DNA of 64,000 nt from Sulfuricaulis limicola (GTDB lineage: Bacteria; Pseudomonadota; Gammaproteobacteria; Acidiferrobacterales; Sulfurifustaceae): the NCBI RefSeq assembly GCF_002355735.1, contig NZ_AP014879.1:1798001-1862000 (forward strand), in the 5' to 3' direction. The notes beneath the pieces are model-generated. The model saw only the letters and a program-made list of their open reading frames with translations, was not told the DNA's origin and made no database searches. Positions 1 through 64,000 of the stretch are shown here, piece after piece (position 1 is the stretch's first letter; each line of letters starts with the position of its first letter). Both the position numbers and the translations under genes were made by a program.

Positions 1-1
1 C

Positions 2-142
2 AACCTGGGCGGGATGGTGACGGCCAACAACCTTCCGATCCATCGCCTGACGGTGAAGCGTCTGCCCACCATCAATCCGTACAGCTTCCCGCAGATCCAG
101 CCGCTCAAGGGCGCTTCGACCGCGACCTGTCCGGCTCTGTAA
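2..142 (+). CDS. C-terminal end of an unidentified protein (partial)
   Basis: An open frame enters from the left edge and stops at TAA 140-142, giving the last 46 residues. The tail contains a Pro-rich stretch (YSFPQIQPLKG) and a Cys near the end. It is directly followed by a good terminator, which supports it as a real gene end. The family is not recognisable from this fragment. Confidence 0.55.
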   Translation, partial: NLGGMVTANNLPIHRLTVKRLPTINPYSFPQIQPLKGASTATCPAL

Positions 143-167
143 TTTTGTAAACTGGATTCATCCAGTG

Positions 168-197
168 ACGGCCCGGCAAATACCGGGCCGTTTTTTT
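168..197 (+). terminator. Rho-independent terminator
   Basis: A 9-bp GC-rich stem (ACGGCCCGG / CCGGGCCGT) with a 6-nt loop is followed by seven T residues. It lies 25 bp after the partial gene's stop. Confidence 0.9.
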
Positions 198-208
198 GTA
201 TTCAACGC

Positions 209-252
209 GGCTAAACAAATCAGGCTGCCTGTGCACCCTGATTTGTTTAGCC
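209..252. repeat. Perfect 16-bp inverted repeat
   Basis: GGCTAAACAAATCAGG at 209-224 is exactly mirrored by CCTGATTTGTTTAGCC at 237-252 around a 12-nt spacer. There is no T-tract, so it is not a normal terminator. It sits between a terminator and the promoter region of the GGDEF/EAL gene and could be a protein-binding palindrome or the remnant of a mobile element end. Confidence 0.6.
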
Positions 253-339
253 ATCCCAAGGGGTTTGCGCCTCTTGCCAATAAATAATGGAGTCGCATGA
301 ATCGTAAGGCCATTAACTGGCCGCTTTTATGGTGCTATC

Positions 340-345
340 TATAAT
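340..345 (+). promoter_or_regulatory. Possible -10 box (TATAAT)
   Basis: A consensus TATAAT lies 37 bp before the GGDEF/EAL gene start. No convincing -35 hexamer is visible at 16-18 bp upstream, so this is only a candidate. Confidence 0.3.
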
Positions 346-381
346 TAGTGGTAATTACTCTAAATAAAAGTATTTTCGCCC

Positions 382-3051
382 ATGCTGCTGTCTGGATATC
401 AACATCGTACAGCAGGTCATGTTTGCCACCTGGCGATGGCGATATTGTCCTGTTTCATCCTCGCCCATCCGGCCACCGCCGAAGAGACACGCGACAAACA
501 GCTGACACTGATCGCCGTATTCCCCTCCCACTTCCCGCCGATCTTTGACACCACCAAAAACGACGTCCCGACCGGCTTCGGCATCGAAGTCATGGAAGAG
601 ATCGCCGCGCGCGCCGGGCTGCGCATCAGCTATCGCAGTATGCCGAATTGGTCGGCGGTGGCGGCGGCGCTGGAGGCTGGACAAGCCGACCTTATTCCCA
701 ACATGGGTATCACACCGGAGCGACAGGAGAAATTTTATTTCAGCCAGCCCCTCATGCGCATGTCTGTATCTCTGTATGTACGTGCCGGGCTGCCGGAGAT
801 TCGTGGACTGCGGGATTTGGTCGACCAGAATCGAGTCGTAGCAACTGTCAAGATCAATGTTGGTGAAGACCTGCTCAAGGATTACACAAAGATATCTGAA
901 AAATCCTATAACTCTGTCAATGAGGCATTTCACGCTCTGCAGGCTGGCGAGGTCGATGCCCTGATCTATCCGACACCCGTGGTAGATCGACTAATAAAAA
1001 AACTTGATCAGGAAAACCGTATCAGACGGATCGGAGAACCGCTGACCGTGATCGAACGCGCCATTGCAGTCCGCAAGGACAATCAGGCATTGCTCGACCG
1101 GCTCAACCCGGTCATCACCGAATTCGTGGGCACACCGAGATATCGTGATATTTATGATCGTTGGTATGGGGCTCCCCCGCCCTTCTGGAATACTGCGCGT
1201 GTCGCGTATCTGATTGCCGGAATACTGGGCATCACACTTCTCCTTGGTTTCTACGCCCGTTTTCGCATACTCGACCGTGCCAACGCGCGCCTGCGCGCGG
1301 CCAATGAACTCAATGCCGCCGTGCTCGCCACCGCGGTCGAGGGAATTCTCACGCTGGATGAACAAGGCGTGGTGCGTTCCGCCAACAAGGCCGCGGAAAA
1401 AATATTCGGTGTCAAAATGGTGGCGGGCGGCGGCATCACAATCAATTCCCTGCTGACAAGCGCAGAAGCCGCACAATTACTGACACACCTGGGCCACCTC
1501 GGCTGGAGCACGGTGGAAAATTCCTGGCGCGGCACCGCCAATAATGTCTGGGAATCGTTGGGTATGCGGCCGGGTAATGAGATCTTTCCCATACGCCTGG
1601 GCATTGCACCGACGATCGTGGGAACCGAACGCCTGTTCGTCTGCACCATTCACGACATGACCGAACAGCGCCGCGCCGAAAACCAGGTGGAATACCTGGC
1701 CGACCATGATCCCGTTACCGGATTTCTCAACCAGCGCGGCATCACACTGGTTTTGGGGAACCTGCTGGACCTGTTGCGCCGTCAGCACAAACCGCTTGCC
1801 TGTCTGCATATAGGCCTGTCCCGTTTCGCACAAATCAACGACACCTATGGGCGCCAGACGGGCGACGCCGTCATGGTGCAGATCGGCAATTTTCTCAGTC
1901 AGCGCCTGCGCGAGATCAATGACTCGGGCCAGGAAACCTCCCTGCCGATCGCACGCCTGGGTGGCAGTCGTTTCCTGCTGGTGCTGCCGGAATACGACCT
2001 GGCCAAGGCAAGGGCACTGGCTGAAACCGTACTGACCGGACTCGCGCGCCTGGAAGTCAAGGCGGGGCACGAGCGGCTGCGCGTAGACGCGAAAGCCGGC
2101 ATCGTTGTGTTCCCCGAACATGGGACAACCGCGGAGGAGCTCATTGCGCATGTCGAGAGCGCTTTGTTGAGCGCGCAGGAACAACGGGTCGGCCTGATCA
2201 GCGTGTACAGCCAGGAAATGCATCATCAGGAAACACGGGCCGAACAATGGCTCCAGCGCCTGCATGTCGCCCTGGAACAGCATGATTTTGTGCTGCATTA
2301 CCAGCCGGTGATAGAGGTCGCCTCGGGCGAGCTTTCACATTACGAAGGGTTGATCCGCATGACGCAGACTAACGGTGAACTGATTCCGCCGGGCGAGTTC
2401 ATCCCGATCGCGGAACGCACCGGTCTCATCGCGCGAGTTGACTACATGGCCATGGAAATGGCGTTCTCCCAGCTGGCCGCGCTCGATGCCCAGGGTTTGA
2501 ATATCAAGCTTGCCGTCAACATCAGCGCGGCCCATCTCGGCGACGACGCCCTGTTCCGCTGGCTCGAAAACGTGTTTGCCGAGGATACGGCATTGCCGGC
2601 GCGACTGATCTTTGAAATCACGGAAACCACCGCCGTGCATAACATTGCGCGCGCCAAGGCGTTCATGGAACCGCTGCGCGCCCTGGGTTGCCGCTTCGCG
2701 CTTGACGATTTCGGCGTCGGCTTTACCTCTTTTACCCATCTGCGCAGCCTGCCGGTGGATACCGTCAAGATTGACGGCAGTTTCGTGCGCGATCTCGCCT
2801 CGAACCCGGAAAACCAGTCGCTGGTGAAGGCCATGACGGAAGTGGCGCACAGCCTCGGCAAGCAGGTCGTGGCCGAATTCGTTGAAAGCGCCGAGATTCT
2901 GGAGATCCTGCGTGCGCTGGGCGTCGACTATGCCCAGGGCTATCACATCGGCCGACCTGGTCCTGCCCCGCTCATGCCCTGGGTTGTCAAAACACAGCCG
3001 CTGCAGAGGCTTTCAACAAGGCATAAGCGACCGTCTTCGAAATACCATTAG
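382..3051 (+). CDS. Periplasmic solute-binding-domain sensor with PAS, degenerate GGDEF and EAL domains
   Basis: This is an 889-residue inner-membrane protein that probably couples an extracytoplasmic ligand to cyclic-di-GMP turnover. The order is a signal/anchor segment (about 10-35), a bacterial solute-binding protein family 3 domain (about 38-265), a transmembrane helix (about 272-292), a PAS domain (about 305-425), GGDEF (about 435-600) and EAL (about 625-870). The GGDEF signature reads GGSRF near residue 527, so cyclase activity is probably lost. The EAL domain keeps EGLIR, a Glu in FEITET, the DDFG loop, KIDGSFV and a late Glu, so phosphodiesterase activity is likely. The gene stands alone, closed by a terminator. 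Domain calls are strong; enzyme direction is inference. Confidence 0.9.
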   Translation: MLLSGYQHRTAGHVCHLAMAILSCFILAHPATAEETRDKQLTLIAVFPSHFPPIFDTTKNDVPTGFGIEVMEEIAARAGLRISYRSMPNWSAVAAALEAGQADLIPNMGITPERQEKFYFSQPLMRMSVSLYVRAGLPEIRGLRDLVDQNRVVATVKINVGEDLLKDYTKISEKSYNSVNEAFHALQAGEVDALIYPTPVVDRLIKKLDQENRIRRIGEPLTVIERAIAVRKDNQALLDRLNPVITEFVGTPRYRDIYDRWYGAPPPFWNTARVAYLIAGILGITLLLGFYARFRILDRANARLRAANELNAAVLATAVEGILTLDEQGVVRSANKAAEKIFGVKMVAGGGITINSLLTSAEAAQLLTHLGHLGWSTVENSWRGTANNVWESLGMRPGNEIFPIRLGIAPTIVGTERLFVCTIHDMTEQRRAENQVEYLADHDPVTGFLNQRGITLVLGNLLDLLRRQHKPLACLHIGLSRFAQINDTYGRQTGDAVMVQIGNFLSQRLREINDSGQETSLPIARLGGSRFLLVLPEYDLAKARALAETVLTGLARLEVKAGHERLRVDAKAGIVVFPEHGTTAEELIAHVESALLSAQEQRVGLISVYSQEMHHQETRAEQWLQRLHVALEQHDFVLHYQPVIEVASGELSHYEGLIRMTQTNGELIPPGEFIPIAERTGLIARVDYMAMEMAFSQLAALDAQGLNIKLAVNISAAHLGDDALFRWLENVFAEDTALPARLIFEITETTAVHNIARAKAFMEPLRALGCRFALDDFGVGFTSFTHLRSLPVDTVKIDGSFVRDLASNPENQSLVKAMTEVAHSLGKQVVAEFVESAEILEILRALGVDYAQGYHIGRPGPAPLMPWVVKTQPLQRLSTRHKRPSSKYH

Positions 3052-3062
3052 GACAGCGGCAT

Positions 3063-3104
3063 CCAAACAAAAAAGCCGGGTTAAAGCCGGCTTTTTTTGT
3101 TTGG
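3063..3104 (+). terminator. Rho-independent terminator
   Basis: A long near-perfect hairpin is built on AAGCCGG / CCGGCTT, with AAAAAA and TTTTTTT flanks and outer CCAAAC / GTTTGG pairing. It lies just after the GGDEF/EAL gene stop and could work in both directions. Confidence 0.85.
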
Positions 3105-3211
3105 CGTCCCCAAGGGGATAGCTTGCGCCATTCATGGCGCTTACCCTTCGGGCCAGCGTAGATTTGTAAAAGGGAGCGGAGTGAGGCGTACCAGTATTAT
3201 CGAAGGCACGG

Positions 3212-3820
3212 CTATCGACCCTTGCCAATAGCCTTCGCCCGCGCAGCGCGGCGTCTCGCGACTTCAGGCCAGTAATCATCCGCGCTTAGACTATAAGAAG
3301 CCGTGTCCAGGCTTTCGGCATACTTCGACACTCGGATGGTCGCGCCAGCGCGTTTCCAGTAAAAAGTCATCTTTGTGGACTTGGCGCCAGTGTCTTTCCG
3401 AGTTGGCGGGCCATACTTGGTCGTCAGGCCAGCAATCAAGTCGTCAAAGGCTAATGAGTCGAGTAACGCATATGCATACATCAGCCGGTTGGCAATGAAG
3501 TGGAAATCGATGACCTTGATGTGACGGCCGGCGACCCCTGAAAGCGCAGTGCGTGGAGCGCGATCGATAATGGTCGTCTCGCAAAACAGATCTGCTTCCG
3601 TCTGTTTGCGCTCCCAGAACTTTTTTAACGTTTCATTAAGCGGCCTCGTTGCCTCCTGCCTCGGATCGCTACAAATAAATTCCGGGTACTTCATCCTCAG
3701 CTCTTCCGCTGTCGAACCAATCTTTAATCCCTTGAATTCAAGCGAATCATCAGCGTAAGTGCTGGATGCCGTGAACAGCAGCAGAACCAAAATAGCCGGT
3801 ACCAGGTGGTCTTTAGGCAT
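3212..3820 (-). CDS. Exported hypothetical protein
   Basis: The product has 202 residues. The chosen start (MPKDHL) gives a clear signal peptide (LVPAILVLLLFTASSTYA) with cleavage before DDSLEF. A longer reading frame upstream would run through the tRNA genes and is rejected. The mature protein contains a segment (GLKIGSTAEELRMKYPEF) of the kind seen in small periplasmic proteins with repeated alpha/beta units, and Cys residues near positions 65 and 95 that could pair. I do not recognise a named family. It lies downstream of the tRNA-Glu terminator and may have its own promoter. Confidence 0.7.
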   Translation of the reverse strand: MPKDHLVPAILVLLLFTASSTYADDSLEFKGLKIGSTAEELRMKYPEFICSDPRQEATRPLNETLKKFWERKQTEADLFCETTIIDRAPRTALSGVAGRHIKVIDFHFIANRLMYAYALLDSLAFDDLIAGLTTKYGPPTRKDTGAKSTKMTFYWKRAGATIRVSKYAESLDTASYSLSADDYWPEVARRRAARAKAIGKGR

Positions 3821-3895
3821 ATTCGAGAAACACGCAATTAAAACAGACGCTCGAGTATATTCAGGGTTCGAATCGACATTGATAACATCAGAAAC

Positions 3896-3930
3896 AAAAA
3901 AAAGGGGGCCCGCAAAAATCGCGGGTCCCC
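3896..3930 (-). terminator. Rho-independent terminator of the tRNA transcript
   Basis: Read leftwards, a 10-bp stem (GGGGACCCGC / GCGGGCCCCC, one G-T pair) is followed by a long T run. It sits 11 bp after the 3' end of tRNA-Glu. Confidence 0.85.
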
Positions 3931-3940
3931 TTTTTGATTC

Positions 3941-4016
3941 TGGCGTCCCCAAGGAGATTCGAACTCCTGTCGCCGCCGTGAAAGGGCAGTGTCCTAGGCC
4001 TCTAGACGATGGGGAC
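3941..4016 (-). tRNA. tRNA-Glu (anticodon TTC)
   Basis: A complete 76-nt cloverleaf includes an encoded CCA. The anticodon loop is CTTTCAC with anticodon TTC, and the T-arm has GTTCGAATC. It is second in a tRNA-Ala/tRNA-Glu pair read leftwards from the side of gltX, whose product charges this tRNA. Confidence 0.97.
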
Positions 4017-4030
4017 GGATGTGCGACTGA

Positions 4031-4064
4031 AAAAAACAAAAGGGTTGTCCGCACGCAACCCCTT
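4031..4064 (-). terminator. Possible hairpin between the two tRNAs
   Basis: Read leftwards, GGGTTG pairs with CAACCC around an 8-nt loop and is followed by TTTTGTTTTTT. It may be an attenuating terminator or a processing hairpin in the tRNA-Ala/tRNA-Glu transcript. Confidence 0.4.
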
Positions 4065-4072
4065 GTGTGAAA

Positions 4073-4148
<76 letters not shown>

Positions 4149-4188
4149 TTCAGAGGCGCGGTACTTTACATGCCCGCCCACCGGCGGG

Positions 4189-5604
4189 TCAAGCCGTAAC
4201 CGCTTGTTTCCTGATGTGTTCCAGCGCCGCATCGAGGCGTTCAAGGGTTTTCTCGCGTCCGAGGAGCGTGAGCGTCACGTCGATCGGCGGCGAGACGGCG
4301 CGGCCGGCGACGGCCACGCGCAGGGGCTGCGCGATCTTGCCGAGCTTCAGGCCTTCGGCCTCGGCCACGCCGGCGACCGCCGCGTGAATTGCCGCCGCCT
4401 CCCACTGCGGCAGCGCCGCCAGCCGCGCACGCAGCTCGGTCAGCGGCTTGCCCGCCTCCGGCTTCAGATGTGCGGCCGCATCCTTGGCCTCGTATTGCTC
4501 GAAATCGCGATAGAAGAACAGGCTGTTTTGCGCCATTTCCGCCAGCGTTTTGGCCCGTTCGCGCTGCGCCGTGACGACCTCGACCGGATCCGGACCGGTC
4601 GCGGGATCGATGCCGAGCTTGCCCAGATGATGGCTCAGATGATGCGCCACATGCCGGGGATCGCTGCTCTTAATATAGTGCTGGTTGAGCCACATCAGCT
4701 TCTCGGGGTTGAACGCCGCCGCCGAGCTGTGGACGTTGGTGACGTCGAACAGCTTGATCATTTCGTCGATGGAAAATACTTCCTGGTCGCCGTGCGACCA
4801 GCCGAGGCGCGCGAGATAATTGAGCAAAGCCTCGGGCAGATAACCGTCATCGCGATACTGCATGACGCTCACAGCGCCGTGGCGCTTGGACAGGCGCGCC
4901 CCGTCCGGGCCCAGGATCATGGGCACATGCGCGTAGACCGGTGGCGCGTAATTCAGCGCCTTCAGCATGTTCATCTGGCGCGGGGTGTTGTTCAAATGGT
5001 CGTCGCCGCGGATGACATGGGTGATTTTCATGTCCATGTCGTCCACCACCACGGTGAAATTGTAGGTCGGCGAGCCGTCGCCGCGCGCGATGATCAGGTC
5101 ATCCAGCTCGCTGTTCTGGAATATCACGCGTCCGCGCACCAGGTCCTCGACCACCACGACCCCGTCGAGCGGGTTCTTGAATCGCACCACCGGCGACGCA
5201 TCCGTTGGCGGATTGGACACGCCATGACGGCATTTGCCGTCGTAACGCGGCTTTTCCTTGCGCGCCATCTGCTCGGCGCGTAGCTGTTCCAGGCGCTCCT
5301 TCGAGCAATAACAATGATAGGCCTGCCCCTCCTTGAGCATCTGCCGGATGACTTCCTTGTAACGCGGGAATCGATGGGTCTGGAAAAACGGCCCCTCGTC
5401 GTATTCCAGCCCGAGCCAAGTCATGCCCTGCAGGATGGCGTCCACCGACTCGGCGGTGGAGCGTTCAAGATCGGTGTCCTCGATGCGCAGGATGAAGGTG
5501 CCGCCATGCTTGCGCGCGTACAGCCAGGAAAACAGCGCGGTGCGCGCACCGCCCACGTGCAGATAGCCGGTGGGGCTGGGGGCAAATCGGGTGCGGATGG
5601 TCAT
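4189..5604 (-). CDS. gltX: Glutamyl-tRNA synthetase
   Basis: The 471-residue class I synthetase attaches glutamate to tRNA-Glu in the cytoplasm. The N-terminus has the HIGH-type motif ([15 protein letters not shown], residues 8-22). The KMSKS-type loop is ARLSKRHG near residue 240, and the RIEDTD motif is near residue 40. Length is normal for the bacterial discriminating enzyme. It lies directly upstream of tRNA-Ala and tRNA-Glu on the same strand, an arrangement common in gammaproteobacteria that suggests linked transcription of enzyme and substrate. Confidence 0.97.
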
Positions 5605-5670
5605 TTCAGGACATGTCGCCGGGAAAGACTGCCTATGTTAATGAAATTCCGGCCGCCGTGCATCCTGAGA

Positions 5671-6219
5671 TCAGTCGTCCTCCCAGGGACCATGACCAGG
5701 GATGTTTATCTCGTGCTCGCTGAACAAACCCGCCTCCGCCCTGCTGTGGCAGGCCTGGCATTGGGTGAGGCTCTTGACCTTGGGGTTACCCGTAATGAGC
5801 CGCGCCGGGATTTCGTCGTGTTTGGAAACGATATACGGCACTTGGCTGATGCGTATCGGCGTTTGCCCCGGAGAAAGTGAATCGCTGATTTTCACCGAGC
5901 GCCGGTGGTTCGAGCGGTCGGCGGCATTCTTGACCAGATAGTCCGCAATGGCCGCGGCGTCCTCCTGCGGCAGCTCGGCGTTGTCGCCGAAGTGATCGGC
6001 CAGATTGCCCATCAGCTTCCGCCAGGAGCGCGCTGGCAGCAATCCCGGCTGATAGGCGAAATGACAGCTGCCGCATTCCTTGGCATAACGCGTGTTGTTG
6101 ACCGGCGCCACGTCGGCGCTCTTGCCGCGGCGTGAATACGAATCGCCGTCAGCCATCACGACATTTGACAGGGCGAGCATTCCGCCCAGCAACAAACCCG
6201 TTCCATAACGTATTTTCAT
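5671..6219 (-). CDS. Diheme cytochrome c (DHC type)
   Basis: The product is a 182-residue periplasmic protein with a signal peptide (MKIRYGTGLLLGGMLALSNVVMA) and two haem-attachment motifs, CGSCH near residue 45 and CQACH near residue 155. The block PGLLPARSWRKLMGNLADHFGD is typical of the dihaem cytochrome c family. The start was set at the second of two ATGs because AGGTGG just upstream is better spaced for it. It is last in a leftward cluster with an SHP-like monohaem protein and a cytochrome b/DHC fusion. In Rhodobacter sphaeroides DHC reduces SHP, so it is probably part of the same electron chain here. Confidence 0.88.
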   Translation of the reverse strand: MKIRYGTGLLLGGMLALSNVVMADGDSYSRRGKSADVAPVNNTRYAKECGSCHFAYQPGLLPARSWRKLMGNLADHFGDNAELPQEDAAAIADYLVKNAADRSNHRRSVKISDSLSPGQTPIRISQVPYIVSKHDEIPARLITGNPKVKSLTQCQACHSRAEAGLFSEHEINIPGHGPWEDD

Positions 6220-6241
6220 CATCCACCTCACGTCTGTATCA

Positions 6242-6640
6242 TTAATTGCGGATAAACAGCAGGAAATCGCCCTTCTCTTGCGGCGTACATTCGCGTCCGT
6301 AAGTCCATTTGCAGTTGCGCAGGAACCATTTCTCGACCTGTTTGACGTCGGTCAGGCGTTTGGGATTGACCGCCGGTTTCATCGGCTCGATCACCTTGCC
6401 GGTTTCGGCGTGCTTGCCGGCATTGCGCAGGTTGGCGGTGTGGCAGGCAGCGCAATTGCGCGATTCGCCGGTCTTGGCGTTCTTGAAACTCCTGTTCCAT
6501 AACACTTCGCCGGCCGCAGCACTGAAGCCGTTCGCTCCCTGCGCCTTGTAGGCAGCGAGTCGTTCGTCGACCACGTCGGCGCCGGCCGCGGCACTGGCGC
6601 ACAAAAGGGCGATCAACATCGAATGCACTGATATCTTCAT
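6242..6640 (-). CDS. SHP-like monohaem cytochrome c (DUF1924 family)
   Basis: The 132-residue exported cytochrome has signal peptide MKISVHSMLIALLCASAAAGA, one CAACH haem site near residue 66 and a C-terminal RNCKWTYGREC segment. The family (sphaeroides haem protein) has a high-spin haem whose sixth ligand is Asn and binds O2. The N-C pair followed by a second Cys nine residues on resembles that ligand-plus-disulfide loop, though this assignment is inference. It starts 4 bp after the fusion gene's stop and is followed 22 bp later by the DHC gene, so the three genes form an operon. Confidence 0.85.
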   Translation of the reverse strand: MKISVHSMLIALLCASAAAGADVVDERLAAYKAQGANGFSAAAGEVLWNRSFKNAKTGESRNCAACHTANLRNAGKHAETGKVIEPMKPAVNPKRLTDVKQVEKWFLRNCKWTYGRECTPQEKGDFLLFIRN

Positions 6641-6644
6641 ACAA

Positions 6645-7799
6645 TTACCTCACGTTGGATTTGGCTTGATCGGCGGACGCGGGCAGGCGCATGGCGGCAT
6701 CCTCGAAGGTGCCGCGTTCGGCATCGAGATGGCAGGCAGCACAATTGGCCTGGGTACGCACGGCCGGCGCCTGCCACAGTTTGTCTTCGATGTCGCGGTG
6801 CTTGCGTTTCCAGTATCCGGTTTCGGTGATACGAAGCGGTGTTTCCTGCGGCGGAATGGAACGGTTGATCTTCCATGCTGCCTCGGTCAGTGCCGATTCC
6901 GCGGCGTTACGCCGGGCAAACTCACGCAGCTCAGCCACTGTTGCCGGATCGAGCGCCAGATCGTCGCCAAAATGGCTGGCCTGGCCGTCGAGCAGCGCCT
7001 GCCATGACCGCGCCGGCAACAACGTCGGATGAAACGCCAGATGACAGCTGCCGCATTCGCTGTCCCACGCGGCATTGGCGGGAAGCGACGGACCGGTAAA
7101 CGGCAGGTAGGGTTTCCCGGGCGTGGCGCGCGCATAACCGGCGAACTGAATCCCGGCGGCCGCCAGCACGGCAACAACCATCACGGCGCCGACACGGGAA
7201 TACGTGCGCGTTGAAATGCCACGGCCGCGTTTATAGCCGGTGATCATGGCGGCCGCGAGATTCTCGCGGTGCCGCCAACTCTCGAAGGCCACGCCCACAA
7301 TATGCACGGCCACAAGCACGAGCATGGCAAACGCGGTTATTTCATGCGCCTCACGGAAAACGGCGGCGACAGAAAAACTCACCCACCCCGCCAGAGGACC
7401 ATGCCGTTCTTCGCCGCCGAGCACCAGCAAACCGGAAACGGAGATGGCCAATCCGAGCACCAGCAGGAGGAAAATCGCCCAGGCGCCGGCGGGGTTATGA
7501 CCCACATGACGCGGCGCAATGCCACGCCAGGTGGCCAGCAGATAATCCCTCGCGGCGCGCCAGCTGTAGCGGAAAGCCGGGAATCGGGCATAACGGCCGC
7601 CGGCGAGACCCCACACGAGCCGGAATAGCAGCAGCCCGAAAAACAGGTAGCCGAAAAATACATGTACATCGAGATAACGGTCGTGTTCGTGCGTAAGCCA
7701 AGCGACCGCGAACGAGCCCGCGAACAACCAGTGGAACAGGCGCGTGGGCAGATCCCACACCTTCACCCGGCCCGCATTGGTTTCCCCCGTCCGTGACAT
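6645..7799 (-). CDS. Cytochrome b561-type membrane protein fused to a diheme cytochrome c domain
   Basis: The product has 384 residues. The N-terminal half (about 10-215) is a four-helix cytochrome b domain with His-rich helices (RLFHWLF, THEHDRYLDVHVFFGY, REAHEITAFAMLVLVAVHIVG). After a further helix near 205-225, the C-terminal part (about 240-375) is a DHC domain with CGSCH and CAACH and the block LLPARSWQALLDGQASHFGDD. It should carry electrons from the quinone pool across the membrane to periplasmic DHC and SHP. In the known clusters the cytochrome b and DHC are usually separate, so the fusion plus a second free DHC is the unusual point. GGAGA precedes the ATG by 7 bp. Confidence 0.9.
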   Translation of the reverse strand: MSRTGETNAGRVKVWDLPTRLFHWLFAGSFAVAWLTHEHDRYLDVHVFFGYLFFGLLLFRLVWGLAGGRYARFPAFRYSWRAARDYLLATWRGIAPRHVGHNPAGAWAIFLLLVLGLAISVSGLLVLGGEERHGPLAGWVSFSVAAVFREAHEITAFAMLVLVAVHIVGVAFESWRHRENLAAAMITGYKRGRGISTRTYSRVGAVMVVAVLAAAGIQFAGYARATPGKPYLPFTGPSLPANAAWDSECGSCHLAFHPTLLPARSWQALLDGQASHFGDDLALDPATVAELREFARRNAAESALTEAAWKINRSIPPQETPLRITETGYWKRKHRDIEDKLWQAPAVRTQANCAACHLDAERGTFEDAAMRLPASADQAKSNVR

Positions 7800-7940
7800 G
7801 GGAGAGTCTCCATAAATGACTTACGGGCGATCTTAGACGGGCAAGCTGAAATGAAACTGAATCAGGCGGGTCCGACGGCGGAAGCCAAGCCGGGCCAAAT
7901 TGACCGGCACCGGCCCAGCACGTAAACTTTGCATCCCTTC

Positions 7941-8015
7941 GGGCGATTAGCTCAGCGGTAGAGCACTGCCTTCACACGGCAGGGGTCGCAGGTTCAAACC
8001 CTGCATCGCCCACCA
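7941..8015 (+). tRNA. tRNA-Val (anticodon CAC)
   Basis: A 75-nt cloverleaf includes an encoded CCA. The anticodon arm CTGCC-TTCACAC-GGCAG gives CAC. Its last 16 nt plus 11 bp of flank recur at 9686-9712, and no terminator follows it directly. A tRNA-type terminator is found only after that second copy. Confidence 0.96.
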
Positions 8016-8026
8016 TCTTTTCAGGC
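8000..8026 (+). repeat. Direct repeat, left copy (putative attL)
   Basis: The 27-bp sequence spans the tRNA-Val 3' end and its flank (CCTGCATCGCCCACCATC then TTTTCAGGC). It matches 9686-9712 at 26 of 27 positions in the same orientation. This is the layout expected of a tRNA-targeted site-specific insertion. Confidence 0.6.
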
Positions 8027-8235
8027 GCTTGGTGAACAGAAGTTACCCACCCTCCCGGCGTTGTAATTGAGATTTTGAGCGTCAACCTTGATTTTCACGC
8101 CATAGACTTGGTGAGATTCATGCGTCCCCGTGGTAAACAACCTGAACCGGTGTGATCGGGAATCATGCGCGCGCCCAACTGTTTGGGTCTGGCCAATTAC
8201 GTATACTGTCCCTGAAATTGTCTCAGGAGAATCAT

Positions 8236-9471
8236 ATGGTGCAGATTATCAGTGATCGTAGCGAGCTGAAACATAGCCTGCGAAAACTGGTGACTTTGGT
8301 GCAGAAGAATGGCGGGTGGCTGGATGAACGGCTGATCATCCGATATGAACGTGGTGGTTTTTCCGTGCACTCGAAGACCAACGGCGCGAACAGTAATTGG
8401 ATTATCAAGTTGCCACCTGCCTGTCTTTTACCGACTGATCAATTTCAACTAAGCCTGGCCGGTGATGATATCCGTGTCGAGTCCCATACTTCCGAGTTCT
8501 CGGGGGGGCGCCTGGATTTGCTGGAGATTATGCTTGAACTATGGAATCAGACCGGAAAAATCGCTGCGCAAAAGAAAACGGCCTTTTGGGGCATCAGTGA
8601 AAGCGATCCCGACCTTTTCAGGCGCCTCGCAGCAGGCCGCAACACGCAATTCTATGCGAAGCTGGAAGACAGCCTTTACTCGAAAGATCAACATGAACGG
8701 TTATTGATCAAGGGGTTTTTGATGACCAGGACATCAGGGCTCGCTTCCAATATTTCGTCATCCGAACGTACGCAAATGCTTATGCCCATTATCGAGTTAC
8801 TGAACCACCACCCGTTGGCGCCGCCTTACACCTATTTGTTCAGTCAGAATGAAAAAAATCAATTGGCGATTAAGAAATTCTGTGCGTTACCCCAAACAAC
8901 CGAGTGCTTCGTCCGCTACGGTTATTATGATGCATACGATCTGCTTTTGAATTATGGTTACATAGAAAGCAATACATTTTTTATCCGTTCTATTCCGATG
9001 GAAATCAGTTTGCCCGGCCTCGGGACAATGAAAGTTTATACCTCAACCGGCCAGATGGGTCACAAGAATCTGCCTCCACAAATCGCCGATCTTGGCGTAT
9101 TTTTGCCTCAATTTTTCATAAATCGTGATGCGGGAGTGGCGGACGTCGGCTATCTGCTGATTCCACAGGATACTGCCCCACATGCACTGCGTCGGGTGCT
9201 TGGCTTCATCATTTATCAGCTTGACCCAAAGCTCCCTGCCATCAAGATTTCTGAATTCGTCGAAATGGCCGAGAAACAAGTGCTTGCAGAAAATACCAGG
9301 TTTTATCGAGACCTGCTGGAGCACCTGCATCACTTGGATTCCGCGAGGAAGAGCAGACATGCATTGCAAGTTCAATCCGCCATGGAAATGGCCAACGTGC
9401 AACTTTCGAAGTTAGCGAAATACCCGTTTATCGGAAAGGATTCTCCCACGGTCACCAGAACACTTTCCTGA
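8236..9471 (+). CDS. SET-domain-like protein (possible protein lysine methyltransferase)
   Basis: The product has 411 residues. The ATG at 8236 was chosen because AGGAG lies 7 bp upstream; the frame is open further upstream without a good ribosome site. The central region has two blocks resembling the SET family of LSMT/SETD6 type: a LLNHHP block near residue 200, as in the catalytic (D/L)LNH motif, and RYGYYDAYDLLLNYGYIE near 240-258, as in the family's YG...LLLxYGF signature. Such enzymes use S-adenosylmethionine to methylate lysines. The first 120 residues and the C-terminal helical region (about 330-400) are unassigned. It is the only gene in the putative tRNA-Val insertion. Function is inferred from short motifs only. 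Confidence 0.55.
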   Translation: MVQIISDRSELKHSLRKLVTLVQKNGGWLDERLIIRYERGGFSVHSKTNGANSNWIIKLPPACLLPTDQFQLSLAGDDIRVESHTSEFSGGRLDLLEIMLELWNQTGKIAAQKKTAFWGISESDPDLFRRLAAGRNTQFYAKLEDSLYSKDQHERLLIKGFLMTRTSGLASNISSSERTQMLMPIIELLNHHPLAPPYTYLFSQNEKNQLAIKKFCALPQTTECFVRYGYYDAYDLLLNYGYIESNTFFIRSIPMEISLPGLGTMKVYTSTGQMGHKNLPPQIADLGVFLPQFFINRDAGVADVGYLLIPQDTAPHALRRVLGFIIYQLDPKLPAIKISEFVEMAEKQVLAENTRFYRDLLEHLHHLDSARKSRHALQVQSAMEMANVQLSKLAKYPFIGKDSPTVTRTLS

Positions 9472-9635
9472 ATCCGCGGAGTCAGAACGTCACAGAATGA
9501 TTTAACCCTGCTCCGCTCTGATCACCCGGCCCCAGCCTCTACAGATTATTCCCCAGACATGTCTACAATTACTCTGCTCATTTTGAGCACACCACCAACG
9601 CCACGATGGAACAGTGACAAATCCTTAATTAAGCC

Positions 9636-9705
9636 GGCATATGCTGAGCGGGAGTCGGCAGGAATTGACTGTCGCAAGTTCGAGTCCTGCATCGCCCACC
9701 ATCCT
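9636..9705 (+). pseudogene. Degenerate tRNA-Val copy or displaced 3' end
   Basis: The stretch ends in a T-arm (GCAAGTTCGAGTCCTGC), acceptor strand ATCGCCC and ACCA like tRNA-Val. The 5' acceptor strand is absent and the anticodon arm is unrecognisable, so it cannot fold into a working tRNA. It is best read as the native tRNA-Val 3' part displaced by the insertion. Confidence 0.6.
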
Positions 9706-9712
9706 TTCAGGC
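9686..9712 (+). repeat. Direct repeat, right copy (putative attR)
   Basis: This is the second copy of the 27-bp tRNA-Val 3' sequence, with one mismatch to 8000-8026. The terminator that would naturally end a tRNA-Val transcript follows 25 bp later. Confidence 0.6.
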
Positions 9713-9736
9713 ATTTATTCTTATTCAGACCACAGA

Positions 9737-9762
9737 AAAAGACCGTCTTGCGACGGTCTTTT
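9737..9762. terminator. Bidirectional terminator
   Basis: A perfect 11-bp stem AAAAGACCGTC / GACGGTCTTTT has a TTGC loop and T/A tracts on both sides. It can end the tRNA-Val region transcript on the + strand and the ice-binding-like gene on the - strand. Confidence 0.85.
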
Positions 9763-9816
9763 GTCCTGCTTTTACGGCTCATGCTTTAGGGGTTCACCAG
9801 GGCATGATCTTCCGTT

Positions 9817-10653
9817 TTACGGAACGGTAACCGTCGTCGTATCAAGAACAACTGCGGTCTGAGACAGCAGCCTGCCGTTGATCGATGCGAGACTTCCAAA
9901 TGTGATCCCGGTCTGGCCCAGTATGACTCCCTCAAAGTGCGTGCCCGCTCCCATGGTCACGGCACCGGATACCTGCCAGAAGATGTTCTGGGGCAATGCA
10001 CCGCCGCTCAGGATAACGTTCTTGGCAGCAGCCATGTCGAGCGTTCCCGCCACCTTGAGAATCCAGACATCTGTCGCGCTGCCGCTGAAAGTGAGATCCG
10101 TCGGTATGGTAACAGCGCTCCCCCATTCGTAGACGCCAGCGGTGAGGGTTTGACTGGTGAGCGTTCCGGCACCCAGGTTGGTCGTCGCAGCAGATGTCGC
10201 TGTCCGTCCGGCGGCATCGGTGTATGCGGCTTGCATATTGAGTACGGCCGTACTGAGATTAGTAGGTGTAGGTTCCGCATAGTCGGCTGCATATAATTTT
10301 CCGGGTGCAGCCACCTGAGCGGATGTCGAATAGAGATCCGAGTTGTCGGCCGCCGCTGTTTCGGACCAGCCCGTCAAGCCAACCCTGGCGGTCGGACTCA
10401 ATCCGACATTCCCGGTGACTACGGAATTTGGAACGGTTGAAACACCCGCTTTTGCCAGAATCGCATAATGGCCGGCTGCCCCCAGGGAGACGCTGCCCGC
10501 CGCCGTACTGACTGCCCCTATCGGTCCTTCGGCTGCGCTTGGGGCAGACACGCTGCTTCCACCGTCATTGTTACTGCATCCGGCCGTTAAAGCGGCCACC
10601 GCCAACCCCAGCAACCACATCCGTGATTTGGGATAATTTGTGAATCTGCTCAT
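9817..10653 (-). CDS. Ice-binding-like lipoprotein (DUF3494 family)
   Basis: The product has 278 residues. The start (MSRFTNY) is preceded by CAGGAG 7 bp upstream. The signal ends in a lipobox (LAVAALTAGC), so it is probably an outer-membrane lipoprotein. The body (about 55-278) is a DUF3494 beta-solenoid: AGHYAILAKAGVSTVPNS, TGNVGLSP, TLTAGVYEWGS, WILKVAGTL and the FEGVILGQTGITFGSLASINGRLLSQ repeat. Known members bind ice and alter crystal growth, but many non-polar bacteria carry relatives whose role is adhesion-like or unknown. The neighbouring Big_5 lipoprotein fits this, because Big_5 domains are often joined to DUF3494 in one protein. Confidence 0.88.
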   Translation of the reverse strand: MSRFTNYPKSRMWLLGLAVAALTAGCSNNDGGSSVSAPSAAEGPIGAVSTAAGSVSLGAAGHYAILAKAGVSTVPNSVVTGNVGLSPTARVGLTGWSETAAADNSDLYSTSAQVAAPGKLYAADYAEPTPTNLSTAVLNMQAAYTDAAGRTATSAATTNLGAGTLTSQTLTAGVYEWGSAVTIPTDLTFSGSATDVWILKVAGTLDMAAAKNVILSGGALPQNIFWQVSGAVTMGAGTHFEGVILGQTGITFGSLASINGRLLSQTAVVLDTTTVTVP

Positions 10654-10931
10654 ATTCTGCTCCTGCTTGCTCGATACCGGAATTGGCATCGAGATGTAAT
10701 CGGGTGAATGGCAGTCCAATTTTCCTTGATAAGAATTTCGTCAATGGACTGCAAGGCCATCCATCACCAAGCTTGGTGTACTCCTTCCGCCGTCTATGGA
10801 CTGTACGATGGCACACATATGACGAATTACGTTGGCTGAACACCAAGCCTGCACGCCGAAACAATATTCCTTAAGTCGCTCCGGGCACGGCGCACATTCG
10901 TACGTATATATATGCGGAAATTTTTCACCAC

Positions 10932-11019
10932 AAAAAACCTGCGATGCAGGGCTTAAGAGGGGTCATCAGCTTGAGGCCATGGGGGTGGTGCGCGTACTCA
11001 CAACCTCAATCACAACATG
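10932..11019 (-). repeat. Terminator-containing intergenic repeat, copy 1
   Basis: Read leftwards it begins with CATGTTGTGATTGAG, passes GACCCCTCTTAAG and ends in a hairpin (CCTGC-ATC-GCAGG at 10938-10950) plus TTTTTT. A second copy is at 12443-12519. It follows the Big_5 gene and should terminate it. I see nothing else in the rest of the 10654-11045 gap. Confidence 0.7.
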
Positions 11020-11045
11020 GCGGCACAAAGAAGCTTCACCAGGAT

Positions 11046-12245
11046 TTATGGCGCCGTGGTAAAGCTCCAGACCTTGTCGTTTGCCAGCGCATTGCCTGCC
11101 ATATCCTTAGCCCCGGTAGTCAAGCGGGCGGTATAAATGGTTCCGGGCTCAAGATTGCTCACAGGCGTGGGATGGGAATCGACGGGTGTGGTGAGATGGT
11201 TTATGCGCGTGAAGATCGCGGTGTTGCTGCTCGCGTCAAAAGCCACAGTTCCTGTCACGGGGTCAGTGCCGGGTCCGGTCACCAGAAAGTTTGCGGTGGT
11301 GATGCTGGCCGGATCCATCGGTTCATTAAAACTGACGTTGAATGTTGTGCCGATCGCGACACCTGTCGCGCCATCCGTGGGGCTGGTTGAATTTATCACG
11401 GGTGCGGCGACATCCGGATTTGCGCCGGTGGTAAAACTCCATGCCATGGACCGTGACGCATTACCCGCCAGGTCCGTCGCATCGGCGGTGATCGTGGCGG
11501 TATACGGCGTGTTCGATGCAAGATTGTTTGAGGGAGTAAAGCTCGCTGTTCTATTAATATAAGTCACGGTACCCGGAACCGTCGTGGTGCCAGGGCCTTT
11601 CACCGTAAAGCTTGTGGCCGTCAGCATCGATGAATTCATTTCTTCGCTGAAGGTGGCGCTGATCTTGTGATTGACAGCCACACCCGTGTCATTGCCGGTG
11701 GGGATGGTAGAGGCCACGCCGGGTGCAGCGTTGTCCGCCACGGCGTCCGCGGTAAAGCACCACGCAAAGTCATTCATGAGCGGATTGTTGCCCAGATCCT
11801 TGATGCCGGTGACGACCGTAGCCGTATATCTTGTATTAGGCGCGAGGCCGCCGGAGGGCGTGAACACGGCGATGTGATTGGTGGCGTCATAGCTCACCGT
11901 TCCAGGGAGATAAATAAGAGTAACTCCATCAGCTTCTACCCTTCCATCGGTCAGCCTGAAGTAGTCTGTGTTAACGTCAGCCGGAATCATTGCCTCACTA
12001 AGCGTGGCCGTGAGTTTGCTATTGGTCCCGATTCCCGGGACTCCCGAACTGCCTCCTGTATCTTCACCCGGGCTCATGGCCGTGACGCTTGGTGCGGTAC
12101 TATCGGGAGGAGCGGAACTTCCCCCATTTGCACCGCTGCCACTATCTCCGCCACCACCGCCACCGCCGCCGCATCCGGTCATAAAAAAAAGCAACATGAA
12201 TGCCGCAAATGACAGCTTCATGGAATCACCCTTGTATACGCTCAT
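11046..12245 (-). CDS. Lipoprotein with bacterial Ig-like (Big_5) domains
   Basis: The product has 399 residues. The start (MSVYKGDSMKL) was chosen for its GAGGAG ribosome site 8 bp upstream; a second ATG at 12221 is possible. The signal ends in LLFFMTGC followed by a glycine run and a Ser/Gly/Pro linker. Three Big_5-type domains follow (about 50-170, 170-275 and 275-399). Each opens like DTAAPxVxSTxPTDxATGV and closes with NPL or NAL plus WxFTT. It is probably a surface-exposed adhesin-like or structural protein. Its own ligand is not evident. Confidence 0.85.
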   Translation of the reverse strand: MSVYKGDSMKLSFAAFMLLFFMTGCGGGGGGGGDSGSGANGGSSAPPDSTAPSVTAMSPGEDTGGSSGVPGIGTNSKLTATLSEAMIPADVNTDYFRLTDGRVEADGVTLIYLPGTVSYDATNHIAVFTPSGGLAPNTRYTATVVTGIKDLGNNPLMNDFAWCFTADAVADNAAPGVASTIPTGNDTGVAVNHKISATFSEEMNSSMLTATSFTVKGPGTTTVPGTVTYINRTASFTPSNNLASNTPYTATITADATDLAGNASRSMAWSFTTGANPDVAAPVINSTSPTDGATGVAIGTTFNVSFNEPMDPASITTANFLVTGPGTDPVTGTVAFDASSNTAIFTRINHLTTPVDSHPTPVSNLEPGTIYTARLTTGAKDMAGNALANDKVWSFTTAP

Positions 12246-12442
12246 TGGTGTCACTCCTCAAAAAATATCCACACTGTGCCTTGCGTCCGCGCAACGATCA
12301 CTACGCAGACATCCGCAGCATCGAATCCTCCTCATCGAGGGCCGCCACCATGGAAAAAATTATTCACGATCGTCGCGTCATCTTCTGTGCGATATCGAAC
12401 ATACGACGATAAATTTCCCTGAAAACGGAAATTGCCTATTGC

Positions 12443-12519
12443 AAAAAAAGCCCTGCATCGCAGGGCCTAAGGGGGGTCATTGGGGTGGTACGTGTACTCG
12501 TAATCTCAATCACAACATG
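12443..12519 (-). repeat. Terminator-containing intergenic repeat, copy 2
   Basis: Read leftwards it shares CATGTTGTGATTGAG, a GTAC core and a GACCCC-CTTAG block with copy 1, and ends in a perfect hairpin (GCCCTGC-GAT-GCAGGGC, 12450-12466) plus TTTTTTT. It follows the BON gene and should terminate it. It lacks about 18 bp present in the middle of copy 1. The rest of the 12246-12610 gap shows nothing recognisable. Confidence 0.7.
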
Positions 12520-12610
12520 CCCATTCTCCGCCGTAGCCAGCGGCAAAACGTGCCTTTTTCATGAACATTCTGCTTGTTAAAACAATTGCCTGGTTTGACT
12601 TGATTGCCGC

Positions 12611-12958
12611 TTAATTCCTGATGTTCATTTTATTTTCAACATTTTTGACGCCGGCGACACCGTGCGCAATTTCAACGATGCGTTCCATCTGCGCCTGGCT
12701 CTCGACGAAACCACTCAACCGCACGATGCCTTGGTGGGTCTCGACCTTGGGGTCCAGCCCCTTGACTACCGGGTCCGCGAGGAGCCCCGATCTGATTTTC
12801 GTGGTAATGATGTCGTCATCCAGCGCTGTCTCGACGCCCGTACCAGGAGCGGTAGCGGTCGTGGCCTCCTCTCGCTTATCGCAACCGGCAACCATGAACG
12901 TTGCGGCAAACAAGAGAAGAACGTTTAACGAAATAATTTTTTGGTTAACCTTCATCAT
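12611..12958 (-). CDS. BON-domain lipoprotein
   Basis: The product has 115 residues. The signal ends in a lipobox (LLFAATFMVAGC). A single BON domain spans about 45-113 (DDDIITTKIRSGLLADPVVKG, then GIVRLSGFVESQAQ and the closing VAGVKNVENKM). BON domains bind phospholipid or other surfaces, and OsmY-like proteins are induced by osmotic and envelope stress. A TGTRCG-N4-CGYACA palindrome lies 100 bp upstream. The ribosome site is weak (GGGAGGG is about 18 bp away). Confidence 0.88.
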   Translation of the reverse strand: MMKVNQKIISLNVLLLFAATFMVAGCDKREEATTATAPGTGVETALDDDIITTKIRSGLLADPVVKGLDPKVETHQGIVRLSGFVESQAQMERIVEIAHGVAGVKNVENKMNIRN

Positions 12959-13057
12959 TATTAATCTTAATATCCCTCCCGCATAGAGCCAATCCAGCTA
13001 CACAAGCCTGGACTATCCAGAACATCGACACTATTCCTGTTCTGCTCTTTGTCGGTC

Positions 13058-13073
13058 TGTACGGTTTCGCACA
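13058..13073. promoter_or_regulatory. Palindromic operator, TGTRCG-N4-CGYACA type
   Basis: TGTACGGTTTCGCACA. This is the first of 13 intergenic copies that keep the core GTRCG-N4-CGYAC. The half-site spacing equals that of Crp/Fnr sites (TGTRC-N6-GYACA). It lies in the divergent gap between the BON gene and the PEP-CTERM gene; nothing else is seen in 12959-13337. Confidence 0.7.
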
Positions 13074-13337
13074 TACGCGGCCAGCCGGTGAACGTCTGCC
13101 TGCACTGCATCACGAGAAATGACGCGGGATAAAGCAATACCTCGGCGTTTCCCCGGCTTTCCTGAACACTTTCAGTTCTTAAATAATTCGTGCTGCGTTC
13201 GCCAGCGCACCGAGATATATCGCTCATCCTGATTAGATTTTGGCGTTGCGGCCGAGTGGTCGTTTCCGCACGTGGCTGCGTCAATAGGTGCATCACTGGG
13301 AAATTAAATGGAAACATAGCGCGCAGGAGAGCATGCA

Positions 13338-13988
13338 ATGGATACACCCACCCTGAAAACAAGAATGTCACGATCAATTCGATACAGTTTATTCCTATGC
13401 TTAATAACAATGGCGGCGTCGAGCCATGCGGCAACGGTGTCTTTTTTCCTGAATGAGTCGAATCGTCTTCCCGACGGCATCAACTACGTATCAGTCAATC
13501 TCACTGAAAACCTGGCGGGAGGAGTGGACGTCCTGGCCCGGACTTTGGACCCGCTCAACGACCTTGGCATCCGTGATTTTGGCATTCAAAAGTTTGCTTT
13601 CAGTTTCGATGATGGAACCATGGCGGACGTCTCGGGTCTGCCGGATGGCTGGAAGGTCAAAGGAGACCGGGGCATGAATGGCTTCGGGAAATTCGATACG
13701 GGTCTCCTGGGCAATGCACACACCCGCACCGATGTCTTGAGCTTTACGATTAATGGTGTGGGCATCGATGACTTTGAATCTTATTTTGCGGTAAAAGTCG
13801 CTGGCCTGGATAGCCGCCTTGGACCATCGAACGCCTTTTTCGGCGGTTCTTTGGAAAATGGTTCTTTTGGCCCTGGTTCAGGCGGCACTGACGGAAATCT
13901 TGCTGCAGTGCCGGTGCCCGCGGCCATCTGGTTATTCAGCTCCGGTCTCGTGGGACTCATGGGGCTGGCACGCCGTGCCAAAAAATAA
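13338..13988 (+). CDS. PEP-CTERM (VPxPA-type) sorted exported protein
   Basis: The product has 216 residues. GGAG lies 8 bp before the ATG. A signal peptide (about 13-32, SLFLCLITMAASSHA) leads to a beta-rich domain. The C-terminus carries the sorting signal: VPVPAAIWLFSSGLVGL, a hydrophobic helix and the basic tail ARRAKK. Such proteins are cleaved by an exosortase and delivered to the surface or the exopolysaccharide matrix. No exosortase gene is in this window. The link to the exopolysaccharide genes at 29-34 and 59-64 kb is a known association and an inference here. Confidence 0.88.
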   Translation: MDTPTLKTRMSRSIRYSLFLCLITMAASSHAATVSFFLNESNRLPDGINYVSVNLTENLAGGVDVLARTLDPLNDLGIRDFGIQKFAFSFDDGTMADVSGLPDGWKVKGDRGMNGFGKFDTGLLGNAHTRTDVLSFTINGVGIDDFESYFAVKVAGLDSRLGPSNAFFGGSLENGSFGPGSGGTDGNLAAVPVPAAIWLFSSGLVGLMGLARRAKK

Positions 13989-14123
13989 ATCCGGCACCAA
14001 ATAATCCGCGAGCATCCGCATCCGATCTTCCGCCAGCGCATAGCAACAATGGCGTGCGCTGGCGGAAATCACTGTTCCCGGCCTTCACCACGCCCGCGTC
14101 TCTTCCTTTCGCAAGGCTATTCT

Positions 14124-14139
14124 CGTGCGCCACCGTACA
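14124..14139. promoter_or_regulatory. Palindromic operator, TGTRCG-N4-CGYACA type
   Basis: CGTGCGCCACCGTACA has an intact core and lies 81 bp before the start of the 204-residue Cys-repeat protein. Confidence 0.65.
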
Positions 14140-14219
14140 TACGACGCTGAGTATTCAACGTAAGGTCTGTAATCGACAGTCACATACACTTCATCCAACG
14201 CCCACTTAAAGGAACAATC

Positions 14220-14834
14220 ATGAGAAAATTTACCGTTACAGCGATAGCAGTTGCCATCGGCTTCACGTTTAGCGTCGGTGCCATGGCGCAAACCATGTCC
14301 AAGGACGATTACAAGGCCGGCATGGACAGCATTGCGGCCGAATACAAATCAAACAAAGTCAGCTGCGAAGCGTTGTCCGGCAATGCCAACGACATATGCA
14401 TGGCCGAGATCAAAGGCAAGGAAAAGGTCGCCAAGGCCGATCTCGAAGCCCGTAACAAGAACACCAACGAAGCTCGCTATGATGCACTCATCGCCAAAGC
14501 TGATGCCGATTACGCAGTCGCCAAGGAAAAGTGCGATGACCAGGCCGGGAACGTCAAGGACGTCTGCCTGAAGGAAGCGAAGGCCGCAGAGATCGCCGCC
14601 AAGGCCGATGCCAAGTCGCAGATGAAAATCTCGAAGGCGAACAAGAAGGCCAACGACGAATCTGCCGAAGTGCGCAAGGATGCGCGGGAAACCTCCGCCG
14701 ACGCGCGCCACGATGCTGCCAGCGATAAAAGCGACGCCAATTATTCGGTAGCGAAGGAAAAATGTGACGCCCTCGCCGGTGGCGCCAAGGACAGCTGCAT
14801 GAACGAGGCGAAACTGAACTACGGCCAGAAGTAA
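14220..14834 (+). CDS. Periplasmic charged repeat protein with Cys pairs
   Basis: The product has 204 residues, with signal peptide MRKFTVTAIAVAIGFTFSVGAMA. AAAGGAA lies just upstream of the ATG. The mature chain is rich in Ala, Lys, Asp and Glu and contains three related units, each with two Cys about 10-11 residues apart: SCEALSGNANDIC, KCDDQAGNVKDVC and KCDALAGGAKDSC. The first is followed by EIKGKEKVAKAD and the others by EAK. Between units 2 and 3 is a helical spacer (about 120-165). Each unit could form a disulfide-clamped helical hairpin. Similar proteins occur in many proteobacteria without a known role. Confidence 0.82.
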   Translation: MRKFTVTAIAVAIGFTFSVGAMAQTMSKDDYKAGMDSIAAEYKSNKVSCEALSGNANDICMAEIKGKEKVAKADLEARNKNTNEARYDALIAKADADYAVAKEKCDDQAGNVKDVCLKEAKAAEIAAKADAKSQMKISKANKKANDESAEVRKDARETSADARHDAASDKSDANYSVAKEKCDALAGGAKDSCMNEAKLNYGQK

Positions 14835-15014
14835 GCACGCAATCCATCTGGCGCCAGACAGACTGTCAGACGCCAGATGGAATCTGTGAAGGGTAAAACC
14901 TGCCTACGGAACTCTGCAGACGGTGGGATCGGGGTGGCATGCCGCCGCGCCGGATCCGCCCCGCCACAGGTGAAATTTTCCGTGAACCAGTTGTATGACA
15001 ATGAGGTATTCCCA

Positions 15015-15233
15015 GTGAAAACGATACATGTATTTTCTGTCGGTGCGGTTGTCGCCACGTTAATGCTCGGCGGTTGCAGCACCATGACGCCGCAAGAGAA
15101 GGATACGGCGATCGGCGCCGCCGTCGGTGGCGCTGCGGGCAATGTGCTTACAGGCGGCAGTGCCGCCGGAACGATCGGCGGCGCAGCAGTTGGCGGTATC
15201 GTGGGACACGAGACCAGCAAATCCAAGAAGTAA
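15015..15233 (+). CDS. Small glycine-zipper lipoprotein (OsmB-like)
   Basis: The product has 72 residues from a GTG start, chosen because GAGGT lies 8 bp upstream and it places the signal peptide correctly. The lipobox is LMLGGC. The mature part has glycine-zipper segments (AIGAAVGGAAGNVL and AAGTIGGAAVGGIVGHE). Such small outer-membrane lipoproteins are typical osmotic and stationary-phase stress products. A longer in-frame extension upstream lacks a ribosome site. Confidence 0.82.
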   Translation: MKTIHVFSVGAVVATLMLGGCSTMTPQEKDTAIGAAVGGAAGNVLTGGSAAGTIGGAAVGGIVGHETSKSKK

Positions 15234-15380
15234 CGATTGGCAGAGACGCCTTACCTCCCGTTTCCACGGCCAGATAAGGAAGGATACCCTCTCGCGCATT
15301 CCGATCGGCCCGTGCGACGGCGAGGTCTGGGCCATGGGTATCAATAGACCCCCACCCATCACAATATGAAGGAGTGACTC

Positions 15381-15947
15381 ATGGAGACATCCTCGCTGAA
15401 AAACTTATCGAAGGACCAACCTTTGCTGTCCGATATCCAGACCTTGCGCAAGCGTGCGCGTCAGCATATCGAAGGTGGTGCTGTCACGTCGGGTTACGCG
15501 GCAGACCGCAAGACTGTGATCAAACTGCTGAACGAGGCGCTGGCAACCGAGATCGTCTGTGTGCTGCGCTATAAAAGACACTATTTCATGGCCGCCGGGA
15601 TCCATGCCGATCCCGTGGCGACCGAGTTTCTCGAACACGCCAACGAGGAAATGCTGCACGCCGACCGTATCGCCGAGCGCATCGTGCAGCTTCGTGGCGA
15701 ACCGAATTTTTCCCCGGACGGCCTGTCGCTGCGCAGCCATGCCGAATATGTCGAAGGCGACTCACTCAAGGAGATGATCAAGGAAGACCTGGTCGCCGAA
15801 CGCGTCGCCATTGAGAGTTATCGCGAGATGGTCGCCTATATCGCCGAAAAGGATCCAACCACTCGCCGTATGCTCGAAGAAATTCTCGCCAGCGAAGAAG
15901 AGCATGCCGACGATCTGGCGTCACTGCTCGAGGGTTTGAAAGACTGA
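15381..15947 (+). CDS. Ferritin-like diiron protein
   Basis: The product has 188 residues. AAGGAG precedes the ATG. It is a four-helix ferritin-like protein with the expected carboxylate and His ligands: a Glu in NEALATEIVCVLRY (about 53-66), EHANEEMLHAD (about 93), EDLVAERVAIESY (about 135) and EEEHADDL (about 172). It is longer at the N-terminus than Dps and lacks the bacterioferritin haem Met signature. The likely role is iron oxidation and storage or peroxide detoxification, which fits the superoxide dismutase gene that follows. Confidence 0.85.
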   Translation: METSSLKNLSKDQPLLSDIQTLRKRARQHIEGGAVTSGYAADRKTVIKLLNEALATEIVCVLRYKRHYFMAAGIHADPVATEFLEHANEEMLHADRIAERIVQLRGEPNFSPDGLSLRSHAEYVEGDSLKEMIKEDLVAERVAIESYREMVAYIAEKDPTTRRMLEEILASEEEHADDLASLLEGLKD

Positions 15948-16048
15948 AATTCCTGTCAGCTTGGCATCCGCAAGTCCTGGACACTTTTGCGCACGTTTTC
16001 CTCAGGGAGCCTCTACATGCCCTGGCTATTTGTCAGGAGTGATTCCCT

Positions 16049-16753
16049 ATGAACATCGAAACCAATAAATCGCTTACCTATCCGTTTGCCCTGGCGCCAT
16101 TGCCTTTCGCTTACGACGCACTCGAACCCTACATCGACGCGGCAACCATGCGGATACATCACGACAAACATCACCAGACCTACATCACCCGTCTGAATGC
16201 GGCACTCGAAACTTATCCCGAATGGCATGGCCTCAGCATCGAAAAACTGTTGCTGGAGCGGCATAGTGAGTTGCCAATCGCGATCCGACAAACGGTGCAC
16301 GACCAGGGCGGTGGCCACCTGCATCATCAACTCTTCTGGGAAATTCTGAAGCCCGGCGCAACCGGGGACAGGCCCACCAGGGCGCTGGCGCAGGCGATCG
16401 ATCGCAGCTTCGGTTCCTTCGATGCGTTCAAGGCCAGGTTTGTCGACACCGGCGCAAGGCATTTCGCCTCCGGCTGGGTGTTCCTGTTGGTGAACCCGGC
16501 AGATGGAAAGCTGGAAATCCTTTCCTGCCACGATCACGACAGTGCCGTGCTGGAGAATAAAACCGCCCTCCTCCTCAACGACCTGTGGGAACACGCCTAT
16601 TACCTTAAATATCAGAGCGGGCGCGTCGACTATCTCAAGGTTTTCTGGAACGTCGTTAACTGGGAGCACGTCGGTCACCGGCTGGAAAGCGCGCTGGCCG
16701 GCAAGGTGCAGCCTGGGCCGTCGACTAAAAAATTCAGCCACTCAGTACGCTAG
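16049..16753 (+). CDS. Fe/Mn-type superoxide dismutase
   Basis: The product has 234 residues. CAGGAG lies upstream of the ATG. It keeps the metal ligands: His in MRIHHDKHHQTYI (about 31), His in GGHLHHQLFWEIL (about 93), and Asp and His in NDLWEHAYYLKYQ (about 180). The Gly run before the second ligand resembles the Mn enzymes. The residue equivalent to the MnSOD outer-sphere Gln appears to be His (CHDHDS), as in some archaeal or cambialistic enzymes. No signal peptide is present, so it is cytoplasmic. The metal preference is uncertain. Confidence 0.93.
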   Translation: MNIETNKSLTYPFALAPLPFAYDALEPYIDAATMRIHHDKHHQTYITRLNAALETYPEWHGLSIEKLLLERHSELPIAIRQTVHDQGGGHLHHQLFWEILKPGATGDRPTRALAQAIDRSFGSFDAFKARFVDTGARHFASGWVFLLVNPADGKLEILSCHDHDSAVLENKTALLLNDLWEHAYYLKYQSGRVDYLKVFWNVVNWEHVGHRLESALAGKVQPGPSTKKFSHSVR

Positions 16754-16941
16754 CGCACTGAATGTTTTCAGCAGAGGAGGATAATTGTTTGTAACGATGA
16801 TCGGTCTTTGAAACCACGAATGCGTCAACTCCCGGTTTCGAAGCGATGCGGAAGCTTTCCTGACGCTGATCTCCGCCTCTTTCCTGCCTGGCATCGCTAT
16901 CAGCGTTCCTCCGGGCTGTACTGCCCGAAAAGGCGGTCAAT

Positions 16942-17436
16942 ATGAATATGCAACTCAATAAGCCTCTGCACCTGCTGACACTGGCCGCAGGTATCGCCAC
17001 GTTCCTGATCAGTATCGCCGGTATCGTGGGATGCAACATGAATAACCCGGGCAACAACGCAGCGCCCGCCAAATCAGCGGCTTACTCATCCAGGACGAAA
17101 TGCACTGATTGCGGCCGGATCGAGTCGGTAGAGGAGGTCGTGACGCGTGGTGAAGGATCCGGTCTCGGTGCCGTCGGCGGGGCAGTCGTGGGTGGCGCTG
17201 TTGGTCACCAGGTCGGCTCCGGCCGGGGTCAGGACCTTGCGACGGTGGCCGGTGCGGTGGGCGGCGCAGTCGCCGGCAACGAGATCGAGAAGCGGGTGAA
17301 ATCGACCAAGAGCTATGCCATCACCGTCCGCCTTGACGACGGGTCGAGCCGCGTTTTCTACGAAGCCAGCCCGCCGACGTGGCGGCCGGGCGATCAGGTC
17401 AAAGTCACCAACGGCGCGATTCAGTCGAACCGGTGA
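16942..17436 (+). CDS. Glycine-zipper 2TM outer-membrane lipoprotein (SlyB/PcP-like)
   Basis: The product has 164 residues with an N-terminal membrane/signal segment ending in the lipobox-like SIAGIVGC. A CxxC pair (CTDCGRIESVEEV, about 53) precedes a glycine-zipper 2TM domain (GAVGGAVVGGAVGHQVGSGRG, then AGAVGGAVAGNEIEK). The C-terminal beta-rich tail has ITVRLDDGSSRVF and RPGDQVKV. The TKCxDCGxIESVE block is typical of this family of envelope-stability lipoproteins. Confidence 0.87.
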   Translation: MNMQLNKPLHLLTLAAGIATFLISIAGIVGCNMNNPGNNAAPAKSAAYSSRTKCTDCGRIESVEEVVTRGEGSGLGAVGGAVVGGAVGHQVGSGRGQDLATVAGAVGGAVAGNEIEKRVKSTKSYAITVRLDDGSSRVFYEASPPTWRPGDQVKVTNGAIQSNR

Positions 17437-17532
17437 GATCGGCGCTGGTGCGATGAAACGCAGTAATGGCTGTTAAGCGGCGCCGCGGTTCTCATTGAAC
17501 GCAGCGTCAATGCAAAGAAAAGGAGAATTGTC

Positions 17533-17682
17533 ATGTTATATACGCTCGCTGTTGTTTTGGTCGTCCTGTGGCTCCTGGGGCTTGTCTCCTCCTACACCAT
17601 GGGCGGTTTTATTCACATCCTGCTGGTGCTCGCCATCGTGGTTGTTCTGCTCAACGTCATCGGCGGAAGAAAGGCCCTGTGA
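17533..17682 (+). CDS. Small membrane protein, lmo0937 family
   Basis: A 49-residue protein with two predicted transmembrane helices (MLYTLAVVLVVLWLLGLVSS and the GGFIHILLVLAIVVVLLNVI region). AAGGAG lies 8 bp before the ATG. The YTLAVVLVVLWLLG and GGFIHILLV blocks match the lmo0937/DUF5670 family, found in stress-linked gene neighbourhoods. The function is unknown. Confidence 0.85.
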   Translation: MLYTLAVVLVVLWLLGLVSSYTMGGFIHILLVLAIVVVLLNVIGGRKAL

Positions 17683-17774
17683 CTCTCTCGCGAGACCGTG
17701 CATGAATATCAGGTGGCAGGAATGATGGCCAGCGCCCCCTTCCCGCGCGCCTTACCCAGAGAAGGAGAAGTGTC

Positions 17775-17936
17775 ATGTTGAAAATGAGCATTTTGATCGG
17801 CACGCCGTCGGCAATCACATATCTGGCGTCAACCAATTCTCAGCACCTGGATAATATTTTATATATTTTCGTGCTGTCCATAGCGGCGCTATTGGTTGCG
17901 ATCCTGTCGCATATCAACGAAAAGTCCAGACCGTAG
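17775..17936 (+). CDS. Small membrane protein of unknown function
   Basis: The product has 53 residues. GAAGGAG is at a good distance before the ATG. A hydrophobic helix (ILYIFVLSIAALLVAILSHI, residues 28-47) is preceded by a polar segment. It lies between two small membrane-protein genes on the same strand with 92- and 19-bp gaps, so it is probably co-transcribed. No family is recognised. Confidence 0.65.
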   Translation: MLKMSILIGTPSAITYLASTNSQHLDNILYIFVLSIAALLVAILSHINEKSRP

Positions 17937-17955
17937 CAATTAAGGAGATTTTCCG

Positions 17956-18162
17956 ATGGACAAGGCGATCTCGCTCGCCATTCTGGCCGCAGGAATACTG
18001 CTGGTGGTCTTCGGCATCAACGCATCGAATTCAATCAGTTCCGACATTTCCCGGGTTTTCACCGACGCACCGACCGACAAGGCGATATGGATGCTGGTCG
18101 GCGGGGTTGTCGTGACGATTATCGGGCTGGCGGGATTGCTGCGTGGATCGAAGGGAAATTGA
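17956..18162 (+). CDS. DUF3185 small membrane protein
   Basis: The product has 68 residues, with AAGGAG 8 bp upstream. Two transmembrane helices (about 5-23 and 45-62) flank a polar loop. The pattern AGILLVVFGINASNSISSDISRVFT is characteristic of DUF3185. The role is unknown; the neighbours suggest an envelope or stress function. Confidence 0.85.
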   Translation: MDKAISLAILAAGILLVVFGINASNSISSDISRVFTDAPTDKAIWMLVGGVVVTIIGLAGLLRGSKGN

Positions 18163-18317
18163 AAAGATCTTCATGATTTTTCATCCGTACCGGTCTCCTC
18201 CAATAACCAATAACAGGTATTTGAAGCATATCTTGGCGCTCTGACCGCGGGCTCGCTGATTTCAGCAGCGACCAGCCAAGGCACTCCCCGCAGTGACTTA
18301 ACCTCGAGGACTTGACT

Positions 18318-18400
18318 TATTCACTCTCCGGCTTGACCGTGTCAGCCCCGGATTTTCCCAATCCTGCATACCGCCTCGGTACCAGAGGATAGTGTGCACT
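18318..18400 (-). pseudogene. 3' fragment of a rhodanese-like gene
   Basis: The stretch matches the 3' end of the intact rhodanese gene at 22.8 kb on the same strand. The shared peptide WYRGGMQDWEN is followed by GLT, then one base is missing relative to the intact copy and the frame is lost. About 80% of bases agree by eye over about 75 bp. No start or active-site region is present, and the fragment begins at the stop of the phosphatase gene. Together with the intact gene it brackets the phosphoketolase module. Confidence 0.65.
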
Positions 18401-18992
18401 ACACCGAGTACCGCGCGTCATTGAGCAGACGGATGACTGGCTCATCCAAGCCATGGTCGCAACCCAGAATACTCACGGAGGCCGTCGCAAGATACAGGCG
18501 ACGAGCTTCGAGAGCGGGCAACGCGACCCAACGCGCGATGAGGATGCGTAACAGGTCACGGTGCGCGAAGACCAGCACGTCGTTCCTGAGCGCACGGATA
18601 CGAGCAATGACACGATCCGCGCGCGTAGCCACCTGCGCCAGCGTTTCCCCGCCCGGGCAACCGTTCTCGAACAAACGCCACGCGGGGCGCTCGGCGCGGA
18701 TCTCTGACGTACGCCGGCCTTCGTAACTGCCGTAGTCCCATTCCATCAGATCGGAATCGGTCTCTGCGGATTCACCGAATCCTGCCAGCTCGCCGGTCCG
18801 CCGCGCACGTTGCAGCGGACTGGTGAAAACGTTGGCGAAGTTCAAACCTTTCAACCGAGCACCCAATTCCCGTGCGGCGTGCTCGCCCTGTTCGGTAAGC
18901 GGGATGTCAGTTCGGCCGGTGTGTTGTCCGCTGATAGACCATGCGGTTTCACCATGCCGGACTAGATAAACCTTGGGAAGCGCTTCGTTCAT
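18399..18992 (-). CDS. Histidine phosphatase family protein (phosphoglycerate mutase-like)
   Basis: The product has 197 residues. The start overlaps the phosphoketolase stop as ATGA, which suggests translational coupling; a longer form from 19040 is possible. It carries the catalytic LVRHGETAW (about 9-17), the phosphate-binding Arg in SPLQRARRT and the second His in [11 protein letters not shown] (about 155), with a Glu in [13 protein letters not shown]. Members remove phosphate from sugars or proteins. Its position suggests a role in sugar-phosphate flux toward phosphoketolase, but the substrate is unknown. Confidence 0.88.
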
Positions 18993-21412
18993 TGACGTGC
19001 TGAGGCTTTCTTCCTCATTTTCTTGACGCCCCATCTCCAATGCCGGATCTCTGGCATATCCTCGCCGTGTTGTCGTATGTATTGCTGGTGTTCGATGAGC
19101 TTGTCGCGGATGACTTGGGTCAGGTAGGCGGCACGCGAACCCAGGCTCGGCACCCGATCAATGACGTCTTTGGCCAAGTGGAAGCGATCTATATCGTTGA
19201 GCACCGCCATGTCGAAGGGTGTGGTGGTCGTTCCTTCTTCCTTGTAGCCACGCACGTGCAAATTATCATGATTGGTGCGCCGATAGGTCAGACGATGGAT
19301 CAACCAGGGATAGCCGTGATACGCGAAAATAATGGGTTTATCCGTGGTGAACAAAACGTCAAAATCCTTGTCGCTCAGGCCGTTAGGGTGTTCGCTCTGC
19401 GGCTGCAAGGCCATCAAGTTCACCACGTTGATGACGCGGATCTTAAGTTCCGGAAGCTGCTGCCGCAGCATCTCCACCGCGGCCAACGTCTCCAGAGTCG
19501 GCACATCGCCGGCGCAAGCCATCACCACATCGGGATCGCCGCCCTCGTCGTTGCTGGCCCATTTCCAGACGCCCAGTCCGGCCGTGCAATGTTTGATGGC
19601 GGCATCCATGTCCAGCCATTGCAGTTCCGGTTGCTTGCCGGCAACGATAACATTGACGTAATGGCGGCTGCGTAAACAATGATCAGTCACCGACAGCAAG
19701 GTATTGGCATCGGGCGGCAGGTAAACACGGATGACATCGGCTTTTTTATTGACCACGTGATCGATGAAACCAGGGTCCTGATGGCTGAAGCCGTTATGAT
19801 CCTGCCGCCACACATGCGAAGTTAATAGATAAGTCAGTGAGGCGATGGGTCGCCGCCAGGAAATCCGGCGCGTCACCTTCAGCCACTTGGCGTGTTGATT
19901 GAACATGGAGTCCACAACGTGAATAAAAGCTTCGTAGCAGGAGAAAAATCCGTGGCGGCCGGTCAGGAGGTAGCCTTCCAGCCAGCCTTGACACAGATGT
20001 TCACTCAAGACTTCCATCACGCGGCCATCAGGCGCAAGTTGCGTGTCGCTCTTCTGAATCTCACCCATGAATGCACGGTCGGTGACTTCAAATATATCCG
20101 CCAGACGATTCGATGCCGTTTCATCCGGACCGAAGACGCGGAAGTTACGTGCCGTCATATTCTGCCGCATCACATCACGCAAGAAGGCGCCGGTAACGCG
20201 CGTGGCCTCGGCCTTCACCGAACCGGGACCAGGGACTTTGACGGCGTAATCGCGAAAATCGGGCAGGTCAAGATCACGCAGCAGCAAACCGCCGTTGGCA
20301 TGCGGATTCGCTCCCATGCGGCGATCGCCTTGTGGTGCCAGCTCGGCGAGTTCCGCCACAAACTTGCCGGACGCATCGAAAAGTTCTTGCGGGCGGTAAC
20401 TTTTCATCCACTTTTCCAGCAGCCGCAGATGCGCAGGATTTTCGGCCAGGTTCGCCAATGGCACCTGGTGTGAGCGCCACGAACCCTCCGTTTTCAAGCC
20501 ATCTACTTCTTTAGGCCCGGTCCAGCCTTTCGGCGTGCGCAGAATAATCATGGGCCACAGGGGACGCTGCTTGAAACCCTGGCGGCGCGCCACAGATTGA
20601 ATCTGGCGGATCTCCTCGACGATCCGGTCGAGCGTCGCGGCCATGAGTGGGTGAACTTTTTCCGGATCGTCGCCTTCGACGAAATACGGCTTATATCCGT
20701 AGCCGCGGAACAACGCTTCCAGTTCCTCGCGGCCGATTCTGGCGAGGATCGTCGGACTGGCAATCTTGTAACCGTTCAGGTGCAGGATGGGCAGCACCGC
20801 GCCGTCGTGCACCGGATTAAGAAATTTGTTCGAATGCCAGCTGGTGGCCAACGCTCCGGTCTCCGCTTCGCCATCGCCAACTACACAAGCGACCAGCAGA
20901 TCGGGGTTATCGAATGCAGCGCCGTACGCGTGCATCAGGGAATAGCCGAGCTCGCCGCCTTCGTTGATAGAACCTGGCGTTTCCGCCGCCACGTGGCTGG
21001 GGATGCCGCCGGGAAATGAAAATTGCGTGAACAGCCGTTTCAGACCGCGCTCGTCCTGCGAGATGTTTGGATAAAGCTCGCTGTAGGTCCCCTCCAGATA
21101 AGTATTTGCCACCAGACCCGGTCCACCGTGTCCTGGCCCGGTGACATAGAGCATGTTGAGGTCATACTGCTTGATGATGCGGTTGAGATGCACGTAGATG
21201 AAATTCAAACCTGGCGTGGTGCCCCAATGACCCAGCAGCCGCGGTTTCACATGTTCCAGTTTCAGGGGCTTTTTGAGCAGCGGATTGTCGTACAAATAAA
21301 TCTGACCAACCGACAGGTAGTTGGCGGCCCGCCAATAAGCGTTCATTTTGCGCAGAAGATCGGGTGACAACGGTTGGTCCTTGAGTTTAGGATTTTTTGT
21401 CTTCATGTCCAT
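18989..21412 (-). CDS. xfp: Xylulose-5-phosphate/fructose-6-phosphate phosphoketolase
   Basis: The cytoplasmic 807-residue thiamine-diphosphate enzyme splits xylulose-5-P (or fructose-6-P) with phosphate into acetyl-phosphate and glyceraldehyde-3-P (or erythrose-4-P). Visible signatures are [19 protein letters not shown] (substrate-site His residues), [17 protein letters not shown], and the cofactor motif [19 protein letters not shown]. The length is typical. The start at 21412 is favoured because AAGGA is 8 bp away; 21418 is also possible. It overlaps the end of ackA, whose product turns acetyl-phosphate into acetate and ATP. Confidence 0.96.
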
Positions 21413-22622
21413 ATGCATTTTCCTTTTCAATGGGGAGGCCCAAAACGCGGCAGACTAATTTCGCGATCATCACTTCCTCATCCGTATGCATGACGCGAAC
21501 AACGGCCCGGCTGGTCTCCGCGGAAATTACGTCCACATTCGCCACATTGCGTTTTTCCTCGATCTCGATTCCAAGAAATTCCAGCCCGCCGCAGATACGC
21601 GCTCGAATAACCGGTGAGTTCTCGCCGATGCCGCCGGCAAAGACGAGCGTGTCCAGCCCACCGAGCGCGGCGGCAAACGCCCCGATGCACTTTTTTGTCT
21701 GGTAGCAGAACAGCGCCACCGCTTCGGCGGCGCGAACATCTTCGGTTTCGCGCACCAGCAGATCGCGTAGATCGGAACTCGTTTCTGAAACACCGAGCAA
21801 TCCCGATTCATGATTGACCATGTGATGAAACTGCTCAGCGGTCATGTGCTCGGTTTGCGCCAGGTAGCCAACCAGCCCTGGATCGAGATCGCCGGAACGG
21901 GTGCCCATCGGCACGCCGGCGGCCGGCGTGAAGCCCATGCTGGTGTCGATACTTTTACCGCCGCGAACCGCGGCCAGGCTTGCCCCATTTCCAAGGTGGG
22001 CCAGGATCACCCTGCCCCGCGCCGCCTCGGCGCTAGCCACGTGCACCAACTCTTCCATGAGGTACGAATAAGACAGGCCGTGAAAACCGTAGCGCTCGAT
22101 GCCATGCTCCTGGAAACGCCGAGGTATGGGCAGGATCTTAGCGACCCGCGGCATATTGTGATGAAAAGCGGTATCGAAGCACGCTATCTGCAACATACCC
22201 GGAACCCGCTCGCGAAATAAATCGATCACGGTAATCTCGGAAGGCAGATGCTCCGGCGCGTAAACGCTGATGCGGCGCAGCGCATCGAGCAATTCCGGGG
22301 TAGCGCGTTGCGGCTCGTTGTAGTGGGCGCTGCCGTAGACGATGCGGTGGCCTACGGCCTCGATCGACACGAGGCCGATTTGCTCGTCGAGCCAATCGAG
22401 TAGAAAGTTCGCCGCCGGCCGGTGACCGAAGTCGCCGATGATACGGCTGTCGTGCTGATTGTGTTCCAGGTCGTCAAATGTCAGCGTGGTGCCGCGCAAC
22501 CCGATGCGGTCGACTTTGCCATGCAACCGTCGTTTCAGCGAATCACCCATCCGATACAACGTAAACTTGATGCTCGACGAGCCGCCATTCATCGCCAGTA
22601 CGTACGGTTTTTCTTGCTTCAC
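21387..22622 (-). CDS. ackA: Acetate kinase
   Basis: The 411-residue ASKHA-fold enzyme makes ATP and acetate from acetyl-phosphate and ADP. Seen are the phosphate-1 motif ([16 protein letters not shown], with NGG in place of the more usual NAG), HRIVYGS, the [10 protein letters not shown] block, [30 protein letters not shown] and the [13 protein letters not shown] adenosine motif. The start is GTG with a poor ribosome site; an internal ATG at residue 11 would cut the motif. It forms an operon with xfp and the phosphatase gene. Confidence 0.95.
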
Positions 22623-22774
22623 GAAATGATCGCTCTTGTATTCAAGTGGGTCATTTTCAGCGCGAAAAATATTCTCTTTAAGGAGGTGTCCGGCAACGCG
22701 ACTATATTGAAGATGAGCCCGCCGGCCGCTGAACCCACGGAAATGCCCGAGTGGCGACTGCCATCTATAAACGA

Positions 22775-23401
22775 TTATTTACCCAATGGCTCGACCGTGG
22801 TCAGCCCCAGGTTTTCCCAATCCTGCATGCCGCCGCGATACCAGAATAATTTGTGCGCCGGATAACCGATTTTCAGCAAGTCCTTGATATTGGTCGGCGA
22901 CTGTCCGCACCAGGAACCGTTGCAGTACATCACCAGCGTTTTGGCACCGTCAAAATTCCAGAAGCCATCCTGCCGCCTGGCGCTGAGTTGTTTCTCTAAA
23001 ATATCCCCCACGGCGGTCGAGCCGGACTTGCCGATATCAAGCTTGTCCCATGGAATATTCACCGTTCCAGGAATAGCCCCCTTTTCCACCCAGTCGGGCG
23101 TACGCGAATCGACTACCATGATTGATGCATCGCCGTCATTTATTTTCTTGAGAAACTGCAACACTTCCAGTTCACCAATGGTTTTCACGCCCGGCGCCAG
23201 TTCCGCGGGTTGAATGCAGAACGGTGGGCATTTTCGCGAAGTCTTGGCAAAATCAGGATTGACCGTATTGTTCTGATCCTGATTGCGCATGATGGTGACC
23301 TTCCGGCCATGATGCATTACGTCCACCGACGCCAGAGCGGCGGTGATATTCACGTCCAAAGTCAGCGACGCGACTGAAGCAGACGGTGGATAGCTCTTCA
23401 C
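22775..23401 (-). CDS. Rhodanese-like sulfurtransferase domain protein
   Basis: The product has about 208 residues from a GTG. The exact start is unsure and no clear signal peptide is seen, although relatives are often exported. The rhodanese domain covers about 75-205: VVDSRTPDWVEKGAIPGTVNIPWD, then the active-site loop YCNGSWCGQSPTN with the catalytic Cys, and WYRGGMQDWEN near the end. An N-terminal block (NPDFAKTSRKCPPFC) with two further Cys is conserved in this subfamily. It lies upstream of ackA on the same strand with a 152-bp gap. A 3' fragment of a relative lies beyond the other end of the ackA-xfp module. Confidence 0.88.
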   Translation of the reverse strand: MKSYPPSASVASLTLDVNITAALASVDVMHHGRKVTIMRNQDQNNTVNPDFAKTSRKCPPFCIQPAELAPGVKTIGELEVLQFLKKINDGDASIMVVDSRTPDWVEKGAIPGTVNIPWDKLDIGKSGSTAVGDILEKQLSARRQDGFWNFDGAKTLVMYCNGSWCGQSPTNIKDLLKIGYPAHKLFWYRGGMQDWENLGLTTVEPLGK

Positions 23402-23455
23402 GTGTGGGCAGGGTGGACACTGTGCACGGCGCGTTACGCTGTCCGTGTGTATACC

Positions 23456-23803
23456 TTACATGCCTTTCATCCCGCCATCCATCCTGCCGCCCTTGACGTC
23501 ACCGCCCATCATCCCGCAGCCGCCCATCGTGCCATGCATCATCTGCATGCTGGCCTGCATCATCTTGGCGTGCTCCTGCATGAGCCGTTCGCGCTCCTGC
23601 GGATTCTTCGCTGCCATGATCTTGTGCATTTGCTCGTGCATCCGCAGCATGTTCTCCTGCATCTTGCCCATCTGCATCTGCTTGTCTTTCTCTGTCATGG
23701 CCGCCGGTTCTTTGTTCTTATCATATTGGGCATCGTCCGCCCGGCCAAGCGGCGCTAAAAGCGGCAGGGTGGCCAATACAGCTATAAGAAAGAATTTTTT
23801 CAT
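23456..23803 (-). CDS. Small exported Met/His-rich protein
   Basis: The product has 115 residues from an ATG with GGAG 8 bp upstream. The signal peptide is MKKFFLIAVLATLPLLAPLGRA. The mature part is helical and very rich in Met, with repeated units such as MQMGKMQENMLRMHEQMHKIM and a Gly/Met C-terminus (MGGCGMMGGDVKGG). This composition suggests binding of copper or another soft metal in the periplasm, an inference from composition only. Confidence 0.75.
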   Translation of the reverse strand: MKKFFLIAVLATLPLLAPLGRADDAQYDKNKEPAAMTEKDKQMQMGKMQENMLRMHEQMHKIMAAKNPQERERLMQEHAKMMQASMQMMHGTMGGCGMMGGDVKGGRMDGGMKGM

Positions 23804-23986
23804 CTTTAATTCTCCGTTAGTTAGGGTGGCAGGAAATACTTCGGACAAATACTTGACTCGGGTCCTCAATAAGTTTGAGGCTCTCCATTAAAGAAAACAC
23901 GAATCATCAAGCGTTCGGCTATTACTAGCGCCGGTTATTTTTTTCCAAAAATAACACCATAACCAGAACTGCTTGGGTTGCGGTAT

Positions 23987-24277
23987 TCATGACAGGATCC
24001 GACGTCGCCAACTCTGCACCATCCGCCATGCCCCGAAGCCACTGACCGCCAAAGCCAACAAGCGCCAAGGACGCGCCAAAACCGTGATGACCACGGGTAG
24101 CAGTAAAGTCTCAGGGTGACGTTTGAGGTAATGGATTCCTCTGCTGACTTTGTCAATCATTCGAGAGAGTTGCCGCAGCGAAGCACTATTGCGCGCGATC
24201 GCGGCGCGCTCAATGGCAATTTGCGCGACGAGATCGTCGCGTTGCCTCACCAACGCTAAAGCTGTCGCATGGGTCAT
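23987..24277 (-). CDS. YqjK-like protein
   Basis: The product has 96 residues. The start overlaps the preceding stop as ATGA. The N-terminal half is a basic coiled coil (about 10-50); a hydrophobic segment near 60-85 (TLLLPVVITVLARPWRLLALAVSGFG) is followed by WRMVQSWRRR. Order and pattern match the yqjD-yqjE-yqjK envelope operon. The function is not established. Confidence 0.75.
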   Translation of the reverse strand: MTHATALALVRQRDDLVAQIAIERAAIARNSASLRQLSRMIDKVSRGIHYLKRHPETLLLPVVITVLARPWRLLALAVSGFGAWRMVQSWRRRILS

Positions 24278-24678
24278 GGTGAATTCAACTGCTGCCGGTC
24301 TTTGTAGAGCTCGGCCAGGCTCGCTTCGAACAGACGCGGCCCTGATTTCAACCTGGCGCGAACCATGGCTCCGGTAATCCCGGCGCCCGCCAGAAACAAC
24401 ACGGCGAGAATTGCCACGGCGTGCAGCCGGTAGGGCGTGTCCCAATATGCCGCGATGATGAACAGCACCGCGAGGATCAGCGTCATAAAAGAAAAAAACA
24501 GCGCCAATATCACCCCCACTAAAAGCGACGTCAGCCTGAGTTTTTCCTCGGCAAACTCGATTGCAAAAAGTTCCAACCGGGTATGCAGATGGGAAACCAG
24601 GCTCGCGGCCAGGTTCTTGATGGAACCGTATAGCCCCACAGCAGGCGGCGCGCCGGCGGTCTGGATATCACGCTTCAC
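24274..24678 (-). CDS. YqjE/phage-holin-family membrane protein
   Basis: The product has 134 residues. An amphipathic N-terminus (GLYGSIKNLAASLVSHLHTRLELFAIE) is followed by two transmembrane helices (about 48-75 and 84-106). The motif ARLELFAIEFAEEKLR-like block is characteristic of the YqjE/holin superfamily. It is the middle gene of the operon, 21 bp after the DUF883 gene. It is probably an inner-membrane partner of the ribosome-associated YqjD-like protein. Confidence 0.85.
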   Translation of the reverse strand: MKRDIQTAGAPPAVGLYGSIKNLAASLVSHLHTRLELFAIEFAEEKLRLTSLLVGVILALFFSFMTLILAVLFIIAAYWDTPYRLHAVAILAVLFLAGAGITGAMVRARLKSGPRLFEASLAELYKDRQQLNSP

Positions 24679-24699
24679 TGGCTGATCTCCAGTGAAGTA

Positions 24700-25023
24700 T
24701 TAACGCTTTGCGACCAAAAAGCCGATTAATACGCCAATCCCCGCGGCGATGCCCACGGCGGTCCACGGATTGCCCTTCACGTAATCGTCGGTTGCCGTCG
24801 CGGCCTGCTTGGCCTTGTCGACCACGTTCCGCTCAGCCTCCGCCAGACTCGTCTTGGCGCTCTTCAGCCTCTCCGCAAACTTTGCGCGTGCGACGTTGAA
24901 GCCTTCACCGGACACTTTCGCCGTCGCCTGTAACAGATCATCGGCATCGGTAACGATTGCCTTGAAATCGTCGACCATTTTTCCCTTGGTCCGATTGAAT
25001 TCACCCATTGTTTCTTCGCTCAT
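24700..25023 (-). CDS. DUF883 (ElaB/YqjD-like) membrane-anchored protein
   Basis: The product has 107 residues with AGGAGG upstream. The helical body (about 10-80) ends in a conserved C-terminal anchor (GNPWTAVGIAAGIGVLIGFLVAKR). E. coli relatives bind ribosomes in stationary phase and anchor them to the inner membrane. It is first in the three-gene operon. A TGTRCG-type palindrome lies 69 bp before the start. Confidence 0.9.
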   Translation of the reverse strand: MSEETMGEFNRTKGKMVDDFKAIVTDADDLLQATAKVSGEGFNVARAKFAERLKSAKTSLAEAERNVVDKAKQAATATDDYVKGNPWTAVGIAAGIGVLIGFLVAKR

Positions 25024-25091
25024 CGCAGCCTCCTTTTGTCATTCGATAATCACTGATCATAATAATTATTCCCTTTCCCCCCAAAACCTTC

Positions 25092-25107
25092 GGTGCGCTG
25101 TCGCACA
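25092..25107. promoter_or_regulatory. Palindromic operator, TGTRCG-N4-CGYACA type
   Basis: GGTGCGCTGTCGCACA has an intact core and lies 69 bp upstream of the DUF883 operon. Confidence 0.68.
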
Positions 25108-25197
25108 TAAGGCTGGCAAAAACAACGACGCCACGTCCAAGCAGGCGCCCTGGTAACAGATGGGTTCAGGCTTCGGAGTCAAAGCACAAGCTGCTTC

Positions 25198-25905
25198 CTA
25201 ATCCAGCATGCGATCACGGAGATTGTTGACATCCCGATAGCAGCGGCACGAGGCGCGCTCCAGACCCTTGCGATCGAGAACGGTAAGGCTGCCCCGGCGA
25301 TAACTGATAAGTTTTTTTTCCTGCAGCAGCCCGGCCGCCCGGGTTACACCGACACGGCGCACTCCGAGCATGTGCGCGAGGAATTCCTGTGTAAGATGAA
25401 ACTCGTTCGACTGCAGCCTGTCCTGCGTCATCAAAAGCCAGCGCGCCAGGCGCTGCCCCAGCTGATGATGGCGGTTGCAGGCGGCGGTTTGTGCCACCTG
25501 TGCCATGAACGCATAGAGATAGTGGCTCAACCCGAGTTGCAGCGCAGGGCTGCGCTTTATCTCGTTGCGAAACGACGTTGCCTTCATTCGCGTCGCGCTG
25601 CCTGAGCCTTGCACCAGCATTTGCACGGGGGAAACACCGCTGCCCAAAAAGAGTCCCATTCCCGCCATGCCTTCCCTCCCGACCAGCCCGACCTCCACGC
25701 TCTCATGCCCGCCCAATGGAGTCAGCAGGGATATGACACCGCTGTTGGGAAAGTAAACATGCCGTATTGGCATGCCGGGCTCACAAAGCACATCGCCATA
25801 CACAAGCCTTACCTGTTCGCTGGCGGCGAGCATGCGCTGGTTTTCCTTGGGTGGCAGGGACCGCAATACGCTGTTGGTTATCCGGGCGGGTGTGGCAATT
25901 GACAT
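25198..25905 (-). CDS. Crp/Fnr-family transcriptional regulator
   Basis: The product has 235 residues; the start (MSIATPARI) has AGAGGAA upstream. An N-terminal cyclic-nucleotide-binding-like beta barrel (about 25-135, with YGDVLCEPGMPIRHVYFPNSGVISLL) precedes a long helix and a winged helix-turn-helix (about 160-225). The recognition helix region is LGVRRVGVTRAAGLLQ. No Cys cluster for an FeS centre is visible. The second regulator at 45.7 kb shares the frame GVRRxGVTxAAGxL. A palindrome of the common operator type lies 46 bp upstream, which suggests autoregulation. Confidence 0.92.
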   Translation of the reverse strand: MSIATPARITNSVLRSLPPKENQRMLAASEQVRLVYGDVLCEPGMPIRHVYFPNSGVISLLTPLGGHESVEVGLVGREGMAGMGLFLGSGVSPVQMLVQGSGSATRMKATSFRNEIKRSPALQLGLSHYLYAFMAQVAQTAACNRHHQLGQRLARWLLMTQDRLQSNEFHLTQEFLAHMLGVRRVGVTRAAGLLQEKKLISYRRGSLTVLDRKGLERASCRCYRDVNNLRDRMLD

Positions 25906-25950
25906 TGAATTCCTCTGCTTGTCAGTTAATACGCATCTGCGCACGGATGC

Positions 25951-25966
25951 TGTACGTCAGCGCACA
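25951..25966. promoter_or_regulatory. Palindromic operator upstream of the Crp/Fnr gene
   Basis: TGTACGTCAGCGCACA is fully consensus and lies 46 bp before the Crp/Fnr regulator start, in the gap shared with the PQQ-like lipoprotein gene. Confidence 0.72.
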
Positions 25967-26024
25967 TAAAGAACTAATTAGTGATCTGTGATTGTGTCGC
26001 CGCCTGTCTGAACACCGAGGCAAG

Positions 26025-26040
26025 TGTGCGTTGACGCACC
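26025..26040. promoter_or_regulatory. Palindromic operator, TGTRCG-N4-CGYACA type
   Basis: TGTGCGTTGACGCACC has an intact core, 39 bp before the first candidate start of the beta-propeller lipoprotein and 74 bp from the box that serves the regulator gene. Confidence 0.68.
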
Positions 26041-26078
26041 GATTAACCGCTTTTCCGGGATCACACTGCGAGCGGTAA

Positions 26079-27806
26079 ATGAACCCGGTCACGCCATGGG
26101 CTTGGAGCATGATATCCGCTGCGATGGAAATTACAGGAAGGCTCCCAGAAATAGTCATCCGACCTGAAGCTGAAACCAGGATATTTCTTGTCGCAGCGCT
26201 GCTGGCTGCCAGCTTTTTTACAGGCTGTTCAAGCAGTGACAGTGGTGGAACCACTGCGACGGATCCGTCCACTCCGGATACGACGGTGCCAGCCCCGGCG
26301 CCTCCGAGCCCTCCGACGGCGGTCAATGTCCTCACTTATCATAATGACAACGCGCGTACCGGACAGAATCTCCAGGAAACGCTGCTCACGCCCGCGAATG
26401 TCAACGGCACGACGTTCGGTAAGCTCTTTTCATATCCCGTGGATGGTTCTGTCTACGCCCAGCCGCTCTACGCAACGAATGTGCGTATCGCCGGCCAGCT
26501 TCACAATGTCGTATTCGTGGCTACCGAACACAATAGCGTCTATGCCTTCGATGCCGATAATAAGACCAGTGTTCCGCTTTGGCGTACCAGCTTCATTGAT
26601 CCTGTTAACGGCATAACCACCGTGCCGAGCCGCGACACCAACTGCGACGATATCAACCCCGAAATCGGAATCACGAGCACGCCGGTTATTGATTCCGTCA
26701 CGGGCATCCTCTACGTGGTGGCGATGACGAAAGAAAACGGCGCTTACGCACATCGCCTGCATGCGCTTGATATCGCCACCGGAAATGAAAAGTTCGGAAC
26801 AGGAATGAAACTTCAAGCCTCCGTCCCCGGTACCGCGGCGCCCAATGACGGCAAGGGCCGGCTCGTTTTCAATTCACTTCTGGAAAACCAGCGTGCGGCG
26901 CTATTGCTGAGCAACAATGTCCTCTATATCGCCACTGGCTCGTTTTGTGATCTCGGCAACCACCACGGCTGGGTGCTGACCTATGATTCGAAGACCCTAA
27001 ACCTTCTCGGTGCCTTCAGCAGCACGCCCAATGGGAACGAGGGAGGAATCTGGCAAAGTGGCGGCGGCGCGGCGGCCGATGCCAACGGCAGCATCTATCT
27101 CATCACGGGGGATGGCAGCTTCGATGCGGCCTCCGGCGGCAGCAATTACGGAAACACATTCCTCAAGCTTTCGGGTGCAGCGCTCACGGTAGCCGATTAC
27201 TTCACGCCGTTTAACCAGGCCACCCTGGCGGCCGTGAACGGCGACCTGGGCTCGGGCGGCGCACTGCTGCTGCCGGATCAGTCCGCGGGACCTGCGCATC
27301 TTTTGGTGAGCGCCGGCAAGCAGGGCACCATTTACCTGTTGAACCGCGACAACATGGGAAAGTTTCAGGCAGCGAATGACAGCCAGATCGTGCAATCTCT
27401 GCCGCGGCCGTACCCGCTGTTCGGGACTCCGGCGTACTTCAAGAATACAGTCTACATGGCGGCTGCCGGAGACAGGCTGAATGCCTATGTCTTGAGTAAT
27501 GGGCAACTTTCCCTCTCGAAGCAATCGACATCCATCTTCGGCTGGCCCGGTGCCACGGCCGTTATTTCCGCCAACGGTTCAACCGACGGGATCGTGTGGG
27601 CGCTGGAGACCAATGGATCCGGCGCGCCGGCCGTACTCCATGCTTACTCGGCCGCAGACGTTTCGATCGAACTCTACAACAGCAATCAAAACTCGGGGCG
27701 TGATTATCCCGGACCGGCGATCAAGTTCAGCGTTCCGACCGTGGCAAACGGCAAGGTCTATGTCGGCTCACAATATCAAGTCTCAGTTTTTGGATTGCTT
27801 CCCTGA
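26079..27806 (+). CDS. PQQ-type beta-propeller lipoprotein
   Basis: The product is up to 575 residues. The start is uncertain (ATGs at 26079, 26109 and 26124); all give an unusually long N-region before the hydrophobic signal and lipobox (LLAASFFTGC). A Thr/Pro linker leads to a beta-propeller of quinoprotein type with repeated blades, for example VVFVATEHNSVYAFDADN, GILYVVAMTKENGAY, SIYLITGDGSFDAASGG, GTIYLLNRDNMG and GKVYVGSQYQVSVFG. Catalytic PQQ residues are not obvious, so it may be a structural or binding propeller. It ends 17 bp from a convergent gene. Confidence 0.82.
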   Translation: MNPVTPWAWSMISAAMEITGRLPEIVIRPEAETRIFLVAALLAASFFTGCSSSDSGGTTATDPSTPDTTVPAPAPPSPPTAVNVLTYHNDNARTGQNLQETLLTPANVNGTTFGKLFSYPVDGSVYAQPLYATNVRIAGQLHNVVFVATEHNSVYAFDADNKTSVPLWRTSFIDPVNGITTVPSRDTNCDDINPEIGITSTPVIDSVTGILYVVAMTKENGAYAHRLHALDIATGNEKFGTGMKLQASVPGTAAPNDGKGRLVFNSLLENQRAALLLSNNVLYIATGSFCDLGNHHGWVLTYDSKTLNLLGAFSSTPNGNEGGIWQSGGGAAADANGSIYLITGDGSFDAASGGSNYGNTFLKLSGAALTVADYFTPFNQATLAAVNGDLGSGGALLLPDQSAGPAHLLVSAGKQGTIYLLNRDNMGKFQAANDSQIVQSLPRPYPLFGTPAYFKNTVYMAAAGDRLNAYVLSNGQLSLSKQSTSIFGWPGATAVISANGSTDGIVWALETNGSGAPAVLHAYSAADVSIELYNSNQNSGRDYPGPAIKFSVPTVANGKVYVGSQYQVSVFGLLP

Positions 27807-27823
27807 CCCGATAACGAAAAGGC

Positions 27824-29224
27824 CTATCGGGCGAACGTGGTTTTTTTATCAGCGAGGGTTGAGGAAGCAAGGTGTTTGAATCCGTTTAAGCTCAAATGAT
27901 CGTACGCGTAATCCACACTAACCGGCGCGCTGGCCGGATCTTTATGCCGGGCCGGCAGAATGGACGACTTCCGGCGCATACGCGCCCACCAACGGGCGAT
28001 CATGCCGCGCTCCGACCAGGGCCGATCGAGGCAATCCTGAACCAGCCCTTGCTCGTCCCACGGTATGTCGTGATAGTCCGTGCGCAGATAGGGGCTGCCG
28101 CGATCCCTGTGCCACTCGCCGGGAAACATGGCGATGACATCGTGATCTATCGTTGCAGGCGGCGCAACAGGCGAAGTTCCTGTCAATTGTGCATAAAGCG
28201 CGGCAGGGAGATTCCGTCCCGCACCCAGCGGCAGATGACAAATGGGTGTGGCGCGCGGATTCACTTCGATAAGGTAAGCGGCTCCGGTCAGTGCCTCCAG
28301 GACAAAATCAACCCCCCACAATCCGGAAATCCCGAACCGGCGCACCAGCCGATTCACCGCCTCGGACATCTCCGGATTCTCGATGACGCGCACGACGGTG
28401 GCCGGTCCCGTCGGGTGCTGCGTCCTGATCGCTTCCACGCTGATGCCTGCCAGAACCTGTCCCTGCCAGCATGCGACCGCCCGGTTGGCGGGAGTACCCG
28501 GTATGAAATCTTGCAGGATAATGCTGCGTCGCGTTTCTTTCAGTAAATTCAGAAAAAATGACGGGTCTCGTTCCAGGAGCATGCGCGCCACGCCATTCAC
28601 CAAGGCCGGACGCGACCTCATGGCCCCAAAGGCATGCTCGGCCTCCTCGTGATTACGAACGATCGAGACCCCCTGTCCGCCCCAGGTGCGGTCTGCTTTG
28701 ATCACTGCTGGAAAGCCGTGCTGCGCGAGCCAGGCATTCAGTTCGCCCGGCCTCGTCACCACGGCGGTTTCCGGGATACGCACCCCCTCCTCCGCGGCCT
28801 GGGCCATCAATCGGCCCCTCGCCGTCGCGAGCGCACAAGCCTGGGGCGTGCCCAGCGAGCGCGCAATAAGAGCACGTAATGCATTCGCCGATGGGCCTGT
28901 TTCGCCGGTGCGCACATATAACTGATGAAGGTGGGCTGCCGCATCGTCATCGCAAGGAATGACGAGATCGGGCGCAGACGATTCGATGGCGGCGCGCAAC
29001 GAAACCAATGGCTTCAGCGCGGAGTATGGGTAAATCCGGTGGATGGCTCGCGTCGTGGTCACGGGATGCTGGCGCGGACAGACTGCGTCCACGCGGCAGC
29101 CCATACTGGAAAAGGCAATAGCAAGACGGGCTGCGATCGGCCAACGGAGAGTCGCCGTTAGGAGAATGCCCGACTTTGCATGGGCTGGTGCTCGCTTTAA
29201 CCCGTCGACCATGGCTGGATTCAT
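27824..29224 (-). CDS. ATP-grasp enzyme (carbamoyl-phosphate-synthase-like)
   Basis: The product has 466 residues. An N-terminal Rossmann-like pre-ATP-grasp region (about 18-110) is followed by the ATP-grasp fold: FPAVIKADRTWGGQGVSIV (about 175-193), LQDFIPGTPANRAV, and the metal-binding FVLE...YLIEVNPRATPICHL (about 330). Such enzymes ligate a carboxylate to an amine or thiol via acyl phosphate. The substrate is unknown. It is transcribed divergently from the polyprenyl-phosphate transferase gene across a gap holding two tandem palindromes, which suggests a role in surface-polymer decoration. Confidence 0.85.
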   Translation of the reverse strand: MNPAMVDGLKRAPAHAKSGILLTATLRWPIAARLAIAFSSMGCRVDAVCPRQHPVTTTRAIHRIYPYSALKPLVSLRAAIESSAPDLVIPCDDDAAAHLHQLYVRTGETGPSANALRALIARSLGTPQACALATARGRLMAQAAEEGVRIPETAVVTRPGELNAWLAQHGFPAVIKADRTWGGQGVSIVRNHEEAEHAFGAMRSRPALVNGVARMLLERDPSFFLNLLKETRRSIILQDFIPGTPANRAVACWQGQVLAGISVEAIRTQHPTGPATVVRVIENPEMSEAVNRLVRRFGISGLWGVDFVLEALTGAAYLIEVNPRATPICHLPLGAGRNLPAALYAQLTGTSPVAPPATIDHDVIAMFPGEWHRDRGSPYLRTDYHDIPWDEQGLVQDCLDRPWSERGMIARWWARMRRKSSILPARHKDPASAPVSVDYAYDHLSLNGFKHLASSTLADKKTTFAR

Positions 29225-29334
29225 TTCCGGTTAGAACGATCTGGTATTGACCGCACGCACATAAGACATGTCTTGCACCGGCGCAGGCCGCTGATTCAAA
29301 CCCGGTCAGTCTGATTCACGACACACTCAGAGTC

Positions 29335-29350
29335 TGTACGCCAACGCACT
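29335..29350. promoter_or_regulatory. Palindromic operator, first of a tandem pair
   Basis: TGTACGCCAACGCACT. The second box starts exactly 17 bp further on. The pair lies between the ATP-grasp gene and the sugar transferase gene. Confidence 0.7.
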
Positions 29351-29351
29351 G

Positions 29352-29367
29352 AGTACGGCGACGCACA
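29352..29367. promoter_or_regulatory. Palindromic operator, second of a tandem pair
   Basis: AGTACGGCGACGCACA, 33 bp before the sugar-transferase start. The same 16 bases recur at 31087-31102. Confidence 0.7.
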
Positions 29368-29400
29368 GACTCTGAGTCGCTGAAAGTTTATGTTCCGCGC

Positions 29401-30882
29401 ATGAATTTCTCCGAAGGGACTTGGGGCAGTCACATTGGGCGGCCCGCGCGGCGCGTGTTGAGCCGCAGTGTGGCTACGGTAGCCAGCGATCTGCTTCCGC
29501 TGGGCGATTTTGCCTGCCTCCTCCTCGCCGCCTCCCTCAGCACCCTGCTCTACGCCCAGTGGCTGGCACCACCGGATCTCGCCCCCGGCTTCGGGGGCGA
29601 TTTCGCGTCGGCGGCGCTGGTCGCGGCGGTGCTGGCGCCGTTCATTCTTTATGACAAGCGCTTCGGCGCGGTCGCCAGCCGCGGGCAGATGCCGGTGCTG
29701 GTGCGCTCCCATGTCCTGCGCTTTGCGATCTTTGCCGGCGTGGTGCTGGCGCTGGGTGGCGTCAGTCAGGCGCTGGAACCCTTTCCGCGCGGCTGGCTGG
29801 TGACCTGGTTTGCCACGAGTCTGTTGCTGACTTCGCTTACGCGGGTGTTGGTGGCCCGGACGGTGCGGCATCTGCAGCGCCAGGGGGTGTTGACCGAAGT
29901 CATCGCCGTGGTCGGCGCCGGTCCGGTAGCCGACCGGCTGGTGCAGGCGCTGCGCCAGACCCGGCCGGAGACCATCGAGCTGTTGGGTGTCTTCGATGAC
30001 AAAATCATTGGTGCGGTGCCCGGCGTGATCAAGCCGGCCGGCACTCTCGCGCAATTGATCGAGCTGGGCAAGACCCGCCAGATCGACTGGATTCTGCTGA
30101 CGCTGCCGCCCACGGCGGAGCAGCGGGTGTTGTCGGTGGTGCAGCGTCTGAAGGCCCTGTCGGTGCCGATCGGGCTGTGTCCGCCGAACGTGGGCCTGAC
30201 GCTGCCATACCGCACCATCGGTTACGTGGGGGGTAACGTGCCGGTGAATTTGCTGGCGGATCGGCCGATCAAGCGCTGGGACGCGGTGGTCAAGGGGGCG
30301 GAGGATTACCTGATCGGCGGGGTCATCACCCTGCTGCTGTTGCCGCTTCTGGCTCTTATCGCCCTGGCGATCAAGCTCGACGACCCGGGGCCGGTCATCT
30401 TCAAACAGCGGCGGCACGCCTTTAACAACCACGAATTCGATATCTATAAATTCCGTACCATGCGCTGGAATCCCGCGGCAGCGACCGAAAACCTCAGGCA
30501 AACTTCGCGTAATGATGACCGCGTCACGCGCGTCGGCCGCTTCCTGCGCGCGTCGAGCCTGGATGAACTGCCGCAACTCTTTAACGTTCTTAAAGGAAAT
30601 ATGTCGCTGGTTGGCCCTCGGCCGCACGCGGTCAATATGCGAACCGAAGACCGGCTGTGCCATGAAATAACCGGCCTGTATGCCCATCGTCACCGCGTAA
30701 AACCCGGCATTACCGGATGGTCGCAGGTAAACGGTTCGCGTGGCGCTGTCGATACCACGGCGCAATTGCATCGGCGCGTGGAACTGGATCTGCACTATAT
30801 AGAAAACTGGTCGCTGCTGCTGGACCTGAAAATCCTGGTGCTGACCTGCCGCGAGGTTCTCAAGAGGACTAACGCTTTTTAG
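29401..30882 (+). CDS. Undecaprenyl-phosphate sugar-1-phosphate transferase (PHPT family)
   Basis: The 493-residue inner-membrane enzyme starts exopolysaccharide repeat units by moving a sugar phosphate from a nucleotide sugar to the lipid carrier. Four N-terminal helices (about 35-150) and a CoA-binding-like domain (about 155-300) are followed by a fifth helix (about 303-325) and the catalytic Bac_transf domain: [56 protein letters not shown] and [16 protein letters not shown]. All family motifs are intact. Its first two thirds are shared almost base for base with the next gene. Confidence 0.94.
29515..30308 (+). repeat. 794-bp direct repeat, copy A
   Basis: It matches 31299-32092 at the same length; I see only three differences, clustered at about 30195-30208. 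It encodes the membrane and CoA-binding-like part of the sugar transferase. Confidence 0.93.
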
Positions 30883-31069
30883 AAATAGAGCCAGCCCGGC
30901 ACATCTCCCTGTTTTCGTTTTCAAAACCAAGTAAACATCCCTGCCAACTGTTCATTTTTGAATCTCGTCTTATTGCTGTTGTCACCACGCATTAAAAAAT
31001 ATCGCAGCGAAATCGCCCGTATCTGATTGCTGCCGGTTCGCCGTGCGGATGCCGGTATCGGAAGAACAA

Positions 31070-31085
31070 TGTGCGACAACGCACA
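31070..31085. promoter_or_regulatory. Palindromic operator, first of a tandem pair
   Basis: TGTGCGACAACGCACA has perfect half-sites. It is paired with a second box 17 bp downstream, exactly as upstream of the preceding transferase gene. Confidence 0.72.
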
Positions 31086-31086
31086 G

Positions 31087-31102
31087 AGTACGGCGACGCA
31101 CA
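31087..31102. promoter_or_regulatory. Palindromic operator, second of a tandem pair
   Basis: AGTACGGCGACGCACA is identical to the box at 29352-29367 and lies 58 bp before the chosen start of the chimeric glycosyltransferase. Confidence 0.72.
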
Positions 31103-31160
31103 GACGCTGAGTTGTTTGATGATTATCTTCTGCTCCATAAATCCAACCTCCGGGCGCCAC

Positions 31161-33134
31161 ATGAATCTACCCAATGAATACCAAATAGATTCATTCGATG
31201 AATCTTTGACCAACGTTACAACGCAATCCGACAAATCCGGATTGAGTTACAGCGTGGTTTCCATGGCCAGCGGTCTGCTCCTGTTATTCGATCTGCTGTG
31301 CCTCCTCCTCGCCGCCTCCCTCAGCACCCTGCTCTACGCCCAGTGGCTGGCACCACCGGATCTCGCCCCCGGCTTCGGGGGCGATTTCGCGTCGGCGGCG
31401 CTGGTCGCGGCGGTGCTGGCGCCGTTCATTCTTTATGACAAGCGCTTCGGCGCGGTCGCCAGCCGCGGGCAGATGCCGGTGCTGGTGCGCTCCCATGTCC
31501 TGCGCTTTGCGATCTTTGCCGGCGTGGTGCTGGCGCTGGGTGGCGTCAGTCAGGCGCTGGAACCCTTTCCGCGCGGCTGGCTGGTGACCTGGTTTGCCAC
31601 GAGTCTGTTGCTGACTTCGCTTACGCGGGTGTTGGTGGCCCGGACGGTGCGGCATCTGCAGCGCCAGGGGGTGTTGACCGAAGTCATCGCCGTGGTCGGC
31701 GCCGGTCCGGTAGCCGACCGGCTGGTGCAGGCGCTGCGCCAGACCCGGCCGGAGACCATCGAGCTGTTGGGTGTCTTCGATGACAAAATCATTGGTGCGG
31801 TGCCCGGCGTGATCAAGCCGGCCGGCACTCTCGCGCAATTGATCGAGCTGGGCAAGACCCGCCAGATCGACTGGATTCTGCTGACGCTGCCGCCCACGGC
31901 GGAGCAGCGGGTGTTGTCGGTGGTGCAGCGTCTGAAGGCCCTGTCGGTGCCGATCGGGCTGTGTCCGCCGAACGTGGGGCTGACGGTGCCGTACCGCACC
32001 ATCGGTTACGTGGGGGGTAACGTGCCGGTGAATTTGCTGGCGGATCGGCCGATCAAGCGCTGGGACGCGGTGGTCAAGGGGGCGGAGGATTATTTGCCCC
32101 GCTGGATAATAACCCTGGCGATGTTGCCGCTGGTGGCGATTGATGCGCTCGCGGACATGCTGCTCAGGCCGGTTCCCGTCATTCCACAAGCACGCGCCGC
32201 GAAATTAACTTTTCAGTTCGACAATTACGATGTCGCAGGATTCACGGATGTCGCTGCCAGCTTCGGACAGGACCGTTACGGCTATGTGGTGACGCCGAAC
32301 GCGGATCACATGATCCGCCTGCACGAGGATGTCTCGTTCCGCGCGCTCTACGCCGCTGCCAGCTACATACTCCTGGACAGCCGCTTCCTGGCGCATGTAT
32401 TGCGCATCACCAAGGGACTTCATCTGCCGGTTTGCACTGGCAGCGATCTCACGGCAAAGCTCTTATCCGATGTAATCTCGCCGGACGACCCGCTGGTGCT
32501 GATCGGCGGCAGTAACGAACAGGCACGCAAGCTTGGCGAACGCTATGGTCTGCGGAATCTGGCGCACTTCAATCCGCCGATGGGATTCATTCGCGATCCG
32601 GAGGCAGTGGAAACCTGCTTGCGTTTCATCGAGACCCATAGCCCGTTTCGTTTCTGCCTGCTGGCGGTGGGTGCCCCGCAGCAAGAAGCCGTGGCACAGC
32701 TACTGAAGACACGTGGTATCGCCCGTGGCCTGGTGCTGTGCATTGGTGCCTCGATCAACTTCCTCACCGGCGACGAGCGCCGCGCGCCGTTGTGGATGCA
32801 GCGCAGCGGCATGGAATGGTCCTACCGTCTGATGCAAGCCCCGCGACGCATGGCAAAGCGTTATCTCGTGCGTGGGCCGCGCGTCTTTGCGCTGCTGCAT
32901 AAGGCCGAGATTGTACTTCGCAAGGTAACGACACCTGTGCCGCAGGCGCTGCCGACACCCAACCTGCAGACCCTGCCCGCCGTGCTTGCTGCCCAGCCGG
33001 CGCGTCTCCGGCTGGTGGTGGCAGCGTCCAATCAACCGGCCTTGCCCGTGGCTTCCGCTTCAGAACCAACGCCTGTACTGGCGCAACGGACGCATGCCGA
33101 GCACGGGCATCGCAACGTCAGCGCATCCATTTAG
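31161..33134 (+). CDS. Chimeric membrane protein: PHPT N-terminus fused to a WecG/TagA/CpsF glycosyltransferase
   Basis: The product has 657 residues. The start at 31161 (MNLPNEYQ) was chosen; an earlier GTG falls inside an operator box and an ATG at 31119 is possible. Residues about 45-310 are nearly identical to the preceding sugar transferase (four helices, CoA-binding-like domain). A diverged remnant of the fifth helix follows (IITLAMLPLVAIDALAD, PVPVIPQ). The Bac_transf catalytic domain is replaced by a GT26 domain (about 345-570): VVTPNADHMIRLHED, LLDSRFLAHVLRITKG, TGSDLTAKLL, IGGSNEQARKLGERYG, NPPMGFI, LLAVGAPQQEAVAQ, IGASINFLTGDERRAPLWMQ and GMEWSYRLMQAPRRMAKRYL. It probably adds the second sugar to the lipid-linked intermediate. 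The Pro/Ala-rich tail is unassigned. Its last 17 bp overlap the GH8 gene. Confidence 0.88.
   Translation: MNLPNEYQIDSFDESLTNVTTQSDKSGLSYSVVSMASGLLLLFDLLCLLLAASLSTLLYAQWLAPPDLAPGFGGDFASAALVAAVLAPFILYDKRFGAVASRGQMPVLVRSHVLRFAIFAGVVLALGGVSQALEPFPRGWLVTWFATSLLLTSLTRVLVARTVRHLQRQGVLTEVIAVVGAGPVADRLVQALRQTRPETIELLGVFDDKIIGAVPGVIKPAGTLAQLIELGKTRQIDWILLTLPPTAEQRVLSVVQRLKALSVPIGLCPPNVGLTVPYRTIGYVGGNVPVNLLADRPIKRWDAVVKGAEDYLPRWIITLAMLPLVAIDALADMLLRPVPVIPQARAAKLTFQFDNYDVAGFTDVAASFGQDRYGYVVTPNADHMIRLHEDVSFRALYAAASYILLDSRFLAHVLRITKGLHLPVCTGSDLTAKLLSDVISPDDPLVLIGGSNEQARKLGERYGLRNLAHFNPPMGFIRDPEAVETCLRFIETHSPFRFCLLAVGAPQQEAVAQLLKTRGIARGLVLCIGASINFLTGDERRAPLWMQRSGMEWSYRLMQAPRRMAKRYLVRGPRVFALLHKAEIVLRKVTTPVPQALPTPNLQTLPAVLAAQPARLRLVVAASNQPALPVASASEPTPVLAQRTHAEHGHRNVSASI
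31299..32092 (+). repeat. 794-bp direct repeat, copy B
   Basis: Near-identical to 29515-30308, 1784 bp away in the same orientation. Homology ends abruptly at both sides, and no transposase or terminal inverted repeats are present. Confidence 0.93.
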
Positions 33135-34245
33135 GCAGCAAACGCCCCTGGTCGTCGAAACGGTACTGGCCATCGAGCCAGCCTTTGCCGAACAAAATCA
33201 ATACCTGATCGTAATAGTTGGCAGGCTCACCCTGTTTGGCGCGCAACAAGGCGGCCCGCACCCGCTCATGCTGCTTTTCCAGTGTCGGCTTGTCGCCGAG
33301 CGCGCTCAGGAACGGCAACACTGCGCCCGAATAGCCGACCGGCGAATAATCGGATTTTACTGCCACGGCGGTAACCGGATTGACCTTCTCGGGCGGTACA
33401 CCGAGCTGGCGGATCAGCACGGCATAAGTGGAGAGCATCTTGACCGTTTCCCGGCTGCTGCGCCCGGACATCCCCGCCCAGAGATACACGCGAATGGCGT
33501 CGTAGCTCCCGGAGGGTTCACGCTGGGTGTCCGGCATGACCCTGCCCGTGGAATCGACCACGAACAAATCAGGCGCAACGCCTGCACTGAAAACTTTTGG
33601 CGTCATGCGACGATAGCTGTCCCACACCGCCTGCCACGGACCTTTCGGGTCGACCGCGGCCAGGTAGCGAAACATGAACTCCGGGTAATAGCTGGGATTA
33701 AGCCAAAAACGTCCTTTATCGAGCTGGAAACCAACGGGCCCCGGCAGCAGCACCGGGCCGGCGCTTCCCGCCTGGGCAATCTCGTGACGCCGGATCAGGA
33801 CCAGCAGCTTGTGGGCGGTATCGGCATAATCCGGCGCCTTCCACAAACGCGCGGCTTCCAGCAGGCTGTAGGCGATCCATAAATCGGCATCGGAAGCGGC
33901 ATTCTCATCCTTCACGCCCCAACTGCCGTCATCGCGCAATCCCCAATGCCAGGCGGGGAGTTTTTTGCCCAGCTGTCCGGCGGCGAGATTATCGGAGGTC
34001 CACTTGAGAATGGAGTCAAACCTGGCACGGTCATTGGCGACCAGGGCAAAGAACATCCCGTACGACTGCCCTTCCGACGTACTTTTGCGTTCGAAGGTTA
34101 TATCGATCACACGGCCGTCGGCCTGCACAAAACGTTCGACGAAATCGTTCCACTCCGGCCAGTCAGACGACGCGCTGACGGACGCAGACGTGCTCAACAA
34201 CGCGCACAGCAGAATACCCCGAAACATGATTGCCTTGAGGTGCAT
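33118..34245 (-). CDS. GH8 endoglucanase (BcsZ-like), exported
   Basis: The product has 375 residues; the start (MHLKAIM) has GGAG upstream. Signal peptide about 1-26. The GH8 family fold is recognised by WNDFVERFVQADGRVID, TSEGQSYGMFFALVANDRARF (catalytic Glu), DDGSWGVKDENAASDADLWIAYSLLEAARLW and SYYPEFMFRYLA. BcsZ-type enzymes cut beta-1,4-glucans in the periplasm during cellulose-like polymer export. No bcsA/B synthase genes are present, so it may trim this cluster's own polysaccharide. It is convergent and overlapping with the chimeric glycosyltransferase gene. Confidence 0.92.
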   Translation of the reverse strand: MHLKAIMFRGILLCALLSTSASVSASSDWPEWNDFVERFVQADGRVIDITFERKSTSEGQSYGMFFALVANDRARFDSILKWTSDNLAAGQLGKKLPAWHWGLRDDGSWGVKDENAASDADLWIAYSLLEAARLWKAPDYADTAHKLLVLIRRHEIAQAGSAGPVLLPGPVGFQLDKGRFWLNPSYYPEFMFRYLAAVDPKGPWQAVWDSYRRMTPKVFSAGVAPDLFVVDSTGRVMPDTQREPSGSYDAIRVYLWAGMSGRSSRETVKMLSTYAVLIRQLGVPPEKVNPVTAVAVKSDYSPVGYSGAVLPFLSALGDKPTLEKQHERVRAALLRAKQGEPANYYDQVLILFGKGWLDGQYRFDDQGRLLPKWMR

Positions 34246-34408
34246 CACTTTTTCTCCGGTTGTATACAAGATTCCCGCCGACCCGTGCCCGCTTAATCAC
34301 GCAAGGACCGGGCACAGTGATCGCCGCTTCAACCGGCGATTTTCCGCCTGGCTGTCACCAGGCCTCAGGCGCTCATCTGAAAACTAATCGGCGCATGCCC
34401 GTGCGGTC

Positions 34409-34424
34409 TGTGCGGTCTCGTACA
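34409..34424. promoter_or_regulatory. Palindromic operator, TGTRCG-N4-CGYACA type
   Basis: TGTGCGGTCTCGTACA is fully consensus and lies in the 315-bp divergent gap between the GH8 and acyltransferase genes (164 and 137 bp from the starts). A further half-site GTGCG is at 34401. I see nothing else in the gap. Confidence 0.7.
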
Positions 34425-34560
34425 CAGTGAGGCAGAAGGTGTTCTACCGTACAGAAACAGGCCGGGTGCGGTGGGACACTGGCCATGTCGGAATAGCTGT
34501 TACCTTTATCTGTAGCAGGTGTATCGGCCATGATTATTGCCGTGCTACGCCGGGATCCAC

Positions 34561-35814
34561 ATGAACCTCGACGCCACATGGGCATACTTCGTTCTCATGG
34601 CAGTCGTCATGGGAATCGCAGCATTGCCCCAGTTTCTCTTTGTAGACAACACGCCCAGTCCGGGCGCGCGCTACTCCGCGCTTGACGGGCTCAGGGGATT
34701 CTCCGCCCTCAGCGTATTCGTTTTCCATCTTGTCGTGGTGCACCGGTTCATCGAGACCGGCATATGGGACGTGCCGGACTCCCGCTTCTACGCCTTGCTG
34801 GGGCCGGTCGGGGTGTCGCTGTTCTTCATGATCACCGGTTTCCTGTTTTGGGGGAAAATGCTGCGCGCGAAGGGTCGGCCACGCTGGCACGATCTGTATA
34901 CAGGCCGGCTGTTCCGCATCGGGCCCATGTATCTGTTCGTCGTGCTCGTGATGCTTTACATCGTGTTCGCGCGCACCGGCTTTCAGTTGCATGAGCCGGC
35001 GGGCGTCGTGGCGGGATCGGTGCTTCAATGGCTGGCCCTCGGCGTGGTGGATGCACAGCCCGATGTCAATGGCTACCGGGCCACCCACGTGCTCGCCGGT
35101 GTGACCTGGACGATTTCGTACGAATGGGCGTTCTATGCCTCGCTTATGGCGACGGCGTATTTTGCCCGCGGCAGATTCCATTTGCTGTTTGTGCTTGGTG
35201 CGCTTGCCCTCTGTCTCGCCGGAAAGGTGTTGCTGCAAATCAACGCGATTGGTCTCGCGGTGCTTTTTTTGTGCGGCATGGCCGTCGCCTCGCTGCTGCA
35301 CGAGAACACGAGACTGCGAATCCCGCACGCTCTGTCTTCGGCCATGGCGCTGGTATTGCTGCTGACCGTGCTCGCCACGTCGCGCAACGGTTATGGTACA
35401 GCTACCGCGATGTTGCTGGCGCTGTTTTTCTATCTCGTGTGCTCGGGCGCGTCGATATTCGGTTTACTCACGACCACGCCCGCGCGCCGGCTGGGAAACA
35501 TCAGTTACAGCCTGTACCTGATGCAGGGACTGGTGCTGACCCTGGTTTTCGCGATCGAGCCGATCAGGAACTTTGCCATGGCATCGCCACTGAACTACTG
35601 GGCCATCGGTATCGTCTGTGCGGGCATACTGCTGCTCAGCGCTGCGCTCGGCTATGCCTTCATAGAGCGGCCCGGAATCGCGTTAGGCAAGCGCCTTATC
35701 CGGCGCCACACCTTGCGACAGGCTGGTGATGACACAGCGCCGGTAACGGGCCCGCTGCCTGAGCCCGCGCTGAAAAAATATGCCCTGACATACCTGCTTC
35801 GTAACAATAAATAA
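34561..35814 (+). CDS. Membrane acyltransferase, family 3 (OafA-like)
   Basis: The product has 417 residues with about ten transmembrane helices. The start at MNLDATW is preceded by CCGGGA; a GTG at 34537 is possible. The N-terminus has YSALDGLRGFSALSVFVFHLVVVH, with the family's Arg-Gly and catalytic His. FFMITGFLFWGKML and the YTGRLFRIGPMY block are also typical, as is the closing SYSLYLMQGLVL. Such proteins acetylate sugars of exopolysaccharide or O-antigen, which fits its neighbours. Confidence 0.92.
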   Translation: MNLDATWAYFVLMAVVMGIAALPQFLFVDNTPSPGARYSALDGLRGFSALSVFVFHLVVVHRFIETGIWDVPDSRFYALLGPVGVSLFFMITGFLFWGKMLRAKGRPRWHDLYTGRLFRIGPMYLFVVLVMLYIVFARTGFQLHEPAGVVAGSVLQWLALGVVDAQPDVNGYRATHVLAGVTWTISYEWAFYASLMATAYFARGRFHLLFVLGALALCLAGKVLLQINAIGLAVLFLCGMAVASLLHENTRLRIPHALSSAMALVLLLTVLATSRNGYGTATAMLLALFFYLVCSGASIFGLLTTTPARRLGNISYSLYLMQGLVLTLVFAIEPIRNFAMASPLNYWAIGIVCAGILLLSAALGYAFIERPGIALGKRLIRRHTLRQAGDDTAPVTGPLPEPALKKYALTYLLRNNK

Positions 35815-35817
35815 GCT

Positions 35818-35868
35818 CGCCGTGAACGCGGCGTAGGCGGGGTTGAAAATCCCTATAGCGCCAGTCGT
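35818..35868 (-). pseudogene. Remnant of an IPT/TIG-domain gene end
   Basis: Read leftwards the stretch encodes TTGAIGIFNPAYAAFTA, which matches the C-terminal repeat of the GH5/SGNH protein at 39.3 kb at 16 of 17 residues. Homology stops at both sides, and it lies 3 bp after the acyltransferase stop. It looks like the leftover end of a second copy of that surface-protein gene. Confidence 0.65.
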
Positions 35869-35975
35869 TCGGGGAGGCGTTCTGGTTCGAAGAATTTCAA
35901 TAAACTCTTCTGTATAAGCCTGCTATCGAACAGACCCGCTTGGTTTCCGGGTTCATTATCCGCTTTCACGCACAA

Positions 35976-35996
35976 ACCCGTCTTCTTTAGACGGGT
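35976..35996. terminator. Short hairpin upstream of the ELWxxDGT gene
   Basis: ACCCGTCT pairs with AGACGGGT around a 5-nt loop, 61 bp before the next start codon. There is no T-tract, so it could be a leader hairpin rather than a terminator. Confidence 0.35.
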
Positions 35997-36056
35997 GATT
36001 ACCCACCCGACGCCCAGAATGTGCGTTGGCATTTTTGCAAAGCGAGAAGAAAATTT

Positions 36057-37514
36057 ATGAAAAAACAGACTGTCTTCGTCTCCTCACCCCTGTTCAGTTG
36101 CCTGCGAATTTCCTGCGTCACGGCTTTGCTGTTCACGCTCGGCGCTTGCGGATCGAGCGGCGATGGAGACAGCGGGTCAAACAGCGCCACCGGCAGTGGC
36201 GGCGGATCGGGCGTCGCCTCAGAAATCAAGCTCCTGGCCGTCGACGACGGCGTCAACGGCTTAGAGCCCTGGAAAACCGACGGCACCGCCGCCGGCACGG
36301 CGATGGTGAAGGATATCAATCCCGCGCCCGGGGTAAGTTCCCTCGGCTCCGACTTTACGGCCTTCAACGGCGAATTTTATTTCAAGGGCAACGACGGTGT
36401 GAACGGCTCTGAACTCTGGAAAACCGACGGCACCGCCGCCGGCACGGTGATGGTGAAGAACATCAATCCCGCGACCGATCCGCTCTTTGATCCCACGACT
36501 GGGGCAACTGTTGGCCCGCGCGGATTCACCGTCTTCAACGGCGCATTGTATTTCCAGGTCGACGACGGCGCGCACGGCTATGAACTCTGGAAAACCGACG
36601 GCACCGCCGCCGGCACGGTGCTGGTGAAGGATATCGATCCCGCGACCGGGTCGAGTTCCGGCGCTTATAACTTCACCGCCTTCAACGATGCGCTTTATTT
36701 CTCGGCCTACGACGGCGTGAACGGCACTGAACTCTGGAAAACCGACGGCACCGCCGCCGGCACGGTAATGGTGAAGGACATCAATACGCAGGCCAGTGGG
36801 AGTGCCTCCCCTGCCTTCCTCACTGTTTTCAACGATGCGCTTTATTTCAGAGCCGACGACGGCGTGAGCGACAGTGAGCTGTGGAAAACCGACGGCACCG
36901 CCGCCGGCACGGTGCTGGTGAAGGATATTAATACCGTCACAACTTCTGGTTCCGTTATTTTTGAATTCACCGTCTTTGGCGGCGCACTTTATTTCCAGGC
37001 TTACGACGGTATGAACGGCGCCGAACTCTGGAAAACCGATGGCACCGCCGCTGGTACGGTAATGGTCAAGAACATCAGCCCCGCTGGGAGTTCCTTGCCA
37101 TCCGACTTCACTGTTTTCAACGGCGCGCTTTATTTCCAAGCCAACGACGACGTCAACGGCATAGAGCTCTGGAAAACCGACGGCACCGCCGCCGGCACGG
37201 TGATGGTGAAGGATATCAACCCCGTCGCCGGGCTGGGTTCCTTCCCTGTCTTGTACGCCGTCTTCAACGGCGAACTTTATTTCAGAGCCGACGACGGCGT
37301 GCATGGCGTTGAGCTCTGGAAAACCGACGGCACCGCAAACGGCACGGTGCTGGTGAAGGATATCAGTACCGCATCGGATTCCTTTCCTGTCAGCTTTTTT
37401 GTCCTCAACAATGCGCTTTATTTCAATGCCAACGACGACGAGAGCGGCAATCAGCTCTGGAAAACCGACGGCACCGCCGCCGGCACGGTGCTGGTGAAGG
37501 ACTTCAATCCCTAG
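36057..37514 (+). CDS. Lipoprotein with nine ELWxxDGT repeats
   Basis: The product has 485 residues starting at MKKQTVF. The signal ends in a lipobox (LLFTLGAC) and is followed by a Ser/Gly linker. The rest is nine copies of a roughly 50-residue repeat centred on ELWKTDGTAAGTVMVKDI, starting about 36267, 36414, 36585, 36732, 36879, 37026, 37167, 37314 and 37455 and spaced mostly 141-171 bp. The first copy reads LEPWKTDGT and the last NQLWKTDGT. Repeats are also close at DNA level, which favours copy-number change. Proteins of this type are surface beta-propeller-like adhesion or matrix proteins of unknown ligand. Confidence 0.9.
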   Translation: MKKQTVFVSSPLFSCLRISCVTALLFTLGACGSSGDGDSGSNSATGSGGGSGVASEIKLLAVDDGVNGLEPWKTDGTAAGTAMVKDINPAPGVSSLGSDFTAFNGEFYFKGNDGVNGSELWKTDGTAAGTVMVKNINPATDPLFDPTTGATVGPRGFTVFNGALYFQVDDGAHGYELWKTDGTAAGTVLVKDIDPATGSSSGAYNFTAFNDALYFSAYDGVNGTELWKTDGTAAGTVMVKDINTQASGSASPAFLTVFNDALYFRADDGVSDSELWKTDGTAAGTVLVKDINTVTTSGSVIFEFTVFGGALYFQAYDGMNGAELWKTDGTAAGTVMVKNISPAGSSLPSDFTVFNGALYFQANDDVNGIELWKTDGTAAGTVMVKDINPVAGLGSFPVLYAVFNGELYFRADDGVHGVELWKTDGTANGTVLVKDISTASDSFPVSFFVLNNALYFNANDDESGNQLWKTDGTAAGTVLVKDFNP

Positions 37515-37540
37515 CTCGCCGCCCACATCGGGAGGAATAG

Positions 37541-37559
37541 TGCGGCGAATTCCGCCGCA
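37541..37559. terminator. Hairpin after the ELWxxDGT gene
   Basis: A 7-bp stem TGCGGCG / CGCCGCA has a 5-nt loop and lies 27 bp after the stop. There is no T-run, so termination strength is doubtful. Confidence 0.35.
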
Positions 37560-37692
37560 GGCAGGAGAGTTGCCACAGGCGGAGGAACAATGCCCGACTA
37601 TCGCCGCCATCACACTTCGGGTAACTGTGGTTTAACCGGGGACCCATGAACTGGGGGCTTCATTTTTAGTTTTAATACCCGAAGAGGGAACC

Positions 37693-38337
37693 ATGTCCAA
37701 CCTTAAACGCTTATTGGTATCGACGGCCATTCTGATCGACCTCTTGCTTACCGCCTGCGGTGGAGATGGAGGTGGAACCGGGAGTGAAAATGGAAGTGAA
37801 AGTGTGCCGCCAGCCAGTACCGGCACCATCGCCCTGCCCAAAACCGGTCAGACCACGTGCACCGATGCCACCAATGCCGTGATTGCTTGCCCCGGTACCG
37901 ACCAGGATGGCGAGCAACAGACCGGCGTGGCCTGGCCAAATCCGCGCTTCAGCATGGACGGCACCGGCAACTGCATGACCGACAACTTGACTGGCCTCAT
38001 GTGGGTCCGCGATCCGGATTATCGTATGTCCAACTTCAGGGCTCAGACCTGGCAACAGGCCCTGGATTCTGCCGCCAGCCTCGAGCTTTGCGGCTATAGC
38101 GATTGGCGGCTGCCGAATCGCAAAGAACTGCGCAGCCTCATCAATTATGGGATGACCGGCGGCGCCTGGATAGCCAGCCAGGGCTTCAGCAATGTGCTAA
38201 CAGGTAATTACTGGTCATCGTCGAGTGTTGCCGGCAGTGCGACCGACGCGTGGGCCATTATCCTTCTCAACGGTGTCGTGCTCGCCGACGTTAAGTCCGA
38301 TGGCAACTACGTCTGGCCCGTGCGCACCGGACAATAG
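37693..38337 (+). CDS. DUF1566 (Lcl C-terminal domain) lipoprotein
   Basis: The product has 214 residues. GAGGGAA lies upstream of the ATG. The lipobox is LLLTAC with a Gly/Ser linker. The DUF1566 domain (about 85-213) shows NLTGLMWVRDPD, TWQQALDSAASLELCGYSDWRLPNRKELRSLINY, NYWSSSSVAGSATDAWAI and YVWPVRTGQ. The LPKTGQTTCTDAT block before it may bind a metal through Asp and Cys residues. Domains of this kind are found in surface proteins of aquatic bacteria, in one case collagen-binding. It has a paralogue directly downstream. Confidence 0.87.
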   Translation: MSNLKRLLVSTAILIDLLLTACGGDGGGTGSENGSESVPPASTGTIALPKTGQTTCTDATNAVIACPGTDQDGEQQTGVAWPNPRFSMDGTGNCMTDNLTGLMWVRDPDYRMSNFRAQTWQQALDSAASLELCGYSDWRLPNRKELRSLINYGMTGGAWIASQGFSNVLTGNYWSSSSVAGSATDAWAIILLNGVVLADVKSDGNYVWPVRTGQ

Positions 38338-38480
38338 GGTATTTGGATATTGGACCTTTTCGTGCAGCGGAGAATGACGTGGATCAATACGAACATTCGC
38401 GCCCTTCTACGACAAAAACGATGGAGATTGCGTCACCCTTGATATCAATATTTTGATTCCTGATTACGGAGAACCTAAGC

Positions 38481-39053
38481 ATGCGTAACCTTCATCTGAT
38501 TCTGGTACTGGCCACATGCCTGTTGCCGCTCACCACGGCGCAAGCCGCGCCCGCCGACCTGCCCAAAACCGGTCAGACCACCTGCACCGACACCGCTGGC
38601 GCGGTGATTGATTGCGCCGGTACTGGCCAGGACGGCGAGCACCAAGCTGGCGTGGCCTGGCCGACTACGCGCTTCAGCGTAGACGGCACCGGCAACTGCG
38701 TCACTGACAACTTGACGGGGCTCATGTGGGTCCGGAGTCCGGATGCCACCGTTCGGACCTGGCAACAGGCTCTCGACTTCGCCAACAACCTCGACCTTTG
38801 CGGTGCTGCCGACTGGCGGTTGCCGAATGTCAACGAGCTTGAAAGTCTGGTGAACAGTGAAGCGGCCGATCAAGCATCCTTCCTGAACATCCAAGGCTTC
38901 AGCGGCGTTCAGGCAGGCAGCTACTGGTCATCGTCGATTTATGCCGCACTTGGGCCCGCTTACGCGTGGATCGTAGGCATGAGCGATGGCTACGTGAACG
39001 CCGATGATAAAATCCGCAGTAGCTACGTCTGGCCCGCGCGTGGCGGACGGTAG
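38481..39053 (+). CDS. DUF1566 (Lcl C-terminal domain) exported protein
   Basis: The product has 190 residues with signal peptide MRNLHLILVLATCLLPLTTAQA and no lipobox Cys. It repeats the architecture of the previous gene (LPKTGQTTCTDTAG, NLTGLMWVRSPD, WRLPNVNELESLVNSE, SYWSSSIYAALGPAYAWIV, YVWPARGGR), so the two arose by tandem duplication. It may sit free in the periplasm or matrix while its neighbour is membrane-anchored. Confidence 0.87.
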   Translation: MRNLHLILVLATCLLPLTTAQAAPADLPKTGQTTCTDTAGAVIDCAGTGQDGEHQAGVAWPTTRFSVDGTGNCVTDNLTGLMWVRSPDATVRTWQQALDFANNLDLCGAADWRLPNVNELESLVNSEAADQASFLNIQGFSGVQAGSYWSSSIYAALGPAYAWIVGMSDGYVNADDKIRSSYVWPARGGR

Positions 39054-39252
39054 GGTATTGGCAGATCGGGTCAATTTGCGGATCGAGGGGCGGCCGCATC
39101 GGCAGGCGGCGCATCGAGGGGAATAGGCATTCTCCTCATGTGCCGCCTGCGCCGTCTACCTCTGCGCACACCATAACATTCCCAACTAAAGCTCCGTTGG
39201 TGAACGACACCCACTCTACATACTACACGCCTGTATTCCAACTAAAGCGCGT

Positions 39253-39774
39253 TTACTGCACCGTAAACGAACTCGCCGTAAACGCCACGTAGGCCGGATT
39301 GAAGATGCCGATGGCGCCGGTGGTCGCCCCGGCCGGGATGGTCACCTGCGCCTGTGTGTCGCTGATGACTCTCACCGTGGCGTTATGCGCGGCCCCGACC
39401 CACGCCAGGTTCGAGCCGGTAAAACCGGACCCGTTCAGTGTTACCACCGTGCCCACCGGGCCGGAGCTGGGGGAAAAGTTCATGATGCCCTGTTGCGGGT
39501 AGGCCGTCGTGCCGGTTGTCACGGCGAAGGACGTGGCCGTGAACGCGACATGACTTGGGTTGAAAATCCCGATGGCGCCGGTGGTCGCCCCGGCCGGGAT
39601 GGTCACCTGCGCCTGTGTGTCGCTGATGACTCTCACCGTGGCGTTATGCGCGGCCCCGACCCACGCCAGGTTCGAGCCGGTGAAACCGGACCCGTTCAGC
39701 GTCACCACCGTGCCCACCGGTCCGGAGCTGGGGGAAAAGTTCATGATGCCCTGTTGCGGGTAGGCCGTCGTGCC
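39253..39774 (-). repeat. Tandem 261-bp coding repeat (two units)
   Basis: Units 39253-39513 and 39514-39774 encode the two IPT/TIG domains. Differences cluster in the last 15 or so codons; the middle about 200 bp is nearly identical at DNA level. This marks a recent duplication or gene conversion. Confidence 0.85.
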
Positions 39775-42270
39775 GGTTGTCGAAGTTGCCGTTGGCGTTG
39801 CTGAAGTTACCGTCGACGTCGTTGATGCAGAACCGAGCGCCGCACGTATCCCGTCCAGGAATTTCTGCGCAATCTTGGCATGCGCGGCTTCGGTCGGATG
39901 AATGCCATCGTATAAATCGGCGGTCGTCAATACCGAGTTGGCATCGACAAAGCGCACGCGTTGGCCCGCCGCGGCCCGCGCATCCACATTCCTGCGAATG
40001 ACGGCGTTGAATTGCTGAGTCAGCACCGCCCGATCGATATTATTTGGTTGAATGATCAATGAAGCTTGAGGCGGAATAGACGCTACGAAGATCCAGGCAT
40101 TGGGACGCGCTGTCCTGAGTTGATCGATCAATGCGTTATGGCGAGCTCCAATTTGATCCGCATTCTTGTCTGTCCACCAAGCGATGTCATTGGTGCCTAC
40201 CATGAGAAGAATAACGTTGGGTTGCGCAGATGCCGTCCACGTAGTGACACTGCTCGCGATACCATCGATGGTAATCCCGGAGTGTCCCTCGTGATCTTTG
40301 TCGGCAACACGCGTCCATTGGTCAGACAGTGTGCCCACATAGCTGACGCCGCAGTTGTTTTGCTGCAAACCGGTATACAGGTTATTGCGATATCCGCCGT
40401 TCACGCCAAGCGTGATGGAATCACCCAGTGGCATGATGTTGCTGCAGCTTTGAAGCTGAATACCGCTTGATGCAGTCGTGGAACCGGAAGTGGTAGTGGA
40501 TGTGGTTGTTGTCGACGTATTCCGGTTAACCAGCGTGACATTATCGATATAGAAAGTCAGGTTCGACGTGGTGTTATTCTGAAATAAAATCTTTCGGAAT
40601 GAGACGCCTTTGGGGTTCATGACCGAGAGTGGGATTTCGACGTGATACCAAACCCCCGGCGCAAAAGACGGCACGTAATTCGATATTTTCGCGGCCGTAC
40701 CCCAGCCGAGATCCAGGCTCGCCACCAGCGAATTCATGGCGGCGCCCACCACCGGACCCGCGGACACATCGAAACTCAGATGGGTATAAAGATTGGCGGG
40801 TTGATCAACCCACTTCCAATTGGCGTCGCGGCTGTCAAAGCTGATCCCGCCCCAGGTGGTGGTGTCCACTTTGACGGCGCTGAATCCGGACTTTACAAGT
40901 TGATTCTGGAGCGTCGAGGTCGAGCTCCAGCCGGAAAGCTGCCAGAGAGACGTCATGGCATCGTTAAAAATTTCCGTCGATCCAGCGGTTGGCAACGGCG
41001 TTGCGGGTGCGGGTTGCGGTGCCGTCGTAGTCGTAGTCGTCGTTGGCGGCGGCACCGTGGTCGTGGTCGTTGGTGCGCCCCACAACTTCTTCACCAACGC
41101 CAGCTTGTCCTGACGCACGTTCAAACTGTCGTCGAGGATGCCACCGGTATCGCCGCTGTTGGGGGTATAGCACCAGTAGAAACTGTTGCGCACGCCTTTG
41201 CTCAGAAGATAATCCACCAGGGCGTTCTGCCAGGTGATGTCCTGCTGGCCGCCGCTGCCCTGCCCGTACTTGCCGCCCCATTCACCGATCACCACGGGAT
41301 GCGTCTGGAAGAACTGGCCAAACAGGGCATCCCAGTGCGCCGGCAGATTGGCCGGGAACGTGGGGTCACTGAACGAGGACTTCACGTACACGTCCGGACC
41401 ATAGGTGTGCGGCGTCAGCACCAGCTTGTTGAGCGGGATGTTGAGTGGCTGATAGGCCTGGGGCTGAAAGTCTTCGCCCCAGTTCATGGGAATGTTGGAG
41501 TTCTCAACGCTGTCGTAGTTGCCGTTGATGCCCTGAACGAAAATCAGCAGGTTGGGGTTGGCCGCCAGCACCGCCGCCGAGGCGGATTCCGCCGCGGCCT
41601 TCCAGAAGTAGATCGGATTAGTGACGTTGGCGTCGCCCGCGCTCCAGCGCACGATGCCGTTGGGCTCGTTATAGATATCGATGCCGAGGAAGTGGGTCAG
41701 ATTGGCATAGCGTTTGGCGACAAACACGAGGTCGCGTATCCAGTTTTCCTTGGTGTAGGCCTGGTTGTTATAGATAAGGCTGAAATCGGCCGGGTTGGAC
41801 ACGAACCACGTCGGGTACTGTCGTTGCTTCGACACGCTGTGGAAATCGAGCAGGATGTACATGCCCTGGCGATCGGCCTCGGCCATCCACAGGTCGATGA
41901 CATCCAGCGAGGTCTTGCCGATCAGGTCCGGATTGAGCTTGGCGTCAATGTAGCTCAGCTGATTGACGGGGGTTTTGTTGTAAAGCGTATCGGGCACATA
42001 CGGCACGCGGATGGCGTTGAAGCCTAGGCTCTTGATCTGGGCGATTTGCTCTTTCCAGCCCATGGCCCACAGGTACTGGGGCTGCAGGATGGTGGCGTTG
42101 AAGCCATAATGGCTGATGCCGCGGATCTGGATTTCCTGGCCCTGGGCATCGTATATCTTGCCGGCCTGGGCGAAGTAGCCGGCGGCTATTGCGTTCGTGG
42201 CAGCTGCTATAGTAAAAAGCACCGCTAACGAGAACGCCCGAAACGTCCGATAAAAAAGACCCCTTTTCAT
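39253..42270 (-). CDS. Multidomain secreted hydrolase: GH5 cellulase, CBM-like, SGNH esterase, two IPT/TIG repeats
   Basis: The product has 1005 residues; the ATG at 42270 follows a GGGAGAGG site. Signal peptide about 1-29. GH5 domain about 31-395 (IRGISHYGFN, GFNAIRVPY, ILLDFHS, IDIYNEPNG with the acid/base Glu near 202, and VVIGEWGGKYG with the nucleophile Glu near 329). A Thr/Pro linker is near 400-420. A jelly-roll carbohydrate-binding-like region spans about 430-585 (WGGISFDSRDANW, FYIDNVTLVN), followed by a Thr/Ser linker. The SGNH domain is about 608-810 (MPLGDSITLG, MVGTNDIAWW, DGIHPTEAAH). Two IPT/TIG repeats of 87 residues end the chain. It should cut beta-glucan and remove acyl groups, acting on a matrix polysaccharide or plant-type polymer. 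Confidence 0.93.
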   Translation of the reverse strand: MKRGLFYRTFRAFSLAVLFTIAAATNAIAAGYFAQAGKIYDAQGQEIQIRGISHYGFNATILQPQYLWAMGWKEQIAQIKSLGFNAIRVPYVPDTLYNKTPVNQLSYIDAKLNPDLIGKTSLDVIDLWMAEADRQGMYILLDFHSVSKQRQYPTWFVSNPADFSLIYNNQAYTKENWIRDLVFVAKRYANLTHFLGIDIYNEPNGIVRWSAGDANVTNPIYFWKAAAESASAAVLAANPNLLIFVQGINGNYDSVENSNIPMNWGEDFQPQAYQPLNIPLNKLVLTPHTYGPDVYVKSSFSDPTFPANLPAHWDALFGQFFQTHPVVIGEWGGKYGQGSGGQQDITWQNALVDYLLSKGVRNSFYWCYTPNSGDTGGILDDSLNVRQDKLALVKKLWGAPTTTTTVPPPTTTTTTTAPQPAPATPLPTAGSTEIFNDAMTSLWQLSGWSSTSTLQNQLVKSGFSAVKVDTTTWGGISFDSRDANWKWVDQPANLYTHLSFDVSAGPVVGAAMNSLVASLDLGWGTAAKISNYVPSFAPGVWYHVEIPLSVMNPKGVSFRKILFQNNTTSNLTFYIDNVTLVNRNTSTTTTSTTTSGSTTASSGIQLQSCSNIMPLGDSITLGVNGGYRNNLYTGLQQNNCGVSYVGTLSDQWTRVADKDHEGHSGITIDGIASSVTTWTASAQPNVILLMVGTNDIAWWTDKNADQIGARHNALIDQLRTARPNAWIFVASIPPQASLIIQPNNIDRAVLTQQFNAVIRRNVDARAAAGQRVRFVDANSVLTTADLYDGIHPTEAAHAKIAQKFLDGIRAALGSASTTSTVTSATPTATSTTGTTAYPQQGIMNFSPSSGPVGTVVTLNGSGFTGSNLAWVGAAHNATVRVISDTQAQVTIPAGATTGAIGIFNPSHVAFTATSFAVTTGTTAYPQQGIMNFSPSSGPVGTVVTLNGSGFTGSNLAWVGAAHNATVRVISDTQAQVTIPAGATTGAIGIFNPAYVAFTASSFTVQ

Positions 42271-42396
42271 CACTTAAACCTCTCCCTGAGCACTGGTTGC
42301 CTCGATACATCGCAGTTCCATTGCCTGTATTCGCACCCCTGAGGGCAACTACACCGGCGCCGGCGTTCGCTTCGTACATATTAATAAGCACTTGTC

Positions 42397-42412
42397 TGTA
42401 CGGTAGCCCACG
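42397..42412. promoter_or_regulatory. Degenerate palindromic operator
   Basis: TGTACGGTAGCCCACG differs from the common core at one position (CCCAC for CGCAC). It lies 127 bp upstream of the GH5/SGNH gene and is a weak member of the operator family. Confidence 0.4.
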
Positions 42413-42562
42413 TAGGCACCAAACATACACATAAGTTCGTTATCTATGGACTAACGTGCGCCGGAAGGAGCGTTAGGTCTGACGAGCGGGTATACGATCA
42501 TTCTGGTAGGTTTTTCTCAGCATTCGTCGCGCGCGACGACCGGGAAATCCGTCGCACACAAA

Positions 42563-42590
42563 AAGGGCCCGGCATATCGCACGGGCCCTT
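42563..42590. terminator. Hairpin in the gap upstream of the GH5 gene
   Basis: AAGGGCCC pairs with GGGCCCTT around a 12-nt loop, with an A-run on the left side. It could terminate leftward transcription from the small genes at 42.9-43.6 kb before the GH5 promoter. Confidence 0.5.
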
Positions 42591-42593
42591 CAG

Positions 42594-42852
42594 GATTTTA
42601 CACAGTACATCTCCGGCTCGTCGCTCCTGGGAGGAAACAACTGCCATCTTCTCAACCGCTGATCCCTATATAGGGCGCGGCTTATCCGCGGATCTGGTGC
42701 GCGACCCATGCTCCACCGCACGGGCCATTTACTTCTACTTCGCTTATGAGGCTGTCATCGGCAAACTGAAACAACACGCCGATGCCGCGGCTGGGGGTTC
42801 GAAACTGGGAGTTTCGATCGGATCGGGTGCTTTTTACGGTAATTCACTGTGA
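42594..42852 (+). pseudogene. Start-less open frame, possible gene remnant
   Basis: An open frame ends at TGA 42850-42852 and encodes a protein-like stretch (DPCSTARAIYFYFAYEAVIG, then KLKQHADAAAGG). No usable start codon or ribosome site precedes it. It fills much of the 630-bp gap between the GH5 and small-lipoprotein genes. The family is not recognised, and chance openness cannot be excluded. Confidence 0.3.
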
Positions 42853-42878
42853 GGGCAAGTTCAGAGTGAACTTGCCCT
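42852..42878. terminator. Perfect 12-bp hairpin
   Basis: AGGGCAAGTTCA and TGAACTTGCCCT pair completely around a 3-nt loop, 22 bp beyond the stop of the small lipoprotein gene. No T-run follows in either direction, so it may stabilise the RNA 3' end rather than terminate on its own. Confidence 0.5.
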
Positions 42879-42900
42879 CTAGTTTAGTGATGCCGTCAGT

Positions 42901-43089
42901 TTATTTCTTCATGGCATCCTTGGTTTTATCGACTGACTCGTCGATCTTTTCACCGGCCTTTTCCATCGGCCCCTGGGGATTGACCGCGTCCTGGATTTTC
43001 TCAACGGTGGTTTTCTTTTCACAGGCAATAAGCCCGGCCGCGAACAGCAGGCCGATGGACAACATCGACAGTTTTTTCAACGTAGACAT
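42901..43089 (-). CDS. Small lipoprotein
   Basis: The product has 62 residues from MSTLKKL; AAGGAG is 7 bp upstream, which decides against the ATG two codons earlier. The signal ends in the lipobox FAAGLIAC. The charged, helical mature part (TVEKIQDAVNPQGPMEKAGE, then KIDESVDKTKDAMKK) resembles entericidin-like or other small stress lipoproteins, but no family is certain. Confidence 0.78.
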   Translation of the reverse strand: MSTLKKLSMLSIGLLFAAGLIACEKKTTVEKIQDAVNPQGPMEKAGEKIDESVDKTKDAMKK

Positions 43090-43104
43090 GCGCATACTCC
43101 TTTT

Positions 43105-43260
43105 CTAGTGCAGATTAAAGTTCCCGGCGCCAAATAGCCCGAGCAGCCCGATAATAATCAGATAAATGGCGACGATATAGTTCAGCAGGCGCGGCGCGGC
43201 CAGAATGAGTATGCCCGCGACAAGTGAAATCAACGGGGCAATGCTTAAAGTCATGTTCAT
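43105..43260 (-). CDS. DUF3096 small membrane protein
   Basis: The product has 51 residues, with GGAGG upstream of the ATG. Two hydrophobic helices (ISLVAGILILAAPRLLNYIV and AIYLIIIGLLGLFG) carry the family pattern PRLLNYIVAIYLIIIGLLGL. The gene lies 15 bp upstream of the small lipoprotein gene on the same strand, so it is likely co-transcribed. The role is unknown; it is common in stress-gene clusters. Confidence 0.85.
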   Translation of the reverse strand: MNMTLSIAPLISLVAGILILAAPRLLNYIVAIYLIIIGLLGLFGAGNFNLH

Positions 43261-43382
43261 GCCGGCCTCCGGTCAGACTTGTTAACGATGCGATGAATAA
43301 CGGCGTGTTTGCCGTGCAAATCACATGGAACGCCCGCCCCGTGCCGCCGCAGAGATAAATACGCCTAGTCTCCTGCCGGTTC

Positions 43383-43398
43383 TGTGCGCTATCGCACG
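43383..43398. promoter_or_regulatory. Palindromic operator, TGTRCG-N4-CGYACA type
   Basis: TGTGCGCTATCGCACG has an intact core, 123 bp upstream of the DUF3096/lipoprotein pair. The rest of the 43261-43568 gap shows nothing recognisable. Confidence 0.68.
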
Positions 43399-43568
43399 CA
43401 GGGCAGCTCTTTAGCGAATTTGTCCGAGATAACCTGCTTGGAGTCCGAATAATCCAGCGACGACGCAGCCACGGTTGAACGCGGATAGATGACGAATTAA
43501 GCCAAGATCAGTTGCATGGATCGTGGGCTTGTCTGTGCCCACGGAATCAAACTGCATTGATAAACGGC

Positions 43569-43643
43569 TTAACGAAACCCGAAATACCCGAGAACGAAAA
43601 GCACAATGACAACGAGCCCTACCATATAAACGATGGAGTTCAT
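43569..43643 (-). CDS. 24-residue single-helix membrane peptide
   Basis: The complete product is a single hydrophobic helix, MNSIVYMVGLVVIVLFVLGY followed by FGFR. AGAGGAA is placed correctly before the ATG. Very similar peptides occur next to csbD-like genes in many proteobacteria, and here it starts 27 bp after the CsbD stop. It is probably a membrane stress peptide of unknown action. Confidence 0.7.
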   Translation of the reverse strand: MNSIVYMVGLVVIVLFVLGYFGFR

Positions 43644-43670
43644 GTTATTCCTCTACTGTCATGATGAATT

Positions 43671-43919
43671 TTAAGAATCTGCGTCATGATTGCTCTGGCG
43701 GCCATTCCTGGAATCGCCATAGCCCCGGATATCATCCTCGAGATCGTTGTAGCCCTGGATGTCATCCTTGAAATCGCCATAACCGGCCTGGATCCGGCCT
43801 CCGATTTTTTGAGCTTGCCCCTTCTTCTCCAGTAACTTGTCACGGGTGAGCTCGCCGCTGATTTCCTTGATCCTGCCTTTTGCCTGCTTGATTCGACCCT
43901 TGAATTGATCCCTGTTCAC
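43671..43919 (-). CDS. CsbD-family stress protein
   Basis: The product has 82 residues from a GTG with AGGAGG 6 bp upstream. NRDQFKGRIKQAKGRIKEIS followed by GELTRDKLLEKKGQAQKIGG is the CsbD signature. The C-terminus has an unusual acidic/aromatic repeat (GYGDFKDDIQGYNDLEDDIR). CsbD proteins are strongly induced in general stress in Bacillus and many proteobacteria, with unknown mechanism. Confidence 0.88.
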   Translation of the reverse strand: MNRDQFKGRIKQAKGRIKEISGELTRDKLLEKKGQAQKIGGRIQAGYGDFKDDIQGYNDLEDDIRGYGDSRNGRQSNHDADS

Positions 43920-44175
43920 GATTGCCTCCTGACGAAGAATTTCGAGAGATTTTCGTACCGTCATCCCCGGTGATCCGGCTTCACTGACAATTAACAGTGT
44001 GTTCGCAGAAACGCGCCAAATCGGTGCGGTAGCCCACATGCCCGGGAATGCCCGGATCCCGCGCCTGAAGCAGTTCATCGCAGGGTGTAGCCACCGGCGG
44101 TCAAAATAACCATGGATCCCTGATATAGAATGGCGCAAGGATTACGGCGCCCCGGACCCGGTTTATAGCAAGCCA

Positions 44176-45621
44176 ATGCCCTATCACGATTTTCACCCAT
44201 CGTTGCTACCCTGCTTCTCCGCCCTGTTTCGTCCTGACGCGACAGTCAGGCGCATCGCCATTGCCTGCTGTCTGCTGAGTATTGCCGGATGCGCGACCCT
44301 CCCCGACGCCGAACGCGAACTGGAAAAACCGCATGCACAGGCGGTGGAGTTCGATAGCGCGAGCGGGCCTGTCTCGGCAGGCAGGAGCGCCGCCATCCTC
44401 GAAGAGCTCAAGAGCAAATCCGGCAACATCGACATACTGCAGAAACACCTGGCCCTGGAGCAGGCAATTAACGCCGACAGCCCGCTGGTACTGGGCAACA
44501 GGCTGGTCCTGTTGCAGGACGGACCGGCGACCTACCGGGCCATGTTCGCGGCTATCCGTCAGGCCAAGGATCACATCAATCTGGAAACATACATCTTCGA
44601 AGACGACGAGATCGGCCGGCAGTTCGCGCATCTGCTGCTGGAAAAACAGGCGGCCGGCGTCCAGGTCAACCTGATTTACGACAGCGTCGGTTGCCTGCAT
44701 ACGCCCAGGGATTTTTTTGAGCGCCTCAAAACCGGCGGCATACAGGTGCTGGAATTCAATCCGGTCAATCCATTGGTCGGGAATAAAAAGAAATGGCTGC
44801 TCAATAATCGCGACCATCGAAAGCTGCTGGTGATCGACGGCCGCATTGCTTTCATCGGCGGCATCAATATCAGCGAATCGTACTCCAGCAGTCCATCCGC
44901 CAAGTCAGCCGGAAAAAAAACAACGAGCGTCATGGGCTGGCGCGACACCCACCTCCAGATCGAGGGGCCGGTGGCGGCGGAGTTCCAGAAGCTGTTCATG
45001 GACACCTGGGCCAAACAAAAGGGCGAGCCGCTGGCCCGGAAAAACTACTTCCCCAAACTCGTCAAACAGGGTGACGAGATCGTGCGTGCCATCGGCAGCG
45101 CTTCCGCCGATCCCCACAGCCTGATTTATCTCACGCTGCTGTCGGCGATCGGCAATGCCGAACAGCGCATATACCTCACGAATGCCTACTTCGTTCCCGA
45201 TCCGCAATTGGTCAAGTCCCTGACCGACGCGGCGCGACGCGGTGTCGACGTCAAACTGGTCTTGCCGAGTCACACCGATTCCTGGACGGTGTTCCATGCC
45301 GGGCGCTCGCATTACACCAGATTGTTACGCGCCGGCGTCAAGATCTACGAGCGGCGCGGCGCGGTCATGCATTCCAAGACCGCCTCCATCGACGGCGTCT
45401 GGTCAACCGTTGGGTCAACCAATCTGGATTGGCGCAGTTTTCTGCACAACGATGAAATTAACGCGACGATACTGGGGCGCGACTTTGCCCGGCAAATGGA
45501 CGCCATGTTTGCCGCAGATCTGGCAGAATCCGATGCCATCGACCTCGATCACTGGAAACACCGCTCGCTGATGCTGCGATTGAAAGAATGGCTGGCGCGA
45601 ATCGCGGAATACTGGCTGTAG
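44176..45621 (+). CDS. Phospholipase D-type lipoprotein (cardiolipin synthase-like)
   Basis: The product has 481 residues. An N-terminal signal ends in a lipobox-like CLLSIAGC near residue 38. Two PLD catalytic motifs are intact: DHRKLLVIDGRIAFIGGINI (about 214-233) and MHSKTASIDGVWSTVGSTNL (about 398-417). Enzymes of this family join two phosphatidylglycerols into cardiolipin or cut phosphodiesters. The lipoprotein signal would place it in the periplasm facing a membrane, unlike typical ClsA. The gene is monocistronic. Confidence 0.9.
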   Translation: MPYHDFHPSLLPCFSALFRPDATVRRIAIACCLLSIAGCATLPDAERELEKPHAQAVEFDSASGPVSAGRSAAILEELKSKSGNIDILQKHLALEQAINADSPLVLGNRLVLLQDGPATYRAMFAAIRQAKDHINLETYIFEDDEIGRQFAHLLLEKQAAGVQVNLIYDSVGCLHTPRDFFERLKTGGIQVLEFNPVNPLVGNKKKWLLNNRDHRKLLVIDGRIAFIGGINISESYSSSPSAKSAGKKTTSVMGWRDTHLQIEGPVAAEFQKLFMDTWAKQKGEPLARKNYFPKLVKQGDEIVRAIGSASADPHSLIYLTLLSAIGNAEQRIYLTNAYFVPDPQLVKSLTDAARRGVDVKLVLPSHTDSWTVFHAGRSHYTRLLRAGVKIYERRGAVMHSKTASIDGVWSTVGSTNLDWRSFLHNDEINATILGRDFARQMDAMFAADLAESDAIDLDHWKHRSLMLRLKEWLARIAEYWL

Positions 45622-45748
45622 CCGGGTCCGGCGGGCGAGGTTCAGGCCCGGCCTGCCTCTCGCGTGTTTTGGCTTAGATACGTTTCCATTCATCTTCGAT
45701 ACGATTCCAGTCATTTGATATCGTATCAAACGACGCGCTCAACCTGCA

Positions 45749-46468
45749 TTACGCCGCGATCAGATGGGGGAGCATGTGGTCGAATTCATTTTTAACTACG
45801 GCATAGCACTCGCAACTGCGGTCCTCGAGCCGCGGCCGGTCAAGCACGGTGATATGGCCGCGGGCATAATGAATCAGGCCGGCGCTGCGCAATTTTCCGG
45901 CCGCATCCGTGACACCTTCGCGGCGCACGCCAAGCTTGTTGGCGATCGATTCATGGGTCACGGCCAATTCATTGGTGGGTGAACGATCAAGATTCAGCAA
46001 CAACCAGCGACAGAGTTGCTGATCCACCGAATGATGGCGGTTGCATACCACGGTTTGCGCCATATGCGTGATCAGCGCCTGGGTGTAACGCAACAATACA
46101 TGACGCACCGAATCCGAACGATCGAATTTTTGCCTCAATAATTGCTTGTTCAGGCGATAGGCGTAACCGGCGTTCTGCACAACGGCGTGGCCAAGTGCAG
46201 TTTCCGCCCCCATGAAGGTGGAAACACCGATCATTCCCTCACTACCCACCACGGCGATTTCGGCACACGCGCCTTCCTCCGTGACATGCAGCAAGGAGAT
46301 AACAGAAGTGATGGGAAAGTAGACGTAATTAAACACCGCTCCGGATTCACAAAGGACTTTTCCCTGGGGCAGGTGGATTAATTCCAGTTGCATCGACAGA
46401 AGCTTGTAGTCGGACGCCGGTAAAGCGGCGAGAAGATGGTTTTGTCGCTGGTTATACGAATCGGTCAT
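45749..46468 (-). CDS. Crp/Fnr-family transcriptional regulator
   Basis: The product has 239 residues with AAAGGAG upstream. A sensor barrel (about 22-140, with LPQGKVLCESGAVFNYVYFPITSVISLL) and a helix-turn-helix (about 165-215, THESIANKLGVRREGVTDAAGKLRSAG) match the regulator at 25.2 kb in architecture and in the recognition frame GVRRxGVTxAAGxL. The gene follows the diguanylate cyclase by 41 bp on the same strand. No operator box lies directly upstream, so it is probably read from the cyclase promoter. Confidence 0.92.
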   Translation of the reverse strand: MTDSYNQRQNHLLAALPASDYKLLSMQLELIHLPQGKVLCESGAVFNYVYFPITSVISLLHVTEEGACAEIAVVGSEGMIGVSTFMGAETALGHAVVQNAGYAYRLNKQLLRQKFDRSDSVRHVLLRYTQALITHMAQTVVCNRHHSVDQQLCRWLLLNLDRSPTNELAVTHESIANKLGVRREGVTDAAGKLRSAGLIHYARGHITVLDRPRLEDRSCECYAVVKNEFDHMLPHLIAA

Positions 46469-46509
46469 GGCTGGGCTCCTTTAAAATAAAATGTTCTAAT
46501 CGAGCTAGC

Positions 46510-47697
46510 TCACGGCATATTCCCCGGTATGGGTTGGTTGCCGTCGTTGAATTCGCGTTCACCCGCGAAACTGTCTCGGTCCGGATCCATCCGGGACAGC
46601 GGTGCGGCGACATGAAAATCCTCGCACGCTTTTCCCCCTCCGCGCGATTGACAATCGTGACATGGGCTCGACTCTGATGACGGCGTCATGGCGCCAAGCG
46701 CCGATGCCAGTTGGCAATTACCCCGCCCCTGCTTTTTAGCTTGATACATGGCCGTGTCAGCGGCTTGCATCAAGGTCTCCATATCCTGACCATCGGCGGG
46801 ATAAATGCCGATGCCAATGCTGGCGCTGATGTTCAATTCGTGGCTGCCCACGAGAAAGGGTTCACGCAGGGTCTCGAGGATTTTTCCGGCAATCAAGGTG
46901 GCATCGCTGCTGTCCGTCAGGGCCGTGAGACCGACAACGAATTCATCGCCTCCCAGACGGGCGATGACGTCGCCCTCGCGCAGGCAACGCCGCAGACGGC
47001 TGGCCGTGACCTGGAGCAGACGGTCTCCAATTTGATGTCCCAGTGAATCGTTGATCTGTTTGAATCGATCCAGGTCGATAAACAGCAGTGCCACCTGAAA
47101 GTCGTGGCGGCGCGCCTGGGCGAAGGCCTGGCAAACGCGCTCGCGAAATAAAAAGCGATTGGGCAGGCCCGTAAGGACGTCGTGGAACGCCAGCTGATGC
47201 AGCCGATTTTCGATGCGCCTGCGCTCCGTGATATCGCGCGCAATCGTCGCGGTGCCTACAATAGCGCCGGTCTTGTCTCTGATGGGCGAAAGCGACAAGG
47301 AAACACCAACCCGCTTGCCATCCTGACGGATACATTCCGTTTCGTGACATTCAATTTGTTCGCCTCTGCCGCTACGTTGGAGGAGCGACCGTATTTCATC
47401 GGTTCCATCGCGCGGAAAAAGCATGGAGACAGGGCGGCCTATCGCCGCCGCGGCGGAGTAGCCGAAAAGGCGTTTGGCGGCAGGATTCCAGGAAAGGATA
47501 ATCCCCTCTGATGATTTTCCAATAATGGCATCGCTCGAAGACCCCACGATCATGGCGAGCCACTGCTGGGCGCCCTCCGCCCACTGATGTACGCTGATAG
47601 GGTGCACCATCGCCAGGATTTTCGATTTTTCCCGAGGGCAATTCGATTCGTGATGGCGTGGCGCCAACTCGATGACATTTTCATCCGTGAACATCAT
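46510..47697 (-). CDS. PAS-GGDEF diguanylate cyclase
   Basis: The product has 395 residues; the ATG at 47697 was chosen for AGGAG 8 bp upstream. A PAS domain with PAC (about 45-165, IIGKSSEGIILSWNPAAKRL and ECIRQDGKRVGVSLSLSPI) precedes GGDEF (about 175-335). The active loop is LGGDEFVV, with DLDRFKQINDSLGHQIGD before it, so it should make cyclic-di-GMP. No RxxD inhibitory site is obvious before the GGDEF motif. It is soluble. It follows the stressosome/two-component operon on the same strand after a 190-bp gap. Confidence 0.92.
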   Translation of the reverse strand: MMFTDENVIELAPRHHESNCPREKSKILAMVHPISVHQWAEGAQQWLAMIVGSSSDAIIGKSSEGIILSWNPAAKRLFGYSAAAAIGRPVSMLFPRDGTDEIRSLLQRSGRGEQIECHETECIRQDGKRVGVSLSLSPIRDKTGAIVGTATIARDITERRRIENRLHQLAFHDVLTGLPNRFLFRERVCQAFAQARRHDFQVALLFIDLDRFKQINDSLGHQIGDRLLQVTASRLRRCLREGDVIARLGGDEFVVGLTALTDSSDATLIAGKILETLREPFLVGSHELNISASIGIGIYPADGQDMETLMQAADTAMYQAKKQGRGNCQLASALGAMTPSSESSPCHDCQSRGGGKACEDFHVAAPLSRMDPDRDSFAGEREFNDGNQPIPGNMP

Positions 47698-47887
47698 TTT
47701 ATTTTCTCCTGGACCGTTATTATTGACGTGCATAGGATGGCCTGTCGCATGACATCTAACAATCAAGACAAGACCGGAATATGAATCGGGGAAATACCGG
47801 AATCGGGGGCAGGAGGATTCCGGAATTAACTCAATATGGATGGGGTCTTCAGGGAAAATTCAGCCACGAACGAATCAAACGATAAAG

Positions 47888-48520
47888 CTACGGTTGGATA
47901 ATCCCCCGACGGATGGCATAACGCACCAGTCCGGCGGTTTCGTGAATGTCGAGCTTCTCCATGATCCGCGCGCGATGTGATTCCGCGGTTTTAACGCTGA
48001 GACCCAACAGCGAGGCGACTTTCTTGGTGGTGTTTCCTTCCGCAACGAGCTGCAAGACCTGCCGTTCTCGTCCGCTCAAGGGATCGGAAGAGTAATCGGA
48101 CTTATTAAGGTACGCCTGAACCACTACCTCGGAAATGCCGGGACTCAAGTAAACCTCTCCATGCGCCACTTGCTTGATGGCGCGCACCAGATCCTCGCGT
48201 GAGTGGCTTTTCATGACGTAGCCGCGAACTCCGGCGCGCAGCGCCTCCAGGACATAATGGTCCTCGGTATGCATGGTCAACAACATGGGCCTGGTCCGGG
48301 TGTGCATTTTGAGGATCTCACGCGCCGCGTCGAGGCCATTTAACAACGGCATGGCGAGATCCAGAACTGCCACGTCCGGTTTGTGCTCGCGCACCATTTT
48401 CACCGCTTGCCGCCCATCGGCTGCCTCGCACACGACATCAATAGCTTCTTTATCGAGCAGAGCCTTGAGTCCTTGCCGCACGATCGCGTGATCGTCGGCG
48501 AGTAAGACGCTAATCGCCAT
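47888..48520 (-). CDS. LuxR/NarL-type response regulator
   Basis: The product has 210 residues. The receiver domain (about 4-118) has the acidic pair in LLADDHAIVRQGL, the phospho-acceptor Asp in VAVLDLAMPLLNG (about 54) and Lys in GYVMKSHS. The LuxR-type DNA-binding domain (about 145-208) has LSGRERQVLQLVAEGNTTKK and SVKTAESHRARIMEKLDI. It starts 3 bp after the kinase stop, so the two are a cognate pair. Confidence 0.94.
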   Translation of the reverse strand: MAISVLLADDHAIVRQGLKALLDKEAIDVVCEAADGRQAVKMVREHKPDVAVLDLAMPLLNGLDAAREILKMHTRTRPMLLTMHTEDHYVLEALRAGVRGYVMKSHSREDLVRAIKQVAHGEVYLSPGISEVVVQAYLNKSDYSSDPLSGRERQVLQLVAEGNTTKKVASLLGLSVKTAESHRARIMEKLDIHETAGLVRYAIRRGIIQP

Positions 48521-48523
48521 TGT

Positions 48524-49462
48524 TCAGCTCTCCAGTGGTATCGAGATCAACATCTCAGTTCCCCGTTGCGTCGATGAATTTATTTGCACGGTGCCGCCCA
48601 CTGCTTTAAGCCGCTCGCCGATAACGATCAACCCCAGGCCACGCTGGCTTTTCCTGGCCTGTGTCTCACGCACATTGAAACCGGTTCCATTATCCCGAAT
48701 CGCACAATGTATTGAATACGGTTCCCGCGCCACTTGCACCATGGCATGGCTGGCATGAGCATGCTTGGTCGCGTTGACCAGGGCTTCCTGAACAATACGG
48801 TAAAGCGTGATTTCAATGGAAGAGGCAAGTCGGCCGTTCGTCGAACCCTCAATGACAATCGCCAGTCCCGTGCGCTTGGTTATCCGCTCGGCCAGGAATT
48901 CCAGCGCCGGCATCAGGCCCAGGTCGTCCAGCATGGTCGGACGCAATTCATGGGATATGCGCCGAAGCTGCGCTTCGATTTGGTCCAGATGACCACGGAC
49001 TTCCCGGACGCGTTCGCCCATCGTCGCCGGCAAATCATCGGCCAGGTCCGCCAGGGCGATATGCACCACGGCCAACAGCTGGGTGGCGTCGTCATGCACC
49101 ATGTGGGCTAGGCGCTTGGTTTCCTCCTCGAGAGTTTCGTTCAGGCGGTGCAGCGCTTCATTGGCTTCGCGAAAGGTACGGTGCGTTATCTCAAACGGCG
49201 ATAGACTCTCCATCAGGAAGGCGTATGTCGCTTTGGCTTGCTTTGCCGGATTCTCCCGTGATCTGGTATTGCGCACCGCGGTCCTGGCCGCCTCATCGTG
49301 GATGGCAACCATGTCCAGCACGCCCAGCCCCTGAATCATCGCCTCACGTCCCAGCTCGTAAGCCTGTCGCAAAGCCGTTTCTCCGGTTCCATCCAGATAT
49401 TCCCGCAAAGACTGAGCATACAGCGATGCCAGTTTCTGCTCGGTTTTGCGCAGTGCGTTCAT
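48524..49462 (-). CDS. Soluble histidine kinase with an RsbU-type N-terminal domain
   Basis: The product has 312 residues with no membrane segment. The first about 80 residues (LYAQSLREYLDGTGETALRQ then AYELGREAM, GLGVLDMVAIHDEA) match the RsbU N-terminal domain, which in Bacillus binds RsbT. A coiled coil and a HisKA_3-like block follow (MVHDDATQLLAVVHIALADL, phospho-His near 122; HELRPTMLDDLGLMPAL), then a NarX-type ATPase domain (LYRIVQEALVNATKHAHA, IRDNGTGFN, GLGLIVIGERLKAVGG). It overlaps the SpoIIE-type gene as ATGA. It probably takes the place of RsbU as the stressosome output. Confidence 0.9.
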   Translation of the reverse strand: MNALRKTEQKLASLYAQSLREYLDGTGETALRQAYELGREAMIQGLGVLDMVAIHDEAARTAVRNTRSRENPAKQAKATYAFLMESLSPFEITHRTFREANEALHRLNETLEEETKRLAHMVHDDATQLLAVVHIALADLADDLPATMGERVREVRGHLDQIEAQLRRISHELRPTMLDDLGLMPALEFLAERITKRTGLAIVIEGSTNGRLASSIEITLYRIVQEALVNATKHAHASHAMVQVAREPYSIHCAIRDNGTGFNVRETQARKSQRGLGLIVIGERLKAVGGTVQINSSTQRGTEMLISIPLES

Positions 49463-50052
49463 CCCAAATAACGCCCGACCAATACCAGCGCATCGTCGGT
49501 ATGGCGCGCCGATCTGGCCATAATGTCATCGGCAAGATGCTGGGGCGATTGATTCAGATTCATGTGCTGATCAAAATCCTCACGTACTCCGTCGGTCGAA
49601 AAAATCAATGTGTCTCCGGCCTTTATCGGGAGCACGGTGGGATGAATCGGGCCCAGCCGGTGCCCCAGGATGCCCACACTCAGCAACAAGGTTCGGGGCT
49701 GAGAAAGCGCGTCACGAGACAGCAGTTTGCCCTCAACATTCCCGACCCCCGCCCACGTCAAGGCCATCTCAGGATGATTGAACGAAGCCACGCTCATCAC
49801 CACCCCGCGTGTCCCGCGCAGTTCGTCATGGCAACGTTTAATCAACGGCTCGAGCGCCTCGTGGGGGCGGCTTTTCAATATATTCCCGGCAATCTCGGCC
49901 GCCCTGGCGGCTTCCGCGCCATGCCCGATTCCATCCACCGCTGCCACCAGGACACCGTCAGAAAAGGGTACCACGACATACCGGTCACCACATTCTTCCT
50001 GGCCTGGCAGCGTCAAGGTCGCGACTCCCAAATCCAATGCAATCTGGTTCAT
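49459..50052 (-). CDS. SpoIIE/PP2C-type serine phosphatase (RsbX-like)
   Basis: The product has 197 residues; the start is the ATG that overlaps the RsbT stop as ATGA. The PP2C fold shows GDRYVVVPFSDGVLVAAVDGIGHG (metal Asp residues), GVVMSVASF, TWAGVGNVEG, GDTLIFSTDGVREDF and DDALVLVGRY. At this position it should act like RsbX, removing phosphates from RsbS and RsbR to reset the stressosome. Confidence 0.9.
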   Translation of the reverse strand: MNQIALDLGVATLTLPGQEECGDRYVVVPFSDGVLVAAVDGIGHGAEAARAAEIAGNILKSRPHEALEPLIKRCHDELRGTRGVVMSVASFNHPEMALTWAGVGNVEGKLLSRDALSQPRTLLLSVGILGHRLGPIHPTVLPIKAGDTLIFSTDGVREDFDQHMNLNQSPQHLADDIMARSARHTDDALVLVGRYLG

Positions 50053-50447
50053 CGTTTCCATTTTTTTACCGTCACGGTCGTGCCATGACCGGGGCGCGAA
50101 TCGATCTTGAATTCGTCCATCAAGCGGCGCACCCCCGGGAGGCCTATACCCAGACTGCCGGAGGTCGAAAACCCCATTTTCATCGCCTGCTCCAGATTGG
50201 AAATGCCCGGTCCTTTATCGCGAGCCACCACGACAATGCCGCAAGCTCCGCTCTTGTTCAGAGTACTTAGGGAAATTTCTCCTTCTTTTGCGTAGTGAAC
50301 AATATTACGCGCCAATTCCGAAATGGCGGTGGCGATCAGGATTGCGTCGGTATTACTGAAACCGAGCCCGGACGCGAGCGAACGCCCGCTTTGACGCGCG
50401 GCGACAATATCCATGTCCACGCGAATCACTATCCGGGTTTTATCCAT
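50049..50447 (-). CDS. rsbT: RsbT-like serine/threonine kinase (stressosome switch)
   Basis: The 132-residue GHKL ATPase-type kinase shows VAARQSGRSLASGLGFSNTD, ATAISELARNIVHYAKEGEI (N-box), VVARDKGPGISN (G1) and GSLGIGLPGVRRLMDEF. In the stressosome it phosphorylates RsbR and RsbS on stress, is released, and activates its downstream partner. Here the RsbU-type domain of the histidine kinase is the obvious partner. It overlaps rsbS by 8 bp. Confidence 0.94.
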   Translation of the reverse strand: MDKTRIVIRVDMDIVAARQSGRSLASGLGFSNTDAILIATAISELARNIVHYAKEGEISLSTLNKSGACGIVVVARDKGPGISNLEQAMKMGFSTSGSLGIGLPGVRRLMDEFKIDSRPGHGTTVTVKKWKR

Positions 50448-50820
50448 CGCGAGGAGCGCTTACTTTCCTTGTGGTGGTCTGGTCCAAATACGCTAATCCT
50501 TCCTCCAGATCCAATGCCGTCGCGACGCCTTCCAGCGTGAGTCCAAGCTGCACCATGGCAAACGCCACCTCCGGCTGGATGCCCACGATTACTGTGACCG
50601 CGCCGCGCAACTTGATCATGTGCACCAGGTCGCGCAGGGTGCGCGAGGCGAACGAATCCATGACATCCAGCACCGTCACATCGACGATGACGCCACGCGA
50701 GCGAAACGTGCTCACTTTAGCCACCAGGGCATCGCGCAACTGCATCAAATCGGCATCCGACAGGGCTGATTGGATCGAAGCGATGAGATACGCGCCTTGC
50801 TTGAGAATAGGAACTTGCAC
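50440..50820 (-). CDS. rsbS: RsbS-like STAS protein
   Basis: The product has 126 residues and is a single STAS domain. The expected RsbT target serine is present in VTVLDVMDSFASRTLRDL (about 58). It is a core scaffold component that binds RsbT until phosphorylated. It is second in the operon, 26 bp after rsbR. Confidence 0.94.
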   Translation of the reverse strand: MQVPILKQGAYLIASIQSALSDADLMQLRDALVAKVSTFRSRGVIVDVTVLDVMDSFASRTLRDLVHMIKLRGAVTVIVGIQPEVAFAMVQLGLTLEGVATALDLEEGLAYLDQTTTRKVSAPRDG

Positions 50821-50846
50821 CAGTAGGCCCTTTAGATAAACCCTTT

Positions 50847-51758
50847 CTAGGGTTGTTGAACCGACGTTGCCTCACGGATGGAAACGACTTTGTAGCCCAA
50901 CAAGCGTTCGGCCTCCTCGATGCCACCCTGAAGATCGCCCACTGTATTCATCTTGCTGAGATCCACGCCGATGTTCACCAGCGTCTGGGAAATCTCCGGC
51001 GACAGGCCGGTCACAATCACCGTCGCGCCCAAAAGCCGCGAGGCTTCCACCGTCAACACCAAGTGGTTGGCGACATTGGAGTCCATGGCGGCCACGCCCG
51101 TGATGTCGATCACCACCACTTTGGCGCGGTTGGTGCGGATGGCGCGCAGGAGTTGCTCCGTCAATTGGCGTGCGCGCTGCGGATCTATCAGACCGATGAT
51201 GGGAAGAATCAGCAAGCGCTCACGCACTTGCAGCACTGGCGTCGAAAGCTCGCGAATCGCTTCTTGCTGATCGCGAATGGTACGCTCGCGCTCCTGCACG
51301 AAACCCACGGCCACGGTGATGGCGATGCGGTTGGCGGCCGGTTCGTAGGCATCGAGAATACGGTTGAGCTTGTCGAAATCAGCTTGATATTTGGCGAACA
51401 GGGAACGCGCCAGCACGTCGCGCAGAAGCAGCACGATCCCCACCACTTCATGGGTTTCCACGCCCCTCGGAATGATGCGTTCGGAAAGATTGCGCGAATA
51501 GGACTGCAGGGCTTCGAGAGTGCCCGTTTCCAGGGCCTCGACGTAGTTATCGTAGACCGACGTGGCCTCGGCGAATATTTCGTCTTTGCTCATGGCCATG
51601 AGCAGTTGCGCCTCAGTGATGCGTCGCGCCCATTCCTCGCGCAATTGAGTGCGATTTTGCCGCAGGTGGGCGACGAGTTCACTTAGCAATTGATCGGGGG
51701 TCGTCGGAAACGCAGAAGTCGCTCTCGAAACACGCGATAAATCGGAATTTTTTCTCAC
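50847..51758 (-). CDS. rsbR: RsbR-like stressosome sensor/scaffold
   Basis: The product has 303 residues; AGGAG lies upstream of the ATG. The N-terminal helical RsbRD-type sensor (about 20-160) contains no haem-globin or PAS signature. The C-terminal STAS domain (about 170-285) has the phospho-site region IRELSTPVLQV (Thr equivalent to Bacillus T171) and VVIDITGVAAMDSNVANHL. It starts the operon rsbR-rsbS-rsbT-spoIIE-kinase-regulator. The signal it senses is unknown. Confidence 0.93.
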   Translation of the reverse strand: MRKNSDLSRVSRATSAFPTTPDQLLSELVAHLRQNRTQLREEWARRITEAQLLMAMSKDEIFAEATSVYDNYVEALETGTLEALQSYSRNLSERIIPRGVETHEVVGIVLLLRDVLARSLFAKYQADFDKLNRILDAYEPAANRIAITVAVGFVQERERTIRDQQEAIRELSTPVLQVRERLLILPIIGLIDPQRARQLTEQLLRAIRTNRAKVVVIDITGVAAMDSNVANHLVLTVEASRLLGATVIVTGLSPEISQTLVNIGVDLSKMNTVGDLQGGIEEAERLLGYKVVSIREATSVQQP

Positions 51759-51951
51759 GAGTTCTCCTGTAAAAACGATTATTTATCCAGAAAAAAACTG
51801 ACTCCCACTATCCGGATTAACTCTGTAGTGTCAACCGGGTAAATCACCTAAATTCCGAATAGGAAAATCCTTGGCTCGCATGACTAATTCGTGTTTTATT
51901 TTCCGGAACCCGGGAATCCAATAATTTTTCTGTGTGATTTATGGTTGGTTA

Positions 51952-51967
51952 TGCGCGTCACCGCACC
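51952..51967. promoter_or_regulatory. Degenerate palindromic operator
   Basis: TGCGCGTCACCGCACC has one core mismatch (GCGCG for GTGCG) and lies 78 bp before the next rightward gene. Confidence 0.35.
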
Positions 51968-52045
51968 GATCCCATGCGTATCCGCGCGCTTAATGCAGTT
52001 CGTCAGCTAATCCGTAGCATTCGTGCAAACACGAGGTGAATCTTC

Positions 52046-52417
52046 ATGAAGCGTACTTTTATTTACTCCACGGCAATCGCGACATTATTTTCCGCGACAG
52101 CATCGGTAGCTGTCGTGACGGACAAGGATCGGGACGAGGGTGATCTGCAAGCGCCAAGCCTGGTTTATGGCTCGCAGCTCATGACCCAGAAGGAACACAA
52201 CGAATATAGCGCCCTGATGAACACCGCGAAAACCGGCAAGGAGCGCGATCAGATCCGCCAGGCACATCAAATACGGATGAAAGAGCGTGCCAAGCAACGA
52301 GGTTTAACGCTGCCGGATGAGCCGCCAGCGTATAGAAAGGCTCCGGCCATGGGCTCGGGCGGCGGCATGGGAGGTCCCGGCGGCGGCGTCGGACCCGGCA
52401 GCAGGCGCATACAATAG
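52046..52417 (+). CDS. Exported basic/acidic small protein of unknown function
   Basis: The product has 123 residues with GAGGTG upstream. The signal peptide (about 1-22) is followed by YGSQLMTQKEHNEYSALMNT, a coiled coil with KTGKERDQIRQAHQIRMKER, then AKQRGLTLPDEPP and a Gly-rich tail. The core pattern (YGxQLMTxxExxEY ... ERDQIRxxHxxRMKERAKxRGLTLPDEP) is widespread in proteobacterial periplasmic proteins with no known function. Confidence 0.82.
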   Translation: MKRTFIYSTAIATLFSATASVAVVTDKDRDEGDLQAPSLVYGSQLMTQKEHNEYSALMNTAKTGKERDQIRQAHQIRMKERAKQRGLTLPDEPPAYRKAPAMGSGGGMGGPGGGVGPGSRRIQ

Positions 52418-52520
52418 ATATCCCCGACGCACCGAAAAGTGTTCGGTATCAGCGGCGCACTTGAATCATGCGCCGCTGCAAGCCTCGCTTGTCTGCGCCA
52501 GCACCGCCCTTCACCGCATC

Positions 52521-53045
52521 TCAGAACTTGAATTCGAGACCAACCATAAAAGTATTGAGGTTGGTATCCGCCACTTCATAACGTTCCGCATCGAGGCGCA
52601 GTGCGAGGTGGTCGTTAAAGCCAAACTTGAAGCCGCCACCCCAGAACGGATCGTTGCCGGAACTGGCTCCCAGCGAGCCGCCCAACGATGAATCCGAGTC
52701 CCACCAGAACTGCCCGGCTTTGGCAAAGACCGACGACACAGTCCCTACCGGCATGGAAAACACTGCCGCCAGGCCCTTGCCATCGGATTCGAACCTGTCA
52801 CCACCGTTGTTGACGCGATTGAAATCGGTCCACGAGCCTTCGACGCCAAACCAGTCGTTGAACTGACCGCCGACGACCGCTTTCAACACATTGTCATTGT
52901 CGTCAAGATTGCTTTGCTTGATGCTATAAGCGCCCCACGAGGCGCCAAAATAAATCCCGGGACCTTTTGCCTGTGCGGCTGCCATAGGACCGAGAACCAG
53001 CGCGGCCGCCAGGCCGACGAGAGAACTGAGTTTGTTGATTCGCAT
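52521..53045 (-). CDS. Outer-membrane beta-barrel protein
   Basis: The product has 174 residues with AAGGAG upstream. Signal peptide about 1-26 (VLGPMAAAQA). Alternating amphipathic strands begin with PGIYFGASWGAYSIKQ, and the chain ends in FMVGLEFKF, the terminal-Phe signal for BAM assembly. This is an OmpA-like eight-stranded barrel without a peptidoglycan domain. Confidence 0.85.
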   Translation of the reverse strand: MRINKLSSLVGLAAALVLGPMAAAQAKGPGIYFGASWGAYSIKQSNLDDNDNVLKAVVGGQFNDWFGVEGSWTDFNRVNNGGDRFESDGKGLAAVFSMPVGTVSSVFAKAGQFWWDSDSSLGGSLGASSGNDPFWGGGFKFGFNDHLALRLDAERYEVADTNLNTFMVGLEFKF

Positions 53046-53206
53046 GCCTAAACTCCTTGTTGATTGGGTTATTCAGCAAAAACACCCTATCACCCATATC
53101 ACCATACTTCTGTTTCCTGCCGCACATAGGCTCGCATTATCGCGGCTGAGACATCCCCAATATGCCGGATATCCGGAGCAACAAGCTTCGTCACGCGCGG
53201 ATATTT

Positions 53207-53998
53207 TCAGCGCGCCTCGAGAACCACGCCCGTCACGACAAGGCTTCCGTGAAATTCGTAGCGTCCCACCCAGGGCCTGGCATCATGCTCCAACAACGCG
53301 ATTTTCATCCGCGGGCGCAGAACAAAGCATCCCGCGCTCGCATAGTTGGAGGGAAGGTCCAGCGTGACAGCGTCAAACTCAAGCCACTGCCGGGTCACGC
53401 CGTATTGACACTTATAGAAGGATTCCTTGGCGCTGAAAATGAGAGCGGCGCATCGATCCTGCTCCGGTTGGCGCAGCGCCGCGAGCCAGGCGGTCTCCAC
53501 CGGCGTACAGATAACCGGCCAGATTTCCGGCGTCACGCGCCCGACGATTTCCATATCCAGACCGATGGCGCGGTAGTGTTTCCGGCAGGCGACAACGGCG
53601 CCGCTCATCCCGTCGGTGTGGGTTATGCTGCCGATCACGGGAGCCGGCCAGCGTGGCCGCCGGTCGCGGTTCATGCGCAGCGGGTAGCCGGTTACTCCGA
53701 ACTCCGCCAGGGCACGGCGCGCGCACAGGCGCCCGGCGGTGAACTCGCGGGTCCGTTTCGCGACAGCACGTCCGAGATACCGCGCTTCATCGGGAAATAA
53801 CAGCGACGGGTCACCGGCCATTCGAAGCTCGGCGGCCGCCACGCCCGGCGGGAATAAACCGGCCAACAGCGGAGAAAGACTGGCGGGATTGTTTTGAAAC
53901 GTCGGGGTGTAACCATATTCAACTGACTTATGATCCGGAGCACCAGGGGAATTCCGGCTGCTCCTGTTTTCCTCAGTGGATATGATGTGCCTCGACAT
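53207..53998 (-). CDS. 4'-phosphopantetheinyl transferase (EntD/Sfp type)
   Basis: The product has 263 residues. It transfers phosphopantetheine from CoA to the carrier-protein serine. Motifs are GSITHTDGMSGAVVA, AIGLDMEIVGRV (Mg-binding Asp and Glu) and FSAKESFYKCQY (catalytic Lys-Glu). The start lies 6 bp after the NRPS stop, so it should activate that enzyme's carrier domain. The first 50 residues are longer than in Sfp and unassigned. Confidence 0.92.
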   Translation of the reverse strand: MSRHIISTEENRSSRNSPGAPDHKSVEYGYTPTFQNNPASLSPLLAGLFPPGVAAAELRMAGDPSLLFPDEARYLGRAVAKRTREFTAGRLCARRALAEFGVTGYPLRMNRDRRPRWPAPVIGSITHTDGMSGAVVACRKHYRAIGLDMEIVGRVTPEIWPVICTPVETAWLAALRQPEQDRCAALIFSAKESFYKCQYGVTRQWLEFDAVTLDLPSNYASAGCFVLRPRMKIALLEHDARPWVGRYEFHGSLVVTGVVLEAR

Positions 53999-54004
53999 GT
54001 TTAT

Positions 54005-57000
54005 TTATGCGCTCACGGTGCGTCGTTTTCCCGGATTGTCATAAGCATCCATCAACGCCGAGACTTGTGCGGCCATCTGCTCCAGGCCATGGCCCTTGAA
54101 CACAGTAAAATGATCGCCGTCGAGGACGGAAACATCGACACCGGCCAACGCGAAAGGGCCCCAACCCATTTGCGGGTCGAGAAACAGACCTTTGGGCTCC
54201 TGGGCGCTGCACAAAAGCATTATTTTTCCCGAGTAAGGTTTGGGCTCATAGGATTGCGCCATTTCCTCAAGATAGCCGAGCAGCCACTGATCATAATTTT
54301 CCGCGCTTGACTCCCTGGTCTCGAATGCGACGCGAGCCGGTGGGCTGGCCGGCGAGCGGCCAAACCAGCGCAACAGTCTTTTATACATGACCCGCTGTTC
54401 CATGAACGCGGCCAGCGTCTGCTCGCGCGATATCACTCTCCGCCAGTCCGCGCCAATCAGTTGCCAGCGATACGAGTAATCGGCAAGGATGGCGCGCGTC
54501 CGGGAAAGTCGTCGATGGTGGCCCGGTGCCCAGGCATCAATCATGGCGAGCAGCGAAACCTCGTGTCCCGCCTCAACAAGCTGTCGCGCCACCTCGAAGG
54601 CCAGCACCCCGCCGACGCACCAGCCAATCAGCTTGTAAGGTCCGGTGGCCTGAAACTTGCGGATAAGCTGAACGTACTCGGCGGCGATGACTTCCAGCGT
54701 TTGCGGCAGACTTTGGCGCGTTATCGAAGGGTCGAACAGCTGAAGCGCCGTGAGAGGTTGATCCGGGCCAAGACGTCTGGAAAGATTGTAATAATAAACA
54801 CCGGTGTTATGGATGGCGATCAAAGGCGGCTTTGAACCATTGGGCTGCAACCGGACCACTTGCCGAAAATCGAATTCGCGCTGACCGCTGTACGTCAACA
54901 GCTTTGCCTGTTCAGCGATGCTCGATGCCTTGAACAAGGTCAACAGGCTCAGCCGTTGCCCGAACTCTGCCTCGATACGGGCCAACAGCCGCGCCGCCAG
55001 CAGGGAATGGCCACCCGATTCGAAGAAATCCGCGGTCTTGTCGATTGTCTCGACTCCCAGAACCGAACTCCAGATCCTGGCCAGACGACGTTCAACCTCG
55101 TTGAGTGGTTGCGCCGTTTCCTTGCTTTGATGCGGTACTGGTGCCGGCAGGTTACGGCGGTCGATCTTGCCGTTTGGCGTGCGTGGCAGCGCATCGAGCA
55201 TGACGATGGATGCAGGGCACATATAACCCGGCAGGGATTGCGACAGGCTGGCGCGCAATGCGTCAATCAGGACTTCAGGCGACTCCGCCCGGGCGACCTG
55301 AGGAACCGCGTAGGCCCAGATCGCACCCTCCCCCGAAGGGTCTTGTCCGAGCACGGCGACGGCCTCGGCAATGTCCGGATGGCGCAACAGCACCGTCTCG
55401 ATTTCTCCCAGCTCTATGCGAAAACCACGCAATTTTATCTGGTGATCGATACGGCCGAGATACTCCATGCTCCCATGCTGTTTCATGCGGACCATGTCAC
55501 CGGTACGGTACATCATCGCGCCGGCATGCTTGCGGAACTTGTCGGGGATGAATTTCTCCCTGGTTGCCTCCGGCTGCTCGAAATAGCCGTGCGCGACTCC
55601 GTCGCCTCCAATACAAAGCTCACCGGGCACGCCATGCGGCACCAACTCCTGATGGCTATCGACAATGTAGAACTGCGTATTGGCGATCGGCGGCCCGATC
55701 GGAACCGGCCCCGTGCCGGCCTCAACCCGCAGCGCCGAGGACCAGACGGTGGTCTCGGTAGGTCCGTACATATTCCAGAGTTCGCCGTCGCATTGCAGCA
55801 GCCTTTCAGCGAGGTGGCGCGGCATCGCTTCGCCCCCACACAACATCTTGAGCGGCGGGTTACCATGCCAGCCTGCCTCAAGCAGAACCTGCCACATCAC
55901 CGGCGTGGCCTGCATGAAGCTGGCCTGGTGTCGCTGCAGAAGCGCGAACAACGCGGCGCCGTCGGCCATTTCCTGTTCCTTCGCCAAAATCAGCCTGGCG
56001 CCGACAATCAAGGGAAGAAACAGATCCGGCACCGCCATATCGAAAGAGATCGTGGTAACCGAAACCACCGTGTCTTCATGAGTGAGCCCGGGCTGACGCC
56101 GCATCGCGCAAAGCAGATTGACCAGTGCACGGTGATGAATCGCCACTCCTTTTGGCCGTCCGGTCGATCCGGAGGTGTAGATGACATAGGCGGGATCGTC
56201 GGGCGATGCGGACGGCGGCAAAGCTTCCGCACTCTGTTTTGCAATCAGCATGGACTGCGAGTCGACAACGATTACCGACATCGCCTCATAGACCAGGTGT
56301 TCGCGTAACGAAGCTTGCGTGATAAGGGCCGCGGGGCGCGCGCTCTCGAATATGTACTGCAAACGCTCCACCGGGTAAGTCGGGTCGAGCGGGATATAGG
56401 CACTGCCGGATTTAAGCACGGCCAGGAGCGCCACCATCAGCTCGGACGTGCGGTCCAGAACCACCGCGACCCGGCTGGCCGGCTCAACCCCGCGTCGTCG
56501 CAGTTCATAGGCCAGCCGGTTCGATGCGAGGTCGAGTTCACGATAGCTCATGCTGCGCTCACCGCAAACCACGGCGACCGCTTCCGGCGTGCGTCTGGCC
56601 TGGGCCTCGAAAAGCTGAGGCAGCGTCAGATGCCTCGGATAGATGGCACTGGTGCGATTGTTTTCGACAATCAGCTCATGGCGCTCGCTATCGTCAAGCA
56701 TCGTCAGGCTCGAGATTTTGCGCGACGGATCGGTCACCACAGAGTGCAACAGCACCTTGAGATGATCGAGAAGACGAACGATTGTTTGATTCTCAAACAG
56801 ATCAAGATTGTATTCACAGCACGCGCTCCAGCCTTCCGGTCCTTCTACCAGGGAGAAATCCAAATCGCAGGCCGCGCGCACGGAACACGAGGGCAGCTCG
56901 ATCAGCCTGAAGCCGGCAGAGTTATTGCTCGTCATCAACGGCCGCGGGAACGTGAAATTCACCGAAAACAGCGGATTCCGGCTCAGGTCCGGCGCGGGCT

Positions 57001-58024
57001 TCACGATTTCGATCAGATCTTGCGTCGTTATCTGCTGATGCTTCAGGATGCCGGCAAGACTGTCGCGAATACGCACCAGCAGCTCGAGGAAGCCGGGATC
57101 GTCCGACAAATCGTTGCGCACCACCAGCCTGTTGCTGAACAGGCCGATCAGATTCCCGAGATCCGCTTCGTCGCGATCGGAAAATTCGCTGCCGATGGAA
57201 ATATCGGATTCCCCTGTATAACGGCGCAGCAGTGTCAACAGCGCCGCCAGAACGGTCACAGGCAGCGTGGTACCGTTGAGACGGCCAAGTTGCGCCAGTT
57301 CGCTGGCTAATTCCCTGCCCAGGGGAACTGACAGGGCGCTTCCGTTCGCCGTCAACATCGTTGGACGCGCGCGATCAGTTCGAATTTCGAAATGCTTGAA
57401 GCCTCGCAGGGCGCGTTCCCAGTAATCCGCATCCGTCTGCGGGACTGGCCTGGTGAGTCGCTGCGCCCGCCGTGCCGAAAATTCACCGTAACTGACGGGC
57501 AGATCCGGCAATACCGCGGGCCGGCCTGCATCCAGCGCCACGCCAATCTCACTCAACTCGCGCGCCAGGATGTTGATCGACCACGAGTCGCTGACGATAT
57601 GATGCAGCGTCACCAGCAATACCGAATCATCCCTGCGCAGGCGCACGTGCGTTATTCGCATCAGCGGTGGTGCCGATAAATCGAAGGGAGTGCACGCTTC
57701 CAGACGTGCGATGCGCCCGGTTTCGATCAGCGCTTCCGCTTCGGGTAATCCCGTCAAATCGATCACGGGAATATGGAAGGAAACCTGCGGCTCAATGATC
57801 TGCATGACTTCGCCACCGGTCTCCGCAAAATACGTGCGCAAAACCTGATGTCGCGCCATGATCAGTCGAAATGCATTTTCCAGCCCGGCATTGGAAATCG
57901 TGCCCTGCAGACGCCAACGCACGGTGAGGTTCAACGATGGATTACGTGGATTGAGTTGATGCAACAGCCAAAAACGGCGTTGGCCCGGAAAGCAGGGAAA
58001 CTCAAGCTTTTTTTTCCCCGCCAT
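54005..58024 (-). CDS. Single-module nonribosomal peptide synthetase (C-A-PCP-TE)
   Basis: The product has 1339 residues. The ATG at 58024 was chosen because GGAG lies 7 bp upstream and the C domain begins at once; the frame stays open to a TTG at 58201 but without a ribosome site. The C domain (about 5-430) has active HHIVSD at 141-146. The A domain (about 455-960) has YTSGSTGRPKG, NMYGPTETTVW, YRTGD, GRIDHQIKLRGFRIELGEIE and NGKIDR. The carrier is FFESGGHSLLAARL. The TE domain (about 1075-1330) has GWCVGG, with Cys near 1134 as nucleophile, plus MIDAWAP and DGDHF. Specificity residues read by eye as D-M-P-Q-L-G-M-V-W-K, with no confident substrate. A leading C domain implies an acyl or peptidyl donor from elsewhere. 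Confidence 0.93.
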   Translation of the reverse strand: MAGKKKLEFPCFPGQRRFWLLHQLNPRNPSLNLTVRWRLQGTISNAGLENAFRLIMARHQVLRTYFAETGGEVMQIIEPQVSFHIPVIDLTGLPEAEALIETGRIARLEACTPFDLSAPPLMRITHVRLRRDDSVLLVTLHHIVSDSWSINILARELSEIGVALDAGRPAVLPDLPVSYGEFSARRAQRLTRPVPQTDADYWERALRGFKHFEIRTDRARPTMLTANGSALSVPLGRELASELAQLGRLNGTTLPVTVLAALLTLLRRYTGESDISIGSEFSDRDEADLGNLIGLFSNRLVVRNDLSDDPGFLELLVRIRDSLAGILKHQQITTQDLIEIVKPAPDLSRNPLFSVNFTFPRPLMTSNNSAGFRLIELPSCSVRAACDLDFSLVEGPEGWSACCEYNLDLFENQTIVRLLDHLKVLLHSVVTDPSRKISSLTMLDDSERHELIVENNRTSAIYPRHLTLPQLFEAQARRTPEAVAVVCGERSMSYRELDLASNRLAYELRRRGVEPASRVAVVLDRTSELMVALLAVLKSGSAYIPLDPTYPVERLQYIFESARPAALITQASLREHLVYEAMSVIVVDSQSMLIAKQSAEALPPSASPDDPAYVIYTSGSTGRPKGVAIHHRALVNLLCAMRRQPGLTHEDTVVSVTTISFDMAVPDLFLPLIVGARLILAKEQEMADGAALFALLQRHQASFMQATPVMWQVLLEAGWHGNPPLKMLCGGEAMPRHLAERLLQCDGELWNMYGPTETTVWSSALRVEAGTGPVPIGPPIANTQFYIVDSHQELVPHGVPGELCIGGDGVAHGYFEQPEATREKFIPDKFRKHAGAMMYRTGDMVRMKQHGSMEYLGRIDHQIKLRGFRIELGEIETVLLRHPDIAEAVAVLGQDPSGEGAIWAYAVPQVARAESPEVLIDALRASLSQSLPGYMCPASIVMLDALPRTPNGKIDRRNLPAPVPHQSKETAQPLNEVERRLARIWSSVLGVETIDKTADFFESGGHSLLAARLLARIEAEFGQRLSLLTLFKASSIAEQAKLLTYSGQREFDFRQVVRLQPNGSKPPLIAIHNTGVYYYNLSRRLGPDQPLTALQLFDPSITRQSLPQTLEVIAAEYVQLIRKFQATGPYKLIGWCVGGVLAFEVARQLVEAGHEVSLLAMIDAWAPGHHRRLSRTRAILADYSYRWQLIGADWRRVISREQTLAAFMEQRVMYKRLLRWFGRSPASPPARVAFETRESSAENYDQWLLGYLEEMAQSYEPKPYSGKIMLLCSAQEPKGLFLDPQMGWGPFALAGVDVSVLDGDHFTVFKGHGLEQMAAQVSALMDAYDNPGKRRTVSA

Positions 58025-58287
58025 AACAGCTCTCCGGAGACGCATCGCCGGATCATTGACGCGATCAGTCGTTATGGTGCCCATTGCGTCAAAGCGTTGT
58101 CGAGTTTTGACTCTGGCGTTGAAGAGTTTGGTGCCAGCCACCGGTAACCAGGCTTCGGAAGGCAATATTTGGATAGACCATTTTCCGTTCGCCGCAACCA
58201 AAGGGAAATAACGGGCAGCAAGACCTTATCCCCCTGTTTCAGATTAATGAACAGACACGGACAGTATGCTGGCAGGAATCCTGCGTC

Positions 58288-58303
58288 TGTACGCGGACGT
58301 ACA
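58288..58303. promoter_or_regulatory. Palindromic operator, TGTRCG-N4-CGYACA type
   Basis: TGTACGCGGACGTACA has perfect half-sites. It lies in the 426-bp divergent gap between the NRPS and SGNH genes (264 and 147 bp from the starts). A weaker relative (GTTTG-TCAG-CGCAC) is at 58323-58336. Nothing else is recognised in the gap. Confidence 0.7.
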
Positions 58304-58450
58304 TAATCCTCGCACCCGGTATGTTTGTCAGCGCACAGAGGCCAATGGTCCTGTTCCCGTAAAATTCGATCATCAGCCAGGAAATGATGGTTTGTTTGCG
58401 CATACCAAATTGGCATATCGGTGGAAAACCGGAAATAGTGAGGATCGTTC

Positions 58451-59398
58451 GTGACACAGCCAGCGACCAGTACGCGAGGAATAAGCTCGGTACATATTTT
58501 GTTCGCCGCCGCCTGTGCGTTTCTTGTTATCACTCTTTCGTCCTGTTCTGGCGGTGGATCATCGTCTGAAACAACAGCTGCCTCGGATCAGATCGCCGTC
58601 TGGGGAGACAGCACCACTTCCGGCGTTGGCGCCACCGACTCTGACTCGAGTTATCCCGCGCAGCTGCAGTCATTGACGGGACGCAACACCTATAACGGCG
58701 GTGTTTCAGGACAAAACAGCGATCAAATCGCAGCGCGCCAGGGCGGCGCGCCAGCATTATTGACGTTTCCGGGTAATACCCTCATTTCCGCAGGTCCTGT
58801 CGTGCTTGAATCGCAGTCGACCTTCCCGGTAACCGCCGAGGGCCCCGGTCCTGTCACCGGAACTATCGGTGGATTTCACGGCACGCTGAGCTATCAGACC
58901 GATGCTGACAATAATCCGCAGTTGGCATTCACACGCGATACTCCGGGGGTGCCGGAATACATTCCCGCGCAAAGCCCTTTCCACCCCGATACCTTCGGTC
59001 GAGAGGATGGAATTAACGTGTTCTGGATGGGGCAAAATAATTTTTACGATCCGCCGGGAGTAAAGTCCGATATCGCCAAGTGCATCGCGTTTCTTTCCAG
59101 CAAACGGTATATCGTGATGAGCCTGCTTAACGCGGGCGATGAAGGCATCGGAACCACGTCCTACGATCAGTTGGCGCAGATCAACGCCGACCTTGCGCGA
59201 ACCTATCCGGATAACTTTTTCGATATCCGCAAGATACTGATAAACAACTACGATCCAGCCAGCCTCCAGGACGTTCAGGACCACATCAACGATGTGCCAC
59301 CCAGCTCGCTGCGCAATGACGCCGAGCACCTGAACGACAAGGGTTACGCGGTCGTGGCACAGCAAGTTGCGGCCTTTATCGCGTCCCGGAGCTGGTAG
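58451..59398 (+). CDS. SGNH/GDSL-family lipoprotein
   Basis: The product has 315 residues from a GTG start. The signal ends in the lipobox VITLSSC followed by a Gly/Ser linker. The SGNH fold shows the nucleophile block IAVWGDSTTSG (about 48), a Gly in YNGGVSGQNS, block III as FWMGQNNFY (GQNN in place of GxND) and the catalytic Asp/His pair in RNDAEHLNDKGY near the C-terminus. It is likely an acyl- or acetyl-esterase acting on a surface polymer. It is divergent from the NRPS gene and upstream of the exopolysaccharide operon. Confidence 0.85.
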   Translation: MTQPATSTRGISSVHILFAAACAFLVITLSSCSGGGSSSETTAASDQIAVWGDSTTSGVGATDSDSSYPAQLQSLTGRNTYNGGVSGQNSDQIAARQGGAPALLTFPGNTLISAGPVVLESQSTFPVTAEGPGPVTGTIGGFHGTLSYQTDADNNPQLAFTRDTPGVPEYIPAQSPFHPDTFGREDGINVFWMGQNNFYDPPGVKSDIAKCIAFLSSKRYIVMSLLNAGDEGIGTTSYDQLAQINADLARTYPDNFFDIRKILINNYDPASLQDVQDHINDVPPSSLRNDAEHLNDKGYAVVAQQVAAFIASRSW

Positions 59399-59437
59399 GG
59401 CCGGGTGCCACAGCGACTCTCAGGCGCCAAGGTCTTG

Positions 59438-59453
59438 TGTACGACACCGCACA
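59438..59453. promoter_or_regulatory. Palindromic operator upstream of the Wzz operon
   Basis: TGTACGACACCGCACA is fully consensus and lies in the gap before the two Wzz-type genes. A TATAAA at about 59475-59480 is a possible -10 box just downstream. Confidence 0.7.
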
Positions 59454-59634
59454 GACGGTAATGCCTGTAACCCTATAAAAAGCTAATTAATACAACAGAT
59501 TTTGCGCGGGTCAATCCTGTCGATGACATGGAATCTGGCTGATGGCGCCGGCAGGAACAGCCAACGCAGTTGGTTCTGTCAATGTAAACGGGTTTCCATG
59601 CGTCAATGCCGTCATGCGGGACGGATACTTGCTT

Positions 59635-60687
59635 ATGAACAATCTCCCCGTCGTCTCCCGGGAAACCGCCGTGTCGGTGGTTACGCCGGTTATTCCGCTG
59701 AACTTCGTTTATCCCGGCCTTTCGCTGGCGCAGATCCTTTCGATCGTCCGCGCCTACCGGAAGCTGAGCCTGCTCATCCTGCTCGCGGTTTTGTCCCTTA
59801 CGGCGCTGGTCATGACACTGTGGCCGCGAACCTACACGGCCATGGTGACGCTGATGGTGAACTACGAGGTCAACGACCCGTTGAACGGCAAGGAACTGCC
59901 GGTCGGTCAGGTGGGCAGCTACATCTCGACGCAGGTGGAGCTGATGCAAACCCCGGAGGTGTTGCTGGCCGTGGTCGACCGTCTGCGGCTGACGGAGGAC
60001 AAGGATTATGCGCGGGGTTACCGTGGGGACAGCGGTACGCTGCGTGAATGGGTGGCCAAAAAAATCAGCAAGAATTTGGCGATTTATCAGGGTCAACTGG
60101 GCAGTCAGCTGATCTATGTGACGTACTCGGCGAACAAGCCGGCGGAAGCGGCGCAGGTGGCGAATACGGTGGCGGAGGTTTATCTGACTTCGAACATGAT
60201 GCGATCCTTGAAATCGCAGCTCACCGGCCAGGAAGCACGCATGACCAGGCTTAACATCACCCTGGCATCGCGGCACCCTGAAGTCGTGGAGTTGCAATCC
60301 CAAATCGATGCCACCCGTCTTTCGCTGGCAGCCCAATCAAACAATCTCTCCGCCGGTACTTCCACGGAAAAGAGCCCGGCAGTGCAGCAGGAAGCGCTGC
60401 CGGTCGAGTACAAATTCACCACTGCCGGCCACTACACCAACGTCAGCTTTGTCAGCCGGGCCTCGCCGCCGGTAAAGGCCGTCAAGCCCAAGGTATTGAC
60501 CGGGTTTCTTCTCGGCAGCATGGCAGCCGGGGCGCTGGGACTTGGCATTCCGCTGATTTACGAACTGTTCCACCGCCGCGTGCGCTGCCGCGATGATCTC
60601 GAGCGCCATCACGGGATTCCGGTGCTGGCGGAATTTGGCGCGTTACCACCGCAGACGAGCACATTGCCCATGAGGACTGCCCTATGA
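59635..60687 (+). CDS. Shortened Wzz/GumC-type chain-length protein
   Basis: The product has about 350 residues; the start is set at 59635 by comparison with the next gene, and ATGs at 59542 and 59611 are possible. The N-terminal helix (LSLLILLAVLSLTALVMTLW) and the Wzz domain up to VANTVAEVY are identical to the next protein. Two periplasmic coiled-coil blocks present in that protein (about 78 and 55 residues) are missing. The C-terminus regains homology: AGHYTNVSFVSRASPPVKAV and a second membrane helix. Both helices remain, so it may still insert as a short polysaccharide co-polymerase, possibly a modulator of its full-length neighbour. Confidence 0.85.
   Translation: MNNLPVVSRETAVSVVTPVIPLNFVYPGLSLAQILSIVRAYRKLSLLILLAVLSLTALVMTLWPRTYTAMVTLMVNYEVNDPLNGKELPVGQVGSYISTQVELMQTPEVLLAVVDRLRLTEDKDYARGYRGDSGTLREWVAKKISKNLAIYQGQLGSQLIYVTYSANKPAEAAQVANTVAEVYLTSNMMRSLKSQLTGQEARMTRLNITLASRHPEVVELQSQIDATRLSLAAQSNNLSAGTSTEKSPAVQQEALPVEYKFTTAGHYTNVSFVSRASPPVKAVKPKVLTGFLLGSMAAGALGLGIPLIYELFHRRVRCRDDLERHHGIPVLAEFGALPPQTSTLPMRTAL
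59639..60182 (+). repeat. 544-bp direct repeat, copy A
   Basis: It appears base-for-base identical to 60697-61240 in the same orientation, 1058 bp away. It covers the N-terminal halves of the two Wzz genes. Confidence 0.93.
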
Positions 60688-62123
60688 CCGCTCCCCACAA
60701 TCTCCCCGTCGTCTCCCGGGAAACCGCCGTGTCGGTGGTTACGCCGGTTATTCCGCTGAACTTCGTTTATCCCGGCCTTTCGCTGGCGCAGATCCTTTCG
60801 ATCGTCCGCGCCTACCGGAAGCTGAGCCTGCTCATCCTGCTCGCGGTTTTGTCCCTTACGGCGCTGGTCATGACACTGTGGCCGCGAACCTACACGGCCA
60901 TGGTGACGCTGATGGTGAACTACGAGGTCAACGACCCGTTGAACGGCAAGGAACTGCCGGTCGGTCAGGTGGGCAGCTACATCTCGACGCAGGTGGAGCT
61001 GATGCAAACCCCGGAGGTGTTGCTGGCCGTGGTCGACCGTCTGCGGCTGACGGAGGACAAGGATTATGCGCGGGGTTACCGTGGGGACAGCGGTACGCTG
61101 CGTGAATGGGTGGCCAAAAAAATCAGCAAGAATTTGGCGATTTATCAGGGTCAACTGGGCAGTCAGCTGATCTATGTGACGTACTCGGCGAACAAGCCGG
61201 CGGAAGCGGCGCAGGTGGCGAATACGGTGGCGGAGGTTTACAAGGAACAGGACTATATGCGCTCAACCGGTCCGCCCGGTGAACGCGCCAAGCGTTATGC
61301 GGAGCAATTAAGTGAACTCAAGGTCAAGGTTGACCAGGCGCAGAAGCAGGTCACGGCGTTTCATCAACGCAACAACCTGATCGATGAAGGAAACAAGACC
61401 AACGTCGATGTGGTCCTGCTGGCAACCCTCGAGGGGCGCCTGCTGGAAGCGCAGAATGCGCGCCGCACCGCCGAAGCAAGGGCGTCGGGAGACCAGTCCG
61501 TCAATGATCAGGTCCTGGCTTCACCGCTGATTCAATCGCTGAAAACGCAGCTCGCCACCCAGGGCGCGCGTCTGGCACAGCTGAATACGGCCTACACACC
61601 GCAACACCCAGACATACTGGAGTTGCAATCGGAAATGGATGCCACCCGGCACTCGCTTGCGGTTGCCCTGCAAAGCTATTCCGCCAACGCGTCAGCGGAA
61701 CTGAGCGTGGCGCAGCGGCTGGAGCAGAATCTGCGGCAGGCCGTGGCGGAGCAGCGCGCAAAGGTGCTCGCCATGGGTCAGCTGCACGACGATGCCGCGA
61801 AATATCTCCTGGAACTCGAATCCGCCCAGGCTGTGTACAAACGCGCGCTCGAAGGTTACGACCAGATCATGTTTGCTTCCGCCGGCCATTACACCAACGT
61901 CAGCTTTGTCAGCCGGGCCACGCCGCCGGTAAAAGCCACCAAGCCAAAAATATTGACCGGAATTCTTTTGGGCAGTATCGCCGCCGGGGCGCTGGGGCTT
62001 GGCATTCCACTGACTTACGAACTGTTCAACCGCCGCGTGCGCTGCCGCGATGATCTCGAGCGCCATCACGGGATTCCGGTGCTGGCGGAATTCGGCGCGC
62101 TAACGATGAGGACAACCGCATGA
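60684..62123 (+). CDS. Wzz/GumC-type exopolysaccharide chain-length determinant
   Basis: The 479-residue inner-membrane protein has two terminal helices (about 33-52 and 425-445), an N-terminal Wzz domain (about 15-190), a long periplasmic coiled coil (about 190-390; KRYAEQLSELKVKVDQAQKQ, VAQRLEQNLRQAVAEQRAKV) and the conserved VSRATPPVKATKPKILTG before the second helix. It sets polymer length with the kinase encoded next. The start overlaps the end of the shorter copy (ATGA), and its end overlaps the kinase start. Confidence 0.93.
   Translation: MTAPHNLPVVSRETAVSVVTPVIPLNFVYPGLSLAQILSIVRAYRKLSLLILLAVLSLTALVMTLWPRTYTAMVTLMVNYEVNDPLNGKELPVGQVGSYISTQVELMQTPEVLLAVVDRLRLTEDKDYARGYRGDSGTLREWVAKKISKNLAIYQGQLGSQLIYVTYSANKPAEAAQVANTVAEVYKEQDYMRSTGPPGERAKRYAEQLSELKVKVDQAQKQVTAFHQRNNLIDEGNKTNVDVVLLATLEGRLLEAQNARRTAEARASGDQSVNDQVLASPLIQSLKTQLATQGARLAQLNTAYTPQHPDILELQSEMDATRHSLAVALQSYSANASAELSVAQRLEQNLRQAVAEQRAKVLAMGQLHDDAAKYLLELESAQAVYKRALEGYDQIMFASAGHYTNVSFVSRATPPVKATKPKILTGILLGSIAAGALGLGIPLTYELFNRRVRCRDDLERHHGIPVLAEFGALTMRTTA
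60697..61240 (+). repeat. 544-bp direct repeat, copy B
   Basis: Identical partner of 59639-60182. Identity ends exactly where the shorter gene loses its first coiled-coil block. Confidence 0.93.
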
Positions 62124-62860
62124 ACATAAAAACTGCCAGCCACGGCGCCGTCGATACCAAACACGCATCGCATGGAGGCGCCGATCAGGCCTCGAGGTCC
62201 AGGAGCGAAATCACACAGATCGAGAGCATGGTGGAACCCAGTGACCGCTTGATCGTGGCGCACGACCCTTACGACCCGCGCTACGAAAAAATCCGCGCGC
62301 TGCGGACCGAGCTGCTGTTGCGACGCGAGTCGGTTGATCGCGCCGACATCGTCGCGTTGTTGAGCCCGTGTCCTGGCGAAGGCCGCTCGCTGCTGGCGGC
62401 GGAACTCGCCATTTCCTTCGCGCAAATGGGCCGTCCGACGCTGCTGGTCGATGCGGATTTGCGCCACCCGCAGCAGCATTTGTTTTTCGGCACCGACAAC
62501 CGTCAGGGACTGTCGCAGGCGATCGAGTACGGCACAAAACCGCAGCTTCATGCCGTGCGCGGTTTGCCGCGAATGTCGGTGTTGACGGCGGGCGAGGTAC
62601 CGGCCAATCCGCTGGAGTTGCTGTCCAGCAGCGCCTTCGCCTCGATGATCGAGGATTGGCGCGACAATTTTGAATTCGTCGTGATCGATACGGCACCGGT
62701 CATGCATTTTTCAGACGGACTGGCGGTGGCGAGTCTGGTCGGCCGCGTGCTGGCGCTGAGCCGCGCGCACCATACGCCTTACAAGGACATGCAGGACATG
62801 TTGCGGCGACTGGCGGCCACGCGTTCACTGATTCTCGGCGCCGTCATCAGCCATTTCTGA
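62120..62860 (+). CDS. CpsD/CapB-type tyrosine-kinase-like ATPase with altered Walker A
   Basis: The product has 246 residues. It is a cytoplasmic partner of Wzz with the P-loop fold of bacterial tyrosine kinases: EKIRALRTELLLR, P-loop SPCPGEGRSLLAAEL (about 83-97), Walker A' TLLVDADLRHPQQH (about 111), NPLELLSS and FEFVVIDTAPV. The invariant Walker A Lys appears as Arg (GEGRS for GxGKS/T), and no C-terminal Tyr cluster is seen. It may bind nucleotide weakly or act as a structural regulator instead of an active kinase. Confidence 0.9.
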   Translation: MNIKTASHGAVDTKHASHGGADQASRSRSEITQIESMVEPSDRLIVAHDPYDPRYEKIRALRTELLLRRESVDRADIVALLSPCPGEGRSLLAAELAISFAQMGRPTLLVDADLRHPQQHLFFGTDNRQGLSQAIEYGTKPQLHAVRGLPRMSVLTAGEVPANPLELLSSSAFASMIEDWRDNFEFVVIDTAPVMHFSDGLAVASLVGRVLALSRAHHTPYKDMQDMLRRLAATRSLILGAVISHF

Positions 62861-62926
62861 TTTTCATGCCGGTCCGCCGCATCGCTTTGCCTGGCGCCGG
62901 CGCCTCATCCAGAAAAAGCGATAGTT

Positions 62927-64000
62927 ATGGAACTGACAACATCGAACCCCGCGCAACCCCACGGCATGACGTGGCTGCGAGACGACCGGTATTCCTGGTT
63001 CCTGGCGGGAATGATGTGGGTGCTGATCGTGCTGATGATCGTGCCGGAAGGCTTCGATTATCAGAGGCTCGCCACAGCCAGTGCGCCCAGTTCAGGCGGG
63101 CCCATCAGCCGCATGCTGTGGCTGTTGCTGCTGGCGCTGGGCATCATGATGGTATCCTGGCGCGCGGGTCTGGCCTGGCTGCTGGCGCGCGTGCTGAATC
63201 CTTTTTTTCTCCTTTTCGTCGCGCTCGCGATTGTCAGCGTCGCCTGGTCCATTGACCCAGCCCTGAGCATCCGGCGTCTTATCCGCCTGGGCACGATTGT
63301 GTTGGCCTGTGTCGCATTCGTGTTGATGAGCTGGCACGCGCGACGCTACCAGAACGTCGTACGCCCGATACTTACCATCGTGCTGCTGGGCTCGATCATT
63401 TTTGGTCTCGTGTTTCCAGCGCTCGCCATCCATCAGCAAACCACGCCGGAACTCATCGGCGCATGGCACGGACTCGCGAATCACAAGAATGGCCTTGGCG
63501 CCCTGGCCTGCATTTCTCTGATTTTCTGGTTTCATGCCTGGCTGACCCGGGAGGTCAGATTCCTGCCGGCGTTGACCGGTGGCGCGGTCGCTGTAACCTG
63601 CCTGGTGCTGTCGCGCAGTTCGACATCGCTGGCGGCCACTTTATTCGTGATGGCCGTGCTGCTCGTGCTGTTGCGCTCGCCTCAGGGCCTGCGTCCTTAT
63701 ATGCCCTATCTGGTCTCGATGCTGGTGGCGCTGCTCCTGATATACACCCTCGCTATCCTGAATCTGATCCCGGGGCTGGGAACCCTGATGGCCCCCGTCA
63801 CCGCGCTGACCGGCAAGGACACGTCGCTCACCGGCCGCACTGAAATCTGGACGATTCTTTCCGAGCATATCAGTTACCGTCCCTTCCTCGGCAGCGGCTA
63901 CGCGGCCTATTGGACCGCCGGACCGGTCCCCGGAGCGGACTCGTATGCGTTCGTGTGGCGCATGGGCTCCTTTTATCCCGGATCCGCCCACAACGGCTAT
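62927..64000 (+). CDS. O-antigen ligase/Wzy-type polymerase (partial, runs off the window)
   Basis: An open frame from ATG 62927 continues to the window edge for 358 codons without a stop. It is highly hydrophobic with about nine helices. It carries a loop with AWHGLANHKNGLG, SRSSTSLAATLFV and the ligase-family segment TGKDTSLTGRTEIWTILSEH followed by RPFLGSGYAAYW and SAHNGY, as in Wzy_C/O-antigen-ligase proteins. It should polymerise or ligate the exopolysaccharide made by this cluster. It lies 66 bp after the kinase gene on the same strand. Confidence 0.92.
   Translation, partial: MELTTSNPAQPHGMTWLRDDRYSWFLAGMMWVLIVLMIVPEGFDYQRLATASAPSSGGPISRMLWLLLLALGIMMVSWRAGLAWLLARVLNPFFLLFVALAIVSVAWSIDPALSIRRLIRLGTIVLACVAFVLMSWHARRYQNVVRPILTIVLLGSIIFGLVFPALAIHQQTTPELIGAWHGLANHKNGLGALACISLIFWFHAWLTREVRFLPALTGGAVAVTCLVLSRSSTSLAATLFVMAVLLVLLRSPQGLRPYMPYLVSMLVALLLIYTLAILNLIPGLGTLMAPVTALTGKDTSLTGRTEIWTILSEHISYRPFLGSGYAAYWTAGPVPGADSYAFVWRMGSFYPGSAHNGY

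Follow-up and report, generated by a model that had tools for sequence, protein, structure and literature searches.

Across 64 kb of the Sulfuricaulis limicola genome (contig NZ_AP014879.1, positions 1,798,001 to 1,862,000; the window), a short palindrome recurs upstream of envelope and exopolysaccharide genes. An earlier note on this DNA had listed 13 such sites and proposed a Crp/Fnr-type regulator for them. The locus thus raises the question of which protein would recognize the palindrome and how it would act from these positions. Our analysis indicates that the palindrome is very probably the operator of a Crp/Fnr subfamily, marked by a CNRHH motif, whose members would act as Class II activators at envelope and exopolysaccharide promoters.

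Distribution and shape of the palindrome

The window contains 14 matches to the exact core GTRCG-N4-CGYAC, compared with 0.29 expected from 100 dinucleotide shuffles of the window (maximum 3), a value close to the chance expectation of 0.24 in the earlier note. All 13 sites listed there are present and lie between genes, but the list had missed a fourteenth, at 16745, which extends into the 3′ end of the superoxide dismutase ORF. The core pairs 29336/29353 and 31071/31088 are located in duplicated DNA (867 bp at 97%, 43 bp at 91%), the second tandem being a duplicate of the sugar transferase promoter, and therefore the 13 sites are not all independent. Genome-wide (2.86 Mb), the core shows no enrichment (30 places, and 34 with the reversed pattern), since the genuine sites are confined, almost entirely, to one neighborhood of approximately 95 kb. 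Fourteen of the 30 matches lie in the window, and two lie downstream at genome positions 1,874,551 and 1,895,197. Among the remaining 14, ten were checked, and nine of these fall within long stop-free frames (at least 765 nt); these nine probably reflect chance matches in coding DNA. With the looser core GTNCG-N4-CGNAC, the window gains the sites 12387 and 13197, and further sites extend to about genome position 1,900,700. In a 144-kb stretch, 13.4% of which is intergenic, 22 of 24 looser-core sites are intergenic (binomial, 1.4e-17), versus one of five matches to the reversed control. The intergenic preference that the earlier note had proposed to examine is thus evident in the 144 kb, while the simple core yields no genome-wide excess. 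Gene limits were taken from script-based calling, which truncated several starts, and were then corrected by hand.

Bases outside the scanned core revealed a 20-bp palindrome, TNTGTNCGNYRNCGNACANA. In the 144 kb, an outer T/A is present in 39 of 44 half-sites and the center is YR, neither of which was selected by the scan. The CG of the half-site TGTNCG was part of the scan, yet an unbiased palindrome ranking also places a TGTNCG-type motif first. In the 144-kb palindrome ranking, ranks 4 and 5 (8 and 7 places) are likewise variants of this motif, and the next palindrome unrelated to it has 6. CRP/FNR operators are two-fold palindromes with a fixed half-site spacing, and TNTGTNCGNYRNCGNACANA contains TGTNC-N6-GNACA, a two-fold palindrome with this spacing. 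The sites and the two regulator genes of the window are listed in Table 1; genes 3′ of sites also include those for c-di-GMP enzymes (GGDEF, GGDEF-EAL) and a hybrid kinase.

Table 1. Palindromic sites and subfamily regulator genes, in window coordinates
Feature	Position	Strand	Context
Weaker site ACTGTACGATGGCACACATA	10800..10819	-	Upstream of ice-binding-like gene 9817-10719 (-); PWM 17.5, intergenic
Palindrome TCTGTGCGATATCGAACATA	12384..12403	-	Upstream of Big_5 protein 11046-12254 (-); absent from the earlier list
Palindrome TCTGTACGGTTTCGCACATA	13056..13075	-	Upstream of BON-domain gene 12611-12958 (-)
Weaker site TGCGTTCGCCAGCGCACCGA	13194..13213	+	Upstream of PEP-CTERM-type gene 13338-13988 (+)
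Palindrome CTCGTGCGCCACCGTACATA	14122..14141	+	Upstream of 14220-14834 (+), protein without Pfam family
Palindrome TCAGTACGCTAGCGCACTGA	16742..16761	+	Overlaps superoxide dismutase ORF 3′ end; upstream of glycine-zipper gene 16942-17436 (+)
Palindrome TCGGTGCGCTGTCGCACATA	25090..25109	-	Upstream of YqjD-like (DUF883) gene 24700-25023 and holin-X-like gene 24274-24678 (-)
Regulator A (Crp/Fnr)	25198..25944	-	Recognition-helix segment VRRVGVT; HTH_Crp_2 E 1.7e-16
Palindrome GCTGTACGTCAGCGCACATA	25949..25968	-	Promoter of regulator A
Palindrome AGTGTGCGTTGACGCACCGA	26023..26042	.	Between regulator A and divergent gene 26079-27806
Tandem palindromes, cores 29336 and 29353 (17 bp apart)	29333..29369	+	Upstream of undecaprenyl-phosphate sugar transferase 29401-30882
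Tandem palindromes, cores 31071 and 31088	31068..31104	+	Upstream of chimeric CoA_binding_3/WecG glycosyltransferase gene
Palindrome TCTGTGCGGTCTCGTACACA	34407..34426	.	Between GH8 gene 33118-34269 (-) and acyltransferase 34537-35814 (+)
Weaker site TCTGTACGGTAGCCCACGTA	42395..42414	-	Upstream of GH5/SGNH gene 39253-42273 (-); PWM 17.4
Palindrome TCTGTGCGCTATCGCACGCA	43381..43400	-	Upstream of small gene 42901-43095 (-), no Pfam family
Regulator B (Crp/Fnr)	45749..46468	-	Recognition-helix segment VRREGVT
Palindrome TCTGTACGCGGACGTACATA	58286..58305	-	Upstream of NRPS gene 54005-58201 (-)
Weaker palindrome TATGTTTGTCAGCGCACAGA	58320..58339	+	Upstream of SGNH gene 58451-59398 (+); PWM 19.6
Palindrome TGTGTACGACACCGCACAGA	59436..59455	+	Upstream of Wzz/EpsF/EpsG-like operon from 59542 (+)

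Conservation at orthologous promoters

Many sites hold their position at orthologous genes in the related genomes G004, G005, and G006, in places despite altered gene order, so the promoter comparison suggested in the earlier note favors the motif. All three genomes carry sites upstream of the YqjD-like gene, at the same place in the promoter of regulator A, and approximately 0.5 kb ahead of the aligned portion of the Big_5 orthologue (G004_C105, G005_C322, G006_C7). The NRPS promoter likewise has its site in all three, with TACTGT, TACCGT, or TAGCGT retained toward the NRPS gene at the Class II position, as does the Wzz/EpsF/EpsG-like operon, where an ATAAAA box is retained at equal distance. 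Two genomes share the sites upstream of the BON gene (G005_C322, G006_C6) and the small gene 42901-43095 (G005_C279, 12309; G006_C21, 12066), that at the superoxide dismutase 3′ end (G006_C6, 10388; G005_C322, 22475), and the GH8/acyltransferase site, whose core and spacer are identical in G005_C279 and G006_C21. The second site by regulator A is present in G004 and G005 and absent in G006. The orthologue of 14220-14834 has an upstream site in G005_C322 (25110), and in G257 (L234) a site also precedes a protein that, by eye, resembles the product of this gene. The tandem pair of the sugar transferase recurs with identical 17-bp spacing in G006_C7 and also in L098. A site lies 490 bp before the GH5/SGNH orthologue in G006_C21, and the nearest one in G005_C279 is 3.1 kb away. 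No convincing orthologues of the region's genes were found in stretches C75, C79, C99, and C30 of G007.

Two target assignments of the earlier note can also be refined, the first of them through these comparisons. The BON and PEP-CTERM genes have separate sites: 13059 accompanies BON, a layout found in G005 and G006, and 13197 accompanies PEP-CTERM, found only in G006 (G006_C6, 6913). Site 58289 indeed faces the NRPS gene, but the SGNH gene is faced by the weaker site 58323.

Association with a Crp/Fnr subfamily across genomes

Five paralogues (A to E) of one Crp/Fnr subfamily are encoded in the neighborhood, with the CNRHH motif and an LGVRR[E/V]G helix; the earlier note had counted two, though it was right that their recognition helices are alike. 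CNRHH is absent from all eight other Crp/Fnr genes of the S. limicola genome, whose 1.5-kb flanks contain just one looser core. The HTH_Crp_2 scores of A and B are 60.3 and 54.2 bits against a cut-off of 27, and C, D, and E also exceed it. For the cNMP domain (Pfam cut-off 27.5), B passes with 32.4 bits, and A falls below with 26.0. The AlphaFold model of A (pLDDT 88.8) is CRP-like and matches CRP-family chains, with GlxR as the best PDB match (TM 0.72), in keeping with the cNMP-binding-like jelly roll at the N terminus and the long dimer helix that typify Crp/Fnr proteins. No NCBIfam model matched above its cut-off for A and B, the only members tested. The true start of A is likely the ATG near 25905, judged by eye. 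The gene for regulator B directly follows the PAS-GGDEF gene 46510-47766, which has the same orientation, and no looser-core site lies within 1.5 kb of regulator B.

One set of 34 subfamily genes was drawn from Proteobacteria, Acidobacteria, and cyanobacteria (two same-genus). Among exact 5+5 palindromes in the 500 nt preceding these genes, counted with no reversed control, GTACG-N4-CGTAC is the commonest (7/34), and the looser core is found at 17. In the regions preceding 64 class-level subfamily genes from other families, the GT.CG-N4 palindrome ranks 1 of 9,984, occurring in 22 regions versus 12 for the next unrelated palindrome and 2/66 for the reversed control. This set derives from 78 subfamily matches, of which 66 were examined (the other 12 comprise four own-genome matches, one G011 match, and seven fragments or low-ranking matches), and the ranking omits two own-family rows (one own, one G011). 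Within 600 nt upstream, 43 of the 66 genes have no looser-core site.

Counts of the simple core in the S. limicola genome and of an R/Y 16-mer in 276 genomes were too noisy (the latter gave 77 sites versus 43 reversed, a hand sum, in 34 subfamily-positive genomes); therefore, a 20-mer was derived and the scan repeated. This 20-mer is present in 22 of the 34 subfamily-positive genomes, being absent from 12, and in 11 of 242 negative ones (Fisher 3.3e-16; 9.9e-15 without the own family). The sites number 50 and 12, respectively, versus 2 and 10 for the reversed 20-mer. In other families, the genes 3′ of sites include those for BON, CsbD, OmpA, PLD, and DUF4398 proteins. The 16-mer TGTNCGN4CGNACA in five same-genus genomes that lack the subfamily at 1e-40 (G001, G002, G003, G007, and G008) counts against the regulator–operator link, with 31 sites versus 4 reversed and 13 versus 0 in G007 alone. 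Four G007 sites were read closely, and none has the outer T/A pair.

The conserved sites at the promoter of A, and the VRRVGV segment common to A and its three orthologues but differing in B to E, would also suit a situation in which A (window 25198) alone uses the operator, while the other four paralogues bind elsewhere and merely adjoin it. This is unlikely, since VRREGVT-type genes of other families also have an upstream palindrome (e.g., L170, L180, and L204), and the promoter of regulator C itself carries a site, likewise in G006. Because the recognition helices of the five paralogues are alike, several signals may feed one operator type.

Promoter geometry

A −10-like hexamer recurs 29.5 bp from the palindrome center, giving a predicted operator position of −41.5. 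Among 24 own rows, 9 have TANNNT at offset 29 (average 0.28 per offset); the 24 represent 21 of 23 sites, with 13197 and 31071 omitted and divergent sites counted in both directions, and rows from genus relatives are not independent of them. In other families, TANNNT at this offset is found in 7 of 40 rows (average 0.72). Circular shifts equaled the own and other-family counts in 0 and 13 of 20,000 trials, respectively; site orientation had been assigned from gene layout by the script that also made the first scan for −10 boxes. A fixed −41.5 position is a hallmark of Class II activation, and with the start sites predicted here, the arrangement corresponds to Class II Crp-type promoter geometry. 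TATGTT lies at Class II spacing from the downstream site of the 29333..29369 tandem, and GATAAT near 16742..16761 and TAAAAT near 58320..58339 are each one base off. For the sugar transferase, the transcript is predicted to start at 29401, exactly on the first ATG of the ORF; its translation would therefore have to start further in.

The regulator genes differ in spacing. For such genes in named loci, 48 is the −10 offset that scores best across 17 upstream sites, only 2 of which show offset 29, and the best offset in the class set is 28 (5/24). Autoregulation may therefore use another geometry or be repression, and the site at 25949..25968 points to probable autoregulation of A, activating or repressing. 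Repression by the same subfamily at the sites in general is distinctly improbable: a repressor could also sit at −41.5, where the site overlaps the −35 region, and the regulator A promoter sites lack a clear Class II −10, but repressor sites would be expected to scatter, whereas the spacing is fixed at many promoters and in other families.

It is very improbable that a sigma-54 enhancer-binding protein such as NifA or PrsR uses the palindrome as its upstream activating site. Such sites read TGT-N10-ACA, which the motif includes; a sigma-54 activator gene is located at genome position 1,794,769, just upstream of the window; and PrsK/PrsR/RpoN control PEP-CTERM/exopolysaccharide loci resembling these surroundings. 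Unlike in that system, the scan of 144 kb yielded 55 −24/−12-like matches, 47 of them in called genes, at no consistent distance from the palindromes, and sigma-54 upstream sites were rejected on this basis. A sigma-70-type −10 recurs instead at the fixed 29.5 bp, and the motif follows the Crp/Fnr subfamily across genomes. A meaningless repeat family or chance is hardly credible, for although one duplicated promoter pair inflates the count and the simple core lacks genome-wide enrichment, spacers and flanks vary between sites, which are intergenic, kept in relatives, and tied to a regulator family and a −10 element.

Relation to known regulators

CRP recognizes a 16-bp two-fold symmetric core with 6 bp between pentamers and the half-site TGTGA, centered at −41.5 in Class II promoters. 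The model of A shares the CRP fold, and the sites share the symmetry, gap, and predicted center; however, the half-site here is TGTNCG, which sets the sites apart from those of CRP proper, A is ~15% identical to E. coli CRP chains, and its cNMP domain scores below the Pfam cut-off. NtcA of cyanobacteria, with the operator GTA-N8-TAC usually at −41.5, is similar in operator and position, gives weak profile matches, and has R-V-x-V-T-R in common with the recognition helix of A (alignment, by eye). In contrast, A and B score 23.6 and 31.3 bits against the NCBIfam NtcA cut-off of 244.95, the sites here hold CG at half-site positions 5-6 preceded by A, G, or T, and the putative targets belong to envelope and polysaccharide functions. 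Clp of Xanthomonas and Bcam1349 of Burkholderia are c-di-GMP-responsive Crp/Fnr regulators of polysaccharide. The likeness to them lies in the putative exopolysaccharide control by Crp/Fnr proteins with a c-di-GMP link, which here is a genomic association with GGDEF/EAL genes only; Clp is among the fold matches of the A model, the match on which the comparison is based.

Proposed mechanism and implications

The Crp/Fnr-type operator that the earlier note had proposed for envelope and exopolysaccharide promoters is supported by the top-ranking palindrome upstream of the subfamily, co-occurrence, conservation, and the −41.5 position; a "single switch" for matrix and envelope stress goes beyond the evidence. 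We infer from sequence that a dimer of the subfamily protein would bind two half-sites TnTGTNCG, spaced like CRP half-sites, and that the paralogues may overlap in their sites. At many target promoters, the site centered at −41.5 would replace the −35 box, and the protein would therefore act as a Class II activator. The putative targets are envelope proteins (BON, glycine-zipper, YqjD-like, and OmpA-type) and the exopolysaccharide cluster, and further ones would be c-di-GMP enzymes, the hybrid kinase, and a subset of the regulator genes. More tentatively, and with the balance somewhat against it, the region might form a neighborhood regulon, in which five sensors with different signals converge on one operator type within ~95 kb of envelope, exopolysaccharide, and c-di-GMP genes; the subfamily and operator recur in other families of the class, in some genomes equally clustered, and the operator occurs upstream of subfamily genes in Acidobacteria and cyanobacteria. 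A limited literature search, in which the family name is poorly searchable, returned no description of the motif, which is weak evidence of novelty.

These findings suggest that the palindrome is the switch site of a widespread, little-studied subfamily. From Proteobacteria to Acidobacteria and cyanobacteria, its members gain a likely DNA target, a likely Class II mode, and a likely role at envelope, extracellular matrix, and c-di-GMP genes, and the operator may be used for target prediction in many genomes.

Distribution and refinement of the palindrome

All 13 places of the core GTRCG-N4-CGYAC described in the earlier note are present in the window, and the pattern search revealed one further simple-core site at 16745 (sites are named by core start). 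In shuffled windows, the same core occurs with a mean of 0.29 and a maximum of 3. Across the single contig (2,864,672 bp) that holds the window at 1,798,001-1,862,000, the simple core was found 30 times and its reversed pattern 34 times, so that the equal density elsewhere, which the earlier note had held to speak against a regulon motif, is closely approached for this short form; yet 16 of the 30 matches lie within 1.81–1.90 Mb. Ten of the remaining 14 matches were checked, nine of which fall inside long stop-free frames. The tenth (1,185,353) is a good site, with an OmpA gene on one side and a gene of the IF-2B family on the other; this arrangement, site included, is also present in a genome of another family (G257).

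The motif was refined in 144 kb comprising the window and four flanking 20-kb stretches. In this sample, the looser core GTNCG-N4-CGNAC has 24 places, 22 of them in intergenic DNA, which makes up 13.4% of the sequence; the reversed control has five, one of them intergenic. A ranking of 9,984 two-fold palindromes (four bases defined in each half) by their number of places in intergenic DNA puts the looser-core palindrome first, with 21; ranks two to five are variants of it, and the best unrelated palindrome reaches 6. At positions that had not been selected, T occupies -3 in 39 of the 44 half-sites and -1 in 32 of them, and the center tends to be pyrimidine-purine; the resulting 20-mer consensus is TNTGTNCGNYRNCGNACANA. 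This 20-mer is found six times in the genome, always inside the region, and its reversed form is found 0 times. At a score of at least 10, a matrix trained on the sites of the region matches 29 intergenic and 3 genic places, the training sites being counted; weaker sites that it adds include 58323, ahead of the SGNH gene, and 42398, ahead of the GH5/SGNH gene. A weak matrix site at 10803 also lies at the promoter of an ice-binding-like protein (window 9817-10719).

The 13 sites are not all independent, since the tandem pairs lie in duplicated DNA. In window 29300-32700, the pair before the chimeric glycosyltransferase gene, which is fused to a WecG/TagA/CpsF domain, is a copy of that before the neighboring sugar transferase gene; the duplicated DNA comprises an 867-bp stretch (97% identity) and, around the sites, one of 43 bp (91%). 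The high identity of the longer stretch suggests a recent duplication or gene conversion. The tandem spacing looks too close for two side-by-side dimers, and the same spacing is seen in the same-genus contig G006_C7 (248/265) and the extracted locus L098 (3791/3808).

Coordinates of the tandem sites, the subfamily regulators and neighboring genes (L032 and L033 are extracted loci)
Feature	Position	Remarks
Tandem palindromes	window 29336/29353 and 31071/31088	centre-to-centre 17 bp
Regulator A	window 25198	above HTH_Crp_2 cut-off
Regulator B	window 45749	above HTH_Crp_2 cut-off
Regulators C, D, E	downstream of window	above HTH_Crp_2 cut-off
GH94/glucoamylase/glycosyltransferase protein, 2,879 aa	L033:3537-12176 (genome about 1,885,537-1,894,176)	between regulators C and D
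KaiC-like ATPase gene	L032:14206-15663	close to regulator C, with PAS/GAF and hybrid-kinase genes nearby

Putative target genes and conservation

Genes following the sites in the window encode BON, PEP-CTERM-type, glycine-zipper, YqjD-like and holin-X-like proteins, as well as the sugar transferase, the chimeric glycosyltransferase, GH8, acyltransferase, NRPS, SGNH and EpsF/EpsG-like proteins, the PEP-CTERM and EpsF/EpsG matches scoring below the NCBIfam cut-offs. An ELWxxDGT repeat protein with 9 matched stretches is encoded at window 36021-37514. Beyond the window, sites precede GGDEF, GGDEF-EAL, hybrid histidine kinase and polysaccharide export genes and a BON/CsbD/DUF6627 group. The envelope and matrix theme recurs in other families, because their sites (20 in four genomes) precede BON, CsbD, glycine-zipper/OmpA, PLD, DUF4398, Ysc84-type and polysaccharide deacetylase genes and one subfamily Crp/Fnr gene; several of the 20 have no recognizable target gene. 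The putative stress role is read from the gene types only.

Conservation in relatives, which the earlier note had named as a check, was observed for many sites upstream of orthologs of the same genes in three same-genus draft genomes (G004, G005 and G006), some sites not being found in some relatives. Sites precede the YqjD-like, NRPS, Wzz operon, regulator A and Big_5 orthologs in all three, and the BON, GH8/acyltransferase and small gene 42901 orthologs in G005 and G006, which also keep the site at the SOD 3'-end; the PEP-CTERM site is kept in G006 and that of gene 14220 in G005. In places, the site stayed with its gene despite a changed gene order, as for the Big_5 gene in G006_C7. The N4 spacers of sites 34410 and 59439 are identical in G005 and G006. 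The 16-mer TGTNCGN4CGNACA and its reversed form occur 14 and 1 times in G004, 22 and 4 in G005, and 15 and 3 in G006. The regulator A ortholog in G005:C182 (L081) has two TAA codons in the 5' part of its frame, and may therefore have a later start or a damaged 5' part.

A regulator subfamily linked to the proposed operator

The genome contains 13 genes above the HTH_Crp_2 cut-off, of which five (A–E) reside in the neighborhood; the two Crp/Fnr paralogs of the earlier note thus become five subfamily members, three of them beyond the window. The CNRHH motif is present in all five and in none of the eight other Crp/Fnr genes. The recognition-helix segment reads VRRVGVT in A and VRREG[V/I]T in B to E. 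The AlphaFold model of A (pLDDT 88.8) is a CRP-type protein that matches GlxR with a TM score of 0.72, NtcA and Clp also being among the matches, and its cNMP domain scores just under the Pfam cut-off. By domain, fold and operator geometry, these proteins belong to the Crp/Fnr superfamily. They are distinct from CRP, whose half-site differs from that of the predicted operator; A and B also differ from NtcA, as they fail the NCBIfam NtcA cut-off, and no other NCBIfam model matched them. In the literature searched, mostly open-access and without "Crp/Fnr" as a usable term, no description of the operator was found.

Regulator B lies in a block (window 45749-51758) with a PAS-GGDEF gene, a response regulator and an RsbU_N/HATPase gene; this block is absent between the same neighbors in G005_C279 and G006_C21, as if inserted or lost. 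The 2,879-aa GH94 protein is of the cyclic beta-glucan synthase kind, and a weak site at window-scale 87093 precedes its gene.

Of 34 named loci that carry a relative of A and come from Proteobacteria, Acidobacteria and cyanobacteria (two are same-genus), 17 have the looser core upstream; among exact 5+5 palindromes, GTACG-N4-CGTAC occurs most often (7 of 34). At 1e-40, the subfamily is present in 34 of 276 genomes of the class, with 78 matches. Within 600 nt upstream of the 66 matches examined, the looser core precedes 23 genes and the reversed pattern 2. With the organism's own family excluded, the looser core ranks first of 9,984 palindromes (22 of 64 upstream regions), ranks two and three (19 and 17) being shifted versions and the next reaching 12. 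The 20-mer, derived solely from the organism's own region, was found in 22 of the 34 genomes with the subfamily versus 11 of the 242 others (Fisher, 3.3e-16; own family excluded, 9.9e-15); summed by hand, its sites and reversed forms number 50 versus 2 in the former and 12 versus 10 in the latter. Clustering of 20-mers around regulator genes recurs in part: G273 has all five of its 20-mers within 35 kb around two subfamily genes on a 4.98-Mb contig, G300 all three within 48 kb around one, and G257 four of seven within about 10 kb around one, while the five in G076 are spread over three contigs. A finding that speaks against the link comes from five genomes of the genus that lack the subfamily: together they hold 31 loose 16-mers versus 4 reversed. 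One of the five, G007, accounts for 13 versus 0 and has no subfamily regulator at 1e-40; four of its sites, examined closely, are without the outer T/A pair.

Promoter geometry and proposed mechanism

With each of the organism's own sites read in the direction of its downstream gene, 9 of 24 rows have a TANNNT hexamer beginning at offset 29, which is 29.5 bp from the center of the palindrome (mean 0.28 per offset); 0 of 20,000 circular shifts reach this peak, with the duplicated promoter in or out. In other families, this offset holds 7 of 40 rows (20 sites, both directions; mean 0.72), a count reached by 13 of 20,000 shifts, and in genus relatives 17 of 108 rows, which are not independent of the organism's own sites. 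If the -10 box is taken to begin at -12, the center falls at -41.5, the Class II position of CRP. A TANNGT hexamer on the NRPS side of the NRPS promoter and an ATAAAA box at the Wzz promoter are kept in all four genomes. Transcription starts are predicted near 16793, 25058, 29401, 31136, 58254 and 59487. The pattern is weaker upstream of regulator genes, the best offset being 28 in the class set (5 of 24) and 48 in the named loci (offset 29 in 2 of 17); autoregulation may therefore use another geometry or be repressive.

The link of the regulators to c-di-GMP is a genomic one. In the most likely mechanism, a dimer of one of the subfamily proteins would bind the 20-bp palindrome at -41.5 and, acting as a Class II activator, recruit sigma-70 polymerase. 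Given the likeness of the recognition helices, this predicted operator may be common to several paralogs.
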